Below are positions 1 through 64,000 of a stretch of DNA of 64,000 bases, piece after piece. This DNA comes from Parabacteroides goldsteinii DSM 19448 = WAL 12034. Lineage in GTDB: Bacteria > Bacteroidota > Bacteroidia > Bacteroidales > Tannerellaceae. Where the stretch lies: contig NZ_KQ033913.1 in assembly GCF_000969835.1 (NCBI RefSeq), forward strand, positions 2,252,102 through 2,316,101. The letters are read 5' to 3'. A program made the position numbers and the translations under genes. The notes beneath the pieces were generated by a model, which saw only the letters and a list, made by a program, of their open reading frames with translations, was not told where the DNA came from and did no database searches. Within the stretch, counting starts at the first letter, position 1; the number at the start of each line of letters is the position of its first letter.

Positions 1-357
1 ACTGTATCCTTTCTGCTTCAGCAACTCTCCTATCGTCATTTCGTCCGGACTGATACCATAATCAGAACCCGGTCCCGGTGCACCGGCAAATCCGATACGG
101 TTCGGATAGCATCCGGTCAGCAGTCCGGCACGCGAAGCGCCACTGATAGGTTGTCCGGCCAGAAAATGAGTGAAGCGGACTCCCTCGGCTGCCATACGGT
201 CGATGTTCGGCGTTTTATATCCGTATGCGCCATTATAAGAAAAATCCCCATAACCGGCATCATCGAGGTTGATAATAATGAAGTTGGTGTAGTTCGCTGC
301 AAGTCCCGTTACTGATAGTCCGGAGGCCGCAGCCAAAAGCATTAGCTTACTATTCAT
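1..357 (-). CDS. Sulfatase, N-terminal part (runs off the left edge)
   Basis: The first 119 residues are present and the gene continues beyond base 1. A short hydrophobic signal-like N-terminus is followed by the alkaline-phosphatase-superfamily start FIIINLDDAGYGD, which supplies the paired metal-binding Asp residues. The core pentapeptide SGASR sits inside PISGASRAGLLTG. This fits the S1 sulfatase consensus (C/S)-x-(P/A)-x-R in its serine form, so the formylglycine would be made by a radical SAM anSME-type enzyme rather than by an aerobic FGE. It lies downstream of the SusC/SusD pair on the same strand. This suggests a periplasmic or surface enzyme that removes sulfate from the glycan imported by that pair. 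The exact substrate cannot be told from this fragment. Confidence 0.9.
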   Translation of the reverse strand, partial: MNSKLMLLAAASGLSVTGLAANYTNFIIINLDDAGYGDFSYNGAYGYKTPNIDRMAAEGVRFTHFLAGQPISGASRAGLLTGCYPNRIGFAGAPGPGSDYGISPDEMTIGELLKQKGYS

Positions 358-428
358 GATATCGTGTTTTTATTAGATAATGTTGTTATTATTACCGCAT
401 AAGAGCGTTAAAGATACGAATAAAATAA

Positions 429-503
429 ATTTCTTCCGAATGAAATCGCTTTTTCATTCGGAAGAAATCAGAATTACTCCCGCATCCTGGTCCGGATGCG
501 GGA
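429..503 (-). terminator. Tandem hairpins after susD
   Basis: Two perfect stem-loops follow the susD stop codon. The first has a 10-bp stem (478-487 with 494-503). The second has a stem of 16-17 bp (429/430-445 with 452-467/468) and is followed in the minus direction by an AT-rich ATTTATTTTATT tract. They probably terminate or attenuate transcription between susD and the sulfatase gene, which would make the sulfatase less expressed than SusCD. Confidence 0.7.
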
Positions 504-515
504 AGGTATGTTCAA

Positions 516-2333
516 TTATTTCCAACCTGGGTTCTGTACCAGATTTTCATTTAAAAGAGTTTGTTTCAAAGGAATGGGATACAGATAGCATTTATCTTCC
601 CAACCCGGATTCGGTTTCTCGATATAAGTAACGCAGTTTACATAGCGAGGCATTTCCGAACCTTTATACAGACTCTTTGCCAGCGCTTCGCTATTGTAAT
701 CTTCTATATTATTAATCTTGACGCCGACAGGCTGTTCATTCAGATAGTTACCTTTTTTCCAACGTTTGATATCGTCAAAACGGAAACCTGAACCCATCAA
801 TTCGGAACATCTTTCACGGCGTATCTCCCACAAAACAGGAGCGACATCCGAATCACGGAACTTGTCGAAATCAGCACCGATATTGTTTACCTCCATAGCC
901 GCAACGCCGGCACGTGCACGCAACTTGTTGACAGTAGCATCGGCAACGGACTGGTCGAAACGTCCCAGTTCAAACATTGCTTCGGCATGGTTTATCAACA
1001 CCTCTCCCATACGGAAGATAGGCCCGTCGGTACCTTGTACCTCTCCTTTATCAGCTCCGGGTAACGCATTATAATATTTGTACATGAAGTAACCGGTCTG
1101 CGTATCCACACCGCTGACTTTTACTGCCGTCAAATTCGGTATATTCGCAATATAAGAAGCCTTCTTCGACAGAGGCAACATTTTCCTCTCCGGATTATTT
1201 TTAGATAACTTACCCATTAAATCCATATACTCACGTTCCACAGCGTTGTCCGTATATTCCCAATGGGATAAATCCGTAGAAACCGTCACTTTATAAGGAG
1301 GACAAATTGTATAATACAGACGTAAGTCACGATTTCTGAATTCATCATACACCGTATTGTCGCCATCATAAACGGTAGAAGTAGAAATAGGCCGTCCGTC
1401 AGCACATAAGTATTGTTCTACGAGCTTCTTTGAACCTTCATACAAACGTTCGCCAGTCGTACGCTGAGTCAAATCGTGCCCCTTTCCGCTTTCGTTTTCC
1501 AGGTACTCCCGATACAGAAGGATACTGCTTTGTCCTTTCAGGCTGGATGAGTTAAACACATCATCATAATCCGCCATCAGTCCCAGATTCTGGTCGATAA
1601 GTTTCTGGGAGGCTTTCACGCTTGCTTCCAGATATTTCGTACCGTCTACATTATCCACACTACCATGATACTTTCTCCAGGTCCCTTCATACAGGCCGAA
1701 ACGGGAAATAAAAGCACGTACTACATTCGGATTGACCGTATTGTCGCCGTCACCTTTCTCGTTTATATGCTCTTCGGCATACAACAGATTTTCCAACATG
1801 TGATTGGCAACCACCTCACGGGAATCTTGTTTTGCATACAACACATCCACATCTCCGGTCCCTACCAGATGTTCCAGCCAGGGCAAGTCACCGAACTTCT
1901 GAAGAAGTTTGAAGTATTCATGAGCACGGAAAAAATAACCGACTCCACGCCAGTGCGCTTTCTCCTTTTCCGTCATCTGTGAGTTTTCGATATTATCCAG
2001 CATCAGATTCACCCGGCGGATAAATTCAAACGTCCATGTATCCGCACTTACATTCGAAGCAGACATACGGTTGTTTGCCCAGGCGATACCACGGGCATCA
2101 TTCGAATCGAACAACATATCCGATACATCTCCTGCCTGAGGATAGTTCTGATAAGCAATCAGTGTTTTATTGTACAATCCCCACGCGTACATTTTAAAAT
2201 TATCATAAGTCGTAAAGACCGTGTTTTCCGTTTCTTTATCGATCGGGTATTTATCCAGGAATTCATCATTCAGGCAGGAAGTACCTCCAATAAGAAAAGC
2301 AGCCAGACATGCTGATAAATATATTTTTTTCAT
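516..2333 (-). CDS. SusD/RagB-family glycan-binding outer-membrane lipoprotein
   Basis: This is a surface lipoprotein that caps a SusC barrel and binds the transported oligosaccharide. The ATG at 2333 is preferred over the TTG at 2342 because it begins a clean lipoprotein signal (MKKIYLSACLAAFLIGGTSC) with the lipidated Cys at residue 20. Length (605 aa) and the family's typical features fit SusD/RagB: an acidic stretch after the Cys, the helix-rich TPR-like N-terminal half, the FRMGEVLINHAEA helix, and a C-terminal half ending in NPGWK. It starts 21 bp after the susC stop codon, so the two are co-transcribed. The ligand is not predictable from sequence alone. The neighbouring sulfatase hints at a sulfated glycan. 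Confidence 0.95.
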   Translation of the reverse strand: MKKIYLSACLAAFLIGGTSCLNDEFLDKYPIDKETENTVFTTYDNFKMYAWGLYNKTLIAYQNYPQAGDVSDMLFDSNDARGIAWANNRMSASNVSADTWTFEFIRRVNLMLDNIENSQMTEKEKAHWRGVGYFFRAHEYFKLLQKFGDLPWLEHLVGTGDVDVLYAKQDSREVVANHMLENLLYAEEHINEKGDGDNTVNPNVVRAFISRFGLYEGTWRKYHGSVDNVDGTKYLEASVKASQKLIDQNLGLMADYDDVFNSSSLKGQSSILLYREYLENESGKGHDLTQRTTGERLYEGSKKLVEQYLCADGRPISTSTVYDGDNTVYDEFRNRDLRLYYTICPPYKVTVSTDLSHWEYTDNAVEREYMDLMGKLSKNNPERKMLPLSKKASYIANIPNLTAVKVSGVDTQTGYFMYKYYNALPGADKGEVQGTDGPIFRMGEVLINHAEAMFELGRFDQSVADATVNKLRARAGVAAMEVNNIGADFDKFRDSDVAPVLWEIRRERCSELMGSGFRFDDIKRWKKGNYLNEQPVGVKINNIEDYNSEALAKSLYKGSEMPRYVNCVTYIEKPNPGWEDKCYLYPIPLKQTLLNENLVQNPGWK

Positions 2334-2354
2334 AAGAATCAAGTGTTATACAAA

Positions 2355-5300
2355 TTATAAAGTAACATTAATACCAAAAGAGAATTTCTTCATGAACGGA
2401 TACAAGTCATTAATACTCATCGTTTGTTCAGGGTCCATTCCTTTATACATATGATGTTTTGTCCAGAGGTCTTCACCACTAAAGAATACTTTAAAAGCCG
2501 AAATCGCTCTTGTTTTCTCAAGCCAGCTACTCGGGAATGAATAACTCAATGTGATATTTTTCAGTTTGATGTAAGAGGCATCCATCAGATATTTAGTCTG
2601 ATTCCTTCTGTTGAAACCATCCGTTCCCTGGTTCACACCTGTCTGGTTTCCTAAACGCGGGTAATAAGCATTCGGATTTTCAGGAGTCCAATAATCCAGG
2701 TGATGTTTCAATACTGTAGCAGCAGCATTCGGGTTATCCGTGTTGGTGTGCGGCCATGCCAGGAAATTCGATTTACCGTCCGTACCGACAATCAGGTCAC
2801 GTTTTCCAACTCCCTGGAAGAATACGGTCAGGTCAAAACCTTTCCAACCCACACCGGCATTGATTGCATACGGATAGCGTCTGGAATTATTACCGATAAT
2901 CTTTCTGTCACCCGGATTTTTAGCCGTGTTGTCACCTGAGTTATCAATTTTACCATTCCCGTCTAAGTCTTTGAACAGGATATCACCAGGTCTCGGGTCA
3001 CGAACATACGGGTCGATAGTAGGAACTCCTTCTTTCAGTTTATAGATACCTTTCGCCTCATCAATCGTTTCGAAATCATCTTCCGTATAGAAACGGTCTG
3101 TAACAAATCCCCATATTTCCCCTATTTCCTGACCTACACGATAAGTAGACAATGATTCTGTCGGGTTATCGAACTTCGTTACTTTCGAACGTGAATCATA
3201 CAGGTTCAAACCGATGTTATAACGCCAGTCTTTACCGATACGGTCTCTCCAGTTTATTGCCAACTCCCAACCTTTTGTACGCAAGTCGGCCGAGTTTTCC
3301 AACGGAGAAGAACCGCCAAGCACAGAAGGAAGTTCCTTACCCGGAGCCAACATACCTTTCGTATCGCGACGATACCAGTCAAATACCAGGTCTAAACGGT
3401 TATCGAACATACCCAAGTCGAAACCGATATCCAGCGTTTCCACCTTTTCCCAGGTAAAGCTCGAACTAACCAAAGCCGGAACTTTACGGGTTATATTCCA
3501 TAAGCCATTTTCCAACCATCCGTTTTCCGTCGCCATTACGCCCAGGAATGCATAGTTCTTAATTGCCTGGTTACCTACCTGTCCGAAAGAACCTCTCAGC
3601 TTGAAGTTCGTAACATATTCCTTCGACCAATCCATGAATTTTTCTTCAGAAACTCTCCAACCTAACGAGAAAGAAGGGAAAAAACCGAAACGGTTGCCTG
3701 AAGGGAATTTGGAAGAACCATCATAACGCCCGTTCGTTTCAAACAGATATTTCCCTTTATAGTTATAAGAAGCTCTGTAATACAAACCACGTAACGAATA
3801 TTCGTCATATTCATCACCGGTAGTCATGGTTCCGTCTGCGCCGCTCAATGAGGGATGTTCCGGATTTACCACATGCAATTTCTTTCCCCAAACTCTACGC
3901 ATGTAACTGTATTCCTGGTTGAAACCTGCCATTACACTGAAAGAGTGGTCGTTTATCGTCTTATCGTAATTTCCGTAAACGTTGATTGCATTGTAGTTGA
4001 TATGCTTTTCATCCAACTGGTATGAAGAGTTACCGCTATAGGAGTCCGCCACTGAGAAATAGTTGTTTTCCGCATTCACATACTTCACTGTTTTCTGGTA
4101 TTCATCCTGGTCGTAATTAGTTCTGTTGAAAGTATATTCAGCATTGATTAACAGTCCTTCCATCGGATTGAAAATAGCTTTACCAAAAAGACGGATATCT
4201 TCGTTGTTCTTTGCCTGGACCGGAGAATTCATGATATTCCAGCGGGGAGTACCGATTGGATAAGTTTCTCCATTTATCTCAACGTCACCTTCCGGATAAT
4301 AAGTCGGCAGCAATTGGGCCAGACGATACGGCGACCAGTTTCTCAACGTATTCATATTCGGGTTGGTCGTTTTCGACTTGGAGTATTTAATATCCGCCTG
4401 CACTTTCAACCAGGAAGTAATTTCCGTATTCACGAAAGAAGACAGGTTGTATCTGTTATAACCGTCCTTATCCGTAACCAGAATACCGTCTTCATCCAGG
4501 TATCCGAAAGATAGACGGTAAGCAGACTTGGCTGTACCGCCGCTCACTGAAACATTATGTGTCTGCTGGAAACCATAATTATCCATCATACGTTCCAAGT
4601 GGTTGTTCTCTTTTAAATCGTACCGGTTACCATTGTCATCCATATAATAGCCTAACGGATATTTACCCGGATTTGCCTGGTAATCTTCCAGATAGCCCAA
4701 CCATGCAGTGATATCCTGTCCGTTGTTATAACGGCCGTTCTTATATCCCATATCATTATAGAAACGGACTGTTTCCAGCGGAGACGCTTTTTCTATCAAA
4801 GACTGAGGCTTTGAGAATGCAAAGTTGTTGTTGTAATTGATAGAAACCTTTTGCTCTTTATTCGCCTGTTTGGTTGTAATCAAAATAACACCGAAAGCAG
4901 CACGTGCACCGTAGATAGCAGCAGAAGCCGCATCTTTCAATACAGTTACCGTTTCAATATCGGACGGAGAAATCATATTGATATCCATCGGAACATTATC
5001 TACCAATACCAACGGTTCGCCTTCTCCGTATTCGTCGATATTCAGACGGTTGGTACCGCGAACATTCAATGTCATGCTCTTACCCGGACTACCGGCATTG
5101 GTGGTAATTGTCAGACCCGGCATAGCTCCCTGCAACGCCTGGCTGGCGGAAACGACCGGACGGTCACCCATTACCTCTTCCATCTTCACCGTACTCACGG
5201 CACCTGTCAGATTGGCTTTTTTCTGTGTACCGAAACCTACGACTACGACTTCATCCAGTGTCTGGGTATCTTCCAGCAACTTAACTGCATATTGCGACTG

Positions 5301-5870
5301 CTGTCCGTCTACACGTATCTCTTTGTTCAGATAACCGATGTAGGAAATCGTCAGTGTACTGCCGGACGGAACATCCAGGCTGAATTTACCGTCGATATCC
5401 GTAATTGTGCCGTTGGTGGTACCTTTCACTACCACATTCGCACCGATAACAGCATCTCCCCTGTCGTCTGTTACCACACCTGAAATTTTCTTTTCCGGCT
5501 GTGCCTGCTGACGGGACGGAGCAGCGTTGGTTTTACGCACGCTGACTGCAATGGTATTGTTCTCCCGGTTAAAATCCAGACCGGTCTGTTTGGATATTTC
5601 ATTTAAGACGTCTTTCAACGGTTTGCCATTAAAGGACAAATTGACCGTTAACTTGTTGTTGGTGACGGTCTCGCCGTAAAAGAACTTGACTCCCGTTTGC
5701 TGGGAAATCTCTTTGAGGACCTTTTCTACCGGTTGATTGTGGACCTCAACGGTCACTACTTCTGATTTTATCGTTTGGGCCATCGCCGGTTGTGCGCATA
5801 CAACTGCTAAAAAAACAAAAAGTACAGCATAACAAGCCCAACAATACTTCTTAATATTAAGGAAGTTCAT
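2355..5870 (-). CDS. SusC/RagA-family TonB-dependent outer-membrane transporter with STN domain
   Basis: The 1171-residue protein has, in order, a signal peptide (about 1-32), a STN secretin/TonB short N-terminal domain (about 40-115), a carboxypeptidase-regulatory-like beta-sandwich (about 128-210, KKISGVVTDDRGDAVIGANVVV), a TonB-box/plug region beginning DEVVVVGFGTQKK, and a long beta-barrel that ends in aromatic FGINVTL. It imports oligosaccharides in partnership with the SusD protein encoded just downstream. The STN domain is the feature that lets such transporters signal through FecR-type anti-sigma factors, and a FecR/ECF pair lies directly upstream. The system is therefore probably induced by its own substrate through trans-envelope signalling. 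Confidence 0.97.
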   Translation of the reverse strand: MNFLNIKKYCWACYAVLFVFLAVVCAQPAMAQTIKSEVVTVEVHNQPVEKVLKEISQQTGVKFFYGETVTNNKLTVNLSFNGKPLKDVLNEISKQTGLDFNRENNTIAVSVRKTNAAPSRQQAQPEKKISGVVTDDRGDAVIGANVVVKGTTNGTITDIDGKFSLDVPSGSTLTISYIGYLNKEIRVDGQQSQYAVKLLEDTQTLDEVVVVGFGTQKKANLTGAVSTVKMEEVMGDRPVVSASQALQGAMPGLTITTNAGSPGKSMTLNVRGTNRLNIDEYGEGEPLVLVDNVPMDINMISPSDIETVTVLKDAASAAIYGARAAFGVILITTKQANKEQKVSINYNNNFAFSKPQSLIEKASPLETVRFYNDMGYKNGRYNNGQDITAWLGYLEDYQANPGKYPLGYYMDDNGNRYDLKENNHLERMMDNYGFQQTHNVSVSGGTAKSAYRLSFGYLDEDGILVTDKDGYNRYNLSSFVNTEITSWLKVQADIKYSKSKTTNPNMNTLRNWSPYRLAQLLPTYYPEGDVEINGETYPIGTPRWNIMNSPVQAKNNEDIRLFGKAIFNPMEGLLINAEYTFNRTNYDQDEYQKTVKYVNAENNYFSVADSYSGNSSYQLDEKHINYNAINVYGNYDKTINDHSFSVMAGFNQEYSYMRRVWGKKLHVVNPEHPSLSGADGTMTTGDEYDEYSLRGLYYRASYNYKGKYLFETNGRYDGSSKFPSGNRFGFFPSFSLGWRVSEEKFMDWSKEYVTNFKLRGSFGQVGNQAIKNYAFLGVMATENGWLENGLWNITRKVPALVSSSFTWEKVETLDIGFDLGMFDNRLDLVFDWYRRDTKGMLAPGKELPSVLGGSSPLENSADLRTKGWELAINWRDRIGKDWRYNIGLNLYDSRSKVTKFDNPTESLSTYRVGQEIGEIWGFVTDRFYTEDDFETIDEAKGIYKLKEGVPTIDPYVRDPRPGDILFKDLDGNGKIDNSGDNTAKNPGDRKIIGNNSRRYPYAINAGVGWKGFDLTVFFQGVGKRDLIVGTDGKSNFLAWPHTNTDNPNAAATVLKHHLDYWTPENPNAYYPRLGNQTGVNQGTDGFNRRNQTKYLMDASYIKLKNITLSYSFPSSWLEKTRAISAFKVFFSGEDLWTKHHMYKGMDPEQTMSINDLYPFMKKFSFGINVTL

Positions 5871-5962
5871 AAATTTGGAATGTTTTATGGTTGTTTTGAA
5901 TAGTAATTTAAAACGACTCCGTAAGATTGCCTGGCCTCCACTCCGGACAATCGGTAGAGTAT

Positions 5963-5987
5963 AAGGAAGGTCCCTGTGACCTTCCTT
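5963..5987 (-). terminator. Hairpin between fecR and susC
   Basis: A perfect 10-bp inverted repeat (5963-5972 with 5978-5987) has a 5-base loop. The T-rich tract is on the plus-strand side, so as a minus-strand terminator it is weak. It could attenuate read-through from fecR into susC. This would fit susC having its own sigma-dependent promoter in the roughly 90 bases before its start. Confidence 0.5.
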
Positions 5988-6051
5988 TTCTTTTTATGGA
6001 TAAGTTAACTGGTGTCTTTCATGTAAGTATCAATTTAGAATAAGTTAATAA

Positions 6052-7038
6052 TCAATTCTTATATAAAACTATTTTGTCATTTTCTATCCTGTATTTTATA
6101 TCTGTTGAATATTGTATCGATTTAAGTACTGCTTCCAGACTTTTATTATCATGTTCCCCGTAAATATAATCGTCATATTCCGCACCCGGGGCAAATTCAA
6201 TAGTCCGGTTATACATGCGGACCAGTTCATTGACAACGGTCCGTATGGGAGTCCTGTTAAAATAAAGACCACCTTTTATCCAGACAGTGGAAAGCCTTGC
6301 ATCTTCATTCCGTTTCTGGAACTCGCCTTTCGTCTTATCCATCACGAACTGTTCGTCCGGCAGCAGGCGCATCATCGCTTCCGGTAAATCGACCTGCACT
6401 TTCCCCGTCTGAACACTAACAGTCAACTGCTCGTCCATATCGAAGGCTTTCACATTGAAGGAAGTACCCAGCACCTTTACATCGGCATCTTTCGTATGGA
6501 TAAGGAAAGGTTTCTCTTCATCCCGGGTTACCTCGAAAAATGCTTCTCCATTCATCTCTATCCGGCGGACATCAGTAATGAACTCCCGGGGATATCTTAA
6601 ATAAGAACCGGCATTCAATGTTACGGAAGTCCCATCCGGCAAAATAATCCGTTTATGTTCGCCGTTCTTCACATGCACTTCCGTATATGTCAATACCTTT
6701 TCCTGATTCGAACGTATCAGGCGGAACCCGCCCCAACCTATCGACAAGATGACAGCCACGATTGCCACATATCTCAGATAAGGAATAAAGGAGAAACGTT
6801 TCTCCGGTTTCCGGATGCGCGATAATAACAAACGGGCCTCTTCCCTGTATTGCTGATGCTGCAACGACGAAACCTCATCTTCCTCCATCTCTTCCCATAC
6901 ATTGTCCATTGCCTCGGATATTTCCGTATTGTATTTTCCGGCATGGAAATGCTTCAACAGGTCGTCGGCATCTTTACGGGTATAGAGGCCGTCGACGAAT
7001 CGTTTCAATAGGTTGTTTATATACTTCAAATCTGCCAT
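6052..7038 (-). CDS. FecR-family anti-sigma factor
   Basis: This 328-residue inner-membrane regulator has a cytoplasmic N-terminal sigma-binding region (about 1-80), a single membrane helix (YVAIVAVILSIGWGGFRLI, about 88-106), and a periplasmic FecR domain. The domain carries the typical phrases LPDGTSVTLNAGSYLRYP and GEAFFEVTRDEEKPF, followed by the C-terminal STN-contacting domain. It should hold the adjacent ECF sigma factor inactive until SusC reports ligand binding. It starts 64 bp after the sigma gene and 181 bp before susC, the standard order of a hybrid CUT/PUL regulatory cassette. Confidence 0.95.
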   Translation of the reverse strand: MADLKYINNLLKRFVDGLYTRKDADDLLKHFHAGKYNTEISEAMDNVWEEMEEDEVSSLQHQQYREEARLLLSRIRKPEKRFSFIPYLRYVAIVAVILSIGWGGFRLIRSNQEKVLTYTEVHVKNGEHKRIILPDGTSVTLNAGSYLRYPREFITDVRRIEMNGEAFFEVTRDEEKPFLIHTKDADVKVLGTSFNVKAFDMDEQLTVSVQTGKVQVDLPEAMMRLLPDEQFVMDKTKGEFQKRNEDARLSTVWIKGGLYFNRTPIRTVVNELVRMYNRTIEFAPGAEYDDYIYGEHDNKSLEAVLKSIQYSTDIKYRIENDKIVLYKN

Positions 7039-7102
7039 ATTATCGGTGCATGTATTTATAGTACCACGAAATGGGGTACAACTGGGATATGATTAACTTT
7101 TA

Positions 7103-7699
7103 TTATGAATTCAGGCAAAAGAGCAGTACTAGTAAATCGGCATACGTCCCGGAGTATTTCACTAAATATGAACGTATTACTTTCAAAGATGCAGAGATAT
7201 GCTGCTGGACGGTATAGACTGAAATATTTAATTCTTCCGCTATTTCCTTATGAGACTTCATCTCTTTCCGGCTCATATCGAAGATACGGCGTTGCTGCGA
7301 AGTCAAATCGAGCAGGGCCTTTTCGAGCAGTTGGTTCAGGTCGTCATCCAATATTTTATCTTCCGTATCATTGGTCACATCTACCGAACCGGACAAGATG
7401 GTATTTTTAAGCTGTTGCTCTTTCTCTATCCCGGCCAGCAGATTGAGAATCCGGTTTTTCACAATTGTATAAACATAAGGTGCAAAAGGAGAATCCGGAT
7501 TCAGGAAACGCCTATTTTGCCAGACGGAGGTGAAAGCATCCTGGAAAACATCTTCTGCAAATTCTTTCGATTTAAGAAACTTCATCGCAAAGAACATCAG
7601 CCTGTTCTTATACAAAGCGTATAATTCACAGAATGCAGACTCGTCATCCTGAATCAAACCTGCAATAAGTATTTTTTCCTGTTCTGAATTATTATACAT
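7103..7699 (-). CDS. ECF-type RNA polymerase sigma factor (Bacteroidetes FecI-like)
   Basis: The 198-residue protein has sigma region 2 (CELYALYKNRLMFFAMKF, then EFAEDVFQDAF) and region 4 (TSQQRRIFDMSRKEMKSHKEIAEELNISVYTVQQHISASLK), where the helix-turn-helix recognises the -35-like element. It directs polymerase to the susC promoter once FecR releases it. The C-terminal tail after region 4 is hydrophobic (YADLLVLLFCLN), as in many Bacteroidetes FecR-linked sigmas. A TATATTTG element lies about 53 bases upstream of the start codon. Confidence 0.95.
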   Translation of the reverse strand: MYNNSEQEKILIAGLIQDDESAFCELYALYKNRLMFFAMKFLKSKEFAEDVFQDAFTSVWQNRRFLNPDSPFAPYVYTIVKNRILNLLAGIEKEQQLKNTILSGSVDVTNDTEDKILDDDLNQLLEKALLDLTSQQRRIFDMSRKEMKSHKEIAEELNISVYTVQQHISASLKVIRSYLVKYSGTYADLLVLLFCLNS

Positions 7700-7751
7700 T
7701 TAAACTAATAAGTGGAAACACAATCCATACTCTTTGTATCCTAAAACTTGT

Positions 7752-7759
7752 CAAATATA
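7752..7759 (-). promoter_or_regulatory. Bacteroidetes -7 element for the sigma/fecR operon
   Basis: TATATTTG on the minus strand matches the primary-sigma (-7) consensus TAnnTTTG. The predicted transcript would begin near 7745, about 45 bases before the ECF sigma start. No convincing -33 TTTG is seen. Confidence 0.5.
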
Positions 7760-7862
7760 AAGATATTCTATATACCTCACAAACATGTCTGTAAAATAAG
7801 ACCGGCATTCCTGCGAACTTCTTTAATTCTATCTACGATTTTATTAAGTCAACAGGAAAGCG

Positions 7863-7870
7863 TACATTTG
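7863..7870 (+). promoter_or_regulatory. -7 element for topB
   Basis: TACATTTG matches TAnnTTTG. Transcription would start near 7877, which places the upstream ATG at 7748 outside the transcript and supports the topB start at 7901. Confidence 0.5.
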
Positions 7871-7900
7871 TGTGATTTTTACGAAAGGATTAGATTGCAG

Positions 7901-9973
7901 ATGAAAGTATGTATTGCTGAAAAACCGAGTGTGGCACGAGAGATTGCCGAAGTACTGGGGGCTACAAAAAGAATGAATGGGTATATTGAAGGAAACGGAT
8001 ATCAGGTTACCTGGACATTCGGACATCTGTGTACACTCAAGGAACCTCACGAATACACCGACGACTGGAAACGATGGAGCCTGGGAGCACTTCCTATGAT
8101 TCCTCCCCGTTTCGGTATCAAGTTGATTAGTAACCCGACCTACGAACAACAGTTCAAAGTGATTGAAAGCCTGATGCAGAATGCAGAGATGGTCATCAAC
8201 TGCGGTGATGCCGGCCAGGAAGGAGAACTGATTCAACGTTGGGTGATGCAGAAAGCCGGCTGTAAATGCCCGGTTTACCGTTTATGGATATCATCCCTTA
8301 CCGAAGAAGCCATTCGCGAAGGTTTCCAGCATCTGAAAGAACAGACTGAATTTGCCAGATTATATGAGGCCGGATTATCCCGTGCCATAGGCGACTGGTT
8401 GCTGGGAATGAATGCAACCCGATTATATACAATCCGTTACGGACAGAACCGGCAGGTACTTTCTATCGGCCGTGTCCAGACACCGACACTGGCACTGATT
8501 GTAAACCGCCAGGCAGAGATAGATAATTTCAAGCCCGAACCTTACTGGGAGTTGAAAACCGTCTACCGGAATACGACCTTCTCCGCAACCAAGGGTAAAT
8601 TCACCAAAAAGGAAGAAGGGGAAGCCTTCCTCGAAATCGTACAGCAGGAAGATTTTACCGTCACCGATATTTCCGAAAAGAAAGGGAAGGAATACGCTCC
8701 CCGCCTTTTCGACCTGACCTCGTTGCAAGTGGAATGCAATAAAAAGTTTGCATTTACCGCCGACGATACATTAAAACTGATTCAGTCATTATATGAAAAG
8801 AAAGTGACCACCTACCCCCGTGTAGATACCACTTTCCTGAGTGATGATATTTACCCGAAAGTTCCGAATACGCTGAAAGGGCTGGTAGATTATACCGAAC
8901 TGACGGCTTCCCTGTTGAATGCCAAGATTCCCAAAAGCAAAAAAGTATTCGACAACTCAAAGGTAACCGACCACCACGCCATCATCCCGACCGGTGTACC
9001 CGCCCGTAATCTGACGGAGAATGAACGGAAGGTATATGACCTGGTTGCCCGTCGTTTCATCGCCGCCTTTTACCCGGACTGTGAAATCTCCACCACAACC
9101 GTACTCGGTAAAGTGGGTAAAGTTGATTTCAAAGTAACCGGAAAACAGATATTAAAACCGGGATGGCGCGTCGTATTCGGTGCGGAACAAAAGGACCCGG
9201 ATGCCGAACCGACCGAGGAAGAAGGCGTATTGCCGGACTTCACCAAAGGAGAAACCGGACCGCACAAACCTTTATTAAAGGAGACCTGGACGACTCCGCC
9301 CAAGCCTTATACAGAGGCTACATTGCTCCGTGCAATGGAAACGGCCGGTAAGCTGGTCGATAATGACGATTTGCGTGATGCCTTGAAGGAAAACGGTATC
9401 GGCCGCCCTTCCACCCGTGCAGCTATCATTGAAACGCTTTTCAAACGTAACTATATCCGTAAAGAACGAAAGAACCTGTTCCCTACCGCCACCGGAAAGG
9501 AATTGATAGGTACAATACACGAAGAGTTACTGAAAAGTGCCGAACTGACCGGTTTATGGGAAAAGAAACTGCGTCAGATAGAACGTGGAACTTATGAGGC
9601 AAAAACATTCCTGGACGAACTCAAACAGATGGTCCACCAGGTAGTCATCAACGTCCTTTCCGACCAGTCCACCCGCACCATCACCATCGAGGAGGCCGCC
9701 AAAGAAGCACCGAAAGAGGAGAAAAAAGAAAAGAAACCCCGCAAGCCGCGTGCAAAAAAGGAAGAGGCTCCCAAAGAGAAAGCAGTCCCCCAACAACCGG
9801 CAAAACCGGTTTGCCCCATCTGCAAGAAAGGAAACATCCTGCGAGGCAAAACAGCCTACGGTTGTTCCGAATATAAGAATGGTTGTACATTCCGGCTGGA
9901 TTATGCGACTTATGGGGAAGGGTTATCGGATGAGGAACTTATTTCTGTAATCAATCAAATTCAGAAAGAATAA
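7901..9973 (+). CDS. topB: DNA topoisomerase III (type IA)
   Basis: This type IA topoisomerase cuts one DNA strand through a tyrosine and decatenates or relaxes negatively supercoiled DNA. The start at 7901 (MKVCIAEKPSVAREIAEVLG) is the canonical Toprim beginning. A longer reading frame back to 7748 adds 51 non-homologous residues and runs through the promoter. Seen in order are the Toprim domain with GDAGQEGELI, the linker SIGRVQTPTLALI, the active-site region TYPRVDTTFL (catalytic Tyr about residue 305), RPSTRAAIIETL, and a basic lysine/glutamate-rich linker. A C-terminal zinc-ribbon repeat (CPICKKGNIL and YGCSEYKNGCTF) closes the protein. At about 690 residues the length is normal. Its 3' end overlaps the convergent toxin gene by 23 bp. 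Confidence 0.97.
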   Translation: MKVCIAEKPSVAREIAEVLGATKRMNGYIEGNGYQVTWTFGHLCTLKEPHEYTDDWKRWSLGALPMIPPRFGIKLISNPTYEQQFKVIESLMQNAEMVINCGDAGQEGELIQRWVMQKAGCKCPVYRLWISSLTEEAIREGFQHLKEQTEFARLYEAGLSRAIGDWLLGMNATRLYTIRYGQNRQVLSIGRVQTPTLALIVNRQAEIDNFKPEPYWELKTVYRNTTFSATKGKFTKKEEGEAFLEIVQQEDFTVTDISEKKGKEYAPRLFDLTSLQVECNKKFAFTADDTLKLIQSLYEKKVTTYPRVDTTFLSDDIYPKVPNTLKGLVDYTELTASLLNAKIPKSKKVFDNSKVTDHHAIIPTGVPARNLTENERKVYDLVARRFIAAFYPDCEISTTTVLGKVGKVDFKVTGKQILKPGWRVVFGAEQKDPDAEPTEEEGVLPDFTKGETGPHKPLLKETWTTPPKPYTEATLLRAMETAGKLVDNDDLRDALKENGIGRPSTRAAIIETLFKRNYIRKERKNLFPTATGKELIGTIHEELLKSAELTGLWEKKLRQIERGTYEAKTFLDELKQMVHQVVINVLSDQSTRTITIEEAAKEAPKEEKKEKKPRKPRAKKEEAPKEKAVPQQPAKPVCPICKKGNILRGKTAYGCSEYKNGCTFRLDYATYGEGLSDEELISVINQIQKE

Positions 9974-10259
9974 ATTTAAGAGTTTGAGGGTCCATACGGT
10001 TATCCCAAATAGTCAATATTTGTATTTGATTATTTTTTACCCGATAGTACATCGTATTATAATATGTTATCAGACATTGACGCACCTCTTGGCTATCTTC
10101 GAACAAAGGAAATAAATCAGGAGTTATACTTATTAACTTCAGACAACGAGTTATCTCTGAAAGAAAGTTCTTTTTGATAACTTTCCCCCATGTTATATCA
10201 AGATATTCAACAATATCATCCAAACGCTCCCGAGCGAGAGGGGTAAAATAAATATCCAT
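9951..10259 (-). CDS. RelE/ParE-superfamily toxin
   Basis: A 102-residue protein with the compact ParE/RelE fold pattern: an N-terminal FTPLARERLDDIVEYL helix pair, a central LISITPDLFPLFEDSQEVRQCLI segment, and the C-terminal strands MYYRVKNNQIQILTIWDNRMDP. Members are gyrase poisons (ParE) or ribosome-dependent mRNA endonucleases (RelE). The sequence looks closer to ParE, but the activity cannot be assigned with certainty. It follows its antitoxin after 2 bp, and its tail lies antisense to the last 23 bp of topB. Confidence 0.85.
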   Translation of the reverse strand: MDIYFTPLARERLDDIVEYLDITWGKVIKKNFLSEITRCLKLISITPDLFPLFEDSQEVRQCLITYYNTMYYRVKNNQIQILTIWDNRMDPQTLKFILSEFD

Positions 10260-10261
10260 GA

Positions 10262-10444
10262 TTATTTATGGCGAGCCAATACTTCTTCCATAGGAATAAG
10301 AAAACCGTTATCAGCTTGTTCAATGCTGACACGTATATCTTCATAAATACGTTTCGGTACATTGATACGGGAATAATATTGAGCCACAGGCTCATTTAAT
10401 ACTGACTTTGAATGCTCTTCAGATTGTAACTCTTCTTTTTTCAT
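10262..10444 (-). CDS. Antitoxin of the RelE/ParE pair
   Basis: This is a 60-residue protein if started at ATG 10444. The frame is open back to 10489, but that start lies upstream of a TATCTTTG -7 element at 10468-10475, so the shorter form is chosen. It is charged, with a flexible acidic N-terminus and a helical C-terminus ending in a PMEEVLARH-type segment, typical of small antitoxins that bind the toxin and repress the operon. No standard DNA-binding family is obvious by eye. The assignment rests on size, gene order and the 2-bp spacing to the toxin gene. Confidence 0.75.
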   Translation of the reverse strand: MKKEELQSEEHSKSVLNEPVAQYYSRINVPKRIYEDIRVSIEQADNGFLIPMEEVLARHK

Positions 10445-10467
10445 ATCTTCAGGTTTATAATGATTTA

Positions 10468-10505
10468 CAAAGATAAAGTTTATCTTCAAACATTTACTAT
10501 ATTTG
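10468..10505. promoter_or_regulatory. Divergent -7 elements for the toxin-antitoxin pair and the Nudix gene
   Basis: On the minus strand TATCTTTG (10468-10475) faces the antitoxin. On the plus strand TATATTTG (10498-10505) faces the Nudix gene. Both fit TAnnTTTG and both exclude the most upstream possible start codons of their genes. Confidence 0.55.
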
Positions 10506-10523
10506 TCCGCAAATTATCGACTT

Positions 10524-11015
10524 ATGAAAGAAGAATGGTTCCCCTTAGTCAACGAAATGGGAGAAACAATAGGTAAAGCGACCCGAAAAGAATGTCATAG
10601 CGGAAGTAAACAACTGCATCCGGTCATCCATCTGCATATCTTTAACGATGCCGGAGAACTATATCTGCAAAAACGTTCCATGACCAAAGATATCCAACCC
10701 GGTAAATGGGATACGGCTGTCGGCGGACATATCGATTATGGGGAAACGGTCGAAGAAGCTCTCCGCCGGGAAGTCCGTGAGGAGTTAGGCATTACAGCAT
10801 TCACCCCCCAATTCATCACCCGTTACGTCTTTGAATCAGCTATCGAAAAAGAGCTAGTCAATACATTCCGCACAATTTACAACGGAGAAATCAAACCGGA
10901 CACCGAGGAACTGGACGGCGGACGTTTCTGGTCGCTCGAAGAAATCAAGTCGAACCTGGGGCAAAATGTGTTTACTCCTAATTTTGAACAGGAATTTAAG
11001 AGGTTGTTTCTATAA
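10524..11015 (+). CDS. Nudix hydrolase
   Basis: The 163-residue protein hydrolyses a nucleoside-diphosphate-linked substrate. The complete Nudix box is visible around residues 70-92: G(x5)E(x7)REVREELGI, within GHIDYGETVEEALRR. The N-terminal part (EEWFPLVNEMGETIGKATR, then HPVIHLHIFN and LYLQKRS) resembles the isopentenyl-diphosphate-isomerase-like/YfcD Nudix subgroup. The substrate is therefore uncertain and a true Idi role is unlikely. The start at 10524 is used because the earlier ATG at 10503 overlaps the -7 element. Confidence 0.9.
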   Translation: MKEEWFPLVNEMGETIGKATRKECHSGSKQLHPVIHLHIFNDAGELYLQKRSMTKDIQPGKWDTAVGGHIDYGETVEEALRREVREELGITAFTPQFITRYVFESAIEKELVNTFRTIYNGEIKPDTEELDGGRFWSLEEIKSNLGQNVFTPNFEQEFKRLFL

Positions 11016-11035
11016 CATGTCGGAATCAGCAGTAA

Positions 11036-11163
11036 AACCGTTCACCATTCACCCATTAACAGCTAAAACACAATATAACAACACATAACCCATTCATTAA
11101 CCAGGTGAATGATTATACAAAAAGGTGAACGGATATACACAAACCATTCACCTTCAGTTATTA
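11036..11163. repeat. AACCGTTCACC/GGTGAA repeats and terminator downstream of the VirE-like gene
   Basis: The 148-bp gap between the Nudix and VirE-like genes holds several copies of one motif in both orientations: 11036-11046 (AACCGTTCACC), 11103-11110, 11122-11132 and 11144-11154. The last two form an 11-bp stem with an 11-base loop. Read leftwards it is followed by TTTTTG, a good intrinsic terminator for the VirE-like gene. The same motif recurs on the other side of the module (14111-14232). Confidence 0.7.
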
Positions 11164-13221
11164 TCATTTCCTCATCAAACAATAATAATTCCCCGTCTTC
11201 GTATGTATCTTCCGTATACCCGAAGCATTCAACATCTTTCCGAAACGGCAGGCAGAAGTATTGCTGAATTTTCGTTTGGAACGTTCCGATATGATATCCA
11301 ATAGTTCCACCGAAGTAAACCTCTCTTCCTTCTCCCCCTCTTCCGGCAAACGAAAATAGGAAAACAAATACTGCATCTCCAACGGTTCATCCTGAAATCC
11401 GGAATTACTCTGTGTCAACGCCCGTTCCTCTTCGCTGTTCAACCAGTAACGTTCACCCGAACGGATTGCATGAAGCGCCTGTGCATACAACTGTTCATAT
11501 TCTATCGGAGCAGAAACATCGATAATACCTGTCACCTGAACACAAACATAACGTCGGCTCCCTGTCGGGTCCGTCAACAGCTCCATCGGGTTAGCCGTAG
11601 CCGCAAACGAAGCCAACCGCCTCATCTGTTGGAACGTCTTCTGATGCGGACGCCGCACCTTCACTTCCGGTTTCTGAATTAGATATTTCAAATCCGCCTG
11701 ATATTTCTTGCTCAACCGGTCGAATTCGTCAATCGTTATCAATACATTCTGAGCCATCAGCAGTTCCGCCTCGCTCTTATTCTCCAGATTGATGCTTTCC
11801 GCATGATAATCCCTCAATACAGGCGGAAGAAGCAAACGGAAAAAAGTCGACTTTGAAATACCCTGCCCGCCCACTAAAACAGGAACAAGATTATTCGCAT
11901 ACAACCGGTCAGTCTTCTGCCAATGAGCTACCATACTGATAAACCATATATAAAAACGGTTCCTCCATTCCCCGTCTTTTGTCGGAACCGTATCCGCCAA
12001 TGCACGTATCCGGTCTCTCCCATCCCATGTCGGCAAATTATATAAAAACATTTCCAACGGATTATAACTCGGCACCCTGGGCGAATAGATATACCGCCGC
12101 ACATCCTTATCCCATATATCAAGCCCTTCCTCCATGGCATTCAGACAGATACCGTTCAACACCTCGGCAGTCACCAGCCGGAAACGGAAACAAAAAGAGT
12201 GCCTTTCCCGATATTCCACCTCACCGATAATCTCATTCTTCCGAAACTCATACCGCCGCTTCAAAAACTCCTCCATACGCGCCAGCAAGTTCATAGACGA
12301 CGGCAAACAAGGTTTCTTCCCAAAGGCTTTACGGGAAAGATATACATTATGCACCGTCTGCCGCAACAAATTCAGGTCACGTAAATTCCACATCCGAAAA
12401 TACAGCCAATGAACCACATCTTCCTCCGGAACGCCCGAATCAAAACAAAGCATACTCACAGCAGCTATAAAGTTTTTCGGTTCTTTTTCTTCCCAGTCCG
12501 GCCCCTGCTCACGATACACCTGATTCAGGCAGGTCTCAAAAAGCATTTCAATCTTTTTACGTTGTTCCGTACCCGGCAGGATACGTTCCAAAGGTTCGTC
12601 CGACTGCTTTATCTTCTCCACATATCCCGGTTCTTCAGGCATTGCCAACGGCTGCTCCATCCTGACCGGCAACGAGTCCGGATTATAAAAGCATCCCGGG
12701 TCATACGAGATGCGGCACCCCCTGTCGAGCGACGGTTCCTTATACTCCGCCTCCCATTGCAACTGTGCCTGATAATGCAACATCGCCCTGCGGTAAGCAT
12801 GTGCATGGAAGCAGGCTGCCATCTCCCGGTCAGCCGGAAGCGAACCATCCGGCAATGTATAACGTACCACCACTTTCACACTCAGTCCGCTCGAACCGAC
12901 AAAAGCCAGCAGAGGCTGATTATACATTACCACCTCATCGCGCAACCTTCTGGCTTCCGAAATATTTGCCAAACGGTCAAATTCCAACAAGACCAAACCG
13001 TTATAACATTTCCATTCCTGCTCCTTATAACCGGAAGCAAAGAGTATGACCGGCACCTTTTCCGCATCAGCCGCACGGCTTCCCGGCGAACAATAGGGAA
13101 TCATTTCGCGCATATTCTTCACCGGCTTTGCCTTCGCCGCATCCTTCATATATTCCACGACGGTATCCAATTCCACCGGTTTACCTGAACTCAGATCTCC
13201 TTTTACCCACGTCACTTTCAT
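11164..13221 (-). CDS. VirE-like P-loop ATPase with BT4734-type primase-like N-domain
   Basis: The 685-residue protein begins with a BT4734/BF3469-type region (about 1-200, VPVILFASGYKEQEW, GLVLLEFDRL, LAFVGSSGLSVKVVVRY) related to primase-polymerase folds. It continues with a virulence-associated-E (VirE) helicase-like ATPase. The Walker A motif is LVGGQGISKSTF (about 435-446) and Walker B is VLITIDEF (about 485-492). Sensor-like ATANP follows, and the C-terminus carries a winged-helix-like segment. Such proteins recur in Bacteroidales, often beside an HU-like gene as here, and their function is unknown. Replication or mobile-element control is the usual suspicion. The start overlaps the upstream HU-like gene by ATGA, so translation is coupled. 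A strong terminator follows the stop. Confidence 0.88.
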   Translation of the reverse strand: MKVTWVKGDLSSGKPVELDTVVEYMKDAAKAKPVKNMREMIPYCSPGSRAADAEKVPVILFASGYKEQEWKCYNGLVLLEFDRLANISEARRLRDEVVMYNQPLLAFVGSSGLSVKVVVRYTLPDGSLPADREMAACFHAHAYRRAMLHYQAQLQWEAEYKEPSLDRGCRISYDPGCFYNPDSLPVRMEQPLAMPEEPGYVEKIKQSDEPLERILPGTEQRKKIEMLFETCLNQVYREQGPDWEEKEPKNFIAAVSMLCFDSGVPEEDVVHWLYFRMWNLRDLNLLRQTVHNVYLSRKAFGKKPCLPSSMNLLARMEEFLKRRYEFRKNEIIGEVEYRERHSFCFRFRLVTAEVLNGICLNAMEEGLDIWDKDVRRYIYSPRVPSYNPLEMFLYNLPTWDGRDRIRALADTVPTKDGEWRNRFYIWFISMVAHWQKTDRLYANNLVPVLVGGQGISKSTFFRLLLPPVLRDYHAESINLENKSEAELLMAQNVLITIDEFDRLSKKYQADLKYLIQKPEVKVRRPHQKTFQQMRRLASFAATANPMELLTDPTGSRRYVCVQVTGIIDVSAPIEYEQLYAQALHAIRSGERYWLNSEEERALTQSNSGFQDEPLEMQYLFSYFRLPEEGEKEERFTSVELLDIISERSKRKFSNTSACRFGKMLNASGIRKIHTKTGNYYCLMRK

Positions 13222-13835
13222 ACCGTCCCCTCCTTCTTCGGCAAGACATAAACAGCATTTTTAGGTCCGCCCAAACGGACAATCCGCCCTTGCTCCCGCA
13301 ACTGTTTCAAATCGCCTTGTGCCAGGTAACGCGAACAGGCGTTTACTCCCATACAATCGGAACTGCTGATCTCCCCATGCCTCGACAGATAACGCAAAAT
13401 CCGTTCCTGCCGCTGCTCCGGTGTATAGGCATCCGGTTTTCTGTAATCCGTAGCTCTTTCAAAATGCATGGAACTCATTTCTTTCTTCAACTCCTTACAG
13501 GCCCGGAAAGCGACTTTAGAAAAATGTATACTTTCCGCCCTGATCTCTTTGGGGTTACGTATCGGAGGACATTTCGCCGTAGGATAAAACAGGCCAATCC
13601 CCTCAATCTCCACCGGATCACCATCCTTCAGGGAGCGAACCAGTTCTTCTTTAAAAAGAGACATCATTCCTTTCACCTCTCCTTCATTAAAACTACTGCG
13701 ATCGGCAATCCGCTCGCACAACTTTTCAAAACGCAGCACCTGCCCTTCCACGATCCGGGCATGCAGCACACCTTCCTCCTCTTCTTTCTGTCCAGGAGAA
13801 TGGGGATTTTTATAAAACAGATACTTAGCCGGCAT
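13218..13835 (-). CDS. HU-family DNA-binding protein with C-terminal helix-turn-helix-like extension
   Basis: The 205-residue protein starts at ATG 13835; the frame is open from a TTG at 13841. Residues about 1-125 have the HU/IHF-like pattern of the Bacteroidales HU-like family (KYLFYKNPHS, FNEGEVKGMMSLFKEELVRSLKDGDPVEIEGIGLF). The remainder (about 140-205) looks like a winged helix: QERILRYLSRHGEISSSD, then a recognition-type helix and wing ending RLGGPKNAVYVL. It probably binds DNA and may control its own operon. Inverted repeats at 13860-13887 and paired 28-bp repeats at 13924-13995 lie directly upstream. It is translationally coupled to the VirE-like gene. Confidence 0.85.
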   Translation of the reverse strand: MPAKYLFYKNPHSPGQKEEEEGVLHARIVEGQVLRFEKLCERIADRSSFNEGEVKGMMSLFKEELVRSLKDGDPVEIEGIGLFYPTAKCPPIRNPKEIRAESIHFSKVAFRACKELKKEMSSMHFERATDYRKPDAYTPEQRQERILRYLSRHGEISSSDCMGVNACSRYLAQGDLKQLREQGRIVRLGGPKNAVYVLPKKEGTV

Positions 13836-13841
13836 ATACAA

Positions 13842-14241
13842 TATTGTGTTTTTCTATCCCTTACCCTATTATATAGTAAGGGGTAAGTTTATACTATTTA
13901 AGGCAAACCCTATCACTCATTCACTTAACGACCAAGGTCGGCATGCTTACCCAGCACCATCAATAAGCTTAACGACGTAGGTCGCAAAGCTTACCGACGG
14001 TCATCCTTTGGTTTATAAGTCATGACTAAAGGTATAGTTTATTATTGGTTTAATGCTAATAAATAAGAGGAAAAGTGATAATTATTTTAAGTGCGAGCGG
14101 GGATGATAGATAAAAGGTGAAGGGTTTGTGGCAACCGTTCACCTTTTATGAGAACCGTTCACCTATAAATCACATGCTTAAACACGAATAAATCAATAGA
14201 TTAGACAAGGGAAGATGAACAGTGAACGGTTTAAACACCAA
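13842..14241. repeat. 400-bp non-coding region with inverted and direct repeats upstream of the HU/VirE module
   Basis: No gene is seen here. The stretch contains (a) an interrupted inverted repeat CTTACC...GGTAAG at 13860-13887, just before the HU-like start; (b) two 28-bp direct repeats, 13924-13951 and 13968-13995, with a 44-bp period, 23 of 28 positions the same, each centred on a CGAC-N4-GTCG palindrome; (c) a 16-bp stem with one mismatch and a 6-base loop at 14111-14148; and (d) extra AACCGTTCACC copies at 14153-14163 and inverted at 14222-14232. Item (c) can also terminate the ADP-ribosylglycohydrolase transcript. Confidence 0.75.
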
Positions 14242-15321
14242 TTACATATGGTTAATCTTTTCTACAGAATATAATCTATTGGCAACGTCTTCAATCGTAT
14301 CCACCTCTTCCAGATAATCCGTAAATTTAGGATGAATGGCTTCATACCCCAACCATGCCCCCAATATATTACCGGTCACCGCTCCTGTTGAATCACTGTC
14401 GCCACCATGATTAACTGAAGCTATCACAGCCTTTTCAAAGTCATCCGGATATTTGAGACAACAATAGATGGCAATAGCTAATGTCTCCTCAGCAACCTTG
14501 CCTTCTCCCAACAGAGAAATCGCTTCCTCATCTGTAGCAAACAAATTCTTTTCAGCCAGTTCTATAGCATGCCGGATCATTTGAAGCATATACTTGGTAC
14601 GGCCATATTTCTTTCCATATAACAGATGTATCCTCTCCCAGACATAGTCTGTTACTTCACCAAGCGAACCCCACTTCCTTGTAGGATATACTATTTCATT
14701 CAATAAATAGACCATCATAGCAGCAGGAATGAACCCTAAAGAATGCCCATGGGTCAAAGCGGCAATCTCCGCCCCTAAATGAGCTTTCTCTTCAGCGGAA
14801 CAATCCGGGTCGTTTATCAAAGCAACGGGAGCAACACGCATAATACCCCCACATCCCTTGCTGTCATTTACATGCCATGCCAATGAACCGGGTTTCTTCT
14901 CCCGCAAAGCATACATGCATGTCATTCCCGGTGCACGCCAGTCCTGCATCGCTTTCAAATGGCTGATATCACAAACAGGATTAATAACAACCGGTTTCGA
15001 TGAAATTTGTAATGCATGCCACTCTTCATAAGCCTCCCAAACATAATGCCGGGAGAGTACCTCCGGCGATTTAATCGTTACACCGGAAGCATACCCATTG
15101 AGCAAACCACAAGCTGTGTACAAAGTCATCTGCGTATCATCCGAAATCTCTGCTATACCACGCGGCATGGTATACGTAGTGATACCGTCTTCACCAAAAT
15201 CATGACGTATCCTGTCATAATCATAAAATTCAATAGGATAACCCAAAGCATCCCCTACGGCTCCACCGACCAGACTGCCTGTTATCTTATTCAAAAGTAT
15301 TTTATTATTGAGATCATCCAT
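14242..15321 (-). CDS. ADP-ribosylglycohydrolase (DraG/ARH family)
   Basis: The 359-residue enzyme is predicted to remove ADP-ribose from modified targets using two Mg ions. The family's metal-binding motifs are present: GSLVGGAVGDALGYP near the N-terminus, EISDDTQMT (about 57-65) and HGGDSDSTGAVTGNILGAWLG (about 305-325). The gene begins 15 bp after the RelA/SpoT-family stop codon on the same strand, so the two are probably co-transcribed. The target could be protein, nucleic acid or free ADP-ribosyl compound. No ADP-ribosyltransferase is seen in this window, so its partner is unknown. Confidence 0.93.
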   Translation of the reverse strand: MDDLNNKILLNKITGSLVGGAVGDALGYPIEFYDYDRIRHDFGEDGITTYTMPRGIAEISDDTQMTLYTACGLLNGYASGVTIKSPEVLSRHYVWEAYEEWHALQISSKPVVINPVCDISHLKAMQDWRAPGMTCMYALREKKPGSLAWHVNDSKGCGGIMRVAPVALINDPDCSAEEKAHLGAEIAALTHGHSLGFIPAAMMVYLLNEIVYPTRKWGSLGEVTDYVWERIHLLYGKKYGRTKYMLQMIRHAIELAEKNLFATDEEAISLLGEGKVAEETLAIAIYCCLKYPDDFEKAVIASVNHGGDSDSTGAVTGNILGAWLGYEAIHPKFTDYLEEVDTIEDVANRLYSVEKINHM

Positions 15322-15336
15322 ATACTTATTCTTTTA

Positions 15337-17211
15337 TTATTTCAACTCCCGTCTCCGTACTTCATCCACTCCTGTGATCATATTGACATGTGCTATCACA
15401 TCCTGCAACTCTTTGACTGAATGGACTGAAAAGTCTATCGTACAATCTACTATTTCATCCACTGTTACAGTCGTCAGATTCACAATGGAAAGTTTTAGCT
15501 TATTCGTAATACTATCGATCAGGTCGCTAAGCAAATGATAGCGGTCTACCGCTTTTATACTGATACTTACCGGATAAAGAATATCCTTATCTTCCTCAAA
15601 GTTCACAGAAACAATAGAATCACCTTTTTGTGAAGCCAGGCAGATAGCGGAAGAGCAATCCCGTTTATGGACAGTGACGCACTTGTCAACCTCCGTAAAA
15701 CCGATCACCTCATCTCCCGGCAACGGATGACAATACGGGCAACGCTTATAAGGTATTTGCTTCATCCTAGACAGACAAGAACGCAAATGTCGCTTAGCTT
15801 TATAGGTAAGCACATGGTTTATCCAGTCCGGTTGTGGATTGATATGTTCATTTACTCCGATTTCCACACAGTCCCCCCGATGTAATACAGTCTTTATCGA
15901 ACATAGCTTGCCATTGACACGGGCATATTGGGCATGTTCACCGATACGGCTATGGATCTCGAAAGCAAAATCAAGGGCGGTGGCCCTCTGTGGCAAAATG
16001 ATCGGACGTCCCTGAGGTGTAAACACCATAATATCGTCATTATAGAAAGAAGTCACCACACTTTCCATAAAGCTACCTTCCTGGCTATGATAAGCAATAT
16101 CCTGTAATACAGCCTTGAACTTTTCAATCCAGTTGTCTATATTCTTTTCCGTACGGCCAGCCACACAGCCCAGTCGCGAATTGCGAACCATACGTTCGGA
16201 ACTGATATGGATTTCCTCCCATATCCCCTGTTCGCAAAGCAGTTTGACATGAAAACTCTGATAACCGTTTTCTTTCGGTGAATCTATATAGTTAGCAATG
16301 CCTCCCGGTTTTTCTTTAAACTCATCTGTCAGCAGAGAATAGATACGGAGACTCATATTCTTTTCCGATACCTGAAGGTCATCCGGAAAAATAATATGAA
16401 TAACGTGCCGATAGTCCAGATGTTTAAAGTCCCTTCCTGTTGCCTGCATTTTACGCCATATGCTATAAGGTTCTCTATACATTACCTCCAATCTGGCCCG
16501 AATGCCGTTATCCGACAACAAACGACTGATCCTGTCAGTAAAATAGTCAAGCCGGCCTCTATTATCCGCCTCATCCTTTTCTAATAGTTCTGCCAGCATC
16601 GCATATTCCCGTGGACAACGATAACGCAAACTAAGGTTCTCCAACTCAGTTTTAATATCATACAAACCTAACCTGTTAGCTAAAGGGGCATAGAAATAAT
16701 CTGTTTCTCCGGCAATTTTCATTTGTTTGTCCGGACGCATGCTTTCCAATGTCCGCATATTATGCAGCCGGTCAGACAATTTGATCAGGATTGCGCGAAT
16801 ATCATAATGCACGGAATCGAGCATCTGCTTGAAATTATCCAATTGCTTGGACATCTCATAGTGCTCCTTTTTTCGTTTGGTAACAACACGTACCAGGAAA
16901 GCGACATCTTCTCCGAAACGTTCCTCTATATCTTCAATGGTGTAGGGAGTATCTTCCACCACATCATGCAGAAAGGCGGCTATCACCGGATTAGCTCCCA
17001 GCATCAATTCCTTACCAACAATATAGGCCACCGCTATCGGATGGATAATATAAGGTTCGCCTGTCTTGCGCTTTTGAGATTTATGCGCTTCATCAGCCAA
17101 AGCATAAGCAGCTTTAATCCGTTCCATCTCTTCCGGCGTTACACGCTGTTCCATGGCTTGGAAAAGAGTTGTTACTTGTTGTCGGATATGTTGATCGTAT
17201 ATTTGTTTCAT
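15337..17211 (-). CDS. RelA/SpoT-family protein, hydrolase domain intact, synthetase motifs altered
   Basis: The 624-residue protein starts at ATG 17211; the frame extends upstream to 17280 without support. The HD hydrolase domain is complete: KRKTGEPYIIHP, AAFLHDVVEDT and KLSDRLHNMRTL (about residues 45-160). The following synthetase-like domain keeps GYQSFHVKL and YSIWRKM. However, the Asp-containing DLLAIRVI-type motif is replaced by the shorter HLDYRHVIHI, and the EVQIRT motif reads EEIHISS. TGS (FTPQGRPIILPQRATALDFAFEIH) and a C-terminal ACT domain follow. I infer a (p)ppGpp hydrolase that may lack synthetase activity. It is probably not the cell's only Rel protein, because it is so divergent and sits beside accessory genes. 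Confidence 0.88.
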   Translation of the reverse strand: MKQIYDQHIRQQVTTLFQAMEQRVTPEEMERIKAAYALADEAHKSQKRKTGEPYIIHPIAVAYIVGKELMLGANPVIAAFLHDVVEDTPYTIEDIEERFGEDVAFLVRVVTKRKKEHYEMSKQLDNFKQMLDSVHYDIRAILIKLSDRLHNMRTLESMRPDKQMKIAGETDYFYAPLANRLGLYDIKTELENLSLRYRCPREYAMLAELLEKDEADNRGRLDYFTDRISRLLSDNGIRARLEVMYREPYSIWRKMQATGRDFKHLDYRHVIHIIFPDDLQVSEKNMSLRIYSLLTDEFKEKPGGIANYIDSPKENGYQSFHVKLLCEQGIWEEIHISSERMVRNSRLGCVAGRTEKNIDNWIEKFKAVLQDIAYHSQEGSFMESVVTSFYNDDIMVFTPQGRPIILPQRATALDFAFEIHSRIGEHAQYARVNGKLCSIKTVLHRGDCVEIGVNEHINPQPDWINHVLTYKAKRHLRSCLSRMKQIPYKRCPYCHPLPGDEVIGFTEVDKCVTVHKRDCSSAICLASQKGDSIVSVNFEEDKDILYPVSISIKAVDRYHLLSDLIDSITNKLKLSIVNLTTVTVDEIVDCTIDFSVHSVKELQDVIAHVNMITGVDEVRRRELK

Positions 17212-17318
17212 AACTTTATTCCCTTTTCTATGATTATAGCTGTATAATTGAATGTCCCCCCATACCGTCACAGACAACAAAAAGTGTCCTATTGTATCCT
17301 GGAACTATTTCATTATTT

Positions 17319-17459
17319 CTATTCAAAAAACTTCTTTTCCACTACATATACTCGCACATTATCCCGATAACACATCCAAACCTCCAGTCCCAGGATACCG
17401 ACTAAAGAGATAGTAATCATGCAGCAAATAACTTTCCCAAAGACACTCGATCGTTTCAT
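17319..17459 (-). CDS. 46-residue single-helix membrane peptide
   Basis: A small gene starts 8 bp after the vWA stop codon on the same strand and is too short for usual gene-length cut-offs. It encodes a basic start (MKRSSVFGK), one hydrophobic helix (VICCMITISLVGILGLEVW) and a charged tail ending KKFFE, so one transmembrane span is likely. I recognise no family. The position suggests the tail of the vWA/YbjN-like operon. The existence of the protein is a prediction only. Confidence 0.5.
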   Translation of the reverse strand: MKRSSVFGKVICCMITISLVGILGLEVWMCYRDNVRVYVVEKKFFE

Positions 17460-17466
17460 GACTTAA

Positions 17467-18111
17467 TCATTTATTTATATCATCATCCTTTTCCTCAAAA
17501 TAATTTTCAGCCAGTGCACTGAAACGTCTTGCAATACGATCAAAGAAACGGCTTCGGGCACGGCTTTCTTTCTTGAACATTTGACGGGTACCCTGTTCCG
17601 AATAATCAAAACTCATCACATTGGTTACAGAAATAGTGGCAGCCACCTTCTCTACATCTTGATTGGTTCCGATATAGGTAAAAACCCATCCTTTCCCTTT
17701 CAATTCTTCAACCAGCGTTTTCACTCCCTGCCCGGTAAACTCGGAAGAAGAGTTTTCTACCCCATCAGTTATGATCGTAACCAGCGCTATATCTTTCTTT
17801 CCTACCGAGTACTTCAGTGCAGACAGGGAAATCCCCATTGCATCGTAAAGAGGTGTGCAACAGTTCGGCGAATATGTTTGCTCATCAAGCAATCCAATCA
17901 TAGAAACGGCCACTTTATCATAAATTGTACGGATAGCCCCTGAGTTAAATGTAACCAATGAAACGAAATGTTCCTGTTCCTCGTGTTTTGCCTGTGCTGC
18001 TTTGATAGTTTGGACAGTTTCATTAAATCCGTTGATCGCCTGTCTTTTAATATTGCCCATCGAACCGCTTTCATCTAAAATGATTAGATTGTAAATTTTC
18101 CTTGTTTCCAT
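17467..18111 (-). CDS. vWA-domain protein (MIDAS-containing), TerY-like
   Basis: The 214-residue protein is almost entirely one von Willebrand factor A domain. The metal-ion-dependent adhesion site is intact: DESGSM near residue 14, the Thr of NCCTPLYDA (about 83) and the Asp of ITDGVEN (about 114). It has no signal peptide or membrane helix, so it is probably cytoplasmic, as TerY-like vWA proteins are. ATG 18111 is preferred to the TTG at 18144. It lies 65 bp after the YbjN-like gene. It may be a second, distal vWA component of the large system encoded at 21.6-39.6 kb, but this is inference from proximity and domain content. Confidence 0.87.
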   Translation of the reverse strand: METRKIYNLIILDESGSMGNIKRQAINGFNETVQTIKAAQAKHEEQEHFVSLVTFNSGAIRTIYDKVAVSMIGLLDEQTYSPNCCTPLYDAMGISLSALKYSVGKKDIALVTIITDGVENSSSEFTGQGVKTLVEELKGKGWVFTYIGTNQDVEKVAATISVTNVMSFDYSEQGTRQMFKKESRARSRFFDRIARRFSALAENYFEEKDDDINK

Positions 18112-18176
18112 AATTTTTATCCTAGTTATTCCAATATCAAACAATTTATATCCTTCCCTACAGCTTTATAGTATCA

Positions 18177-18608
18177 TTAATTAGATATTATCATCTCAGA
18201 ATAGATTATTTTCATGATGGGGACATAATAATTTTTCATCATCTGCATACAAGGTTGGATCAATCCCCAGATAACAGCTTCATTGATTGCCCCATCATCA
18301 ACGTTAGCATAAGTCCTGACAAATAGAGTATTCCGCTCTTCATTCAAAAACATGGTACCGAACAGTTCTTTTGAATTAAATATATTGATAGCTGTCAAAA
18401 TATCAATGACTTTATGTTCCGGAACATTAACAGGTATCCTTGAGAAACAACGAATAAGAGATTGTTCTTCATCATATCCCAACATCATCGTATATTCTAC
18501 ATTACCTTCCTGCATTGTAAAATAAAACACTTCACTCTCCTGGTCATGAACAAACCGAAAACCGGCATTCTGTAATGCTTCGTTAATCGTTAATTGAATA
18601 GTTTTCAT
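18177..18608 (-). CDS. YbjN-like small protein
   Basis: The 143-residue protein has the pattern of YbjN/type III-secretion-chaperone-like folds: an N-terminal helix (LTINEALQNAGFRF), a beta-sheet region (VFYFTMQEGNVEYTMMLGYDEEQSLIRCFSRIPVNVP), a helical pair (HKVIDILTAINIFN), then a final strand and long helix. YbjN relatives are linked to stress and motility regulation and are thought to act by protein-protein contacts. ATG 18608 is chosen over TTG 18620. It sits 14 bp after the DUF1232 gene. The family call is moderate because the sequence identity cannot be measured here. Confidence 0.6.
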   Translation of the reverse strand: MKTIQLTINEALQNAGFRFVHDQESEVFYFTMQEGNVEYTMMLGYDEEQSLIRCFSRIPVNVPEHKVIDILTAINIFNSKELFGTMFLNEERNTLFVRTYANVDDGAINEAVIWGLIQPCMQMMKNYYVPIMKIIYSEMIISN

Positions 18609-18622
18609 GATATAACACAATA

Positions 18623-18982
18623 TTAATTTGTTAATACTTCAGACTCTGTCTCCGGAAACCAACGGTCCAGAATATTATCTACTTTCCATTGTATTTCCGG
18701 AGTAATATATTTACTAACTTTTTGATAAGCTATCGTTAATGATACGATTTCATCTATCCAGCCAATAACAGGTAAACGTTTGGCTGATATTAAATCAATC
18801 GGAAGTACTAAATAAGAAAGCGCAGAAACTATCAGAAGTTTATCTGATTTCGGAGTATCCGGACTTTTCAGCACATAATATAGCAACAAAACAGGACGTG
18901 CGCTCACTCTTCCGGCTTTTCGGGTATATTCGCCGATCTTTTCCCACAACTCAGAATAATTGATTATACTTTTCTTTTCCAT
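18623..18982 (-). CDS. DUF1232 (YkvA-like) membrane-associated protein
   Basis: The 119-residue protein carries the YkvA/DUF1232 signature: YYVLKSPDTPKSDKLLIVSALSYLVLPIDLISAKRLPVIGWIDEIVSLTIAYQ is summarised as a PxxxK...GALxYxxxPxDxIP-type hydrophobic hairpin with PIDLI at its core. The function of the family is unknown; members usually sit at membranes. The start at 18982 is favoured over the ATG at 19042, because a TAGTTTTG -7 element at 19028-19035 puts transcription start near 19021. It opens a transcription unit that continues with the YbjN-like and vWA genes. Confidence 0.8.
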   Translation of the reverse strand: MEKKSIINYSELWEKIGEYTRKAGRVSARPVLLLYYVLKSPDTPKSDKLLIVSALSYLVLPIDLISAKRLPVIGWIDEIVSLTIAYQKVSKYITPEIQWKVDNILDRWFPETESEVLTN

Positions 18983-19027
18983 ATTAGAACATTTTAATTG
19001 TTTCTTATATAGATGTATCTTTGGTTG

Positions 19028-19035
19028 CAAAACTA
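19028..19035 (-). promoter_or_regulatory. -7 element for the DUF1232/YbjN-like/vWA unit
   Basis: TAGTTTTG on the minus strand fits TAnnTTTG. It lies between a strong terminator (19131-19170) and the DUF1232 gene. Confidence 0.5.
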
Positions 19036-19130
19036 TCATCACTATACATAAAATATAAAGAAAAACCAGAACTAGTTGTTACCCCATTAATTTAGAAAAG
19101 AAAATTCAAACAAAAAGTATACTATAAAAC

Positions 19131-19170
19131 AAAATCGCTATAGCAACTTGAACAAGGCTATAACGATTTT
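19131..19170 (-). terminator. Intrinsic terminator after the zinc-finger genes
   Basis: A 14-bp stem (19131-19144 with 19157-19170, one wobble pair) with a 12-base loop is followed leftwards by TTTTGTTTTATAG. It separates the DnaJ-like zinc-finger gene from the DUF1232 unit. Confidence 0.8.
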
Positions 19171-19215
19171 GGAGGGTACTGATATTTATTGGGGATCTTA
19201 CATAATTCTACACCA

Positions 19216-19461
19216 CTATCTTCTACAATGACATTCTTTTTGTATTTTCCCGTCACCACCACATCTATCACAATAATCATAGACGATACCATCACCATTG
19301 CAAGTATAACATTTCTCCCCATCTTCTCCATGTCCATATCCACGACAATCCGGACATGTTTCTTTTGTTTTTCCACTACCATAACAGTCAGGGCAATCAA
19401 TAGTTATATAGCCTACCCCATCACAATACGGACAACTTTGTTGTTCTTCAAACCATCCCAT
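19216..19461 (-). CDS. Small DnaJ-type CxxCxGxG zinc-finger protein
   Basis: The 81-residue protein consists almost entirely of cysteine pairs in DnaJ-type context: CPYCDGVG, CPDCYGSG, CPDCRGYG, CYTCNGDG, CDRCGGDG and a final CHC. This is the zinc-binding, substrate-binding module of Hsp40 proteins without a J-domain or C-terminal domains. It may act as a stand-alone protein-binding or redox scaffold. It starts 44 bp after a 41-residue B-box-like zinc peptide and ends before a strong terminator. The last CDS codons are confidently in frame; I see no pseudogene signs. Confidence 0.75.
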   Translation of the reverse strand: MGWFEEQQSCPYCDGVGYITIDCPDCYGSGKTKETCPDCRGYGHGEDGEKCYTCNGDGIVYDYCDRCGGDGKIQKECHCRR

Positions 19462-19505
19462 ACTTCATTTTTTTAATATTCATAATCCAAACTATCTAAC
19501 AATTA

Positions 19506-19631
19506 TCAATCGTTATTACAAGTGTCACAAATTGGTATATCATATTTATGTACGCAATCCCGGCAAAGCCTTTTGTGACAGTCGAGACATTGTGCAACTG
19601 CCGGTCTCGTCGGATGGTAGTAACAATTCAT
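19506..19631 (-). CDS. 41-residue B-box-like zinc-binding peptide
   Basis: A very short gene lies 3 bp after the upstream 142-residue gene. Its translation has the Bacteroidetes B-box-like arrangement CYYHPTRPAVAQC-LDCHKRLCRDC-...-CDTC, meaning a regular set of Cys and His pairs able to hold two zinc ions. In larger proteins this module precedes membrane or rhomboid-like domains; here it ends by itself at residue 41. The dense metal-ligand pattern and the tight spacing make it a likely real gene. Confidence 0.65.
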   Translation of the reverse strand: MNCYYHPTRPAVAQCLDCHKRLCRDCVHKYDIPICDTCNND

Positions 19632-19634
19632 TTT

Positions 19635-20063
19635 CTAATCTATTATTTTAGACAACACCGTACGTCCGGATACACAATTAAATTCATCCTGCACCTTCTC
19701 CATCACAATTTTATCTAATTTACTTTGTTTGATAACGCCCCAAATTTGTGGAATGACAAATGGCCACCAAATGCAAATAGTCAAAACTGTTGGAATAACT
19801 TGTTGTCCAAAGATACCCACTCCTGCTTTCACATAAACATGAGGTGCGGCTGGAGAGATAACAATTTTAAGTGCAGTTTGCAATCCTAATACCGCTTTGA
19901 ATAAGGCCCCTTTCTTAATAGATATGTCCCAATCACCTGATGGCATTTTAATTCCATTGACCTCATAACCTTCATATCGCATAGAAGTCATAAGATTATT
20001 TGCAACAGTATCTGCATGTGCAGATACATTGTAAAATAGACGTGTCGATTTGAATACTCCCAT
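19635..20063 (-). CDS. Hypothetical protein with C-terminal membrane segment
   Basis: I do not recognise this 142-residue protein. It has a soluble N-terminal half (MGVFKSTRLFYNVSAHADTV, then GDWDISIKKG) resembling small stress- or lipid-binding alpha/beta domains, then a hydrophobic middle (ALFKAVLGLQTALKIVI) and a clear membrane hairpin around VIPTVLTICIWWPFVIPQIWGVI. The tail is charged. It is the first gene downstream of the insertion sequence, whose end lies only about 20 bp upstream of its start, so its original promoter or operon partner has probably been displaced. Confidence 0.6.
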   Translation of the reverse strand: MGVFKSTRLFYNVSAHADTVANNLMTSMRYEGYEVNGIKMPSGDWDISIKKGALFKAVLGLQTALKIVISPAAPHVYVKAGVGIFGQQVIPTVLTICIWWPFVIPQIWGVIKQSKLDKIVMEKVQDEFNCVSGRTVLSKIID

Positions 20064-20085
20064 ATTATTATCTTTTTCTTATATA

Positions 20086-21555
20086 CAATAGTTCGTTAAA
20101 AATTCGCCACGCCTAAGCGGCTCTGGCAGTAAATAAAATGAGTTCTTTGAAAAGTTTGTCAATAACTTGCATGTCTGGGTTAATCCCGAACACGCAAATA
20201 AATCGTTCAAGCATATAAGCATTGTGTATGAAAGACTTGCAGGAGGATATGGAATAGGTTATTCCGAGCCTCTTACATGCGGCTTTGGCCAAGTTGACAG
20301 CTGCAAGCGACGCATTGAAGTGAAAATCCAACTTTCTGAAGTCGGTTGACTGACAGTTGGTGATTCCCGCATGCTGCTTGCCATCTCTAAAGCAAAATTC
20401 CAGCTGGAACCTGGTTCTGTAATAATCCAGAACCTCACGTCCATCCATCGAATCGTCTGTAGAGAAGTAAAGTTGCCACTTGTCTGTCCTTCCGTCCATC
20501 GGATACCAGACGGATAAGGAAACATACCTTTTGAGAGCTTTTGCATATACCCTCAATCCGTATAGTTTTCCCTTGTTCACCTCGTATTCCTTGCACCGGG
20601 TCAGATCCAGATTGGCAAAGTCAATCCTGCCGTCAAACCACTTGGGATGACCACGTTTCCCTGTTTTCTTTTCCAATGTCGGATAGTACAGGATTACATC
20701 ATTCCTAAAGCGGCTGATGACATGGAAATCGTTCTCACACATAGGCGTTATGAAAGTTTCCTTGGAAAAGAATGCGTCTGCAACCACCGTTCTGGATATG
20801 CTCTGTATCTTGTCTTTTTTGCTGATAAGATAGCTGCTGTACCAGTCAACGAGGTTTTTGCCCATATTATCCAAGGTCTTACAATCCGGCGTCTGAATGG
20901 AACCTAAAGTCATGCAATCATGGTTGTCGATGTCAATGACCCCGATGCCCAAGATTTCCAATCCTCGCTTATAATCTCCTGCACAACCAGACCAGAAGTA
21001 ACCTATCCAAGGTGTCTTCTTGCCTGATTTGGGGATATAGGAAGGATCGATGGCGATGGCTTTTCTTTTACCTGTGAGATGCTTGCTGATGATAGAATCA
21101 TTGAACGCAAACCAGTCGAAAGTTTCATTCTCAAAAAGGCTACGGTATGTCTGTTCCGAAAAACGTCCATACCTGCCCAATTGGAGGAAGTTTATACGAT
21201 CAGGGATAGCCATGAATAATTTCATTGCATCCATGAACGTTTTTTCAAAAGGTTTTTGTATATTCACGACTGATTTGAGAGCCGAGAGGCACTCAAATTG
21301 GTATTGCATAAGGAGTGTTTCTTTAGTCATAATCAGATGAGTGCAAGACTTCTAATTTACTAAAAATCAATGAATTATGCAATACTTTTCACCTTTATTA
21401 TCAGCAGGTTAGCACTCTTTTTTCAGCACATTTCTTCATGCTTAACCATTCGTTTTTGACAACATTTCAATGACCTCTTTAGTGTTTTCGAACCAGCTTT
21501 TGCCGGTTCTATTGTTTAACTTTTAATTTTTCGGTAAAAATTTACCGAAGTATTG
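20086..21555 (-). mobile_element. IS4-type insertion sequence
   Basis: A transposase gene is bounded by imperfect terminal inverted repeats. The left end CAATAGTTCGTTAAA (from 20086) matches the reverse complement of the right end, CAATACTTCGGTAAA (ending 21555). TATATA flanks both ends (20080-20085 and 21556-21561). Because it is self-complementary, it could be a target duplication or part of the repeats, so the edges are uncertain by several bases. The roughly 225 non-coding bases beside the right end include a perfect 9-bp hairpin (21530-21549). Confidence 0.75.
20113..21330 (-). CDS. IS4-family DDE transposase
   Basis: The 405-residue protein has the IS4 catalytic layout. The first Asp is in AIDPSYIPKSGKK (about residue 95) and the second in VVADAFFSKETF (about 190). 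The Glu lies within a perfect Y-x2-R-x3-E-x6-K signature, YRTRFQLEFCFRDGK (about 318-332). The reading frame is intact, so the element may still be active. It carries no passenger gene. Its insertion separates the GNAT/radical SAM genes from the zinc-finger and vWA genes further left. Confidence 0.93.
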   Translation of the reverse strand: MTKETLLMQYQFECLSALKSVVNIQKPFEKTFMDAMKLFMAIPDRINFLQLGRYGRFSEQTYRSLFENETFDWFAFNDSIISKHLTGKRKAIAIDPSYIPKSGKKTPWIGYFWSGCAGDYKRGLEILGIGVIDIDNHDCMTLGSIQTPDCKTLDNMGKNLVDWYSSYLISKKDKIQSISRTVVADAFFSKETFITPMCENDFHVISRFRNDVILYYPTLEKKTGKRGHPKWFDGRIDFANLDLTRCKEYEVNKGKLYGLRVYAKALKRYVSLSVWYPMDGRTDKWQLYFSTDDSMDGREVLDYYRTRFQLEFCFRDGKQHAGITNCQSTDFRKLDFHFNASLAAVNLAKAACKRLGITYSISSCKSFIHNAYMLERFICVFGINPDMQVIDKLFKELILFTARAA

Positions 21556-21590
21556 TATATAGATACGTTCTACTTACTAAATCTATCTTT

Positions 21591-22094
21591 TCAACTTGAT
21601 TTTGAATCAAAAAAGTTTTTATGATGGAAGTAATAGTCTAATGTCGTTTCATATTTATATCCACATTTTTCCAAAACTCTTTGTGAAGCCTTGTTCTTAT
21701 CATCTATTCTTGCTTTTATCGTTATATATTGCCTATGTATATATTCTGTTACCGCATTAACACATAGAGTCATAACACCCCGATTTCGATACTGTTGGGA
21801 TAAGGCATAGAAAATTATTGGTTCAAATTTTAATTCACTAATTCCAATAATGCCCCCCAAAGTATCTTCTGATAAGTAAATTCCCCATAATGCACCCTGT
21901 TCCTCCTGGTAAGTTCTTTCAAAAAGTGTAATTATTTCATTCACACTTTCCAAAGTTTCCATATTCGCTATACCCGGTAGATACTTAGATATTTCTCTAT
22001 CAGTTATAAGATTCAATAAATCAGAATTTGAATCCGCTTGTAACAATGATAGAAAACAGCAATCGGGAATTGTCAGTTCCGAAAATAGTTTCAT
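21591..22094 (-). CDS. GNAT-family N-acetyltransferase
   Basis: The 167-residue protein has a RimJ-like GNAT fold: LTIPDCCFLSL at the start, WGIYLSEDTLGGIIGISEL for strands 2-3, an acetyl-CoA-binding turn QYRNRGVMTLCVNAV (a Q/R-x-x-G-x-A-like loop, about 98-112), and NKASQRVLEKCGYKYE at the C-terminal end. It begins 4 bp after the radical SAM gene, so it is co-translated with the peptide-modification module. It may acetylate the processed peptide or an amino-terminal residue; the substrate is inferred only from context. The stop codon lies about 30 bp from the IS edge. Confidence 0.85.
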   Translation of the reverse strand: MKLFSELTIPDCCFLSLLQADSNSDLLNLITDREISKYLPGIANMETLESVNEIITLFERTYQEEQGALWGIYLSEDTLGGIIGISELKFEPIIFYALSQQYRNRGVMTLCVNAVTEYIHRQYITIKARIDDKNKASQRVLEKCGYKYETTLDYYFHHKNFFDSKSS

Positions 22095-22098
22095 AAAT

Positions 22099-23337
22099 TT
22101 ACTTATCAGTCAAGAGTCCTCTTTCTGCCATTTCACAAAATATTAATAAGTAAGCTCTTGTATATGCTATTTGATTATGACAAAATATAGACAATTCGGT
22201 CTCTGATAGTTCTAAAGAAGTTAAACAAATATCACATAAACGAATAATAGGACATTCGGAACAGTGCTTATTTCTGTTCTCTATCAGTTTTATGACATAG
22301 CTGTTAGCAATATCCCAATCAATACCATCATATATATTTCCAATACGATATGTATCACACATCTTCTCACAGACTCTGATGCCACCTTCCCGATCAATAA
22401 ATAGTTTTCTGTTATTAGGCATACAAGTGGAAAGCTGATTTTCTCCTTCGAGTTCAAATATAGGACGTTCCAACCAATCAGAAATGCGTTCATTCAAAAA
22501 TGATTCTAATACAATATATTTCGGATGCTTTATATATGTTTCCAATATGTTGTATAATTGCTTATCTAACTGTTGTGCTTCTATCTGTTTAGTTCCTTTC
22601 TTATAATTAGGTGCTACGTTGGAGATATGTGCCGGTGCTTTGCTTTTTAATAAAGAGTCATTATTCCATAAAACAGCAATAGGAATTAAATCCTCCCAAT
22701 TAGGTAGTGTCATTAATAAATGCACATTGTCACTAAAGAATACAGGATATGTATCTCTTATATAAACCAGATGAGGATATATTTTATCAAATGTACCATT
22801 TCCATTTTCATCTTTTCGATACAGATCATTATAATGCTTTGTACCATCAATGGAAATATTCAATTGAAATTTATTCTGAACGAACCAATCGGCTTTTTCC
22901 GGCGTTAACAGTACACCATTAGTACTTATAAAATAATTAACATTGTTATCGAATAAATCGTTTGCCTGGCTGACACAGTATTGGATAAGCTTGAACTCTA
23001 CCAGGCATTCTCCTCCATAAAAACCAATTGAGACAGAAGATCTACAATGTACTTTTTGGATGAACTTTAACAGGGTGTCAATCCCTGCGGATGTAAGAGA
23101 TTTTTTTCCATGCGTTCTGTTATTTATGTAGTTCCCGGAATAACAACAATATGTACATCGTAAATTGCATTTATCGGTAATTTCTATAATAAATGTGTCA
23201 AGCAGAGGAAAATCCTCAAATCGTCTAAACGATTTAAACCTAAGTCTATCACAAGGATAAGATTTATTTCCTAACTCAATTTCGTTGTTATGTCTGTTAT
23301 AAACATATTCGTTACCACTGACGGTTTTTATTCGCAT
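22099..23337 (-). CDS. Radical SAM/SPASM peptide maturase
   Basis: The 412-residue enzyme has the radical SAM cluster CNLRCTYCC (CxxxCxxC, about residues 57-64) in a TIM-barrel core, GFYGGECLVEF and ISTNGVLL strands, and ISIDGTKHYND. A C-terminal SPASM-type region carries auxiliary-cluster cysteines: CMPNNRKLFID, GIRVCEKMC, RIGNIYDGID and CSECPIIRLCDIC. This architecture is typical of enzymes that install thioether, carbon-carbon or other bonds in ribosomally made peptides. A 55-residue peptide gene ends 28 bp upstream, making it the obvious substrate. A sulfatase-maturing role is less likely given this context. Confidence 0.9.
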   Translation of the reverse strand: MRIKTVSGNEYVYNRHNNEIELGNKSYPCDRLRFKSFRRFEDFPLLDTFIIEITDKCNLRCTYCCYSGNYINNRTHGKKSLTSAGIDTLLKFIQKVHCRSSVSIGFYGGECLVEFKLIQYCVSQANDLFDNNVNYFISTNGVLLTPEKADWFVQNKFQLNISIDGTKHYNDLYRKDENGNGTFDKIYPHLVYIRDTYPVFFSDNVHLLMTLPNWEDLIPIAVLWNNDSLLKSKAPAHISNVAPNYKKGTKQIEAQQLDKQLYNILETYIKHPKYIVLESFLNERISDWLERPIFELEGENQLSTCMPNNRKLFIDREGGIRVCEKMCDTYRIGNIYDGIDWDIANSYVIKLIENRNKHCSECPIIRLCDICLTSLELSETELSIFCHNQIAYTRAYLLIFCEMAERGLLTDK

Positions 23338-23365
23338 TATATTCTCCTATTATATCATACGCCAA

Positions 23366-23533
23366 TTATGTTTTACTTAAATAAGAACCTGGTGATACTT
23401 TTACTCGCAAACAACGTATTTCACAGGCTCCTAATCCCATTGTTACTGTTTCTTTCTGACTCTTAGGTATCTTATTTTTATCATAATTCAACATTTCCAT
23501 CGGAGTCATTGAATGTTTCTTTATTATTTCCAT
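23366..23533 (-). CDS. Candidate 55-residue RiPP precursor peptide
   Basis: A short reading frame lies between the M48 peptidase and the radical SAM gene. Its ATG shares one base with the peptidase stop (TAATG at 23535-23531), a strong sign of translational coupling. The product has a charged leader-like start (MEIIKKHSMTPMEML, then YDKNKIPKSQKE) and a small-residue hinge TMGLGAC followed by a short C-terminal part with two cysteines, CEIRC, and SPGSYLSKT at the end. Two Cys spaced three apart just after a GLGA hinge would suit thioether or disulfide formation. I do not recognise the family. The precursor role is inferred from position and architecture. Confidence 0.7.
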   Translation of the reverse strand: MEIIKKHSMTPMEMLNYDKNKIPKSQKETVTMGLGACEIRCLRVKVSPGSYLSKT

Positions 23534-24348
23534 TATCTGTATTTATTAAGTATTTTATTGTATTCGCCGGAATGATACCACGACCATAACTCTGACGCTC
23601 TTACCACCAACCAGGGCATAGCTGAAGTATTAATAGATAGATATTTTATAACGCTATCCATTGTACCAGAATAATTTTTTTCAAAATCTATTGCTTGCTG
23701 TATAAATGACTCGATATGAATTTGGCTATAACACTTCTTGGGTAATCCAGCCATTTTTATCATTGTGCTTAACGCCACATTGATGTCTTGACAACATAGC
23801 AATCCCATTCGGTCGGCTGTGAAATCAGAAATACGATACCAATTCAATAGAGGCATTTTGACCAGACTCATCCATATTTTCAAGTCGGAGTTTACAATCG
23901 GCATATACAAGGCTTCCATAAACATATGATATGTTTTATGACCGCATTTCATATGTCCTAACTCATGCCCCATCACAAAGAATAATTCATCAGGACTAAG
24001 TAAATCTATAGTGCCAGACTGCAATACCATCCTTTTCTTTTGCTCGCCAATAGTAAAGGAGCTGATATCATAAAACCAATCTGTAGAGCAAGCCGGTATA
24101 TCTTTTACATCCAACAACCGACAGGCTTCCACTAATTGACGATGTATTACCGGCATACTTTTAGAAGTCACATTAATACCTTCTGCAGAATACTCAATTT
24201 CAGCATATTTTTCCATGATATTTACTATGGTCTTATCAACTATAGCTTTAAATCCCGGAATTTTATTGAGCTTTTTTATCGTTGACCTATCTTGAGAATG
24301 CAAAATTTCAGTAGTATCAAGTCCCTTTAATGCAGTTCTAAGTTTCAT
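23533..24348 (-). CDS. M48-family metallopeptidase (third copy, possible peptide processor)
   Basis: The 271-residue soluble protein has the zinc site HELGH (about 128-132) and the downstream motif SDFTADRMGLLCCQD. Where the other two copies in this operon have SEFTAD, this one has SDFTAD, so the third zinc ligand is Asp instead of Glu. ATG 24348 is preferred to a TTG at 24390. It has no clear signal peptide or membrane span, unlike HtpX-type M48 enzymes. Its stop overlaps the start of the candidate precursor peptide, so it is the best candidate for removing the leader. It could equally act on other operon products. Confidence 0.87.
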   Translation of the reverse strand: MKLRTALKGLDTTEILHSQDRSTIKKLNKIPGFKAIVDKTIVNIMEKYAEIEYSAEGINVTSKSMPVIHRQLVEACRLLDVKDIPACSTDWFYDISSFTIGEQKKRMVLQSGTIDLLSPDELFFVMGHELGHMKCGHKTYHMFMEALYMPIVNSDLKIWMSLVKMPLLNWYRISDFTADRMGLLCCQDINVALSTMIKMAGLPKKCYSQIHIESFIQQAIDFEKNYSGTMDSVIKYLSINTSAMPWLVVRASELWSWYHSGEYNKILNKYR

Positions 24349-24390
24349 ACAATTTGTTATTTTTAAACTGGATTTATCCCGATAAACCAA

Positions 24391-25074
24391 TTAAATAGGA
24401 GTTACCATATCGTCGTCATTATCCTCATTGTCTTTTATCTTTGATATAGAAGTTACCTTGTTGGTAAACTTCATTTTTTCCTTTTCTTTCCATTTTCCTA
24501 TTGCAAGTTCAGCCACTTCCAACTGAGCTGTCTTGATTTTTTCCACTATACTTTTCTTTAGATCTATTTCCGTATCATACTGCTCTTGCTGAAGTTTTTC
24601 TTGGCTACTTATAGCAAGTCTATGAATATTCTTTATCATATTGCTATACTCATCAGACTCCAAGTACTCCATCATTTTCTGTTCCTCTGCATATACCATG
24701 CGTTCATACGATCCAATAGGAGATACTATTTTAACTACCGTAGGAAGAATCTCCACGATGAAAAACAATATTCTGATAAGCCATAAAAACATTAATTGAG
24801 TTTTATCAGTGAACTTTCCATTTTTATCAGTCTGCCATACAGCATATTCCAATATTTGGAAGTTACGAATAAAATGATTCCCTCTTAATAATTTATCCTG
24901 TTTGCTTGCTTCCTTCATTTCTCGTTCTTGTGCCACCTTTTCCTCTCGGACCTTATCCTTATTGCGGCTTATAAGCATTTCGTCATAAACATCGTCTTTC
25001 CGTCCTTTTTCTGCAGATTTTGAGTTTCTTTGAAGAATTAAGCTGTCTATTTCTGCTTGTTTTTTGCTTTCCAA
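24391..25074 (-). CDS. DUF4407-like protein, C-terminal part in the -1 frame
   Basis: This 227-residue frame has no ATG near its beginning; its only early start is a TTG at 25074. It holds a charged coiled coil, then a region typical of the end of DUF4407 proteins: LMFLWLIRILFFIVEILPTVVKIVSPIGSYE, given here only as the last membrane helix with EILPTVVK and GSYE. A long charged tail follows. It overlaps the preceding DUF4407-like frame by 28 bp and lies in its -1 frame. A slippery heptamer sits inside the overlap. I read this as the second half of a single 500-residue protein made by frameshifting, or of a gene broken by a one-base homopolymer change. Confidence 0.75.
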   Translation of the reverse strand: MESKKQAEIDSLILQRNSKSAEKGRKDDVYDEMLISRNKDKVREEKVAQEREMKEASKQDKLLRGNHFIRNFQILEYAVWQTDKNGKFTDKTQLMFLWLIRILFFIVEILPTVVKIVSPIGSYERMVYAEEQKMMEYLESDEYSNMIKNIHRLAISSQEKLQQEQYDTEIDLKKSIVEKIKTAQLEVAELAIGKWKEKEKMKFTNKVTSISKIKDNEDNDDDMVTPI

Positions 25075-25892
25075 TTAGATGCGGCTGAGTCCATGTTTTG
25101 TTGGGCAGTCGCTTTCTGTGATTGATACGTACTCATCTCGCTTTGATACTTATTTAGTATACTTTGTGATGGATATTGCTTTCTATTTTCCGCATTATAA
25201 TTTGCAGACACATTATTATATGCTTGCAATGAATTGTCATATTTTAGTTTTGCTACATTGTACTCTGAACTGTTTGGATAATTCTTCTCATCTTCCAGTT
25301 TATCGATTCTCGCTTGCAAAGAGTTTATTTCTCCTTCTAGTTTTAATGATTCAGCTCTCAGTTTGCTAAGGGTAGAATCAGCGTTACTGATACGTGTGGA
25401 CAGCATATCTTCTCCACTATTATCTTTTAATTGCCTACCAAGTATGGATATTTGATTAGCCTCAAAATTTTCCTCATTTGCAGATATATAATCCTCGAAG
25501 ATTACCAATTCCAATGGTATGGAAACCATAAAAGCTACAACAATCGCTAATGCGGCACGCGACAGTAAAGGTACAATGATTGTTTGCCGCTTTTTTGTGG
25601 GGTCCTTTTTTAATGTGATTACGAGACTTCTATCTATACAAAATATCAATATTGCCCATATCAATCCAAATAGGAACGACCAGCCGAAATTACCCGAGTC
25701 ATCTGTGCCCTTTTGTGTGAAATACCATGCGGCGGAGGTGCCTGCACATAATGCGATGAATGCCGTCATCAAAATTGTCGCACCTATCACAGAGAATTTC
25801 TTGTGGTCTGTCCGACACTTCTCTAGGATTGGAATTTCCGCACCTGCTATATTCCAAAGAAGGTGTTGAAAATCGTTATTCATATATTTCAT
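25047..25892 (-). CDS. DUF4407-like membrane protein, N-terminal part
   Basis: The 281-residue frame starts with FQHLLWNIAGAEIPILEKC and has three membrane helices: IGATILMTAFIALCAGTSAAW (about 35-55), FGWSFLFGLIWAILIFCID (about 68-86, ending in the family's DRSL) and ALAIVVAFMVSIPLELVIF (about 113-131). A coiled coil with repeated Lys/Glu/Gln then runs to the end. DUF4407 proteins have the same order with a fourth helix near the C-terminus, and that helix is found in the overlapping -1 frame (24391-25074). The gene overlaps its upstream neighbour by 17 bp. Function of the family is unknown. Confidence 0.85.
   Translation of the reverse strand: MKYMNNDFQHLLWNIAGAEIPILEKCRTDHKKFSVIGATILMTAFIALCAGTSAAWYFTQKGTDDSGNFGWSFLFGLIWAILIFCIDRSLVITLKKDPTKKRQTIIVPLLSRAALAIVVAFMVSIPLELVIFEDYISANEENFEANQISILGRQLKDNSGEDMLSTRISNADSTLSKLRAESLKLEGEINSLQARIDKLEDEKNYPNSSEYNVAKLKYDNSLQAYNNVSANYNAENRKQYPSQSILNKYQSEMSTYQSQKATAQQNMDSAASNWKAKNKQK
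25059..25065 (-). promoter_or_regulatory. A_AAA_AAC slippery heptamer, candidate -1 ribosomal frameshift site
   Basis: On the minus strand the heptamer is in the exact X_XXY_YYZ phase relative to the upstream frame (codons GCA AAA AAC). A -1 slip leads directly into the downstream frame (next codon CAA at 25059-25057) and bypasses the TAG at 25049-25047. The joined product is about 500 residues. I see no strong downstream pseudoknot; only a weak TTCTT/AAGAA stem follows. Confidence 0.55.
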
Positions 25893-26385
25893 TTTTCTTT
25901 TTTTCTAAAAGGTAAAATTGTTTACTTTCTTTCTGAATGAGATGCATTATCAACCAATATGTACAACTCACCATCAAGAATAATGTAATAGGCAACAGCC
26001 AATTTATATATGTATTGAACAGGAATAGGCAATTCATGCCATATCGATTCAGCATAGTCCATCTTTGTTCAATAAATATGTATAAAAAAAGGGGGGAGAA
26101 GCCCCATATAACAAGTATATATTCAATAGTAGCAGCTATATAGAAATCTAAAGTACAACCGGATTTCAAAAAGAATAAGAGATATTTCCTGTATGCAAGT
26201 ACAGCCAATAAGGCAGAAATGAGGCAACTTCCGACAAGCAGACTAAGCATGCAATTTTCAGATACATATAGCAAATATACATTATCGACAATCATTGCTG
26301 AGGCGAATATTACAAATATCCGTTTGGCATCGTTCAACTGTCGACGAAAGGATGGCAGTATTTGTATTGCAGAGTCCTTTCTCAT
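25876..26385 (-). CDS. Four-helix integral membrane protein of unknown function
   Basis: The 169-residue protein has four hydrophobic stretches: RIFVIFASAMIVDNVYLLYV, MLSLLVGSCLISALLAVLAY, FYIAATIEYILVIWGFSPLF and NWLLPITLFLMVSCTYWLIM. The C-terminus is charged and cytoplasm-like, ending in KKKNE. It matches no family I recognise. It overlaps the Ig-like gene upstream by ATGA and the DUF4407-like gene downstream by 17 bp, so the three are made together and may form one envelope complex with the MotA/MotB-like pair. Confidence 0.7.
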   Translation of the reverse strand: MRKDSAIQILPSFRRQLNDAKRIFVIFASAMIVDNVYLLYVSENCMLSLLVGSCLISALLAVLAYRKYLLFFLKSGCTLDFYIAATIEYILVIWGFSPLFLYIFIEQRWTMLNRYGMNCLFLFNTYINWLLPITLFLMVSCTYWLIMHLIQKESKQFYLLEKKKNEIYE

Positions 26386-27425
26386 TTCGTAAATCTAAGT
26401 TTATCAATAAAGATTTTTAACCTATTTTTCAACGTAAGTTTCCACATCGTATGGTTGATTGACTGCGTGGGAACAGTTGACATCCATTCGTCTATGCGAG
26501 CTTTCTTCATGGAGTCTGATAAGAACGAAAGATTTATATCACACGAAGGTATCTCTATTTTCGAAAAAGAGTCAACAAAAGACATATCTACCTTAGGCAG
26601 TTGACGCACACCTATAGATATGGACATCTTTTCTTGTGAAATCATATTTTGTGCTTCAATCACATACTCTGTCGTACAAGAGGGAGAAACTTGCAGGGTA
26701 TTCAGTTTAGTTACATCTTTCATCAGAGGATGTATTCTTACTGACGCAGCATTCTCAACATCCCAATGTAGCGTTACCCTATCTGCTTCTGTTATTACAT
26801 CTTTGTCCGCTGTAAAGCTATTGATTATAACCGGAGCAATAAATTGAATATTCAAACTCTGTTTTGTATAAATAGAGTTATCATCTGCATAGCATGTCAG
26901 TGTGTATGTTTCTGTTTTTGTTGGTATCATCTTATAGTAGTCTTTTCTCGTAACGTCAATTTCGATACCAGAATATGAGAGTATCACTTTATTGGCATTG
27001 CGAACATCCCATTTCAACTTTACTTCTTGACCAGCGTGAACAAGATGAAAAGGTGTTGTAAACGAGTTAATGTATGGAATAGGTTTAGGTGAAAGTCGAA
27101 TGCTACGAGTAGCTCTGTCGTAGTCATTCTCTGCAGTCAGTGTTATTGTCTCAGCTTTGTCAATCCTAAACTCATAGTCACTGTATGCAGAAACATCAAT
27201 ACCATTTATTTGAACAATATCGGCATTCTCTACCTTCCACGTGAAGTGAATAATACTTCCTATATTGTATGTATGCTCAGCGATGCTGAATGACAGGATC
27301 TCAGGTGAAAGTTTTATTCCTTTTTTTGTAGACTCAGGGAACTCATATCGACAATGGCGGCAAAAATTAGCAACTACGGGATTATCAGTTTTGCATTTTG
27401 GACACAATTTCGATTCTACCATCAT
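26382..27425 (-). CDS. Zinc-ribbon protein with three Ig-like repeats
   Basis: The 347-residue protein begins with a zinc ribbon (CPKCKTDNPVVANFCRHC, about residues 8-25). Three similar beta-rich repeats follow, at about 40-112, 115-197 and 199-275. Each contains an HxWxVENA-like phrase: IIHFTWKVENADIV, EVKLKWDVRNANKV and RVTLHWDVENAASV. Each repeat also ends in a TExYTL/YVI-type strand. The C-terminal 70 residues are helical. There is no signal peptide, so it appears cytoplasmic despite its Ig-like folds. The ribbon is close in sequence to that at the end of the MotA/ZorA-like protein encoded just before it (ATGA overlap). This suggests that both ribbons contact the same partner. Confidence 0.8.
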   Translation of the reverse strand: MMVESKLCPKCKTDNPVVANFCRHCRYEFPESTKKGIKLSPEILSFSIAEHTYNIGSIIHFTWKVENADIVQINGIDVSAYSDYEFRIDKAETITLTAENDYDRATRSIRLSPKPIPYINSFTTPFHLVHAGQEVKLKWDVRNANKVILSYSGIEIDVTRKDYYKMIPTKTETYTLTCYADDNSIYTKQSLNIQFIAPVIINSFTADKDVITEADRVTLHWDVENAASVRIHPLMKDVTKLNTLQVSPSCTTEYVIEAQNMISQEKMSISIGVRQLPKVDMSFVDSFSKIEIPSCDINLSFLSDSMKKARIDEWMSTVPTQSINHTMWKLTLKNRLKIFIDKLRFTK

Positions 27426-29170
27426 TCCTTTGCAACTTTCATTGTTGATTCAATTTTAATAGGTTCGCACTGCCAGAAGCTTGTTGCACACCTTCTACAG
27501 AAACTAGCGTCATTTGGATTCTCTGTATAACAGTTAGGGCATTCTTTCATGCCTGTTTCGACATTCACCTTAACATGTTTGTGTGTTCGCTTCCATTGTG
27601 CTAGTTCCTGACGTAGTTGTAGGTTTTTATTAATTACGTCACTAATCAGATTTTGTATAGTAGATAATTGAGTGTTTGTAGTAGTAACACTATTAGAATA
27701 GGCTTCAGTTGCGTCTGTTTCTTTTTGAAGAGCAGTTACAAGTGTGTTAATTTGCGCGGCCAATAAATCATAATCTTTTGTCGCAGTCTTTAAGGTATCG
27801 GATATACCTGCTAAATTATCACCAATATTCTTGGTCGCATCTTCCAATTTTGCTGTGTTATTGGTAACATTAACATCCATTCGGTTTAATAATTTCGATA
27901 ATTCCGTATTGATAGCATTCAACCATTCCGTTTGACTTTGATGCGATAGGATAGTTATATTCTCTTGATAGCCTTCTACCTTTGCAAGCAGTTGAGCTAC
28001 GAACTTCTTGTTATCCTCTGAAAGAGCATTATATTTCTCCTCTGTAATCTGCTTGATGATGTCGAGTAGTTGCTGCTTAAGACTCATTATCTCTGTTGGC
28101 AGATTCTTTGCCAATTCCTCAAATTGAGTTTTCAAAGAACTTATTAACAACAGAAACTCGGAAGAGATGTTACCTATGTTTCGCTCAATTTCAGAGGACA
28201 ACGAACTTATTGCAGTTTGGTTATCTTTCACAATTACCGACACTGCTTGTTTGTTATCTTCTGTTAATGTTTGTAATTGTTGCTTAGTATTGATAGCAAT
28301 ACCTTTTACTTCCTCAGCTAGAGTCACTCCCGTTTCAGAAATAGCTAGTTTTACTCCATCGACAGATTCATTTATGGAAGCAGTGATATTATCTGAAAGT
28401 AGAGTAAGCTGTGCTTTTTCGCTTTCCATAAGTTTTTTAAGAGAGTCTGCATGTACAGTAAATAACGTTTCAAACTTTTCTTTTATCGTGCCATGTGTAG
28501 CCTTTATTATCTCATTGATTCCACTAAGATATTGCTCTGTCAATTCCTGCATGTGTAGTTTCTCTTCCTTATACATGGTACTATAGAATTCTTTCAAGTT
28601 CTCCGTAAAATCAGTAGTCATTTTCTCTACAAGCAAATGTTGAGCTTTCGTTTCCTTAATTAAAGTTACATTTTGTTCTTTAGATACCGCTAGCAATAAA
28701 TCAATCTTTTCTAACAAGCCTTCGCTGGCTGACACTGGATTTACACCCAACTTCTTGTTCGTTTCATAAATCTGCTGACAAATAGCCCCAATATACTGTT
28801 CTGGAGTACCATCATATTGTCTTTTATATGCTTCAGCTTCTTCTTTGTCCTCATTTGCAAAAATGATTTTTGCAATAACCGATGTGGCAATAGCTCCAAT
28901 AATACCTATGATTGAAGTACCAAAAGCTGGAATAATGTTTTTTACAAGCGTATTAATATCATTCCAATTTATGGTCTTACCACCATGAGGAGATAGTGCA
29001 TATACAATACAACAAAATGTACCAAGAATACCTAGCGATGTCCAAACATTTGGAATATAGTTAAGCAACTGTCTTGACTCCGTATGTCTATATTGGCGGT
29101 ACAGACCTCCTGTTATCAATAGTCCAACTAAAAATGTAATAAGATTCATGTGACTGATTAAAATTTCCAT
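27422..29170 (-). CDS. MotA/TolQ/ExbB-type channel protein with long coiled-coil tail and zinc ribbon (ZorA-like)
   Basis: The 582-residue protein has three N-terminal membrane segments: LITFLVGLLITGGLY, VWTSLGILGTFCCIVYAL and FGTSIIGIIGAIATSVIA. The second and third carry the MotA/ExbB-like LGxLGTF and AFxTSIxG patterns. A very long coiled coil (about 110-545) follows, with a C-terminal zinc ribbon CPNCYTENPNDASFCRRC. A MotA-like core plus a long intracellular tail is the design of ZorA in Zorya defence systems, although the zinc ribbon is unusual there. It is encoded 5 bp after a MotB/ZorB-like gene. It is expected to form the ion-conducting stator in the inner membrane. Confidence 0.85.
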   Translation of the reverse strand: MEILISHMNLITFLVGLLITGGLYRQYRHTESRQLLNYIPNVWTSLGILGTFCCIVYALSPHGGKTINWNDINTLVKNIIPAFGTSIIGIIGAIATSVIAKIIFANEDKEEAEAYKRQYDGTPEQYIGAICQQIYETNKKLGVNPVSASEGLLEKIDLLLAVSKEQNVTLIKETKAQHLLVEKMTTDFTENLKEFYSTMYKEEKLHMQELTEQYLSGINEIIKATHGTIKEKFETLFTVHADSLKKLMESEKAQLTLLSDNITASINESVDGVKLAISETGVTLAEEVKGIAINTKQQLQTLTEDNKQAVSVIVKDNQTAISSLSSEIERNIGNISSEFLLLISSLKTQFEELAKNLPTEIMSLKQQLLDIIKQITEEKYNALSEDNKKFVAQLLAKVEGYQENITILSHQSQTEWLNAINTELSKLLNRMDVNVTNNTAKLEDATKNIGDNLAGISDTLKTATKDYDLLAAQINTLVTALQKETDATEAYSNSVTTTNTQLSTIQNLISDVINKNLQLRQELAQWKRTHKHVKVNVETGMKECPNCYTENPNDASFCRRCATSFWQCEPIKIESTMKVAKE

Positions 29171-29175
29171 ATTAC

Positions 29176-29931
29176 CTATTTTGATAAAATTCTAAACTCA
29201 ATTCTGCGAGAAGATGGGTCATAGTACTCATCATCTAATGTACCTTTCTGCACTCGATCTGAAAAAGAATAACCGACAGAAATCATATTCATTTTTACAA
29301 AATTCTTTTCTTCATTGCTCAACTCCGAACCATTTAGTATATATTCATAAACTGCATTTGCCCTTTTGGATGACAAATCTAGATTCTTTAAAAAGCTATT
29401 GTCACCTCCTCTGTCAGAACCTTTCCACGTTGGATCCGTATGTCCCTCTATGCGCAATTCAATATTATTATCCTTATTAATTAGCATTGTCTTTCGAACT
29501 ATTGCAGCATACTTTTCATATAAATACTCTTTTAGTGGGGATTTAATTGTTGAGTCACCTGGAGTAAATAAGTCTTTACTGGAATCTTGGTGTCTAAGGA
29601 TAATACTTCCACGGATTGAGTCAATAACGGCTTTTATATCCTTTGTAGATGTGAAAACTTCTTTATATTCATAAATTCTGTTCTTCAGATTAGAGTGATT
29701 GATAGAATCAACAACTTCTTCTAATGACTTTATATAATTCCTTAACGAGTCTGGATTTTCGACCCGTAGGACTTTACAAAGGTGTTCATACTCCTTTTTT
29801 TTGTTGTCAAATCTGTTATACATCACAGCGCTAATAATGATGAATATCACTAAGAAGCCTGACATTAAGTCTGTATAACTCATCCAGAAATTATGTTCCT
29901 CACCAGAATCCTTTTTAAATAACTTCTTCAT
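29176..29931 (-). CDS. MotB/OmpA-type stator protein (ZorB-like)
   Basis: The 251-residue protein has a short cytoplasmic N-terminus and one membrane helix that begins with the ion-carrying Asp motif, FWMSYTDLMSGFLVIFII (Asp about residue 21). A linker follows, then a periplasmic OmpA/MotB peptidoglycan-binding domain with LRIEGHTDPTW, LSSKRANAVYEYIL and SSRRIEFRI. MotB and ZorB share this order. It should anchor the adjacent MotA/ZorA-like channel to the cell wall and complete the ion path. A -7 element at 29993-30000 suggests that the membrane-complex genes also have their own promoter inside the operon. Confidence 0.9.
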   Translation of the reverse strand: MKKLFKKDSGEEHNFWMSYTDLMSGFLVIFIIISAVMYNRFDNKKKEYEHLCKVLRVENPDSLRNYIKSLEEVVDSINHSNLKNRIYEYKEVFTSTKDIKAVIDSIRGSIILRHQDSSKDLFTPGDSTIKSPLKEYLYEKYAAIVRKTMLINKDNNIELRIEGHTDPTWKGSDRGGDNSFLKNLDLSSKRANAVYEYILNGSELSNEEKNFVKMNMISVGYSFSDRVQKGTLDDEYYDPSSRRIEFRILSK

Positions 29932-30255
29932 CGCAATTTGTTGCCTTTTATATCATAGTGACACTCTATACCTTGTGATGTAACTGTCATTACAAAGTTA
30001 ATAAACTTAGCCGTAGAGTCGTATTGTACGAAAATAATAATTTTCTTATACGTAAAGGCTATATAATCCTTTTTGTTTGCTCTTTATTAGTAACAAGTGT
30101 CATTATCAAAATATCCAAATACTTAGAAGATAATAGTATCTTATTTTTGCTTTTATCAAATAGTCGCATATAGGATTTTTGAACAATACGAACAATCCCT
30201 CCACAAAAAACAATCTTCTATATAATCGTCAGCACTCTTATTTTGGGAACAATAT
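29932..30255 (-). promoter_or_regulatory. 324-bp gap with internal promoter and possible gene remnant
   Basis: This is the longest non-coding stretch inside the 18-kb cluster. TAACTTTG at 29993-30000 (minus) fits the -7 consensus and would start a transcript about 55 bases before the MotB-like gene. Beside the truncated vWA gene, another frame stays open from about 30278 down to a TGA at 30156-30158 and contains a CSYC pair. It may be a frameshifted remnant of the vWA protein's end. Nothing else is recognisable. Confidence 0.5.
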
Positions 30256-30636
30256 CTATAATCGATTACAAAGGTAAGAGGGCTTACCAGTCCTAAATGT
30301 TTCAGTCATGTCTGTAGGTCTAAAAGTATTAAAATAAGGTTCTATGTATTTATAAGTATTGGAATCTTCTTCAGTTATATTTTTATCCGCAGGACATAGT
30401 TCATCAATCCAACCTTCTAACCTATTTTTTACATTTAAGCAAATGTAAAAAATACAAATGATAAATATTTTCTGGCCACGACACTCATTATCTAACCAAG
30501 ATATTGAATCATTGACAAATTTAGCAGCTATTTCATCTAATGAGGTATCGTATTTTCCAGTTTGACACATCGATGGTGATTGATCTATCATAAATATTAT
30601 TAATCGTAAATTCTGCATGGTAATCTTGATTGGCAT
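30256..30636 (-). pseudogene. Truncated vWA-domain gene
   Basis: The 126-residue product starts like the operon's TerY-like protein (MPIK) and keeps the first MIDAS motif as DQSPSM (about 17-22) and a Thr region (RPTDMTETF, about 105-113). It then stops where a vWA domain should continue for roughly 80-100 more residues with its third metal-binding Asp. A neighbouring frame remains open for about 40 codons past the stop. I think this is a decayed or frameshifted copy. A functional short vWA-like protein is possible but less likely. Confidence 0.6.
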
Positions 30637-30653
30637 ATTGGCAAAAATTACTG

Positions 30654-31544
30654 TTAAAAAAATCTATGCGTCGCAGATAAAAAGGGAAGCGTCATATCAA
30701 AATATCTATGAGAGATTCGTTCCCCCTTAATATATATCCCATTTTCGTATCTATTGTTAGAGTCCCATGTTACATCCATAAAAAGCCATCGGTTTTCCAA
30801 TTTCACCCTTGTTATAACGTGATTTAAATCAGCTGTTCTATTTACTACATTACTCCAACCGCTTTCAAATATATTCCGTATAGCATAACATAAAATGTTT
30901 TCTGTATGAATGCCAATTGACTTCAACAATACCAATGTCAAATCTGCATACCCCTGACATACACATCGTTTCGTATTTACAATCTGCTCGATTGTACGAT
31001 TGGTACTATCTTTCGAAGATAGCGAATCTAAATCATAATATATATTACTTGCCACAAAGTCATGTATTACCAAAACCTTTTCCCTTACAGAGCTGCACCC
31101 TACAGTAAGTTTGATGGCAGCTTTTCTCATCATGTGTTGATTTTCTAATAGCGTGTCGCACAACACATAGTCTAATCGGTCTTTTCTAATTAGTTCCCGA
31201 TTCCATGACGTATAGATCGGCATAATAAAATACCATTGATTATTATCACATAACTCCAAAATTATCTGCTTCCCTCCAATGAAAACCTCATAGTTAAAGC
31301 CGTTATTACTCCCATAAAGGGAAAAGTAATATTTCCCCGGTGTAAATATTTTCAACTCACATCTACAACTATCTGAAAGATAAACTCTTGAATACAATTC
31401 ATTTTGTCGCTTATCTACAACTTGTATCCATTTAAAAACATATAACATCTCAATGCGGACAATGAGAGTGCAATCTACAAGTTCCAACTCGTAGCTTTCT
31501 ATCTGATTGTTCCAACACCGGAATTTTTTAGTTCTCTGCATCAT
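30654..31544 (-). CDS. Transglutaminase-like protease-fold protein
   Basis: The 296-residue protein has a beta-rich first half (about 1-110) and a C-terminal transglutaminase-like domain. The catalytic triad is visible: Cys in CVCQGYADL (about 192-200), His in ADLNHVITRV (about 238) and Asp in WLFMDVTWDS (about 255). The helix VREKVLVIHDFVASNIYYD before it is also typical. Members act as cysteine peptidases or amidases or form cross-links. It lacks a signal peptide, so it probably acts in the cytoplasm. It overlaps the zinc-ribbon gene by 17 bp. Confidence 0.8.
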   Translation of the reverse strand: MMQRTKKFRCWNNQIESYELELVDCTLIVRIEMLYVFKWIQVVDKRQNELYSRVYLSDSCRCELKIFTPGKYYFSLYGSNNGFNYEVFIGGKQIILELCDNNQWYFIMPIYTSWNRELIRKDRLDYVLCDTLLENQHMMRKAAIKLTVGCSSVREKVLVIHDFVASNIYYDLDSLSSKDSTNRTIEQIVNTKRCVCQGYADLTLVLLKSIGIHTENILCYAIRNIFESGWSNVVNRTADLNHVITRVKLENRWLFMDVTWDSNNRYENGIYIKGERISHRYFDMTLPFLSATHRFF

Positions 31545-32253
31545 TGGTCAATTTCAAACCACATTGAGTGCAAAAATAATCATCCTCCTTAAAATGGATA
31601 GTGCCACAGTTTATACAAAAAGCGTTCTTTTTATATTGTATTTTAACATTTTGTTTATCAACAACTTCACCTTCCTTGTTATACAGGATTAAAACATAAT
31701 CGTCAAACAAGGCACTGATGAGGATTGAGTCAACATACGTTACATCCATATCTTCATATCCATTAGATAAAAAAAGCCGATACGGATTATTGCATTTCCA
31801 AAATAGAGTTATTATTTTCCCAAATTCAATTGACGAATTCTGACTTGTGTTAAAAAAGATAATTGATGATGAAGATCTATTGCTGGATGATTCCTTCGGT
31901 GGATTAAATGATATGTTATATACTTTTAGAATGTCGGTATTGAGATATTCAATACTTTCAAAGTTTTTATTGATGTAGACTATTTTGAATATTTCCGACT
32001 GTATTTTACATCTTTCGTTATTGTTTATTCCTTCGAGTTTGATATCAGACAAATCTTTGAGACTCACTTCGCTATTTATTATTTTATCATGTAAATCTAT
32101 CAATATAAAGATAAAATCATCTGCGACATAACTTTTCCCACAATAAAGGTCTTTAATAAATCCGCTAAAAACCAACGGATTACAGAAAATTGATTCATCG
32201 AATTCATAAATAAATTTGATAACCCTTGTCAGACTCGAAGATGCTGAAATCAT
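31528..32253 (-). CDS. Zinc-ribbon protein of the TerY-P gene group
   Basis: The 241-residue protein starts at ATG 32253, which gives an ATGA overlap with the PP2C gene; a longer start at 32286 is less likely. The N-terminal 120 residues are alpha/beta with no recognised domain. A serine-rich linker (SSSNRSSSS) leads to an Ig-like beta region with FGKIITLFWKCNN, resembling the repeats of the 26382-27425 protein. The last 30 residues form a zinc ribbon, CINCGTIHF...CTQCG. It is probably an adaptor linking kinase/phosphatase signalling to other operon proteins, as inferred from domain sharing. Confidence 0.7.
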   Translation of the reverse strand: MISASSSLTRVIKFIYEFDESIFCNPLVFSGFIKDLYCGKSYVADDFIFILIDLHDKIINSEVSLKDLSDIKLEGINNNERCKIQSEIFKIVYINKNFESIEYLNTDILKVYNISFNPPKESSSNRSSSSIIFFNTSQNSSIEFGKIITLFWKCNNPYRLFLSNGYEDMDVTYVDSILISALFDDYVLILYNKEGEVVDKQNVKIQYKKNAFCINCGTIHFKEDDYFCTQCGLKLTNDAEN

Positions 32254-34115
32254 ATTGTTGTGTGATTTTGACTTAGAGTCAAACACATTTCCCAGATTTC
32301 AATAGCTTCTTCTTTTTCCAATGAAATGTATTTTGGACCACGGTTCTCTTTATCATTATAGGGTTCCATGATAACAATATATTCACTTGTCAAATTATAT
32401 TCCGAATAGACTGTATCTTTTATTTTCAATAAGAGATTATTGAACTCTTCTCTCGAAATCTCAAAGTTATTACTACCATTATATGCCCCGCTGATTTGTC
32501 CTGATTGTATTACAATAGTTATATAATCTTCAGGAGCTTTACAAGTATATTTACTGATATTCAATACCTTTACACTGTCATCTCTATCCACTTGTGTTGG
32601 AAAACATTGTTGGATATCAGCCTTAATTTTTTTTGCATCTTCAGTATATTTGTTAATGTCTAATTCTTTTTCTGTTTTATAATTTTCCGCCTCTTGTTCT
32701 ATTTGTTTCTTCTTATCTCTTAGATTTTTCAACTTTCCAATTTCTTTTTCCAGGTCTAGTTCAGCCACCATTTTCTGTTCATTAAGCTTATTTATCTTCT
32801 CTTTTATTTGTTCAATTTCACCGACAAGTATAGAATCACTATCTCGCTTTTCCGAGATATCATTACGTATAAGCACAAGCATATTCGTAATAGCATTTAA
32901 TACATCATCAGTGAGCTTTCTGCGAAAGCTTAGAGTACTGTCAGTACATTCGTTGAAAACTTCACAGTATTTTTTAACATCCGTTTGGAATTCACCAATC
33001 TTGATATTGAATCTTGAGGCAGCTTCAACACATTTGCTTTCTGTTTCTTGTTTAGTTCCTAAATTTTTAAGATTGTTCTCTGCATCATCGAGTTGTGCCT
33101 GAATTCTCTTAATTTCATTCGCGCAGTTATCAATATTTGCCTGAACGTTAGTTATTCTGTTATAATAGTCTTTTATTTGACTCTTAAGGAGACCGTACGT
33201 AGACTTTATTTCATATACCATGCGGTGTAATTCCGTTAATTGTAGCCACTTGTTCTGAAGATTGTAAACATCATCGATTATAAATGCGATGCTCATATCG
33301 TCATGAGAAAATTTATTGCTTTGATAGTCTAGAAAATCACAGCACGCCTTATCAAAGTCTTCATCTTGAAGGTAACACCTTAACACTTCCTCGTAGTCTA
33401 CAATGAGTCTTTCAGATTTAAAATTGCCATCGTGTGAACCTCCATAACAATCTTCAATGCCGTCAGAACACATAAATATTGCGTATGGCTGATTATTTGT
33501 CGAATCAAGGAAAAATCGGAATCGATTGACTGGATTCGACTCACATAATGATGTAGTTATATTATCTTCACAAGCAGAGTCCCAAGGTACGGATTGCTTC
33601 CATTCACCAGAATATGATATTGTAAACAGTCTACCATCGCCTAAATGATAAGCAAATGTAAAATCTTTCGTTTTTACAGCCACAATCAACGTACATCCAT
33701 AAGCAAGTTTTATATTGGACGCTCCTAGTTTTCTTTTTTCTTCCCTAGAAAAGGGATTGGTTTTGGCATCGTTTTTAATAGCTTCATGCCATTGGTCATG
33801 AATTGAGGTAAATAGATTTGAAAAAAACGGGTCCAGCTCTATTCCGAAATCAGGACTATATGAAACAGTGCCTTTGCTTGCCAAGGTATCGTAATAATCA
33901 GAGACAAATTGTTTGGTTTCTTTAATAGCTATTTGGCAAGCAAGACTTGAGCCGATATGACTACGAACATAGGTTTGACTTCCATGACCATCAGAGATTG
34001 CTATAATGCAAGCCTGATTATTATCAAAGGTTTCGCACATCGAAGAGTCCTGACATGGTAATCCAGATTCTTTATGGCTTGCCCCCTCTATTGACTTTAT
34101 GTAATATTTATTCAT
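32250..34115 (-). CDS. PP2C-type Ser/Thr phosphatase with C-terminal coiled coil
   Basis: Residues about 1-280 form a PPM/PP2C phosphatase with its metal-binding motifs: ISDGHGSQ (about 40), YGCTLIVAV, FAYHLGDGRLF, MCSDGIEDC and FSHDDMSIAF. The long coiled coil (about 290-490, many Lys/Glu/Gln heptads) and a folded tail of about 90 residues are additional. It presumably reverses phosphorylation by the kinase encoded two genes upstream. PP2C, TerY-like vWA and zinc-ribbon kinase together make the TerY-phosphorylation triad. A 92-bp gap follows the vWA gene, larger than the operon average, and holds a small inverted repeat with no clear promoter. Confidence 0.92.
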   Translation of the reverse strand: MNKYYIKSIEGASHKESGLPCQDSSMCETFDNNQACIIAISDGHGSQTYVRSHIGSSLACQIAIKETKQFVSDYYDTLASKGTVSYSPDFGIELDPFFSNLFTSIHDQWHEAIKNDAKTNPFSREEKRKLGASNIKLAYGCTLIVAVKTKDFTFAYHLGDGRLFTISYSGEWKQSVPWDSACEDNITTSLCESNPVNRFRFFLDSTNNQPYAIFMCSDGIEDCYGGSHDGNFKSERLIVDYEEVLRCYLQDEDFDKACCDFLDYQSNKFSHDDMSIAFIIDDVYNLQNKWLQLTELHRMVYEIKSTYGLLKSQIKDYYNRITNVQANIDNCANEIKRIQAQLDDAENNLKNLGTKQETESKCVEAASRFNIKIGEFQTDVKKYCEVFNECTDSTLSFRRKLTDDVLNAITNMLVLIRNDISEKRDSDSILVGEIEQIKEKINKLNEQKMVAELDLEKEIGKLKNLRDKKKQIEQEAENYKTEKELDINKYTEDAKKIKADIQQCFPTQVDRDDSVKVLNISKYTCKAPEDYITIVIQSGQISGAYNGSNNFEISREEFNNLLLKIKDTVYSEYNLTSEYIVIMEPYNDKENRGPKYISLEKEEAIEIWEMCLTLSQNHTTI

Positions 34116-34207
34116 TTATTTATTTGTTGTTGACATTGAAAATAATCCAAGATGACGCTGAGAAATTCATTGTCATCTTGGATTAGATGGTTTAGATGAT
34201 CGACGAA

Positions 34208-34966
34208 TTAGTCAAATATGTCCTTAAATATATCATCGTCATCATCGGTCAGTTTAGTCGGAGATGGAGCGGGAATGGGAGATGAAGCGGGTGATGACTC
34301 CGGCTTGATAGGCTTGATAATGTCGTCTGTAATACTATCGTTACTGCGACCTTGTGATTTCGACCCTATAGTCGCTGAATTGATCGCAATAATCCCAAGA
34401 TACTGTCTCAGTTTTTCAGGGTCAGTAGGTATTACCCCTTCTTCTCCTCCAGCAAACTCAACGAGTGCAGAATGGTTCGCTCCTGGGAGTTCCATTGCAA
34501 TTTTGATGGATTGGTTAAACCAGCTGTTCTCTCTTAGTAGTGCCAAACCAGCTGCTGCATCATCTGTAGGCACGCCATCTGTTAAGAGGATTATTATAGG
34601 TGCGTTATTAGCATGCTCTTGTAAGAAACCTCCATTTTTTCTGGAGAGTTTATCGTTGAGCATACTATACGCCTTTCCCATTGCGGTTAAGCCGGATGCC
34701 TGAAGGTCTACCCACTTAAAATCTTCAACATAACCGGGAGCCTCGTTCATCCATTTAGCTCCTGTGCTAAACTCAAGTACGCTGTAACGAATGGCAACAT
34801 CTGCATTTTGTTGTGTAAATTTTTGAACTTCCGGAATTGCTTCCCGCATAGCTGTATTAACAGCTTCGATAGATTGCCCAGCCATACTTCCTGATGTATC
34901 AATCAGGAAGAAAATCGGGGTTAGGGGCATCGCACCTCGTACTTGATCATCTGTTTTAATTGGCAT
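34208..34966 (-). CDS. TerY-like vWA-domain protein
   Basis: The 252-residue protein has a full vWA domain (about 15-205) with an intact MIDAS: LIDTSGSM (about 21-28), the Thr of SGLTAMGKAY (about 93) and the Asp of LLTDGVPTDD (about 131). A Pro/Ser-rich linker and an acidic end (DDDDDIFKDIFD) follow. TerY-type vWA proteins are cytoplasmic and serve as metal-dependent scaffolds, usually with a PP2C phosphatase and a zinc-ribbon kinase, exactly the neighbours here. The acidic tail may be a docking site or a kinase target; this is inference. Confidence 0.92.
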   Translation of the reverse strand: MPIKTDDQVRGAMPLTPIFFLIDTSGSMAGQSIEAVNTAMREAIPEVQKFTQQNADVAIRYSVLEFSTGAKWMNEAPGYVEDFKWVDLQASGLTAMGKAYSMLNDKLSRKNGGFLQEHANNAPIIILLTDGVPTDDAAAGLALLRENSWFNQSIKIAMELPGANHSALVEFAGGEEGVIPTDPEKLRQYLGIIAINSATIGSKSQGRSNDSITDDIIKPIKPESSPASSPIPAPSPTKLTDDDDDIFKDIFD

Positions 34967-34989
34967 CTTTTTTGTTTTTTAAATTAAAC

Positions 34990-36300
34990 TTATATTTTAA
35001 CTAAATCTCTTACTTGTTGAGGATTGACAAGCCTTATTTTCATCTCTTTAATATTACTGAATCTGATTGTCATATTATCGCATAAACGGAAAGCTTGCCC
35101 TTTTGTGATTATCCTTTGCTGAGTACCATAATTGACGCTCCAATCAATCAAAGACAAGTTTCTAATCCCCAATATTTTGTCATTGTTTTGTGTTTTGACA
35201 ACTTCCGCAACTACAACAAAATGACCATCCAAACCTATTTGTGACTCATACAATTTTTGTCCAGCAACTAAGGGAATGTATTCCTTAAAGTTAGATTGCA
35301 TCCAGAAAATAGGGTAAGACTCCCCACATTCTTTACATACACCTTTATCTTTTGGTTCTATATAGGTGACATTGCCACAACTCGGACATTGATTGAGGCA
35401 CGAGCGCCATCTCTGAAAAATTTTTATCCATTCACTTTCCATCATTCGCTCCTGTGGATTTAGTTGATTATTGCGAGAGAAAGCTTTAATAAAAGCCTCT
35501 CTGACAAAAGAGGGTACTCCTCCCCATCGATTTAGTGCATTAGGGGAGAACTCTTGGGATGCTTCATTATCCGAATTAGTAGGATCGAAAATGAATATAG
35601 GATTTGTACCATAAAGATAGGTAATGACCTTTGGAGTCATGCAGGGGAATTTTTCCATATTTTTCCCATGCAAAGGATGATCTACAAATATCAGTCTGAA
35701 GAGTATGATTGCCAAAGAATAATAGTCGGAATATCTGTTAGGATTCCCGTCTAACACTATTTCTGGCGCCATATAACCACGTTTACCTTGTATATTTGAA
35801 ACATTAAAGTCTGCTGATGAGACATTATCATTGTCTCCTATTTGAAGCTCTCCTGAATCGGGATTGAAGAAAAAATTTCCGTCGTTAAGATCAAAATAGG
35901 CAAGTCCTTGTAAATGCAACTTCTGAAAGGCGACACAAAGATTTATAGCAGCATTAATGACAGCATCCTCACTACTGAAGTGATGAATGTTAGCGAGAAA
36001 TTTGCTAAAATCCTTTAAATTCGAATCAACTAAATCCATAACATACCCAATTCCCAACGCGCTGTCTGATATAGCCTTAGGCCAAAGAAAAGAAGATGCT
36101 GGGATTCTACGACTGACATTTCTTTTCAAGTTATCGACAAAAACTGATGATGGTCGTCCTTTATACCATTTCAATGCTCTGGGTTTATCTTGGTATTCAA
36201 TCTGATACACTTCTCCTTGACCACCTTCCCCTATTTTTGAACGGACAATACCCGTTGTTCCATCTGCAAATTGAATTACAGTTCCTCTGATTAATGGCAT
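34990..36300 (-). CDS. Ser/Thr protein kinase with C-terminal zinc ribbon (TerY-P type)
   Basis: Residues about 1-310 form a eukaryotic-like kinase: glycine loop IGEGGQGEVYQ, Lys in PRALKWY (about 45), catalytic loop YFDLNDGNFFF (with Asp and Asn in place but HRD changed to YFD), and a DND in place of DFG (IGDNDNV). GYMAPEIV marks the activation segment. A zinc ribbon (CPSCGNVTYIEP...GVCKECGES, about 315-345) and a beta-rich FHA-like or unassigned C-terminus (about 360-436) follow. The TerY-like vWA and PP2C genes come next, completing the triad. It starts 2 bp after an M48 peptidase gene. Confidence 0.93.
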   Translation of the reverse strand: MPLIRGTVIQFADGTTGIVRSKIGEGGQGEVYQIEYQDKPRALKWYKGRPSSVFVDNLKRNVSRRIPASSFLWPKAISDSALGIGYVMDLVDSNLKDFSKFLANIHHFSSEDAVINAAINLCVAFQKLHLQGLAYFDLNDGNFFFNPDSGELQIGDNDNVSSADFNVSNIQGKRGYMAPEIVLDGNPNRYSDYYSLAIILFRLIFVDHPLHGKNMEKFPCMTPKVITYLYGTNPIFIFDPTNSDNEASQEFSPNALNRWGGVPSFVREAFIKAFSRNNQLNPQERMMESEWIKIFQRWRSCLNQCPSCGNVTYIEPKDKGVCKECGESYPIFWMQSNFKEYIPLVAGQKLYESQIGLDGHFVVVAEVVKTQNNDKILGIRNLSLIDWSVNYGTQQRIITKGQAFRLCDNMTIRFSNIKEMKIRLVNPQQVRDLVKI

Positions 36301-36302
36301 AC

Positions 36303-37145
36303 TTATATTATTAATTTAACATTTGTTCTATATGGTGTTAACAATTTTCGTAGTTCATCATTATTTATCCAATTCAACAATTCCGCAGCTCGCATAACCG
36401 TCCAAGGATGTGAAGCATCGGCTATAGATATGAATTTTATAATTTTATTCAGAGCTTCATAGTCTAATTGTTTAAATTCTATTGCTTGTTGAATAAAGGT
36501 TTGATAATTCATATTATTGAACTCCTTGATAGGCATTCCAGCCATTTTCATAAATGCACGAATAGCAGCACCCTTATCCTGACAGGTTAATAGACCAGCG
36601 CGATCAGCTGTGAATTCGGACATTCTGTCCCAATAATAGAGTGCATATTGAAGAGGTGCAGCGGCAATACTTCCAAACGGAATGGCATCTATAATCATAT
36701 TGATCACCTGAGCCATCATGTGATACAACATGTGATTACTCTTAATGTGTCCACACTCATGACCAATAATAAACATGATTTCATCATCATCACATAAGTC
36801 TATAAGCCCGGAATTTAATACAATTATCGGATGTTCAGAACCAACAGTAAATGCATTTATTCCATATCCCCATTGTATATACAAATCCGGCACATTAGAC
36901 ATATCTAAAATCTGGCAAGCATACTGAATATACTCATAAATTTTAGGATAATTTTCGCTTGTCACCTTCAAATTGCTACCAGTATATTGTACTGTATAAA
37001 TCTTTTCAACGGTATGTTTAGTAATAAAATTACCAGCCATTCCCAATCCCGGAGTGTTCTCCAAAGCACTTAATGCCTTTTTATCGAATGGATGCTCATA
37101 TTGGGAATGATCCAATCCGGTTAATATTTTCTTATTCCTTATCAT
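36303..37145 (-). CDS. M48-family metallopeptidase (second copy)
   Basis: The 280-residue protein has the zinc motif HECGH (about 128-132) and SEFTADRAGLLTCQD (about 175-190) with the Glu expected as third ligand. A moderately hydrophobic stretch between them (MAQVINMIIDAIPFGSIAAA) is not clearly a transmembrane helix. It resembles the other two M48 proteins of this cluster along most of its length, including the final HPWTVMRAAEL segment. It is separated by 21 bp from the first M48 gene and 2 bp from the kinase gene. It may be a regulated protease controlled by the kinase/phosphatase triad. Confidence 0.9.
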   Translation of the reverse strand: MIRNKKILTGLDHSQYEHPFDKKALSALENTPGLGMAGNFITKHTVEKIYTVQYTGSNLKVTSENYPKIYEYIQYACQILDMSNVPDLYIQWGYGINAFTVGSEHPIIVLNSGLIDLCDDDEIMFIIGHECGHIKSNHMLYHMMAQVINMIIDAIPFGSIAAAPLQYALYYWDRMSEFTADRAGLLTCQDKGAAIRAFMKMAGMPIKEFNNMNYQTFIQQAIEFKQLDYEALNKIIKFISIADASHPWTVMRAAELLNWINNDELRKLLTPYRTNVKLII

Positions 37146-37166
37146 ATTTAGTCAGATTTTACTATT

Positions 37167-37952
37167 CTATTTGTATTCTTTAAGTCTTTCTAGTCTTGTA
37201 CAGGATAATGGATGCGCACTAGACAACTCACCTAAATAGGAAATTGAAGAAACTGAAGTACTCAGCCCTAATCGCTGAAACAAACTTATAATAGCATTCA
37301 TATCCTGGCAACATAAAAATCCGGCACGATCTGCTGTAAACTCTGATGTGCGATACCATCGATTCAGCGGTACATCCACAATATCGGTAATGATAGGACC
37401 TAACAATTCTGCACGTTTATTCAGATCTTCCAATAGCCCCTGTACTGTATGAGCTATAAGATGTCCTTGCTGGATATGACCAAGTTCATGACCTAAAAGG
37501 AAGCGCAATTCTGCTTCTCCCAACATCACAACAGCAGGTAAACTAAGAAGAATGATTTGTTCCTTATTCATTTCTACGCTAAGGGCATTAATGCCTTTTA
37601 AACGGGAGGTAATGTACAGTATCGGAATTTTTTTTATATTCAATACAGAGCAACAATTTCGGTAACTTTCCCAAAGTTTAGGATAATTATCCTTTGAAAG
37701 TCGGGAACAGTTTTGTATAATTTCTTCTATCTGTTTCCCGTAAAAACGGTTAGCGATAGTACGCAGGGTTATAGATGTGACAGGATTGTTAAGGACAGCA
37801 TCCATGTAATTGTCTTCAGCATATATATAATTCGACTCTTCAACATTCTTTTTGTTTGCTGAAGGTGAATGTTGTATGCTTGCCGAACTATTGGCAAAGC
37901 TATCTATAACATTCATCAAACCTTTATATGATCTGTCTAATACATCCTGCAT
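37167..37952 (-). CDS. M48-family metallopeptidase (first copy)
   Basis: The 261-residue protein has the zinc motif HELGH (LLGHELGHIQQGH, about 150-162) and SEFTADRAGFLCCQD (about 200-214). Residues 1-60 form a serine- and asparagine-rich, probably flexible extension that the other copies lack. The C-terminus ends soon after the family's AHPLSCTRLERLKEYK-like region. No signal peptide is visible. It begins 12 bp after the anti-sigma-like gene and leads a pair of M48 genes. The three copies look like paralogues that arose within this system. Confidence 0.9.
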   Translation of the reverse strand: MQDVLDRSYKGLMNVIDSFANSSASIQHSPSANKKNVEESNYIYAEDNYMDAVLNNPVTSITLRTIANRFYGKQIEEIIQNCSRLSKDNYPKLWESYRNCCSVLNIKKIPILYITSRLKGINALSVEMNKEQIILLSLPAVVMLGEAELRFLLGHELGHIQQGHLIAHTVQGLLEDLNKRAELLGPIITDIVDVPLNRWYRTSEFTADRAGFLCCQDMNAIISLFQRLGLSTSVSSISYLGELSSAHPLSCTRLERLKEYK

Positions 37953-37964
37953 TTTTATAGCACT

Positions 37965-38306
37965 TTATTCGTTTTCCTGTAATTCATCCCATAAAGCAGA
38001 CATTCTTAAATGCCTTTCTCGTGATTTGTTCATGAGTACATTTGAATTAGTCCCATAGCTGATAGCTTTACGAGGTGCAAATGCTGCTGCTGCATAAGCT
38101 ATGTCTGTGAACGATTGTTCTTTCTGTAAAGCAGTGGCGCTTTCTCCATCCACTACCTCCGAATAATCTTCGACTTCGTCCATAAGTGCAAGAACCAAAT
38201 CTTGCTCTTCCGGATATACCGACAAATAACGACGCACTTGCAGTCGCTCCTCTGTGGTGACATTACCGTCAATATAAGCTGCAATCAATTCATCTGTTAT
38301 TTCCAT
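37965..38306 (-). CDS. Probable anti-sigma-like regulatory protein
   Basis: The 113-residue protein starts ITDELIAAYIDGNVTTEERLQVRRYL, a pattern close to the N-terminal sigma-binding helix region of zinc-finger-type anti-sigma factors (dxLxAYlDGel...ER..v..hL), but it lacks the HxxxCxxC zinc ligands. The remainder is helical and has no membrane span, so it is probably soluble. It overlaps the sigma-like gene by 10 bp. I infer that it binds and controls that sigma factor; the call is moderate. Confidence 0.6.
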   Translation of the reverse strand: MEITDELIAAYIDGNVTTEERLQVRRYLSVYPEEQDLVLALMDEVEDYSEVVDGESATALQKEQSFTDIAYAAAAFAPRKAISYGTNSNVLMNKSRERHLRMSALWDELQENE

Positions 38307-38971
38307 TCGAAATCCTTTTTAAGTTCATTAATAATGATGCGAAGATTATCTTTTGCTCTTCCTTTGAGCATATGGATATATTTATATGTGGGAATAATTT
38401 CATGAATCTCCCCGTTCTCATCTTTACGAGTTTTCAATCGTCCTTCCTTACGACGCAATTCCTCCAGTTGCTTTGCAATCTCACAAGGTTCATAACCATC
38501 GAATTCTCTGAGAAGAATAAAACGCTGATCCTTATCCTCTAACCGTTGAATAGCCTCAATAAGCATAATCATATTGTACTCGTCAACTGTTTTTGGAGCA
38601 GGAGGATTATATTCTCCCTTTTCACCATCTTCACCTATAGAGACCTTTTTTTTCTGAAAATCTATCAATTCCGGCATTATTTTAATAAACAAACTACCGG
38701 CAACCTTCCCAAACCAGGTTCCAAAACTAGATTTCCATCCAAATGAACGTAATACGTGCCAATTATTTGCTTTGAAATGAACAAAAAGCTCTGTTTGCAA
38801 TTCCTCATAATAGAACAGCGAATCATAGTACCTATTACAAAGCTTCTTTAGCAAAGGATCATATTTGATGAATATAATAAAAAGCATAGCTTCTTCATTC
38901 TTTTTTTGCAGAATGAGATCAACTAATTCATGATCTGGAAGGTCTTTATATTGAGTTGATGCAATTATCAT
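38297..38971 (-). CDS. Divergent sigma-70/ECF-like factor
   Basis: The 224-residue protein has an ECF-like layout: a region-2-like N-terminal half (DHELVDLILQKKNEEAMLFIIF, YYEELQTELFVHFKAN, WKSSFGTWFGKVAGSLF) and a region-4-like C-terminal half (IQRLEDKDQRFILLREFDGYEPCEIAKQL, then a helix containing YIHMLKGRAKDNLRI). A loop of about 25 residues (GRLKTRKDENGEIHEI) interrupts region 4, which is unusual. It follows the UpxY-like gene by 37 bp and overlaps the anti-sigma-like gene. It likely drives operon expression or a linked regulon. Confidence 0.75.
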   Translation of the reverse strand: MIIASTQYKDLPDHELVDLILQKKNEEAMLFIIFIKYDPLLKKLCNRYYDSLFYYEELQTELFVHFKANNWHVLRSFGWKSSFGTWFGKVAGSLFIKIMPELIDFQKKKVSIGEDGEKGEYNPPAPKTVDEYNMIMLIEAIQRLEDKDQRFILLREFDGYEPCEIAKQLEELRRKEGRLKTRKDENGEIHEIIPTYKYIHMLKGRAKDNLRIIINELKKDFEWK

Positions 38972-39008
38972 GTTGATGTTCCAATATCTTTATTTATATC
39001 TCAATATA

Positions 39009-39602
39009 TTAGGATTCAATCTTCTCCACATCCGCCATGGAAATTTTTAACTTCGCACATCCAAGCAAGCTTATCTCCACTATCAAGAATGTTTCTCCGC
39101 ATTTTTGCTGAAGAATCTTACCTTCAATGCCGATTAGTTTGCCTCTGACTACCTTAACCCTGTCACCTATATGCAATGGTAACATTTCAATGGTTATAGG
39201 AGCATCTGCTTTTTCTAGCAGTTCCCGAAAAGTATCTATCTGATTTTCTGGTATTTTAGCTATTGGATGTCTGCCGTTTTTATCCTTTTGGCTCTGATCT
39301 ACCATAAAACGTTTGACGAATGGCATGTTCACAATTATCTTTCGTTCGTTTTCTGTGCAATAAACGAAAATCATAGCAGCAATTAGAACACGATCTACTA
39401 TCTTAACTGTTCCATTACGCCAAATGCGCTCTTCGCTTTGGATGGGAACAAAAACTTCATATCCTTCATTCTGCAAAACCTGAGCATATTTCTTTTCAGA
39501 ACGGTTATTTACTATAGCAACAAACCATTCTTTTTTTTCGATACTTGGCACGCCTACGGCGTCGTCAACTTTTTGAGTTGTCGTTTCCTTTAAATTCATC
39601 AT
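39009..39602 (-). CDS. UpxY-family transcription antiterminator (NusG-like)
   Basis: The 197-residue protein has a NusG N-terminal domain (about 24-130: EWFVAIVNNRSEKKYAQVLQNEGYEVFVP, then MIFVYCTENERKIIVNMPFVKRFMVDQ) and a C-terminal KOW-like region (about 140-197: LHIGDRVKVVRGKLIGIEGKI). In Bacteroidales, UpxY proteins are typically first in capsule operons and let polymerase read through long leader regions. Here it heads an operon with no polysaccharide genes, so it probably sustains transcription over the 18-kb cluster. M1 or M2 may start it. A TATATTTG -7 element lies about 83 bases upstream. Confidence 0.9.
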   Translation of the reverse strand: MMNLKETTTQKVDDAVGVPSIEKKEWFVAIVNNRSEKKYAQVLQNEGYEVFVPIQSEERIWRNGTVKIVDRVLIAAMIFVYCTENERKIIVNMPFVKRFMVDQSQKDKNGRHPIAKIPENQIDTFRELLEKADAPITIEMLPLHIGDRVKVVRGKLIGIEGKILQQKCGETFLIVEISLLGCAKLKISMADVEKIES

Positions 39603-39684
39603 ACCCCTTTACCCACGCCTTATCTGTCATGGAAAATCTTTTATGTTTTTTAGACTCACTCTTAGAAAGGGATTGTCTTAATGA

Positions 39685-39692
39685 CAAATATA
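39685..39692 (-). promoter_or_regulatory. Main promoter (-7 element) of the 18-kb cluster
   Basis: TATATTTG on the minus strand fits TAnnTTTG. The predicted leader of about 75 bases before the UpxY-like gene includes a small TTGTC-N5-GACAA hairpin at 39673-39687, overlapping the promoter. No convincing -33 box is seen. Confidence 0.5.
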
Positions 39693-39765
39693 TATAAATA
39701 CTATTATTTTTATTTTAGAATAATATATGACCAACGATTATCTATCATGCATCCACATTAAACGA

Positions 39766-39791
39766 TAAAAATTCATTCATAAATGCATTTT
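39766..39791 (-). terminator. AT-rich hairpin after the LytTR regulator gene
   Basis: An 11-bp stem with one mismatch (39766-39776 with 39781-39791) and a 4-base loop ends in a T-run in the minus direction. It may terminate the two-component operon before the UpxY promoter. Being AT-rich, it is only moderately convincing. Confidence 0.45.
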
Positions 39792-39800
39792 TTAATTAAA

Positions 39801-40568
39801 TCAAAAGATATCCAACAACTCTTTCAGCCTCCTGTAATACCTCTGCGACACAACCAACTCTATATCCGTAAACGGCGAATACAACTCACACTTCAGCGTC
39901 ACATTCTCAATCGAGCACAAATAATCAAGATTCACAATATAATCCTGACTAATCTGCACAAAAGAAGGATTAATTCCCAGCAAATCTCTAGCAGTCGTAC
40001 TCATGCGAAGTTTATAAGGTTTGCGATCAGCAGCAAGCATCATTTGCCAGCAACGCAATTCTCTTAAATATTGAAATAAAAGAATCTCCTCACACTTTAC
40101 AAAAAGTAATCCGGATATAGTTTGAACCGCAAACTTACTACGAGTAAGCAGCTTACGTAACGACTGTTCTATATTAACCTTCTCGTCTTTGGCGACATGA
40201 GTACGGAGGCGCTTTATCAAATCCTCTAACTCATTCAATTTATAGGGCTTCAACAAATAATCGAAAGCAGACGCATGGATCGCATCCAACAAATATTTAT
40301 CATAAGCAGTATAAAAAACTATATGCATATCCGGATGAATATCCGACTGTATACGGCTTAAAAGCTCCAGACCAGTCATACCCGGCATTTCAACATCAAT
40401 GAAAAGCAGGTCCGGTTGCAAACGGACTATCTCGCGGGCTGCATTATCCGGAGATGTACACGTTGCTACGACACGTATCTCCGGGAAGCGTGATAAATCG
40501 CTTTCTAAACATTTGATACAAGACGGTTCGTCATCGACGATGACTGTAGTAATTTCATTCGCATTCAT
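39801..40568 (-). CDS. LytTR-family response regulator
   Basis: The 255-residue protein has a receiver domain (about 1-120; acidic pocket VDDEPS, phosphorylated Asp in LLFIDVEMPG at about 57, Lys in YLLKPYK at about 108) and a C-terminal LytTR DNA-binding domain (about 145-250; LFVKCEEILLFQYLRELRCW, VQISQDYIVNLDYL). Its start overlaps the kinase gene's stop by ATGA, so the two form a two-component pair. It lies directly upstream of the UpxY-led cluster and could influence it by read-through or binding, but no target repeats are evident. Confidence 0.95.
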   Translation of the reverse strand: MNANEITTVIVDDEPSCIKCLESDLSRFPEIRVVATCTSPDNAAREIVRLQPDLLFIDVEMPGMTGLELLSRIQSDIHPDMHIVFYTAYDKYLLDAIHASAFDYLLKPYKLNELEDLIKRLRTHVAKDEKVNIEQSLRKLLTRSKFAVQTISGLLFVKCEEILLFQYLRELRCWQMMLAADRKPYKLRMSTTARDLLGINPSFVQISQDYIVNLDYLCSIENVTLKCELYSPFTDIELVVSQRYYRRLKELLDIF

Positions 40569-42613
40569 AAGGCAAAGTTGTAATTAAGTGGGACAATTAA
40601 TGAGACACTGGTTCCGTGCTGTTTTTCAGAGGCAGAATACAGGTCTCTGATGGAAAATTGCATTTTACGGATATTGTGAGTATTCAATAAATCAGTTGTA
40701 CGGTATAGTATTTTTAAACCCTGGCCGGTACTTCTCTCATCCCGGGCATGTGCGCCGGGATGATAACCGATGCCGTTATCATCTATCAATACGTGAAGCG
40801 CCTCGTCTTCAACAAAGACAGATATGATGATACACGGATTCAAAGATTCTGCATTAAAAGCATATTTCACTGCATTCTCAACCGGTATCTGGATAGACAT
40901 CGAAGGGACTAACGTTTCCATAAATACGCCGGAAGATATATTCCACTCCACCCGGATACATTCCGGATCACCCAGCATCTTCAACTTCAGGTAATTCTTT
41001 ACAAAACCAATTTCTTTTTCCAACGGAACCGCCAGTTGTTCGGAAGAAAGCAAATCACCCCTCAATACGTCAATCAGCAAATTTACCGGTTCGGAAAGTT
41101 CTTCATAACGGCGGAAAATAGGCATCACTGAATTCAGTACATTAAATATATAATGTGGGGCAATACGATTTCTGACAACAGCCATACGCAATTGGGTGAT
41201 AGTGGCTATTTGCTGTTTATAGCGAAGCTCTTTCTTCCGGCGGATATAAAACAGTACACAAACCATTAATAAGACAACAATAATTAATCCTAATCCGGCA
41301 ATCCATGCAAGCCACATCCATTGTTGCGCTTTGGCTTCAGTCTGGGTAATTCTGATATCTTTCTTCAAAAGAGTCGTATCTTGCCGATAACGAAAATCGG
41401 TCTCACGGATACTGTTTTCAATCTTCATATTCCGTAAAGAATCTCCACAAAGGTCCGCTTGGTTCCTGTAATAATACGCCTGGGCAAAATCTTTCTTTTT
41501 ACGATACAATTCCTCCAACCGTGTGTTATGATAATACTGGTACTGAAGGTCCGTATGAAGCGTATCATAAGGTTGATTCAATCGCCGGGCGGCTTCCGAC
41601 AAATCATTTTCCTGCAAAGCCAAAGAGGCGAACAATCCATCCATATAAAACTTTATGCCAGGTTGCTGCAAGGCTGATTCTCCGAAAAAGGCAACAGAGC
41701 GTTCCAGATAATAGCGGGCGGAATCCGGTTGCTCCTTCAACAAATATATTTCACCGATATTCCCTTCCACTATCCCCCGATAAATCGGTTGGGGAAAGTT
41801 TGCCACAATCGCATTTGCCCGCTGAAACCAGACTAATGCATTGTCATACTCTTTGGTTACATAATAATAGTTACCTCTGGAATTAGCAAAATAGTACTTT
41901 TCATAATCGCTTCCTCTATCCCAATATTGTTCCGCCTCCCGAAAATAAGAATCAGATAACGGATAGTTCTCCAGTTCCTGATACAACTTTGCCAATCCGG
42001 AGTAAATCGGATAATTCATCTTATCACCGACACCCAAAGAATCAGAAAGAAACAATGCTTTACGATAATGATAACCAGCCCAGCCATAATCACCCTGATG
42101 CTGATAACAATCAGCCATATTAATATAGACATTTATCGCAGGTAAACGATTTTGAACGTTTACCTGCGATAATGCTTCTGAAGCATTATGCAAACAGACA
42201 ATGGCAGAATCCCATTGATTCATATCCTGAAAGAAAACGCCCCGGCTATTATAGGCATCTGCCGATAATTTCAGCAGGCGATCCTCTTTTTCCGGTTGTT
42301 TTTCAACAAAGTGTAAGATCCGATCATTCAATAAGAATGCAGAATCAACCCGATTACTGAAATAATAACAACGGGAGATCGTTTGATCCAGATTATAATA
42401 GTTTATGCTATCCGATACGTTTTCCTGATCAGTCCTTAATTTAGAAATAACAGCTAACGGCCTTACAGCCAAAGAGTCCCTATAAAAAGAAAGCAAAGAA
42501 TCAATCCTGCTCGTTTCAGCATCTTTTACAGATGATTTCTGAAACGAACATCCTAATAATATACTGAACAGGATAACAAATACCCCACATGGCGTCAACT
42601 GTTGTTTTTCCAT
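40565..42613 (-). CDS. TPR-containing LytS/YesM-type sensor histidine kinase
   Basis: The 682-residue protein has a lipoprotein-like or signal start (VILFSILLGCSFQKS) and a periplasmic region of tetratricopeptide repeats (about 60-390; for example YNSRGVFFQDMNQWDSAIVCLHNA, YYYVTKEYDNALVWFQRA). A membrane helix (WMWLAWIAGLGLIIVVLLMVCVLFYI, about 425-450) separates it from a His_kinase domain with phosphoaccepting His in RIAPHYIFNVLNSV (about 487) and a C-terminal HATPase (IDDNGIGYHPG). This is the usual Bacteroidetes partner of LytTR regulators. Its signal is unknown. Confidence 0.93.
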   Translation of the reverse strand: MEKQQLTPCGVFVILFSILLGCSFQKSSVKDAETSRIDSLLSFYRDSLAVRPLAVISKLRTDQENVSDSINYYNLDQTISRCYYFSNRVDSAFLLNDRILHFVEKQPEKEDRLLKLSADAYNSRGVFFQDMNQWDSAIVCLHNASEALSQVNVQNRLPAINVYINMADCYQHQGDYGWAGYHYRKALFLSDSLGVGDKMNYPIYSGLAKLYQELENYPLSDSYFREAEQYWDRGSDYEKYYFANSRGNYYYVTKEYDNALVWFQRANAIVANFPQPIYRGIVEGNIGEIYLLKEQPDSARYYLERSVAFFGESALQQPGIKFYMDGLFASLALQENDLSEAARRLNQPYDTLHTDLQYQYYHNTRLEELYRKKKDFAQAYYYRNQADLCGDSLRNMKIENSIRETDFRYRQDTTLLKKDIRITQTEAKAQQWMWLAWIAGLGLIIVVLLMVCVLFYIRRKKELRYKQQIATITQLRMAVVRNRIAPHYIFNVLNSVMPIFRRYEELSEPVNLLIDVLRGDLLSSEQLAVPLEKEIGFVKNYLKLKMLGDPECIRVEWNISSGVFMETLVPSMSIQIPVENAVKYAFNAESLNPCIIISVFVEDEALHVLIDDNGIGYHPGAHARDERSTGQGLKILYRTTDLLNTHNIRKMQFSIRDLYSASEKQHGTSVSLIVPLNYNFAL

Positions 42614-42757
42614 ACTTACCTTCCCTTTTTAACAAAGGACATAAATTATTATGACATTTACAATCGTTCAAAACCATTTTAACGTATAAACTTTGATTAT
42701 CACGATTAAATACCCTATTTAAGCAGACAAACGCCAAATCCGTAAAGTATATATATA

Positions 42758-42789
42758 CAAAAAGAGGATGCTCTTTTGAAGCATCCTCT
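42758..42789 (-). terminator. Intrinsic terminator after glmM
   Basis: A perfect 10-bp stem (42763-42772 with 42780-42789) with a 7-base loop is followed by TTTTTG in the minus direction. It ends the glmM transcript. Confidence 0.85.
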
Positions 42790-42815
42790 CTCTCACTTAT
42801 TATATGTATAGAATT

Positions 42816-44204
42816 TTACTTACACATCTCATTAATCACCGCAATCAACTCGCCGCCGATTTCTTCAGCTTCTTTCATGGTGTGAGCTTCGGAATAGATA
42901 CGGATGATCGGTTCGGTATTACTTTTACGGAGGTGAACCCATTTGTCAGGGAAGTCGATCTTTACACCATCGATATCAGTGATATCATACTGAGCAAATT
43001 TTTCTTTCACCTTAGCCAGGATTGCATCCACATCGATCTCCGGAGTCAGCTGTACTTTCTGCTTGGAGATAAAATACGGAGGATAGCTGGCACGTAATTC
43101 GCTTGTTTTCATTTTCTTCTTTGCCAGATGAGTCAGGAACAAGGCAATACCAACCAAAGCATCACGACCGTAATGGCTGGCCGGATAGATCACACCACCG
43201 TTACCTTCACCACCAATCACAGCATTTGTCGCTTTCATCTTTGTAACAACGTTTACTTCACCTACCGCAGCTGCATTATATTCGCAACCATGGGCACGGG
43301 TTACATCACGTAACGCACGGCTTGAACTCAGGTTACTTACCGTATTACCCGGCGTATGACTCAATATATAATCGGCTACTGCCACCAATGTGTACTCTTC
43401 ACCAAACATTTCACCATCTTCGCAGATAATAGCCAAACGGTCTACGTCCGGATCGACAACAAAACCGACATCCGCTTTAGCATGCTTCATCAGGTCAGAA
43501 ATCTCTGTCAGGTTTTCAGGAATAGGTTCCGGATTATGAGAAAAGTTTCCGTGAGGCGCACAATGCAGTTTAAAGATTTCCTTCACACCCAAAGCATAAA
43601 GTAAATCCGGCAAAACAATACCACCCACTGAGTTTACAGCATCAATAGCCACCCGGAAGTTAGCCGCTTTAATCGCTTCTACATCCACCAGGTCAAGGTT
43701 GAGCACGCTCTCGATATGTTTCTGATTATATGTATTATTGACGATCACTTTTCCCAAATGATCCACATCGGCAAATTCAAAACTTTCAGAAGCTGCAATA
43801 TCCAAAACTTCAGCACCTTCGGCAGCATTCAGGAACTCTCCTTTTTCGTTCAATAACTTCAAGGCATTCCACTGTTTCGGATTATGGCTTGCAGTCAGGA
43901 TAATACCTCCGCAAGCGCCTTCCATAGCAACGGCTAATTCAGTAGTCGGAGTTGTAGCCAGGTCGATATCGACCACATCAAATCCCATACCGGTAAGCGT
44001 ACCCAAAACCACCTGTTTTACCATCGGGCCGGAGATACGGGCATCACGTCCTACTACGATTTTGTTTGTTGTAACTGTCGTGTTTTTTCTGATGAAGGTA
44101 GCATAAGCTGCTACAAACTTCACAATGGCTAACGGATTCAATCCGTCTTCCGGTGCTCCGCCTATTGTACCGCGAATACCGGAAATAGATTTAATTAGAG
44201 TCAT
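42816..44204 (-). CDS. glmM: Phosphoglucosamine mutase / phosphohexomutase
   Basis: The 462-residue alpha-D-phosphohexomutase has the catalytic serine loop TASHNPKQWNALK (about 99-112), the metal loop DPDVDRLAI (about 238-246), the sugar-binding GGEGNGGVIY (about 325-334) and the phosphate-binding RKSNTEPIIRIYSEA (about 430-444). It converts glucosamine-6-phosphate to glucosamine-1-phosphate for cell-wall UDP-GlcNAc synthesis. A phosphomannomutase activity is not excluded, but the E-G-N-G-G sugar loop and single-copy housekeeping position suit GlmM. It starts 12 bp after the DUF4827 gene. Confidence 0.9.
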   Translation of the reverse strand: MTLIKSISGIRGTIGGAPEDGLNPLAIVKFVAAYATFIRKNTTVTTNKIVVGRDARISGPMVKQVVLGTLTGMGFDVVDIDLATTPTTELAVAMEGACGGIILTASHNPKQWNALKLLNEKGEFLNAAEGAEVLDIAASESFEFADVDHLGKVIVNNTYNQKHIESVLNLDLVDVEAIKAANFRVAIDAVNSVGGIVLPDLLYALGVKEIFKLHCAPHGNFSHNPEPIPENLTEISDLMKHAKADVGFVVDPDVDRLAIICEDGEMFGEEYTLVAVADYILSHTPGNTVSNLSSSRALRDVTRAHGCEYNAAAVGEVNVVTKMKATNAVIGGEGNGGVIYPASHYGRDALVGIALFLTHLAKKKMKTSELRASYPPYFISKQKVQLTPEIDVDAILAKVKEKFAQYDITDIDGVKIDFPDKWVHLRKSNTEPIIRIYSEAHTMKEAEEIGGELIAVINEMCK

Positions 44205-44216
44205 AAGTATGTTAGA

Positions 44217-44798
44217 TTATTTTTCGAATGTATATTTTACTTTACTAAAATAAACAGGAACATAACTGCTTTGGAAATAATTGCCCATTCTCTTAAATGG
44301 AACAATCATTCTGACAGTAGCGCCTTCTCCTACATGGTATAAAGCTGTAGCCAACCCTTCACCTACAAATAAATCCGGATCATAACTTCTACTCTCCCCG
44401 GAGTAAACATTATAGCCAAATACAAATTCTGTAGGGAAGCCATAATATCCAGGTCCATAAGTCAGATTATTAACCATGTTATATGCAGTATCAGAATCTA
44501 AGATTCCTTTAGCTTCGAAACGACAAAAAACTTTAGTTGTGCCCAATACTGCCCGATTTCCATTACCTGAGTCAATCACATTCAGATACACATCATTATC
44601 CAACTTCACAAATTCATTTTCCTTAAAAACGCCATCCGACGGGTAGTTTTTAAGAATCTTAAATCCTTCATGATCAATCAACCGATCAATCGCTTTCCTC
44701 TCATCCTTCAACCTCTCAGTGTACGACTTCGTTTTATCGCATGACACCACCATTAGGGCTGCACACAAAATCATCAGGATATAAAAACCTTTCTTCAT
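44217..44798 (-). CDS. DUF4827-type lipoprotein
   Basis: The 193-residue protein has a lipoprotein signal (MKKGFYILMILCAALMVVSC) with lipidated Cys at residue 20. The mature part has a helix (YTERLKDERKAIDRLIDHEGFKIL) and a beta-rich FKBP-like half (CRFEAKGILDSD, VGEGATVRMIVPFKRMGNYF, VPVYFSKVKYTFEK). Bacteroidales lipoproteins of the DUF4827 type share this shape and gene neighbourhood. The fold suggests a peptidyl-prolyl-isomerase-like structure, but catalytic residues are not evident, so its function stays unknown. It sits between the DHH phosphoesterase and glmM genes. Confidence 0.8.
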   Translation of the reverse strand: MKKGFYILMILCAALMVVSCDKTKSYTERLKDERKAIDRLIDHEGFKILKNYPSDGVFKENEFVKLDNDVYLNVIDSGNGNRAVLGTTKVFCRFEAKGILDSDTAYNMVNNLTYGPGYYGFPTEFVFGYNVYSGESRSYDPDLFVGEGLATALYHVGEGATVRMIVPFKRMGNYFQSSYVPVYFSKVKYTFEK

Positions 44799-44853
44799 CT
44801 GTTATTCTTTAATGTATAAATGAGCGACAAATGTAAATAATATCTGCCATATC

Positions 44854-45903
44854 TCAGGCAAGTTTCTCTATTTCTTCTATTTTATTAGGATTAAATTCTT
44901 TTAATCCCTTCTCAAACGTAGCTACAGCATCCTCCAAAGAGCCGAAAAACTCTCCCCCTGACGCATTTTTATGACCACCGCCATTAAAATACTGACAAGC
45001 AAACTGATTGCAAGGGAAATCACCTACCGACCGGAGAGATACTTTAATGTAATCCCTATCTTCACGGATAAAGACACTAAAAGTAACTCCTTCGATGCTC
45101 AACGGCATATTGACAAAACCTTCCGTATCACCTGTTTTGTAATGGAACCGGTCCAGTTCCTCCTTTGAAAGAGTTATCAAAGCCGCATGATGTTCCGGAT
45201 AAATCTTCATCTTTTCATACAAAACATATCCCTGCATCCGTAACCGAGATTCGGAATACACCTGGAATACTTTACGATATATCAGATCTTTGTCTATACC
45301 TTTCTTTATCAACTCACTGACAATCGTGTAAATCTCCGGTTTATTGGAGTTATAGGTAAAAGAACCTGTATCCGTCATCATTCCGGTATAAATACATACC
45401 GCCGCCTCTTTACTCATTAGGTCGAACATCCCCATACGACAGATAAAACGGAAAATCATCTCACTCGTTGATGACATTTCCGGATACGACATTGTTACGC
45501 GGCAAAAGTCAGCCGGATTCAAGTGATGGTCGATCATCACCTTACGCCCTTCCGATGCAATAACCGCTGGCGCCAGTTTCTCTATGCGTTTGGGTTCATT
45601 AAAATCCAGACAGAAGATCACATCTGCATCATGGATCAGCTGTTCCGCAAAATCAGGATACTTTTCATGTATCACAATATCTTTCGCCCCCGGCATCCAT
45701 CTGTAAAATGACGGAAATTCATTCGGGACAATAACCGTTACATTGTCTTTACCGTAAGTAGTAAGGAAATGGTACAACCCCAAAGAAGAACCGAGAGCGT
45801 CACCATCAGGAGTAACGTGGGTTACAATAACAAAACTTTCGCCTTTCTCTACGTATTTCTTGGCTTTCTGAATTTTCTCTTCGTGAATGATTTTTGTAAT
45901 CAT
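44854..45903 (-). CDS. DHH/DHHA1-family phosphoesterase (NrnA/RecJ-like)
   Basis: The 349-residue protein has a DHH domain with metal-binding motifs VTHVTPDGDALGSS (about 26-39), CLDFNEP (about 97) and MIDHHLNP (about 123-130), then a DHHA1 domain ending in GGGHKNASGGEF (about 310-321). Such enzymes degrade nanoRNA or the nucleotide pAp, or cleave cyclic di-AMP. NrnA-type nanoRNase is the best match by length. It lies between comEC and a DUF4827 lipoprotein gene in a compact minus-strand operon, 45 bp after comEC. Confidence 0.92.
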   Translation of the reverse strand: MITKIIHEEKIQKAKKYVEKGESFVIVTHVTPDGDALGSSLGLYHFLTTYGKDNVTVIVPNEFPSFYRWMPGAKDIVIHEKYPDFAEQLIHDADVIFCLDFNEPKRIEKLAPAVIASEGRKVMIDHHLNPADFCRVTMSYPEMSSTSEMIFRFICRMGMFDLMSKEAAVCIYTGMMTDTGSFTYNSNKPEIYTIVSELIKKGIDKDLIYRKVFQVYSESRLRMQGYVLYEKMKIYPEHHAALITLSKEELDRFHYKTGDTEGFVNMPLSIEGVTFSVFIREDRDYIKVSLRSVGDFPCNQFACQYFNGGGHKNASGGEFFGSLEDAVATFEKGLKEFNPNKIEEIEKLA

Positions 45904-45948
45904 ATATTATCATTGTTTACAGTGACAAAGGTACTACTTTTTTACGTT

Positions 45949-47226
45949 CTACGCAGTAAAAAAACGTTCAATAAGCAAATCAAACAATATAAATAACAAT
46001 AGAAGCAAGCCGGCAAAAAGGACTCCCGGACGTTTGGTCTTCGTAAATAACAAGAAGGAAAAAATGGAACCATACCCCAATATGGTCAATAGTAAATCGA
46101 TACGCCCATAAAAGACAGCCTCCTCTACACGGCTAAAGGCATCGACAATCCAAAACAATGTATGCGTTAGCTTCTCTACAAATAATTGTAATAATCCGTA
46201 ACCCGGAATGCCTACAGGAAGCAATAACCAGATCAGTCCGGCCGGAATAAGGAAGGTAGCCAGGAACGTCAAAGGTAAATTGGTACACAGGAAAACCAAC
46301 GAGAACTGCCGGAAATAATACAAACACAGTAAGGTTGTCCCGGCCTGGGCAGCCAATGTCACCGTAATCCATCCCCAGGGTATCGCAATAACCGGATTCC
46401 TCACTACAATAAGATTTTGCAGACGAGGTTGCAGATATAAAATAGACAATACAGCCAGATAACTCAGTTGAAAACCAATATCAAACAGATATAACGGATT
46501 GAACACCAACATACAGAAAGCCGCGGCAGCCAACGTATTATAACCGTCAGTCATCCGCCTGAGTACCCTCCCCGTGAGATAAAGCGTCAGCATCAAACCG
46601 GCACGTACAGCCGATGCAGCCAGCCCGGTAATAACCACGAAACTCCAAAGCAGACAAAGCGTCAACAGGTATCTCAGCCAACTGTAAAAACTATTCTTTG
46701 GTAAAAAAGAAAACAGCAAAGAAAGGAATCCGCAAACAACAGCCACATGAAAACCGCTTACAGCCAGCAAATGGGCTACACCCGTAACAGAAAACCGTTT
46801 CCTCACCTCGCGATCCATCTCTTTACGATAGCCGAGGGTAATAGTGGTCAACACCGACTTTTCCTCTTTCGACAAATTCAGTCGCTCAAAAGGCTCCAGC
46901 AAACGTTCCTGTCCTTTCCCACCCAGTTCCATTAAAAGCGATGTTTCACTGCTATCTCCCCTCTCCTGCCAATAAGCTGTCCACTGTATGGAAAAACTAA
47001 GCAATAAGGACAGAAACACCGCGCCCCAAACCCAGCGCAATTCATAATTACCGCTTTCGGACTCAACCTTCGGGATCAGATAAGAAAACGCAACAACCAA
47101 TAATGAAATGATAATCAACAACAGCGAGACAACGCTGCAATCGAAGAAGGCCTGCAACAAGATTCCGGTTATCCATATGAAAAGCGGCCTGATAAACGGC
47201 CGCTTTTGTATTTCTTTTATTATCAT
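45949..47226 (-). CDS. ComEC/Rec2-family membrane protein (short form)
   Basis: The 425-residue protein is mostly hydrophobic with about ten predicted membrane segments and the competence-domain signature VAHLLAVSGFHVAVVCGFLSLL (about 155-176) and ASAVRAGLMLTLYL. Full ComEC proteins carry a periplasmic OB-like domain and a beta-lactamase-fold nuclease domain; here the C-terminal nuclease is missing, as in many Bacteroidetes ComEC/Rec2 forms. It should form the inner-membrane channel for DNA uptake, although natural competence is not certain in this group. It follows rpe by 34 bp. Confidence 0.9.
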   Translation of the reverse strand: MIIKEIQKRPFIRPLFIWITGILLQAFFDCSVVSLLLIIISLLVVAFSYLIPKVESESGNYELRWVWGAVFLSLLLSFSIQWTAYWQERGDSSETSLLMELGGKGQERLLEPFERLNLSKEEKSVLTTITLGYRKEMDREVRKRFSVTGVAHLLAVSGFHVAVVCGFLSLLFSFLPKNSFYSWLRYLLTLCLLWSFVVITGLAASAVRAGLMLTLYLTGRVLRRMTDGYNTLAAAAFCMLVFNPLYLFDIGFQLSYLAVLSILYLQPRLQNLIVVRNPVIAIPWGWITVTLAAQAGTTLLCLYYFRQFSLVFLCTNLPLTFLATFLIPAGLIWLLLPVGIPGYGLLQLFVEKLTHTLFWIVDAFSRVEEAVFYGRIDLLLTILGYGSIFSFLLFTKTKRPGVLFAGLLLLLFILFDLLIERFFTA

Positions 47227-47260
47227 ACAAAGGTCGGTTTTGGTTGGTTATCTATCTTTT

Positions 47261-47911
47261 CTACATTTCTTTCAATTCTTTTATCGTTCGTATCGGATCA
47301 GGAGAACTGAAAACAAAGCTACCGGCAACCAGCACATCGGCACCGGCTTCCAGCAAACGCTTCCCGGTTTCCAGATTCACACCACCGTCCACTTCTATTA
47401 AAGTATCCAGCCCTTTTGCCCGGATCATTTCTTTTAAACGAGCCGTTTTATTGACCGAATGTTCAATAAAACGTTGTCCGCCGAAACCGGGATTGACCGA
47501 CATCAGCAATACCATATCAAGATCCTGGATAATATCTTCCAGCAGACTGATCGGCGTATGCGGATTTAAGGTAACGGCCGCTTTCATGCCGGCTTCCTTT
47601 ATCGCACCGATGGTACGATGCAAATGGGTACAAGCCTCATAATGAACATTCATCATATAAGCGCCAGCCTCAGCAACCTCTTTGACAAACTTCTGGGGTT
47701 CAACAATCATCAGATGCACATCCATCGGCTTTTTCAGGATAGGCTTTACCGCATCCAGCACGGGAAAGCCGAATGAGATATTCGGAACAAAAACACCATC
47801 CATAATATCCATATGCAACCAGTCCGCCTCACTGTTATTTATCATTTCGACCTCTTTTTGCAGGTTCAGAAAATCGGCAGCCAGCAAAGAAGGAGCAATC
47901 TTATGTTTCAT
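47261..47911 (-). CDS. rpe: Ribulose-phosphate 3-epimerase
   Basis: The 216-residue TIM-barrel enzyme interconverts ribulose-5-phosphate and xylulose-5-phosphate in the pentose-phosphate pathway. Diagnostic stretches are KIAPSLLAADF at the start, WLHMDIMDGVFVPNISFG (catalytic Asp and metal-binding His), DVHLMIVEP, HYEACTH, LMSVNPGFGGQ and EVDGGVNLETG near the end (second catalytic Asp). ATG 47911 is the natural start; the frame open to 47983 runs through a terminator and the -7 element (47930-47937), so that extension is rejected. Confidence 0.97.
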   Translation of the reverse strand: MKHKIAPSLLAADFLNLQKEVEMINNSEADWLHMDIMDGVFVPNISFGFPVLDAVKPILKKPMDVHLMIVEPQKFVKEVAEAGAYMMNVHYEACTHLHRTIGAIKEAGMKAAVTLNPHTPISLLEDIIQDLDMVLLMSVNPGFGGQRFIEHSVNKTARLKEMIRAKGLDTLIEVDGGVNLETGKRLLEAGADVLVAGSFVFSSPDPIRTIKELKEM

Positions 47912-47929
47912 AATTTCAAGTCTTTTGTG

Positions 47930-47937
47930 CAAAGGTA
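47930..47937 (-). promoter_or_regulatory. -7 element for rpe
   Basis: TACCTTTG on the minus strand fits TAnnTTTG. Transcription would start near 47923, leaving a leader of about a dozen bases. Confidence 0.55.
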
Positions 47938-47947
47938 CAAAAAAAAG

Positions 47948-47976
47948 AAAGAGAACACTGCGCAAGTGTCCTCTTT
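47948..47976 (-). terminator. Intrinsic terminator after the small 60-residue gene
   Basis: A 12-bp stem with one wobble (47948-47959 with 47965-47976) and a 5-base loop is followed by C and eight T residues in the minus direction. Confidence 0.85.
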
Positions 47977-47987
47977 CCTTCAATTTC

Positions 47988-48170
47988 TTAGTTCATCACA
48001 TAACCACCGAATTCCGGTTGCAGCGCAGGTTCCACATGGTAACTCCGTGCAAACTGAGACAGGAAATCAAGCGTTTGTCTGCTTGGTGTACTCTTCTTCT
48101 CGTTCCGGTTCTTTTTAGTTTTATCCTTCAATCCATCCATACATTGAGTAGAAAATCTCTTCATAGGCAT
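47988..48170 (-). CDS. Small conserved-looking hypothetical protein
   Basis: The 60-residue, basic protein has MKRF at or near the start (M1 at 48170 or M3 at 48164), a Lys/Asn-rich middle and a helical C-terminus with TLDFLSQFARSYHVEPALQP. I believe similar FARSYHVE-type small proteins occur near ECF sigma genes in Bacteroidales, but I cannot check this here. It follows the sigma gene by about 77 bp and ends before a strong terminator, so it is plausibly the last gene of that unit. Function unknown. Confidence 0.55.
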   Translation of the reverse strand: MPMKRFSTQCMDGLKDKTKKNRNEKKSTPSRQTLDFLSQFARSYHVEPALQPEFGGYVMN

Positions 48171-48246
48171 CCCCTTTTTAATCGTTTGATAATAAAACGG
48201 GAGAACTTTCTACTTATTATATGAACCGAAGAATATTTTTATCTGA

Positions 48247-48840
48247 TTATGCCATAGACAACTCAATACGGTTCTCATCTGCCATACGGCGCATGTTCAG
48301 GATAGCATAACGCATACGTCCCAAAGCCGTATTAATGCTGACACCGGTGATATCGGCAATTTCTTTAAAGCTCAGATCCTGGTAATAACGCATTTCCAGT
48401 ACTTCACGCTGGCTGTCGGGTAAATGTTTCACCAACTTCTTCACATCCGACAGGACCTGGTGGCGCACGATGTTATCTTCAATCGTTCCGTCACAAAGTT
48501 TAATATTATTGAACAGATCCACTTCTACCTCATCGTTGGACACTGTATTCTCACTGCGTTCCTGACGGAAGTTATCAATGATCAGATTATGTGCAATACG
48601 TGTAATCCAGGCTTTAAACTTACCGTTTTCGGTATAACGGCCCTGTTTAATAGTCATGATCACCTTAACAAAAGTCTCCTGAAAGATATCTTCTGTTAAC
48701 TCTTTATTGCGGACTATAAAGTAAATGTAGGAATGGATACTGCTCTTATGACGGTTCAACAACACATCAAACGCAGTATTATCACCTTGCGCATAAAGGA
48801 CGACCAGTTCTTCGTCGGTCATCGATTTTAAAGTCTTCAT
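48247..48840 (-). CDS. ECF-type sigma factor
   Basis: The 197-residue protein has sigma region 2 (AFDVLLNRHKSSIHSYIYFIVRNKELTEDIFQETFVKVIMTI; DIFQETF core) followed by FKAWITRIAHNLIIDNFRQ, and region 4 (LPDSQREVLEMRYYQDLSFKEIADITGVSINTALGRMRYAILNMR). There is no adjacent anti-sigma gene of the FecR type, so it is not part of a glycan-uptake cassette. It resembles the conserved house-keeping-like RpoE sigmas of Bacteroidales. The only downstream companion is a 60-residue gene. Confidence 0.93.
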   Translation of the reverse strand: MKTLKSMTDEELVVLYAQGDNTAFDVLLNRHKSSIHSYIYFIVRNKELTEDIFQETFVKVIMTIKQGRYTENGKFKAWITRIAHNLIIDNFRQERSENTVSNDEVEVDLFNNIKLCDGTIEDNIVRHQVLSDVKKLVKHLPDSQREVLEMRYYQDLSFKEIADITGVSINTALGRMRYAILNMRRMADENRIELSMA

Positions 48841-48980
48841 TACTTCTATGTTTTATAGTTTCTTTGAGTAATGTTTATGCTATAGGCAATGAGGTTTTAA
48901 ATGTTAGACAATTTTGTTTTCGAAAACAAAAGAACAAAAAGTATTTTAAACAGACAAATATTTCTGTTATTTTTATACAA

Positions 48981-49025
48981 AAATGTCCCCTGCCTGTACG
49001 TTTTATGTACAAACAGGGGACATTT
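48981..49025 (-). terminator. Intrinsic terminator after the FadL-like gene
   Basis: A perfect 12-bp outer stem (48981-48992 with 49014-49025) has an inner TGTAC/GTACA stem. It is followed by a T-run in the minus direction. Confidence 0.85.
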
Positions 49026-49042
49026 GGTAACAAACTATATTT

Positions 49043-50680
49043 TTAGAACTTATACCCCAAAGTTAAAGCAACCTGCGTTGTTTTTGTCTTTAATGAGGCT
49101 GGATCGGATTTAACAACTACCCCCTTATCCAGCAACTCTTCAAGCTTACTAACCCCTGCCTGGTAAGTACTAGAAAAAGCATAGGCATCTTCTTTATACA
49201 CCCGATAAACGCAAGCCAGGTCCATGTAGAAATTAGGAGTAAAACGATAGCCTAAACCGATAGAATAGGAATTGGTTCCTTTATCTACTGTATAATTAGG
49301 GATGGTACCAGCAACACCTACTGCCTGAGTATAAAACTCTCCCTTTTCATTTAACGGAGGAATTCCATCTTTTAAATGATCTTTCATCGGAGAAGTCTTC
49401 CATAAAGCTCCAGCACGAACAGAGAACTGAGGAGTCACCTTATATTCTGCACCTACTTTTAAAGTTCCTGACATTCCAAAATCTTTTTTGATATCATTGG
49501 TTGCAGACAAATCAAATCCATCCAAATCACTTAAATTCATCCTCTTGTAATTTGTCAACTCATAGTCTGCACTTATCAGAAAGTTTTTACCTACACCTGC
49601 GACACTGAATATCCAACGGTCAGGAGTACGAAAATGATAATCTCCCGCTTGATAATCCGGAGTATTTTGCACATTCATCTCCACATCATTTATAACAGCT
49701 TGCGCCGAACCATGAAAATAATCCGTCAATTTATACCAGGTAGGAGAATTATAAGCAACCCCCACCCTCAGGAAATCTACCGGACGTACTATTGCTCCGA
49801 TATTAAAAGCATAGCCGGTACCGTCAGTCGACAATCCATTATCCAACCATAATAAATCTTTCTGAGTAAAATCTTCCTGATATTTTGTAGTAAGATTATA
49901 ATCCATATCAGTTATGGCCACAGTAGCTCCCAAAAAGAAACGATCAGAGATATTAGTTGCAAATGAAATATTATATTGGCCGATCGACCCTTTCTCATTC
50001 ACAATCAAATCCACATTTTGTGGACTGTAAGGAGCCCATTCGCCTGATTCTTGTACTCCACCAAAAGCAGACCGATACACTCCGTCCCCAGCCGGATCAA
50101 TAATATTTGCATTATATCCCAATACAGGCAACCAAGGCATCCCACTATTAGGATTATATGGATCATAACCCGTATTTTTCGAATAAGTCAAATCTTTTTC
50201 CGAATACCCGAATGCGAGATCCGCTATATAATCAGCCACCGAAAAAGGCTGCGATCCATTCATCCTGTAAGAACGGTTGAAACTCTTCACCCGATTATAA
50301 GAAATCCCGATATTCCATCCAACTATTCCTTCATCATTACCCGTCGGGAAATAACCGACATAAGCTATATTATCAAAGTTGAATCTTGTCTTGTTCTTAT
50401 CAACCTTCGAGCCGTTCCAGTCCGTGCTCGCTTTAATAGAGGAAAGACTTACCGTAGTCACCACTTCCGAACTACGATATATCCCCAACCCTGCCGGATT
50501 AGTAGACATAGACGATATATCACCACCTAATGCACCAAAAGCTCCGCTCATACCTAAATAACGGGCAGTTCCGTTCAAATCAGTCTGAGACATTTTGTAC
50601 GCATCCATTTCACCCTGTGCATATGCAATACCACCGGCTAGAAAAAATGCCGATATAAATAAGCACGTTATTCTTTTCAT
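49043..50680 (-). CDS. OmpP1/FadL-type outer-membrane transport protein
   Basis: The 545-residue protein has a signal peptide (MKRITCLFISAFFLAGGIAYA) and then a FadL-like start: ARYLGMSGAFGALGGDISSMSTNPAGLGIYRSSE, given here as the NPAGL turn at about residue 62. Many amphipathic strands alternate with aromatic residues, and the protein ends in VALTLGYKF, whose final Phe is typical of barrel proteins. FadL relatives import hydrophobic compounds such as fatty acids or aromatics. In Bacteroidetes, proteins of this type also include PorV-like secretion partners; the length and strand pattern favour FadL/TodX. The gene has its own terminator. Confidence 0.88.
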   Translation of the reverse strand: MKRITCLFISAFFLAGGIAYAQGEMDAYKMSQTDLNGTARYLGMSGAFGALGGDISSMSTNPAGLGIYRSSEVVTTVSLSSIKASTDWNGSKVDKNKTRFNFDNIAYVGYFPTGNDEGIVGWNIGISYNRVKSFNRSYRMNGSQPFSVADYIADLAFGYSEKDLTYSKNTGYDPYNPNSGMPWLPVLGYNANIIDPAGDGVYRSAFGGVQESGEWAPYSPQNVDLIVNEKGSIGQYNISFATNISDRFFLGATVAITDMDYNLTTKYQEDFTQKDLLWLDNGLSTDGTGYAFNIGAIVRPVDFLRVGVAYNSPTWYKLTDYFHGSAQAVINDVEMNVQNTPDYQAGDYHFRTPDRWIFSVAGVGKNFLISADYELTNYKRMNLSDLDGFDLSATNDIKKDFGMSGTLKVGAEYKVTPQFSVRAGALWKTSPMKDHLKDGIPPLNEKGEFYTQAVGVAGTIPNYTVDKGTNSYSIGLGYRFTPNFYMDLACVYRVYKEDAYAFSSTYQAGVSKLEELLDKGVVVKSDPASLKTKTTQVALTLGYKF

Positions 50681-50711
50681 CGTTTCTGTTATTTTTCTAA
50701 TACATTAATAC

Positions 50712-50743
50712 ATAAGGGCACAAGTACGAATACCGGCCCTTAT
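50712..50743 (-). terminator. Hairpin between the low-complexity and FadL-like genes
   Basis: An 8-bp inverted repeat (50712-50719 with 50736-50743) has a 16-base loop. It is a possible attenuator after the low-complexity gene. Confidence 0.4.
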
Positions 50744-50765
50744 ACTAAATATTATCTCATTTCAT

Positions 50766-52115
50766 TTATCTACGTCCACCGGATGAACGTCCGCCGCCAC
50801 CGCCACTTGAACGGCTACTGCTTCCGCCACCACTACTGTAGGAACCGGAACTGCGACTACTACTGCTGCTTCTTGACGGTGCAGAATAGGTACTCTGACT
50901 TCTGGTTGTAGCAGGACTACTACTATTATAACGCGGAGAACTGCTTCTGGTTGTTGGCGAAGACTGTATTCCCGAAGAACGAGACGACGAACTTCCTATA
51001 CCACTTGAACTACTACGAGTGGAAGGACGTGTACGAACTGTTGCTTCCGACTGTACCCGGTTCGAAGTTGTTCCCCGGCTTGAACGGATGCTGCTTGCTG
51101 CTCCTCTAGTTGAAGATGAAGATGTGGAAGGACGCGAATAACGATCCGAACTCGTTCTGTTGGAACTTGTACGACTACTTTCACTTCTCAAAGATGTTGC
51201 ACGGTTGGAACTTCTATAAGACGACGACCTGCTTGAACCGGAACTGTAGCGATTGGAAGATGCTCTTCCTGCTGTATAGCGGCTTGACGTCGAACGTCCT
51301 GATGATCTGTAATTGTACGGACTGGAATAATAATGGTGGTGATGGTGTCCCCAATAACCTCCATAATATCCGCCATAATAACCACCCCAGTAACCCGGGC
51401 CGTAATAGCTCCATGACGGACCGTACCAAGGACTGCTCCAACCGGCGTAGAAGCCACCCCAGCCCCAACCGAATCCCCAACGGGGACCATACCAGGAAGA
51501 GTACCAGGGATTGTAACTATAATACCAGGGATCATACCAGCCGGAATACCACGGAGAGTATCCCCAACTATTACCCATGTTTATATTTACATTCACATTG
51601 GTATTACCGTCCGAGTAATCGGTATCATAACCATAACTGTAATATCCGTCACTCAGATACAGATCGACTTGGTCTGCACCGGCAATCGTGATCTTACTCG
51701 GTGAATGATAACGTACGATACGTTCGGTATATTCATTATCCGAACGGCGTTCCGCTTTCTTCGTAACTTTCTGATTATTATCAGGTAACTCTTCGATATA
51801 AGTACCGTCCGCTTCGTCCAGATCCTCATCATAAGGTTCCTCAACGTCAACAGATGTATATCGACGATTATATTCATCCACATCTCTATCTTTATCAAAC
51901 GCCGGATGTGAATCCGAAGCCGATGCCAATACAATTGCAGATGAAGACTCCGTTGCTTTTTCTTTTTTGGGCTGTATAACCTTCTCTTCTGTTTTTTCTT
52001 TCTTTTTTTCTTTACTTGAAGAGAAATACACATCATCAAAGAACTCCTCCTGGGCTGCGGCACTGAAGCCGACCAGAAGCATCACCACTAAAGATGTTAA
52101 TTTCATGGGTTTCAT
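50766..52115 (-). CDS. Exported low-complexity protein, Trp/Tyr/Gly-rich then Ser/Arg-rich
   Basis: The 449-residue protein has a signal peptide (LTSLVVMLLVGFSAAAQ). A charged region follows (EEFFDD, KEKKKEKTEEK), then about 90 residues dominated by Trp, Tyr, Gly and Ser-Pro, with a HHHHH run around residue 257. The final roughly 190 residues are mostly Ser, Arg and Thr. The composition suggests a disordered or phase-separating surface or periplasmic protein; I recognise no enzyme domain. It is encoded upstream of the FadL-like porin gene and may share its transcript. Either of two ATG codons (52115, 52106) could be the start. Confidence 0.75.
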   Translation of the reverse strand: MKPMKLTSLVVMLLVGFSAAAQEEFFDDVYFSSSKEKKKEKTEEKVIQPKKEKATESSSAIVLASASDSHPAFDKDRDVDEYNRRYTSVDVEEPYDEDLDEADGTYIEELPDNNQKVTKKAERRSDNEYTERIVRYHSPSKITIAGADQVDLYLSDGYYSYGYDTDYSDGNTNVNVNINMGNSWGYSPWYSGWYDPWYYSYNPWYSSWYGPRWGFGWGWGGFYAGWSSPWYGPSWSYYGPGYWGGYYGGYYGGYWGHHHHHYYSSPYNYRSSGRSTSSRYTAGRASSNRYSSGSSRSSSYRSSNRATSLRSESSRTSSNRTSSDRYSRPSTSSSSTRGAASSIRSSRGTTSNRVQSEATVRTRPSTRSSSSGIGSSSSRSSGIQSSPTTRSSSPRYNSSSPATTRSQSTYSAPSRSSSSSRSSGSYSSGGGSSSRSSGGGGGRSSGGRR

Positions 52116-52649
52116 ATTCGTTTCTCCTCTACATTAATATATTTATTCTACTGTTTAGACTACATATCCGTTGCCGGGTTTAAGATCATATCCTTAAATA
52201 AGAATAAAAACTACGCATTCTATTTACAAATATAACGCGTTCCCAATAAGTTACAAGCGTTTATATATACTTTAACTATAAAAAACAACTTATTCTGAAA
52301 CAATGCTACAAAATAGGAATCACAGACAACAAGAAATAACCATTCTGTATAAAAGCACATGGTTTATATACTTAAGTAGATGCAACAAAAGACACAAACG
52401 CTGCAAAACCAATTCCGAATCAATGATAAAAACACATCCTTGGTAAAATCTGTTTCATAGTAATGGAACAGTTGTTTCATTATGTAGAAACACTTGTTTC
52501 TTTATGATGAAACAGTATCGTAAATACATTCGGGGAACTATTAAAATGAATTGGTCTCTTTTGTTATATGTTCAAAGATAAATCGTATATTTGTCCTTTG
52601 GTTTAAAACCTTGTAAACTGTATATTAACAAGATTAATTCTATTTGTAA
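52116..52649. repeat. 534-bp intergenic region with three 18-bp palindromes spaced 22 bp apart
   Basis: No gene is seen. At 52452-52469, 52474-52491 and 52496-52513 lie three copies of GTTTC-N8-GAAAC (one half-site mismatch in the first copy). Each starts exactly 22 bp after the previous one, which places them on the same face of the helix. They are about 50-100 bp upstream of the promoter for the carboxynorspermidine dehydrogenase gene, the natural position for an operator array. The rest of the region is AT-rich and featureless. Confidence 0.7.
52560..52593 (+). promoter_or_regulatory. -33/-7 promoter for the spermidine-bcp-recA operon
   Basis: TTTG at 52560-52563 and TATATTTG at 52586-52593 are spaced by 22 bp, a good Bacteroidetes primary promoter. 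Transcription would start near 52600, about 50 bases before the first gene. Confidence 0.7.
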
Positions 52650-53843
52650 ATGGGAAGAGTATTAGTTATTGGTGCAGGGGGCGTAAGCACCGTTGCTGTT
52701 AAAAAGATCGCGATGAATGCTGATGTTTTTACCGATATCATGGTGGCCAGCCGCACGAAAAGCAAGTGCGACAAGATTGCTGCCGACATTAAAAATGTAA
52801 AGGTGAAGACAGCACAGGTCAATGCGGATAACGTGGACGAGCTCGTTGCATTGTTTAATGACTTTAAGCCCGAGTTGGTCGTCAACCTGGCTCTACCTTA
52901 TCAGGACCTCTCCATCATGGATGCCTGCCTGGCTTACGGTGTCAGCTATCTCGACACTGCCAACTACGAACCGCTGGACGAGGCAAAATATGAATATAGC
53001 TGGCAATGGGCCTATAAAGACCGTTTCGAAAAAGCGGGTCTGACGGCTATCCTGGGATGCGGATTCGATCCGGGTGTAACGGGAGTATATACAGCTTATG
53101 CAGCGAAACATCATTTCGATGAAATCCAGTATCTGGATATCGTCGACTGCAACGCCGGCGACCATCACAAGGCATTCGCTACGAACTTTAACCCGGAAAT
53201 CAATATCCGTGAAATTACTCAGCGTGGTAAATACTATGAAGACGGAGAATGGAAGGATACTGACCCGTTATCGGTACATAAGCCGTTGAACTACCCGAAT
53301 GTAGGTCCTCGTGAATCATACCTGATGTACCATGAAGAGCTGGAAAGTCTGACAAAGAACTTCCCGACGATCAAGCGTGCCCGTTTCTGGATGACTTTCG
53401 GACAGGAATACCTGACTCATTTACGGGTGATACAGAATATCGGTATGTCACGTATCGATCCGGTCATGTACAACGGACAGGAAATCGTCCCGATCCAGTT
53501 CCTGAAAGCCGTATTGCCTAATCCGGGCGATCTGGGCGAGAATTACACGGGAGAAACATCGATCGGTTGCCGTATCCGCGGTATCAAAGATGGCAAAGAA
53601 CAAACTTACTATGTATATAATAACTGTAGCCACGAAGCAGCTTACAAAGAAACAGGCGCTCAGGGTGTAAGTTATACCACCGGCGTTCCAGCGATGATCG
53701 GTGCCAAATTATTTATGCAGGGAGTTTGGAAGAAACCCGGTGTATGGAACGTGGAAGAGTTCAATCCCGATCCGTTCATGAAAGAGTTGAACGAACAAGG
53801 ACTGCCCTGGCATGAAATGTTTAATGTAGATTTGGAATTATAA
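52650..53843 (+). CDS. Carboxynorspermidine dehydrogenase (saccharopine dehydrogenase family)
   Basis: The 397-residue NAD(P)-dependent enzyme begins GRVLVIGAGGVSTVAVKKIAM (Rossmann GxGGV). It has the family's phrases VASRTKSKCDKIAADI, VVNLALPYQDLSIMDACL, YLDTANYEP and LGCGFDPGVTGVYTAYAAKH, the last typical of the carboxynorspermidine subgroup, and CGFDPG-like contacts. It reduces the Schiff base from aspartate semialdehyde and a diamine in the alternative spermidine/norspermidine route used by Bacteroidetes. A saccharopine dehydrogenase role for lysine metabolism is less likely. It begins the bcp-recA transcript. Confidence 0.9.
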   Translation: MGRVLVIGAGGVSTVAVKKIAMNADVFTDIMVASRTKSKCDKIAADIKNVKVKTAQVNADNVDELVALFNDFKPELVVNLALPYQDLSIMDACLAYGVSYLDTANYEPLDEAKYEYSWQWAYKDRFEKAGLTAILGCGFDPGVTGVYTAYAAKHHFDEIQYLDIVDCNAGDHHKAFATNFNPEINIREITQRGKYYEDGEWKDTDPLSVHKPLNYPNVGPRESYLMYHEELESLTKNFPTIKRARFWMTFGQEYLTHLRVIQNIGMSRIDPVMYNGQEIVPIQFLKAVLPNPGDLGENYTGETSIGCRIRGIKDGKEQTYYVYNNCSHEAAYKETGAQGVSYTTGVPAMIGAKLFMQGVWKKPGVWNVEEFNPDPFMKELNEQGLPWHEMFNVDLEL

Positions 53844-53844
53844 T

Positions 53845-54303
53845 ATGGCATTACAAGTAGGAGACAAAGCACCCGACGTATTGGGGCTTGATCAGAACGG
53901 AAATGAAATAAGACTCAGCGATTTTAAAGGTAAGAAGTTAGCACTTTACTTCTACCCGAAAGACAACACCAGCGGTTGCACGGCAGAAGCCTGTAGCCTG
54001 CGTGACGGCTACAAGGAATTACAGGCAGCCGGTTACGAAGTGGTCGGGGTTAGTAAAGACAGCGCAAAATCCCATCAGGGATTCATCGCCAAACAGGAAC
54101 TGCCTTTCAACCTGATCGCTGACACGGACACAGCCCTGCAACAAGCTTTTGGCGTATGGGCTGAAAAGAAACTGTACGGACGTTCATACATGGGGACTCT
54201 CCGTACCACCTTTATTATCAACGAAGATGGTATCATCGAGAAGATAATCGGTCCGAAAGAGGTGAAGACAAAAGACCATGCTAATCAAATCCTTAATTCA
54301 TAA
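53845..54303 (+). CDS. bcp: Thioredoxin-dependent thiol peroxidase (Bcp/PrxQ)
   Basis: The 152-residue peroxiredoxin reduces hydroperoxides using thioredoxin. It contains LYFYPKDNTSGCTAEACSLRDGY with the peroxidatic Cys (Cys46) and the resolving Cys five residues later (CTAEAC), as in PrxQ. RTTFIINEDGIIEKII closes the fold. It starts 1 bp after the previous stop codon and 6 bp before recA, so redox defence is co-expressed with polyamine synthesis and DNA repair. Confidence 0.97.
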   Translation: MALQVGDKAPDVLGLDQNGNEIRLSDFKGKKLALYFYPKDNTSGCTAEACSLRDGYKELQAAGYEVVGVSKDSAKSHQGFIAKQELPFNLIADTDTALQQAFGVWAEKKLYGRSYMGTLRTTFIINEDGIIEKIIGPKEVKTKDHANQILNS

Positions 54304-54309
54304 AAAGGG

Positions 54310-55353
54310 ATGGCAAAAGAAGACAATTTATTCGAAGAGGGAAAAACCCCGGAAGGAAAGCCGGCTGTTAATGCCGACAAGTTAAAAGCGTTGCGCGCCG
54401 CAATGGATAAGATTGAGAAGAACTACGGAAAGGGTTCTATCATGAAACTGGGCGACGAAAGCATTGAAAGTATCGAAGTTATTCCGACAGGTTCCATCGC
54501 CCTGAACGCAGCTTTAGGCGTAGGCGGTTACCCGAAAGGACGTGTAATCGAGATATACGGTCCGGAATCATCCGGTAAGACAACGCTGGCAATCCATGCT
54601 ATTGCCGAAGCACAGAAAGCCGGTGGTATTGCTGCATTTATCGATGCAGAACATGCCTTCGACCGTTTCTATGCGGAAAAACTGGGTGTCGATGTAGAAA
54701 ACTTATGGATCTCTCAACCGGATAACGGTGAACAGGCTTTGGAAATCGCCGAACAGCTGATCCGTTCTTCTGCAGTAGATATCATCGTTATCGACTCTGT
54801 GGCAGCATTGACTCCGAAGGCTGAAATCGAAGGCGATATGGGTGACAGCAAGATGGGTTTGCAAGCTCGTCTGATGTCTCAGGCATTGCGTAAGCTGACC
54901 GGAGCGATCAACAAGACCAATACGACTTGTATCTTTATCAACCAGTTGCGTGACAAGATCGGTGTCATGTTCGGTAACCCGGAAACAACAACCGGTGGTA
55001 ACGCATTGAAGTTCTATGCATCAGTTCGTTTGGATATCCGCAAGATCGGAACATTGAAAGATGGTGATGAAATGAAAGGTAACCAGGTACGTGTGAAAGT
55101 TGTAAAGAACAAGGTTGCACCTCCTTTCCGCAAAGCTGAGTTCGACATCATGTTCGGCGAAGGTATTTCCAAGGCTGGCGAGATCGTAGACTTGGGTGCG
55201 GAGCTGAATATTATCAAGAAAAGCGGTTCCTGGTATAGTTACAACGACACAAAACTGGGACAGGGACGCGATGCTGCCAAACAATGCATCAGCGATAACC
55301 CCGAACTGGCAGAAGAGCTATCCGGATTGATATTCGAAGCATTGAAAGGGTAA
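54310..55353 (+). CDS. recA: Recombinase RecA
   Basis: The 347-residue strand-exchange protein has Walker [10 protein letters not shown] (about 79-87), Walker [11 protein letters not shown] (about 156-165), loop L1 around [23 protein letters not shown], loop L2 near [21 protein letters not shown], and the C-terminal domain that ends EALKG. It repairs DNA by homologous recombination and triggers LexA cleavage in hosts with an SOS response. No SOS box is obvious upstream; transcription seems to come from the promoter at 52560-52593. Confidence 0.99.
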
Positions 55354-55363
55354 CCCAGGTAAT

Positions 55364-55489
55364 AGTTGACAAGTGACGGTTGACAGTTTAATATATAATT
55401 ATAGAATATGCTACATACTGAAAAGAATAACATATCAGATTTACAAACACATTCTAATTCAGAAAACTGTCAACTGTCAACTGTAAACT
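55364..55489. repeat. Long imperfect inverted repeat spanning the start of the FemAB-like gene
   Basis: Two 26-bp arms (55364-55389 and the reverse complement of 55464-55489) match at 22 positions and are built from GTTGACA/TGTCAAC units. The right arm lies inside the coding frame and encodes about nine residues of the N-terminus. It could form a large hairpin after recA or a leader structure controlling translation of the next gene. Confidence 0.6.
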
Positions 55490-56445
55490 ATAAACTAAAC
55501 AAAGACAAATACCGCCTGTTATGCAATACAGAAAACAGCTTTCCTCTTTTTTCACGTGATTGGTGGCTGGATGCCGCCTGTGGCGAAACCAAATGGGAAG
55601 TTTTGCTAACAGAAGAAAAAGGAAAAATACTAGCTGCTTTACCGGTATATATTCCTCACCGAGGAGTCATATCAATGCCTCCTTACACCCAGACAATGGG
55701 ACCCTGGTTTGCTCCAGAATCCAAAGATACCAAATACACCAGGACTTTAGGAAAACGGCAAGCAATATGCAAAGAGTTTACGGATGTGTTAAAATCCTAT
55801 CCGCATTTCCTCCAAAATTTCAATTATGGGATAACGGACTGGTTGCCTTTTTACTGGGAAGGTTACAAACAGACAACCCGTTATACGTACCTGCTGAACA
55901 ATATACGGGACGAGCATACACTTTGGGAGAACATGAGTCCCAATATCCGCCGGAACATTACAAAAGCAAAAGAGAAATTTCTCATCACAATCAGGAAAGG
56001 GATTTCTATTGAAGATTTTCTGAAAATACAATCCATGACGTTTAAACGTCAACATCTCTCCACTCCTAAAAGACAGGACGTATTAATAAAATTGATCACC
56101 GCCTGCCGTCAACGTAACCAAGGCGACTTATGGGGAGCCTACGACGAGAAAGGGGAATTACATGCAGTGGCATTTATTGCCTGGCAGGAAAGTTCGGCTT
56201 ATTATCTGGCCGGAGGCGGCGACCCGGCATTAAGGGCATCGGGGGCGCATAGCTTACTTCTTTGGGAATGTATCCGCCACGTTTCCCAATACACGCCAAT
56301 ATTCGACTTTGAAGGTTCTATGATTCCGGGAGTAGAACGTTTTTTCCGTGAATTCGGAGCAATTCAAACCCCCTTCTTCACAATAACCAGAGGAAATCTC
56401 AGTTTATTATATAGAGCTTGGTTAAAGATAAAAGAACGGATATGA
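55408..56445 (+). CDS. FemAB/GNAT-like acyltransferase
   Basis: The 345-residue protein has a repeat-derived, poorly conserved beginning (about 1-33). It then matches FemAB-like transferases: YRLLCNTENSFPLFSRDWWLDAACGETKWEVLL, followed by IPHRGVISMPPYTQTMGPW and LWENMSPNIRRNITKAKEKF (about 170-190). GAYDEKGELHAVAFIAWQESSAYYLAGGGDP marks the acetyl-CoA/aminoacyl-binding half. Such proteins transfer acyl or aminoacyl groups and commonly sit in surface-polysaccharide or cell-wall loci, as this one does. It overlaps the next gene by ATGA. No other ATG precedes the conserved part, so the start at 55408 is accepted. Confidence 0.82.
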   Translation: MLHTEKNNISDLQTHSNSENCQLSTVNYKLNKDKYRLLCNTENSFPLFSRDWWLDAACGETKWEVLLTEEKGKILAALPVYIPHRGVISMPPYTQTMGPWFAPESKDTKYTRTLGKRQAICKEFTDVLKSYPHFLQNFNYGITDWLPFYWEGYKQTTRYTYLLNNIRDEHTLWENMSPNIRRNITKAKEKFLITIRKGISIEDFLKIQSMTFKRQHLSTPKRQDVLIKLITACRQRNQGDLWGAYDEKGELHAVAFIAWQESSAYYLAGGGDPALRASGAHSLLLWECIRHVSQYTPIFDFEGSMIPGVERFFREFGAIQTPFFTITRGNLSLLYRAWLKIKERI

Positions 56446-57743
56446 ATAATCATGCTATACATTATATAATACGTTTCCTTCTTGGGGAAGATATTTCCGA
56501 AGAGATTGTGGCTGCCATCGGATATACGAACAATAGCAAACATTATGGCCGTTACAGTATTGTGATCATTCCATCCGGTTTTTTCACCAATCATATATAT
56601 GGAACGGCATCTTCGCTTCCGGAATTACCGCTTCAAGAAATAGAAGGAACTCCCTTGCTATTCGGTTCTCCCCTTGTAGAACAGATAGGCGACACGTTAG
56701 TTATTCATGCGGATATTATTGCCAGTACCTACTTTCTCATCACTCGCTATGAGGAAATCATCCAACGAAATGTAAGGGATGAGCACGGACGTTTTCCGGG
56801 AAAGAATTCTTTACCTTACCGGGCAGGATTTCTCCATCGTCCGATCGTTGATGAATACCGTATACTTTTACGCAAATGGTTACGGCAATATGGACTCCGC
56901 ATACCGGAAATTCCAAAAGAGATACAACATATCTATCTGACACACGATTTGGACTCTCCTACTCTTTACCGGACATGGAAAGGGGTTATCCGTTCCATCC
57001 GGGATAAAAGAGGGATCATCCAGTCTATCCAAGGAAAATGCGGACCAGTAGAAAACGATCCGTATTATACATTTCCCTGGATATTCGAACAAAATAACTT
57101 GTTACGGGAACAAACGGGCAAAAATATCTGCCGGGCAATCCTTTTTGTTCGCAGTGGAGGCAAATGCAAACAGGATAAGCCCCATTATAGCCTACGCAAC
57201 ACAGATATATCTCAACTGATACAATCTGCATTATCCAATGATATAACAATAGGTCTGCACAGCAGCTACCAGGCAGGTATAGTTCCTACCCTCATCAAAA
57301 AAGAAAAAACATGGCTGGAAAAGAATGTTGAGAGAAGTATACGCTTTAATCGCCATCATTTCCTTGCCAGCCGTGAACCGGAAGATATGACACACCTGGA
57401 GGCGGCCGGCATAACAGATGACTTCACCATGGGTTATGCGGATGTTGCCGGATTCAGGTTAGGGACTAGTTATCCGGTACGCTGGATCAATCCGGTCACC
57501 CGTCGCTTATCCTCTATCTTATTGCATCCGCTGACAATTATGGATTGCACTTTGGAAGAAAAAAAATATATGGGATTAAATTATGAAGAGGCATTAGCAT
57601 ATAGCCTGAATCTTATCGAACAGGTAAAAAATACAGGTGGGGAATTAACTCTCTTATGGCATAATACCAGTGCACAGGAAAATACAGACAGTTATTTACG
57701 TAAACTGTACAGCCATTTATTAAACGAACTTGCAAAAAAATGA
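56442..57743 (+). CDS. Polysaccharide-deacetylase-like protein
   Basis: The 433-residue protein (ATG 56442; an earlier start at 56418 is less likely) carries an N-terminal alpha/beta segment and a NodB-like deacetylase barrel. The pattern is IYLTHDLDSP (metal-binding DxD, about 172), GLHSSYQAG (His about 275), RFNRHHFLA and LHPLTIMD (about 375). It probably removes acetyl groups from a polysaccharide or glycolipid precursor. The gene is coupled to both neighbours by ATGA overlaps (56442 and 57740). The natural substrate is not predictable. Confidence 0.8.
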   Translation: MNNHAIHYIIRFLLGEDISEEIVAAIGYTNNSKHYGRYSIVIIPSGFFTNHIYGTASSLPELPLQEIEGTPLLFGSPLVEQIGDTLVIHADIIASTYFLITRYEEIIQRNVRDEHGRFPGKNSLPYRAGFLHRPIVDEYRILLRKWLRQYGLRIPEIPKEIQHIYLTHDLDSPTLYRTWKGVIRSIRDKRGIIQSIQGKCGPVENDPYYTFPWIFEQNNLLREQTGKNICRAILFVRSGGKCKQDKPHYSLRNTDISQLIQSALSNDITIGLHSSYQAGIVPTLIKKEKTWLEKNVERSIRFNRHHFLASREPEDMTHLEAAGITDDFTMGYADVAGFRLGTSYPVRWINPVTRRLSSILLHPLTIMDCTLEEKKYMGLNYEEALAYSLNLIEQVKNTGGELTLLWHNTSAQENTDSYLRKLYSHLLNELAKK

Positions 57744-58825
57744 AAATTGTTACTATTGTCGGAGCCAGGCCTCAATTTGTAAAAGCGGCCATGGTAAGCC
57801 GGGCGATTCTGGAATACAACAAAAATAATGAGAGACTGATTGAAGAACTACTTCTTCATACGGGACAGCATTATGATGCAAATATGAGCGATATCTTTTT
57901 CAACAGTATGAGTATCCCTCAACCCGTCTGGCAACTGCAATGTGGAAACGGGACACATGGAGAGATGACCGGCCGTATGCTGATTGAAATTGAAAAAATA
58001 TTACTCGACACCCGGCCTGATTACGTATTGGTCTACGGTGATACCAACTCGACACTGGCTGGAGCACTAGCCGCATCCAAACTACATATACCGGTAGTTC
58101 ATGTTGAAGCCGGCCTTCGCAGCTTTAACAAACAAATGCCGGAAGAGATCAACCGTATCCTGACCGATCATATAGCGACCTTACTATGTTGTCCGACTTT
58201 CGCCGCCATCAAACATCTGGCAAATGAAGGGATACAACAGGGAGTCCATCATGTCGGGGATGTAATGTATGATGCCGCATTGATTTTTGGTAAACTGGCA
58301 GACAGTTCTTCCCAAATCATGCATCAATTGAATCTCAACAGCAGGCAATTCAGGCTTTGTACAGTTCACAGGGCAGAGAATACAGATAACCGGGAACGGA
58401 TAATAGGAATCATCAGTGCCATAAAAGAAATATCAACTTCTTCTTTTCCGACCGTTTTGCCACTTCATCCCCGCACTCGATATTGTCTGGAAAAATATGG
58501 TATGATACAATCTCTTGAAAACCGGGAAGGAATACATATCATTCCGCCGGTAAGCTTCCTCGATATGGTCATGCTGGAAAAACATGCGGCAACCATTTTG
58601 ACGGATTCAGGTGGCGTACAGAAAGAAGCATATTTTCATCATACCCCTTGTATTACACTACGGGATGAAACGGAATGGGTCGAAACTGTTGAAGCAGGTT
58701 GGAACCAAATAGCCGGTTCTGAAAAAGAAAGTATCCTGCATTGCTTGGAAAACCAACCGGAACAAAAAGAGATACAAGAATACGGAATTGGAAACGCATC
58801 AAAAAATATTATTGATTTGCTATGA
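57740..58825 (+). CDS. wecB: UDP-N-acetylglucosamine 2-epimerase (non-hydrolysing)
   Basis: The 361-residue enzyme makes UDP-ManNAc from UDP-GlcNAc for surface-polysaccharide building. Key features are IVGARPQFVKAAMV at the start, LLHTGQHYDANMSD (about 39-52), VYGDTNSTLAGALAASKL (about 93-110), VEAGLRSFNKQMPEEINR (about 115-132), HRAENTDNRERI and TDSGGVQKEAYFHHTPCITLRDETEWVE near the C-terminus. All catalytic motifs are intact. It is coupled by 4-bp overlaps to the deacetylase-like and glycosyltransferase genes. Confidence 0.96.
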   Translation: MKIVTIVGARPQFVKAAMVSRAILEYNKNNERLIEELLLHTGQHYDANMSDIFFNSMSIPQPVWQLQCGNGTHGEMTGRMLIEIEKILLDTRPDYVLVYGDTNSTLAGALAASKLHIPVVHVEAGLRSFNKQMPEEINRILTDHIATLLCCPTFAAIKHLANEGIQQGVHHVGDVMYDAALIFGKLADSSSQIMHQLNLNSRQFRLCTVHRAENTDNRERIIGIISAIKEISTSSFPTVLPLHPRTRYCLEKYGMIQSLENREGIHIIPPVSFLDMVMLEKHAATILTDSGGVQKEAYFHHTPCITLRDETEWVETVEAGWNQIAGSEKESILHCLENQPEQKEIQEYGIGNASKNIIDLL

Positions 58826-60069
58826 AAAAAGTACTGATTATTTGCGATCTCTTTCCGCCGGCTTTCGGACCGCGTATGGGATATTTATGCAAATATCTCA
58901 GAAATTACGGATGGGAGCCTGTCATTCTGACTGAAATGGTAGAGGAAAATACATTTACATTCCTTGCCAGTCAATGTGAGGCCGAATACATTAATTATTA
59001 TACAGCCAAAAGTCCTTTTACCAGGAAACTACAATGGATCAGTATACTTTTACTGGATCTTTGCTTCGGATATAAGGATATCCGAATGTACAAAGAAGCC
59101 CGGAAGCTGGTCAAAAACAATAAAATCGATTTAGTTTTATGTAGTAGTTTCCGGACATTTCCCTTACCGGCTGCACTAAAAGTTGCAACTAAATATAAAC
59201 TACCGCTGGTCGTTGACTTACGGGACATCATTGAACAATATACAGGAGATGAGTTTATTGCACATTCTCTCCCCTCTCTCTTGGGATTAAACAGATTATT
59301 CATATCTGTCTTTAAACGGAAAAGCCTACGGGATAGAAACCGGGTATTAGAAAAAGCAGATTATGTAACAACAATCTCTCCCTGGCATGTAGATATATTG
59401 AAACAGTATAACACTAATGTAGAATTGATTTACAATGGGTTCGACCCGGAACTATTTTATCCGGAACAAAAGAAAACGGAGAAGTTCATTATAACATATA
59501 CAGGACGGCTACTTAGTACAGCTATGCGTGATCCGGGACTGCTCTTTGAAGCATTAAGTATTTTGTCTGCCCGTAATATATTGACACCCGACAAATGCCG
59601 TGTCTACTGGTATGTCGATGAAACGTCCCGTAAAATCATTACGGAAGAAGCTGAAAAATACCAGATTCTCCCTTTTATGGATTTCAAAGGATATGTTCCG
59701 GCGTCAGAAATACCTTCCATACTGAACAGTAGTTCCGTACTGCTGTTATTGACTAACCGTGCGGCAAACTCCGGTCCCAAAGGTGTTATGACGACAAAGT
59801 TTTTTGAATCGCTGGCTGTAGAAAAACCAGTACTTTGTGTCCGGAGTGACGAAAGCTATCTGGCTGAAGCAATCAATGATGCGAATGCCGGCCTTGCCGC
59901 AACGAATGTGAATGAGGTATGTGACTTTCTTAAATCGTATTATCAGGAATGGAAAGAAAAAAGATATACATCATCTTCCATAAAGAAAAGCAAGTTAGTC
60001 CGTTTTTCACGGAAAGAACAAGCAAAACAATTTATACAAATCTTCGAAAAGGTTGAAATCAATGGATAA
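58822..60069 (+). CDS. Glycosyltransferase family 4-type protein
   Basis: The 415-residue GT-B enzyme has an N-terminal acceptor domain (VLIICDLFPPAFGPRMGYLCKYLRNYGWEPVILTE) and a C-terminal nucleotide-sugar domain (IITYTGRLLSTAMRDPGLLFEAL, GYVPASEIPSILNSSSVLLLL). The donor-binding region is FFESLAVEKPVLCV (E-x7-E-like, about 325-338). It adds a sugar to a lipid-linked or surface glycan. Its start overlaps the epimerase stop and its end overlaps the next glycosyltransferase by 8 bp, so all are made as one set. Confidence 0.9.
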   Translation: MKKVLIICDLFPPAFGPRMGYLCKYLRNYGWEPVILTEMVEENTFTFLASQCEAEYINYYTAKSPFTRKLQWISILLLDLCFGYKDIRMYKEARKLVKNNKIDLVLCSSFRTFPLPAALKVATKYKLPLVVDLRDIIEQYTGDEFIAHSLPSLLGLNRLFISVFKRKSLRDRNRVLEKADYVTTISPWHVDILKQYNTNVELIYNGFDPELFYPEQKKTEKFIITYTGRLLSTAMRDPGLLFEALSILSARNILTPDKCRVYWYVDETSRKIITEEAEKYQILPFMDFKGYVPASEIPSILNSSSVLLLLTNRAANSGPKGVMTTKFFESLAVEKPVLCVRSDESYLAEAINDANAGLAATNVNEVCDFLKSYYQEWKEKRYTSSSIKKSKLVRFSRKEQAKQFIQIFEKVEING

Positions 60070-61195
60070 ATATATCAATATAGTGTCTTTCAATATCCCT
60101 TGGCCTGCTAATTATGGCGGAGTTATTGATGTGTATTACAAAATGCAGGCCTTACACAAGTGCGGCGTAAAAATTATTCTACATTGTTTTGAATATGAGC
60201 GCCCTCATTCCAAAAAACTGGAGTCTCTATGTGAAAAAGTATATTATTACAAACGGAAAACCGGACTATTAGCTAATATAACTCTGTTACCATACAATGT
60301 TTTCAGCCGTAAAGACCCGGAATTACTTAAGAATTTGCTCGAAAACGATTATCCAATCTTATTCGACGGATTGCATACCTGCTACTATATTAATCATCCC
60401 CAACTACAGGGACGAATGAAAATATACAGGGAAAGTAATATCGAGCACGATTATTACCGTCACTTGGCTAAGGCAGAAACAAACCTGATCAAAAAATATT
60501 TCTTTCTGGTTGAAGCTTGGAGGTTTGAACGGTATCAGGAGATATTAAAACATGCCGATCTGATGTTGGTCGTTTCTATCACTGATACAAACTATCTCAG
60601 GAAAGTCTTTCCCAAAAAGAAAATTGAATATATGCCCAGTTTCCATGTCAATGATGAGATATCTGTAAAGAGCGGATCGTCTGATTTTGTATTATATCAT
60701 GGGAAACTATCTGTTACAGAAAATACACTGGCCGCATTATATCTGATCAAAAATGTCTTCTGTAAGTTAAAGTATCCTTGTATCATTGCAGGTATGAATC
60801 CACCGGCAACGTTGTTAGAGGCAGCGGCTTCTTATCCCAACATCAAAATCGAGGCCAATCCATCCAACGAGCGTATGGACTATCTCACTCACGAGGCGCA
60901 GATACACATGTTGATCACTTTTCAGGATACCGGGTTAAAACTCAAATTGTTGAATAGTCTTTTTGGTGGAAGACACACGATCGTAAACCAGGAAATGGTC
61001 ACAGGCAGTGGCTTGGAAGCTTTATGTAATATCGCTAACACTCCTGAAGAAATGATAGAAACGTGTAAACGGTTGATGAAGCAACCAATGACTCCCGAAT
61101 TAATTGAAAAAAGAAAAGAGTTACTATTCCCTACCTACTCAAACAGACAACAGGGAGAACGTCTTTACAAACTGATTTATAACCAGGGAGAATAA
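60062..61195 (+). CDS. GT-B-like glycosyltransferase
   Basis: The 377-residue protein (ATG 60062; an upstream ATG at 60053 is less likely) starts INIVSFNIPWPANYGGVIDVYYKMQAL, a typical GT4 glycine-loop opening, and has YRESNIEHDYYRHLA and FVLYHGKLSVTENTLAALYLI with IIAGMNPP in the C-terminal half. The usual E-x7-E motif is weak, so its donor specificity is unclear. It is the last gene of the operon and ends 3 bp from the convergent GT-C-like gene, with a shared hairpin over both stops. Confidence 0.85.
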   Translation: MDKYINIVSFNIPWPANYGGVIDVYYKMQALHKCGVKIILHCFEYERPHSKKLESLCEKVYYYKRKTGLLANITLLPYNVFSRKDPELLKNLLENDYPILFDGLHTCYYINHPQLQGRMKIYRESNIEHDYYRHLAKAETNLIKKYFFLVEAWRFERYQEILKHADLMLVVSITDTNYLRKVFPKKKIEYMPSFHVNDEISVKSGSSDFVLYHGKLSVTENTLAALYLIKNVFCKLKYPCIIAGMNPPATLLEAAASYPNIKIEANPSNERMDYLTHEAQIHMLITFQDTGLKLKLLNSLFGGRHTIVNQEMVTGSGLEALCNIANTPEEMIETCKRLMKQPMTPELIEKRKELLFPTYSNRQQGERLYKLIYNQGE

Positions 61196-61208
61196 AAGCT
61201 ATTCTCCC
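61186..61208. terminator. Bidirectional hairpin across two convergent stop codons
   Basis: GGGAGAATA (61186-61194) pairs with TATTCTCCC (61200-61208) around a 5-base loop. It contains the stop codons of both the plus-strand glycosyltransferase and the minus-strand membrane protein. T-tracts on either side are short. Confidence 0.6.
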
Positions 61209-62596
61209 TTCTCTCTAGGGATGTACAGACGCAGAAAAATCAATCCACTTTTCAATTCTTTCTGAAGTTTCCATTGGGAGTAAATTGTTTCAATGTGTTC
61301 GTCATCCCAATTAAAGAGATTCGAATATAAAACATAACGACTATTTTCTAACTCAGCAGAAGAAAAACGTCGGTTATCATCAGTTATATCCATATTTGCA
61401 AACAATGCATCCATTGGAAATGCTGCTGTTACAGAATTAATCTCTATATGTTCATTCTCCAAATAATCGATCATCTCTTGGCGCAATGAATAATAAGGTA
61501 AATGGCATAATACACTATCCCAGGCCTTTGACATCTTCTCCGAATAAACCCAAAAATTTCCGCTGACCAGTATACAAATCATCCCTACCAATAAAATTCG
61601 CACAGACCTTGTTTCATATACTTTAAATAAAAGCTGAGCAGTGATTAATGCCAGTAATATGTACAAAACCAGAAAATACCGGTCTCCAAAGGGGTTTGTT
61701 ACTGGAATTGTAACTAACATCATAGTAAATAAGACACTCAAATAAATGAGAGATAACGGAGATTTGGAAAGATAAAGAAAGAAATTTTTTATCCCCATTT
61801 TAATGATTGAAACAAATAGCAAAATCCAGACAACAATTCTCCCCGAATCCAACATCCTTACAGCCAAACTTGCTATATTCTTAACTGTTTGCCCAAATGT
61901 CGCTAACTGCCGATGATCCTCATATCCAAAACCGGGTTGATACAGAAAATATCCGGTTTCCACCTTCCGGTATATAAACCATCCGCCTATCGCCAAAAGA
62001 GTCGGTATAAATACAGGGAAAACATATAAGAACGAATTTTTGAAAGATTTCTTATGAATAACATTTTCTATCAGCAAATATCCCAGCCCCAATCCTGAAC
62101 AAACAACCAGCCCTCTAATACTTACCAATCCCAGGCACATGGCAGATACAGCCAACCAAATCCGCCGGTTATCCAAAATCAAATTGATACTCAACAAAGC
62201 AAAAAAACACAGGATGACATCCGGAGAAATTAAAATCATTTGGGTGGAAAGTGCCGGTTCCAATAAAACCAACAAAAATATATAAGGTGTATATTTCGTC
62301 TCCACCCTTTCACACAAGCGATAAACTTGCCAGATCACTCCCAATGAAAATACAGTTATAGATAAATGAGCTACCAACAAACTTTTTCCGAATAAAGACC
62401 AAAGAAGAGCCAGATACAGATGAGCCAAAGGGGGTTCTGCAACATATTGGGCCGGATAGACAAAAGACAGAAACCCATTTTCCAATAAATAACTTGCCGG
62501 CATAGAATACCCGGCAGTGTTATCCCAGAAAAAACAGTTCTCTAACGTAAAGAATTTCAACACCAGAAACAAAATCAGTACTACATATTTTATCAT
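61199..62596 (-). CDS. GT-C-type membrane glycosyltransferase (ArnT/PMT-like)
   Basis: The 465-residue protein has about ten membrane helices and starts with the GT-C pattern FFTLENCFFWDNTAGYSMPASYLLENGF. The acidic WDN near the first periplasmic loop and EPPLAHLYLALLWSLFGKS (about 52-70) suit lipid-phosphate-sugar-dependent transferases of the PMT/ArnT class. The C-terminal 90 residues are soluble. It lacks a confident acceptor assignment. It is read opposite to the polysaccharide operon and upstream of nothing but its own transcript, 25 bp after the folK stop codon. Confidence 0.82.
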   Translation of the reverse strand: MIKYVVLILFLVLKFFTLENCFFWDNTAGYSMPASYLLENGFLSFVYPAQYVAEPPLAHLYLALLWSLFGKSLLVAHLSITVFSLGVIWQVYRLCERVETKYTPYIFLLVLLEPALSTQMILISPDVILCFFALLSINLILDNRRIWLAVSAMCLGLVSIRGLVVCSGLGLGYLLIENVIHKKSFKNSFLYVFPVFIPTLLAIGGWFIYRKVETGYFLYQPGFGYEDHRQLATFGQTVKNIASLAVRMLDSGRIVVWILLFVSIIKMGIKNFFLYLSKSPLSLIYLSVLFTMMLVTIPVTNPFGDRYFLVLYILLALITAQLLFKVYETRSVRILLVGMICILVSGNFWVYSEKMSKAWDSVLCHLPYYSLRQEMIDYLENEHIEINSVTAAFPMDALFANMDITDDNRRFSSAELENSRYVLYSNLFNWDDEHIETIYSQWKLQKELKSGLIFLRLYIPREKGE

Positions 62597-62621
62597 AATA
62601 ATTTATTATATCGGATTTACA

Positions 62622-63017
62622 CTATTTCATTTGTTTAAATTCTTCATTTTCTAAAGCTCTGATTCCTTCTATTATATAATCTCTTCTTAAATCGTCCGGT
62701 TTTAAAATCAACTCATTCCATTGAAGCAGATCAATATCAATTGGAACAATTCCGAAATTTTTATCGTCAGGCATACGTTGCAATTTGTACTCTATACGTT
62801 TCAACAAATGCTTTATTTCATCCGGCTGTTCTGATGTATAAGCAACGGCCACCCGATTCAAAAAAGGAGCAGACCCCGTTAATCCGATCGGCTCCGTATA
62901 TACAGAATTTGAAAAGGCAATAGAAACAAACTGGTTCCGCAATATACGCACCGCCTCCGCCATATTCTTTTCCTGATCTTGATTTGAACCTAAGCTTAAT
63001 ATAATTTTATTCAGCAT
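62622..63017 (-). CDS. folK: 6-hydroxymethyl-7,8-dihydropterin pyrophosphokinase (HPPK)
   Basis: The 131-residue protein transfers pyrophosphate from ATP to the pterin in folate synthesis. It has ILSLGSNQDQEKNMAEAV at the start, SNSVYTEPIG and PFLNRVAVAYT (pterin-binding Asn), and the signature region RMPDDKNFGIVPIDIDLLQW (about 87-106) with two metal-binding Asp residues. The usual RWGPRxLDLDLL is altered, missing the standard R-W-G-P-R, so the enzyme is somewhat divergent and short. A TAGTTTTG -7 element sits at 63042-63049. Confidence 0.88.
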   Translation of the reverse strand: MLNKIILSLGSNQDQEKNMAEAVRILRNQFVSIAFSNSVYTEPIGLTGSAPFLNRVAVAYTSEQPDEIKHLLKRIEYKLQRMPDDKNFGIVPIDIDLLQWNELILKPDDLRRDYIIEGIRALENEEFKQMK

Positions 63018-63041
63018 ATCGCTTATTTTATTTATTCAATG

Positions 63042-63104
63042 CAAAACTAGGAAAAAATACCTATTAGTTGGTATTGATCATGTAAGCATTTCGCCATACC
63101 TTTG
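63042..63104. promoter_or_regulatory. Divergent promoters for folK and feoAB
   Basis: On the minus strand TAGTTTTG (63042-63049) serves folK. On the plus strand TACCTTTG (63097-63104), with a possible TTG -33 box at 63074-63076, serves feoAB. No Fur or iron box is evident. Confidence 0.55.
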
Positions 63105-63121
63105 TACGAGAATTTAAGAAA

Positions 63122-64000
63122 ATGAGATTATCAGAGCTTCACACAGGTGAAAAAGGCGTTATAGTCAAGGTGATGGGACGCGGAGCATTCCGCAAACGCA
63201 TCATTGAAATGGGATTTATCAGGGGAAAAGAGGTGGACGTTATACAAAATGCTCCACTGAAAGATCCTATCCACTATCGTGTAATGGGTTATGACGTTTC
63301 TTTGCGACGGAATGATGCAGCAATGATTGAAGTAATCAGCGCAGCCGAATACGCAAAGGCACAAATGTCACAACAAAGTGAAGAACGTTCCGCCGACTCT
63401 TATATACTACCTTCAACAGAAGATTTACAGGCACTTGCTATACATAAAGGAAAAACAATAAACGTAGCCCTGGTCGGAAATCCCAACTGTGGAAAAACAT
63501 CTTTATTCAATTTTGCATCCGGAGCCCACGAACATGTAGGTAACTACAGCGGAGTTACCGTCGATGCCAAAGAGGGAACCTTCCAGCAAGACGGTTACAC
63601 ATTCCGGATCGTAGATTTACCCGGTACTTATTCCTTATCGGCCTATACTCCGGAAGAACTTTATGTCCGCAGGCATCTCAGCGAAGAACAACCGGACGTT
63701 GTGATCAATGTCCTGGATGCATCAAACCTGGAAAGGAATCTTTATCTGACCTGTCAGCTCATCGATATGGACGTCCGGTCTGTCATCGCCTTGAATATGT
63801 ATGACGAGTTGGAGCGATCCGGAAACAAATTCGATTACGAATCATTATCCCGGATGATAGGTACCCCGATTGTTCCGACAATCAGCAGGACCGGTTTTGG
63901 TATTGAAGACCTTTTCAAGCGGGTTATAAAAGTATATGAAGAAGAAGATCCTGTTATCCGTCATATCCATATAAATTATGGAGAAGTACTGGAAAAAGGT
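63122..64000 (+). CDS. feoB: FeoA-FeoB fusion ferrous-iron transporter, N-terminal part (runs off the right edge)
   Basis: The first 293 residues are present. Residues about 1-75 are a FeoA-type SH3-like domain (LSELHTGEKGVIVKVMGRGAFRKRIIEMGF...). After a linker, the FeoB GTPase domain begins with G1 VALVGNPNCGKTSLFN (about 115-130), G2 GNYSGVTVDAKEG, G3 VDLPGTYSLSAYTPEE and G4-like LNMYDE. The membrane domains lie beyond the window. FeoA-FeoB fusions are standard in Bacteroidetes, where they import Fe2+ under anaerobic conditions. ATG 63122 directly follows the promoter by about 11 bases. Confidence 0.95.
   Translation, partial: MRLSELHTGEKGVIVKVMGRGAFRKRIIEMGFIRGKEVDVIQNAPLKDPIHYRVMGYDVSLRRNDAAMIEVISAAEYAKAQMSQQSEERSADSYILPSTEDLQALAIHKGKTINVALVGNPNCGKTSLFNFASGAHEHVGNYSGVTVDAKEGTFQQDGYTFRIVDLPGTYSLSAYTPEELYVRRHLSEEQPDVVINVLDASNLERNLYLTCQLIDMDVRSVIALNMYDELERSGNKFDYESLSRMIGTPIVPTISRTGFGIEDLFKRVIKVYEEEDPVIRHIHINYGEVLEKG

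Follow-up and report, generated by a model that had tools for sequence, protein, structure and literature searches.

What do the tightly packed minus-strand genes at positions 21591-39602 of a 64,000-nt stretch of Parabacteroides goldsteinii DSM 19448 (the window, to whose positions all coordinates below refer) have in common, and do they form one system? The reading that we favor, to which we give roughly an even chance, is that they constitute one conserved multi-gene system, probably for anti-phage defense, built around a Zorya-like motor whose MotA tail carries a zinc ribbon.

Organization and integrity of the cluster

Between 39602 and 21591 lie 21 minus-strand ORFs, with gaps below 40 bp at 18 of the 20 junctions and overlaps at 8, so the single-strand cluster of tightly spaced genes described in the first-pass annotation is real. 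Its proposed ends also hold. The first gene (39009..39602, minus strand like all features below) is a member of the UpxY family of NusG-like antiterminators (NF033644, 111.2 bits at a cut-off of 100; 33% to the gene that opens the cluster in Bacteroides salyersiae locus L001, to which percentages refer unless stated otherwise), and the last gene in the interval encodes a GNAT acetyltransferase (21591..22094; PF13302, Acetyltransf_3, 62 bits; 28%). All members named earlier were recovered: Pfam and motifs identified a kinase with a C-terminal zinc ribbon, a vWA protein with a MIDAS motif, a PP2C phosphatase and three HExxH M48 peptidases, and Pfam, joined by PADLOC for the motor pair, identified the MotA/MotB-like, DUF4407, transglutaminase-like and radical SAM genes. 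Additional to that list are an ECF-like sigma factor, a 113-aa zf-HC2-like protein, a 55-aa peptide ORF, a DUF4407 gene in two ORFs, the decayed remains of a zinc-ribbon gene, and a vWA gene that is truncated. A pattern scan found zinc ribbons in four window proteins. The collinear order reaches past 21591 to 18623, adding a conserved 142-aa protein (19635..20063; 71%), a recurrent partner of M48 genes that also lies near M48 in loci L046, L048 and L049, and a DUF1232 protein as the last collinear gene (18623..19042; PF06803, 39 bits; 46% to L038 of B. salyersiae).

The window copy is partly decayed. DUF4407 is split into an N-terminal part (25047..25892; PF14362, 117 bits; 57%) and a C-terminal part in another frame (24391..25074; PF14362, 21 bits, below the cut-off; 50% to the same L001 ORF); the junction falls in an A-run, and L001 has one single ORF. 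The truncated vWA-like gene (30256..30636; 126 aa, DQSPS motif) gives no Pfam match and a weak match to L001 vWA2 (E 0.003), and the neighboring zinc-ribbon remnant (29932..30255) has stops in all three frames and aligns to L001 ZnR2 in two tblastn pieces (E 9e-20). Finally, a transposase gene (20113..21330; PF01609, 33 bits), missing at the same place in L001, breaks the conserved order. The B. salyersiae locus is free of these breaks, and the favored reading is therefore testable in a deposited strain.

The motor pair is closest to ZorA and ZorB

The MotB-like protein (29176..29931) has one TM-like segment, an OmpA-like domain (Pfam, 32.5 bits) and an Asp21 that is invariant in 40 of 40 aligned MotB sequences; the MotA-like protein (27422..29170) has a long tail ending in a zinc ribbon at residues 544-561. 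Their best PADLOC matches are ZorB2 (108 bits) and ZorA2 (56 bits). The MotA-like protein falls just under the cut-off of PF01618 (21.5 against 22.9 bits), and neither protein reaches its NCBIfam cut-offs (ZorA, 24 of the 250 needed; ZorB2, 53 of 400). Searched against the PDB, the MotA profile returned 8qyd, 8qyy, 8qyk and 8vvn as its top four entries, and the MotB profile returned 8vvi, 8vvn and 8qyd as its top three. The 8qy entries carry the name ZorA, and passages of PMC11890865 assign 8VVN to type I ZorAB and 8VVI to type II. As judged from sequence and profile comparison, the pair is closest to ZorA/ZorB.

The likeness to Zorya (types I-III) comprises a ZorA-like channel protein with a long tail and a ZorB-like protein with a TM segment, a conserved Asp and an OmpA-like domain. 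On the other hand, the window motor genes are in the order B-A rather than the A-B of Zorya, none of the 21 cluster ORFs matches a ZorC, ZorD, ZorE, ZorF or ZorG model, and the motor sits in a 21-ORF run with a kinase cassette, M48 peptidases, DUF4407 and radical SAM genes. The zinc ribbon is a further difference: 59 of 66 relatives have it at the end of the MotA tail, as against 0 of 9 other ZorA-like proteins. The Pfam scan of 20 of the 21 ORFs found no nuclease domain, and no other classical effector was found. The earlier description of a Zor-like motor is supported by the PADLOC and PDB matches; membership in Zorya proper is not supported.

The signaling cassette

Upstream of the motor lies a Ser/Thr kinase gene (34990..36300; PF00069, 54.9 bits; PADLOC PD-T4-6 kinase, 42 bits) whose product has a C-terminal zinc ribbon pattern at 305-325. 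It is followed by a vWA protein (34208..34966; PF13519, 32.5 bits; DTSGS), which only its position and MIDAS motif mark as TerY-like, and a PP2C phosphatase with a long coiled-coil-like C-terminal part (32250..34115; PF13672, 103 bits; DGHG). Next come a zinc-ribbon protein (31528..32286; Zn_ribbon_3, 21.6 bits, below the cut-off; pattern 224-242) and a transglutaminase-like protein (30654..31544; PF01841, 44.5 bits; 30%). The adjacent kinase-zinc ribbon, vWA and PP2C genes are like the TerY-P triad (vWA, PP2C and kinase-zinc ribbon or kinase-OB), and this part of the earlier claim is supported; no HMM backs the TerY label for the window vWA protein, and the window kinase, vWA and PP2C proteins match none of the PADLOC STK_OB, TerY and PP2C models. 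The cassette differs in L001, where the TerY (90.7 and 96.9 bits), PP2C (47.3 bits) and STK_OB (148 and 131 bits) models all match. In passages of PMC11090510, the triad is tied to restriction or CoCoNuT nucleases; the window cassette is tied to a motor and peptidases.

Conservation and genomic context

Sixteen gene families, from UpxY to DUF1232, keep their order and single strand in B. salyersiae (L001/L038/L039). Synonymous divergence is near-saturated, with pS of 0.64-0.87 in all 10 pairs computed, MotA and five other families being left out. This collinearity exceeds chance and bears out the view of one conserved cluster. The first-pass annotation had proposed looking for the same order in other Bacteroidales; one genome (L001) has it, but a second locus, L016, is partial and reordered, with only M48, radical SAM, a small Cys-rich ORF and the motor pair. 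Its motor order is A-B, its MotA tail has no zinc ribbon, and no kinase cassette was found in its 16 kb. Matches in the sampled genome searches were confined to the two seed genomes (e.g. 2/399 and 1/158), so that a single full locus supports the conserved order. No relatives were found in viral contigs.

Some L016 genes look GTPase- or GAP1-like by eye, with no Pfam match. GAP1-N2-type GTPase conflict systems, for which passages of PMC7159879 propose a near-membrane role, are described there mainly from other phyla and with no ion motor; no GTPase or GAP1 was recognized in the window.

The cluster lies in a 31.8-kb stretch of the window that B. salyersiae lacks, the two flanking genes being 209 bp apart there, and the chromosomal addresses of the two loci differ. 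Downstream of L001 lies Gabija (GajA, 700 bits; GajB, 718 bits), and SIR2 and Schlafen-like genes are also nearby. With the STK_OB and TerY matches, the presumed defense context is supported for L001.

Sigma factor, peptidases and the peptide module: stress, production or defense

Following the UpxY gene are an ECF-like sigma factor (38297..38971; NCBIfam sigma70-ECF, 32.4 bits, below the cut-off; 38%) and the zf-HC2-like protein, a possible anti-sigma factor (37965..38306; zf-HC2, 18.3 bits, below the cut-off; 41%). The three M48 peptidases (PF01435) lie at 37167..37952 (M48a; 51 bits; HELGH; 44%), 36303..37145 (M48b; 84 bits; HECGH; 88%) and 23533..24390 (M48c; 54 bits; HELGH and SDFTADR; 76%). 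Downstream of the motor are an N-terminal zinc-ribbon protein (26382..27425; ribbon 8-25, remainder Ig-like by eye; 39%) and a protein with four TM-like segments (25876..26385; 35% over 74 aa). These genes raise the rival that has to be taken most seriously, although we hold it to be unlikely: an envelope-stress or peptidoglycan-homeostasis regulon in which the sigma/zf-HC2 pair would sense stress, HtpX-like M48 peptidases would perform quality control and the motor would remodel or probe the envelope, with phages not the target. The position of the sigma/zf-HC2 pair near the start of both loci, the match of HtpX models to M48b (below their cut-offs), the OmpA-like domain on MotB, and the DUF4407 and four-TM membrane proteins are consistent with it, and a sigma factor with HtpX-like peptidases suits a stress system and a defense system equally well. 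However, the rarity of the cluster in the sampled genome searches, its accessory nature, its differing chromosomal addresses, and the Gabija and STK_OB/TerY genes at L001 argue against such a regulon. Moreover, hydropathy gives the M48 peptidases 0 or 1 TM-like segment, unlike HtpX.

An M48-family peptidase gene also occurs within the tested anti-phage RRDM island of E. coli; passages of PMC12255303 do not state a need for M48 itself, and the island as described there differs from the window in having Type I restriction and DarTG, with no motor, kinase or peptide maturation.

The expected peptide-maturation module is present, with a candidate precursor predicted from its position. The radical SAM peptide maturase (22099..23337; PF04055, 51 bits) carries CNLRCTYC (CxxxCxxC); among the 25 best of 62 maturase models none reached its cut-off, the top being CcpM (186 versus 500). 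Between it and M48c is the 55-aa ACxxxC ORF (23366..23533; GLGACEIRCLR), which shares 1 bp with the M48c stop and has relatives at 98% and 85%. In L001 the radical SAM gene adjoins a short ORF of 59 aa (the positional counterpart), and in L016 one of 82 aa; no NCBIfam model matches any of the three short ORFs, and the window and L001 ORFs give no blastp match at 1e-3, ACxxxCLR being common by eye only. The window and L001 each group M48, peptide ORF and radical SAM gene, and L016 groups them in another order, which favors RiPP production, in which radical SAM and GNAT enzymes would modify the peptide, M48c would remove the leader and the motor would energize export against competitors. This is quite improbable: Pfam, run on 20 of the 21 ORFs, showed no exporter or secretion gene, no immunity gene was recognized, the window peptide has only two Cys, and the nearest match of the motor family is to a defense motor. 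Least probable is that independent defense and stress modules merely lie side by side, for although islands collect modules, the signaling cassette differs between loci and the stretches analyzed of three other genomes carry M48 and the 142-aa gene but no motor gene, 16 families stay collinear at near-saturated divergence, 18 of 20 junctions are short and four proteins share a zinc ribbon.

Proposed mechanism

Returning to defense, we counted for it the collinearity, the Zor-like motor and its zinc-ribbon tail, the L001 TerY/STK_OB cassette and its Gabija neighbor, the partial L016 locus, the 31.8 kb accessory stretch, and the M48 gene in the E. coli island (passages of PMC12255303). Counted against it were the missing nuclease, the PADLOC cassette models that miss the window, the divergent L016, the single full comparison locus, the decayed window copy and the lack of a viral-contig relative.

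The gene content suggests that the system is likely a phosphorylation-gated, Zorya-like motor system with the peptidases and the modified peptide as its likely output. UpxY and the sigma factor would allow expression of the long run as one transcript. Through its periplasmic domain, the MotB-like protein would detect disturbance of the envelope or peptidoglycan; the motor would rotate its cytoplasmic tail, and the zinc ribbon of the MotA tail would serve as a docking site for the cluster's other zinc-ribbon proteins. The threshold would be set by phosphorylation through the kinase/vWA/PP2C cassette, presumably acting on the motor or the peptide. Finally, the predicted cytoplasmic M48 peptidases would cleave the radical-SAM-modified peptide or a host target, in place of the Zorya nuclease. 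In its boldest form, which we regard as doubtful, the proposal would be a new class of immune machine, in which an ion-driven Zorya-type rotor would relay the infection signal, by way of docking zinc ribbons and an exchangeable kinase/phosphatase cassette, to cytoplasmic metallopeptidases, and these would set free an intracellular radical-SAM-modified peptide that replaces the nuclease. In the literature searched, no system was found that joins a Zorya-like motor to a phosphorylation cassette, peptidases and a peptide-modifying enzyme.

Zorya motors have been proposed to pass their signal to nucleases. If the reading presented here is true, a Zorya-type sensor can drive an output quite unlike a nuclease, and motor-based and kinase-based bacterial immunity would be joined in one gene unit.

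Gene layout and sequence motifs of the cluster

Positions 21591 to 39602 hold 21 minus-strand ORFs, including one short ORF absent from the first-pass annotation, and the gene types named in that annotation were confirmed by Pfam, NCBIfam and PADLOC scans. Neighboring ORFs lie less than 40 bp apart at 18 of the 20 junctions, with eight overlaps. All three M48 peptidases (M48a, M48b and M48c, in gene order) contain the HExxH motif; the third-ligand motif carries Asp in M48c (SDFTADR) and Glu in M48a and M48b. Judging from hydropathy alone, these peptidases may be cytoplasmic. In addition, the radical SAM protein contains CxxxCxxC, the vWA protein contains DxSxS, the PP2C protein contains DGHG, and the transglutaminase-like protein contains a Cys and a spaced His-Asp pair. 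A PDB search with M48b found no relative at E 0.001. Weak PADLOC matches were found between M48a and RmrA (16 bits), between the kinase and PD-T4-6 (42 bits) and mad6 (40 bits), and between the coiled-coil part of PP2C and JetC and LmuB (up to 20 bits).

Internal terminators and promoters were rejected: the cluster has 11 terminator-like sites vs 10.1 expected and 102 promoter-like sites vs 84.9 expected, and a Bacteroides-type promoter pattern matched neither the cluster nor the sequence directly ahead of the UpxY gene. These counts support no claim about transcription units. The window gave no tRNA or Rfam match.

A collinear sister locus in Bacteroides salyersiae

Searching species genomes with the MotB profile returned 35 loci. 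Among the matches over most of the protein, only those at L001 of Bacteroides salyersiae (52%) and at L016 of Candidatus Colivivens equi (39%) exceeded 32% identity. Superposing the window on L001 and its neighboring stretches L038 and L039 revealed 16 gene families in collinear order on the same strand, and chance juxtaposition of the cluster genes is rejected on this basis. The identities to the L001-side counterparts are 33% for UpxY, 38% for the sigma factor, 41% for zf-HC2, 44% for M48a, 88% for M48b, 30% for the transglutaminase-like protein, 52% for MotB, 29% for MotA, 39% for the zinc-ribbon/Ig-like protein, 35% for the four-TM protein, 57 and 50% for the two window pieces of DUF4407, 76% for M48c, 44% for radical SAM and 28% for GNAT; beyond the GNAT end, they are 71% for a 142-aa protein and 46% for DUF1232. 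L001 further carries a BACON-domain gene and three zinc-ribbon genes that are missing from the window or survive there only as a remnant.

Ten window/L001 gene pairs were tested, and all show near-saturated synonymous sites (pS 0.64-0.87). Their dN values are lowest, at 0.12-0.18, in M48b, M48c and the 142-aa gene; the remaining seven pairs lie at 0.40-0.64. With synonymous sites nearly saturated and the order kept, the order has outlived the sequence. This speaks for selection that acts on the cluster as a unit, as judged from one full locus (L001) and one partial locus (L016), and the two peptidases M48b and M48c and the 142-aa protein would be its most strictly held members.

The motor pair and its zinc-ribbon tail

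In PADLOC, the window MotB matches ZorB2 (108 bits) and the window MotA matches ZorA2 (56 bits); both stay below the curated NCBIfam cut-offs for ZorA and ZorB. The first PDB matches of the MotA-family profile (39 sequences) are 8qyd, 8qyy, 8qyk and 8vvn, and those of the MotB profile are 8vvi, 8vvn and 8qyd. The 8qy entries are ZorAB structures by their PDB entry names, and 8VVN and 8VVI are given as such in a passage of PMC11890865. At the motor level, the window pair would work like Zorya. However, the gene order in Zorya II of E. coli is zorA-zorB-zorE, whereas MotB precedes MotA in the window, and no ZorC, ZorD, ZorE, ZorF or ZorG model matched any of the 21 cluster ORFs. Since these type-defining genes were sought and not found, the system is not filed as Zorya.

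The MotA tail terminates in a zinc ribbon, a new feature. This ribbon ends the tail in 59 of 66 database relatives, many of them close to one another and all scored among the 7997 candidates sharing most words, and in none of nine other ZorA-like proteins (from L071, L070 and seven of the 35 MotB-scan loci). The count rests on the full tally of 66 relatives and not on the MotA alignment, which holds 38 of them and excludes the seven ribbon-less ones; MotB relatives number 316, and the MotB alignment holds 39 of the 120 listed. The L016 MotA has no zinc ribbon, and the L016 M48 protein carries one instead. Three other window proteins and several L001 proteins also carry zinc ribbons. A published proposal, as worded in a passage of PMC11890865, is that changes in the cytoplasmic part of ZorA lead to recruitment of a nuclease; the MotA zinc ribbon might likewise serve as a docking point.

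L070, on a Prevotella plasmid, has an M48 gene in the vicinity of zorAB; it was rejected as the same system and not counted. Among the compared sequences, E. coli ZorA2 is the nearest to the L070 ZorA, which lacks the zinc-ribbon tail, and the L070 gene order is A-B.

Signaling cassette and candidate peptide

The interval flanked by M48b and the transglutaminase-like gene holds, in the window, a kinase-zinc ribbon gene, a vWA gene, a PP2C gene and a zinc-ribbon gene, whereas in L001 it holds two vWA genes, a PP2C gene and two kinase genes. In blastp at E 1e-3, the kinases alone match (24%). The L001 cassette matches the PADLOC models TerY (90.7 and 96.9 bits), PP2C (47.3) and STK_OB (148 and 131 bits), and the window cassette matches none of these three. 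Because this block differs between the loci while its position stays fixed, it looks like an exchangeable signaling cassette. According to a passage by the CoCoNuT authors (PMC11090510), TerY-P-like modules that include a kinase-OB protein function as stand-alone anti-phage systems.

M48c and the radical SAM gene are separated by a 55-aa ORF whose start shares one base with the M48c stop. At the corresponding position, L001 has a 59-aa ORF; both contain an ACxxxCLR stretch, and blastp at 1e-3 gave no match between them. A search for relatives of the 55-aa peptide returned two proteins. The radical SAM protein scores best with models for maturases of Cys-rich peptides and related types, every listed model staying below its cut-off; its best PDB match is 5wgg, and its PADLOC match is weak (pVip, 43 bits). 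No exporter gene appeared among the Pfam matches of the 20 cluster ORFs scanned (of 21).

In L016 (1-15963), M48, radical SAM, an 82-aa Cys-rich ORF, a 132-aa ORF, MotA and MotB follow one another. This different gene run also includes AAA ATPases and a protein that is unclassified but GTPase-looking, and it may represent another architecture built on the same principle.

Genomic island, defense neighbors and distribution

The cluster lies in an island, and its address differs from that in B. salyersiae. Here, 31.8 kb separate the PMM gene (42816) from a 170-aa gene (10503-11015), vs 209 bp between their relatives (77% and 67%) in L072 of B. salyersiae. Across 201 sampled genomes of B. salyersiae's family, the PMM protein reaches no more than 77% identity. 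One ORF of at least 100 aa separates these relatives in L076, and a relative of the 170-aa gene was not found in the other three of the five fetched regions. At the island ends, two 300-bp flanks share only an 11-bp direct repeat, which is not informative, and among 17 viral stretches that matched a pattern, none was a relative.

L001 is followed downstream by the 142-aa and DUF1232 genes, by genes for SIR2 and Schlafen AlbA_2 proteins, and by Gabija (GajA 700 bits, GajB 718 bits); in L038 (reverse complement, 1559-8454), Gabija is directly preceded by the SIR2 and Schlafen AlbA_2 genes. Within the window island, an ADP-ribosylglycohydrolase gene stands beside a full-length RelA/SpoT-type gene (14242-17280), and a BT4734-like/VapE-like gene (11164-13221; PADLOC PrimPol, 93 bits) is near the left end. 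Immediately upstream of upxY (39801-42613) are a response regulator, LytTR-type by eye, and a TPR histidine kinase with at most 47% identity to 156 sampled genomes of B. salyersiae's genus; it is possible that they regulate the cluster.

MotB-profile searches gave matches in 2/399, 1/158, 1/393, 0/15, 1/17 and 1/395 sampled genomes (E limit 1e-25 or 1e-20; at most six candidates per genome scored in the 399-, 393- and 395-genome samples), and in these overlapping samples no genome matched beyond the two in which motor relatives were first found. M48b matched in five of 157 genomes of B. salyersiae's genus, including B. salyersiae. Among the other four, a relative of the 142-aa gene is close by in three, with a TIR protein in two of those, and the fetched stretches yielded no motor gene. 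A module of an M48 gene, an 85-aa gene and a 142-aa-family gene (L046, 14895-16570; L048, 9180-12910; L049, 7220-10529) recurs in other genomes of the Bacteroides group, in two cases alongside a TIR-domain protein, and is possibly a small defense system of its own.

Decay of the window copy and interpretation

The window copy is partly decayed. DUF4407 occupies two ORFs vs one in L001; the halves meet at 25047-25074, where an A-run (GCA AAA AAC) fits a -1 slippery heptamer, and the split could be programmed frameshifting, mutation or assembly error. The L001 gene ZnR2 is represented by a remnant ahead of MotB (E 9e-20, stops in all frames), one vWA is truncated, and a transposase gene lies between GNAT and the 142-aa gene.

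The open-licence papers searched yielded no description of a motor combined with a phosphorylation cassette, M48 peptidases and peptide maturation. Gene set, order, families, motifs, island position and the defense neighbors of the sister locus were observed directly; for the motor system we infer sensing, docking, a phosphorylation target, a peptidase substrate and phage protection. In the best-supported reading, the cluster encodes a Zorya-like motor system that has a phosphorylation cassette, gives a peptidase/peptide output and is most likely anti-phage.
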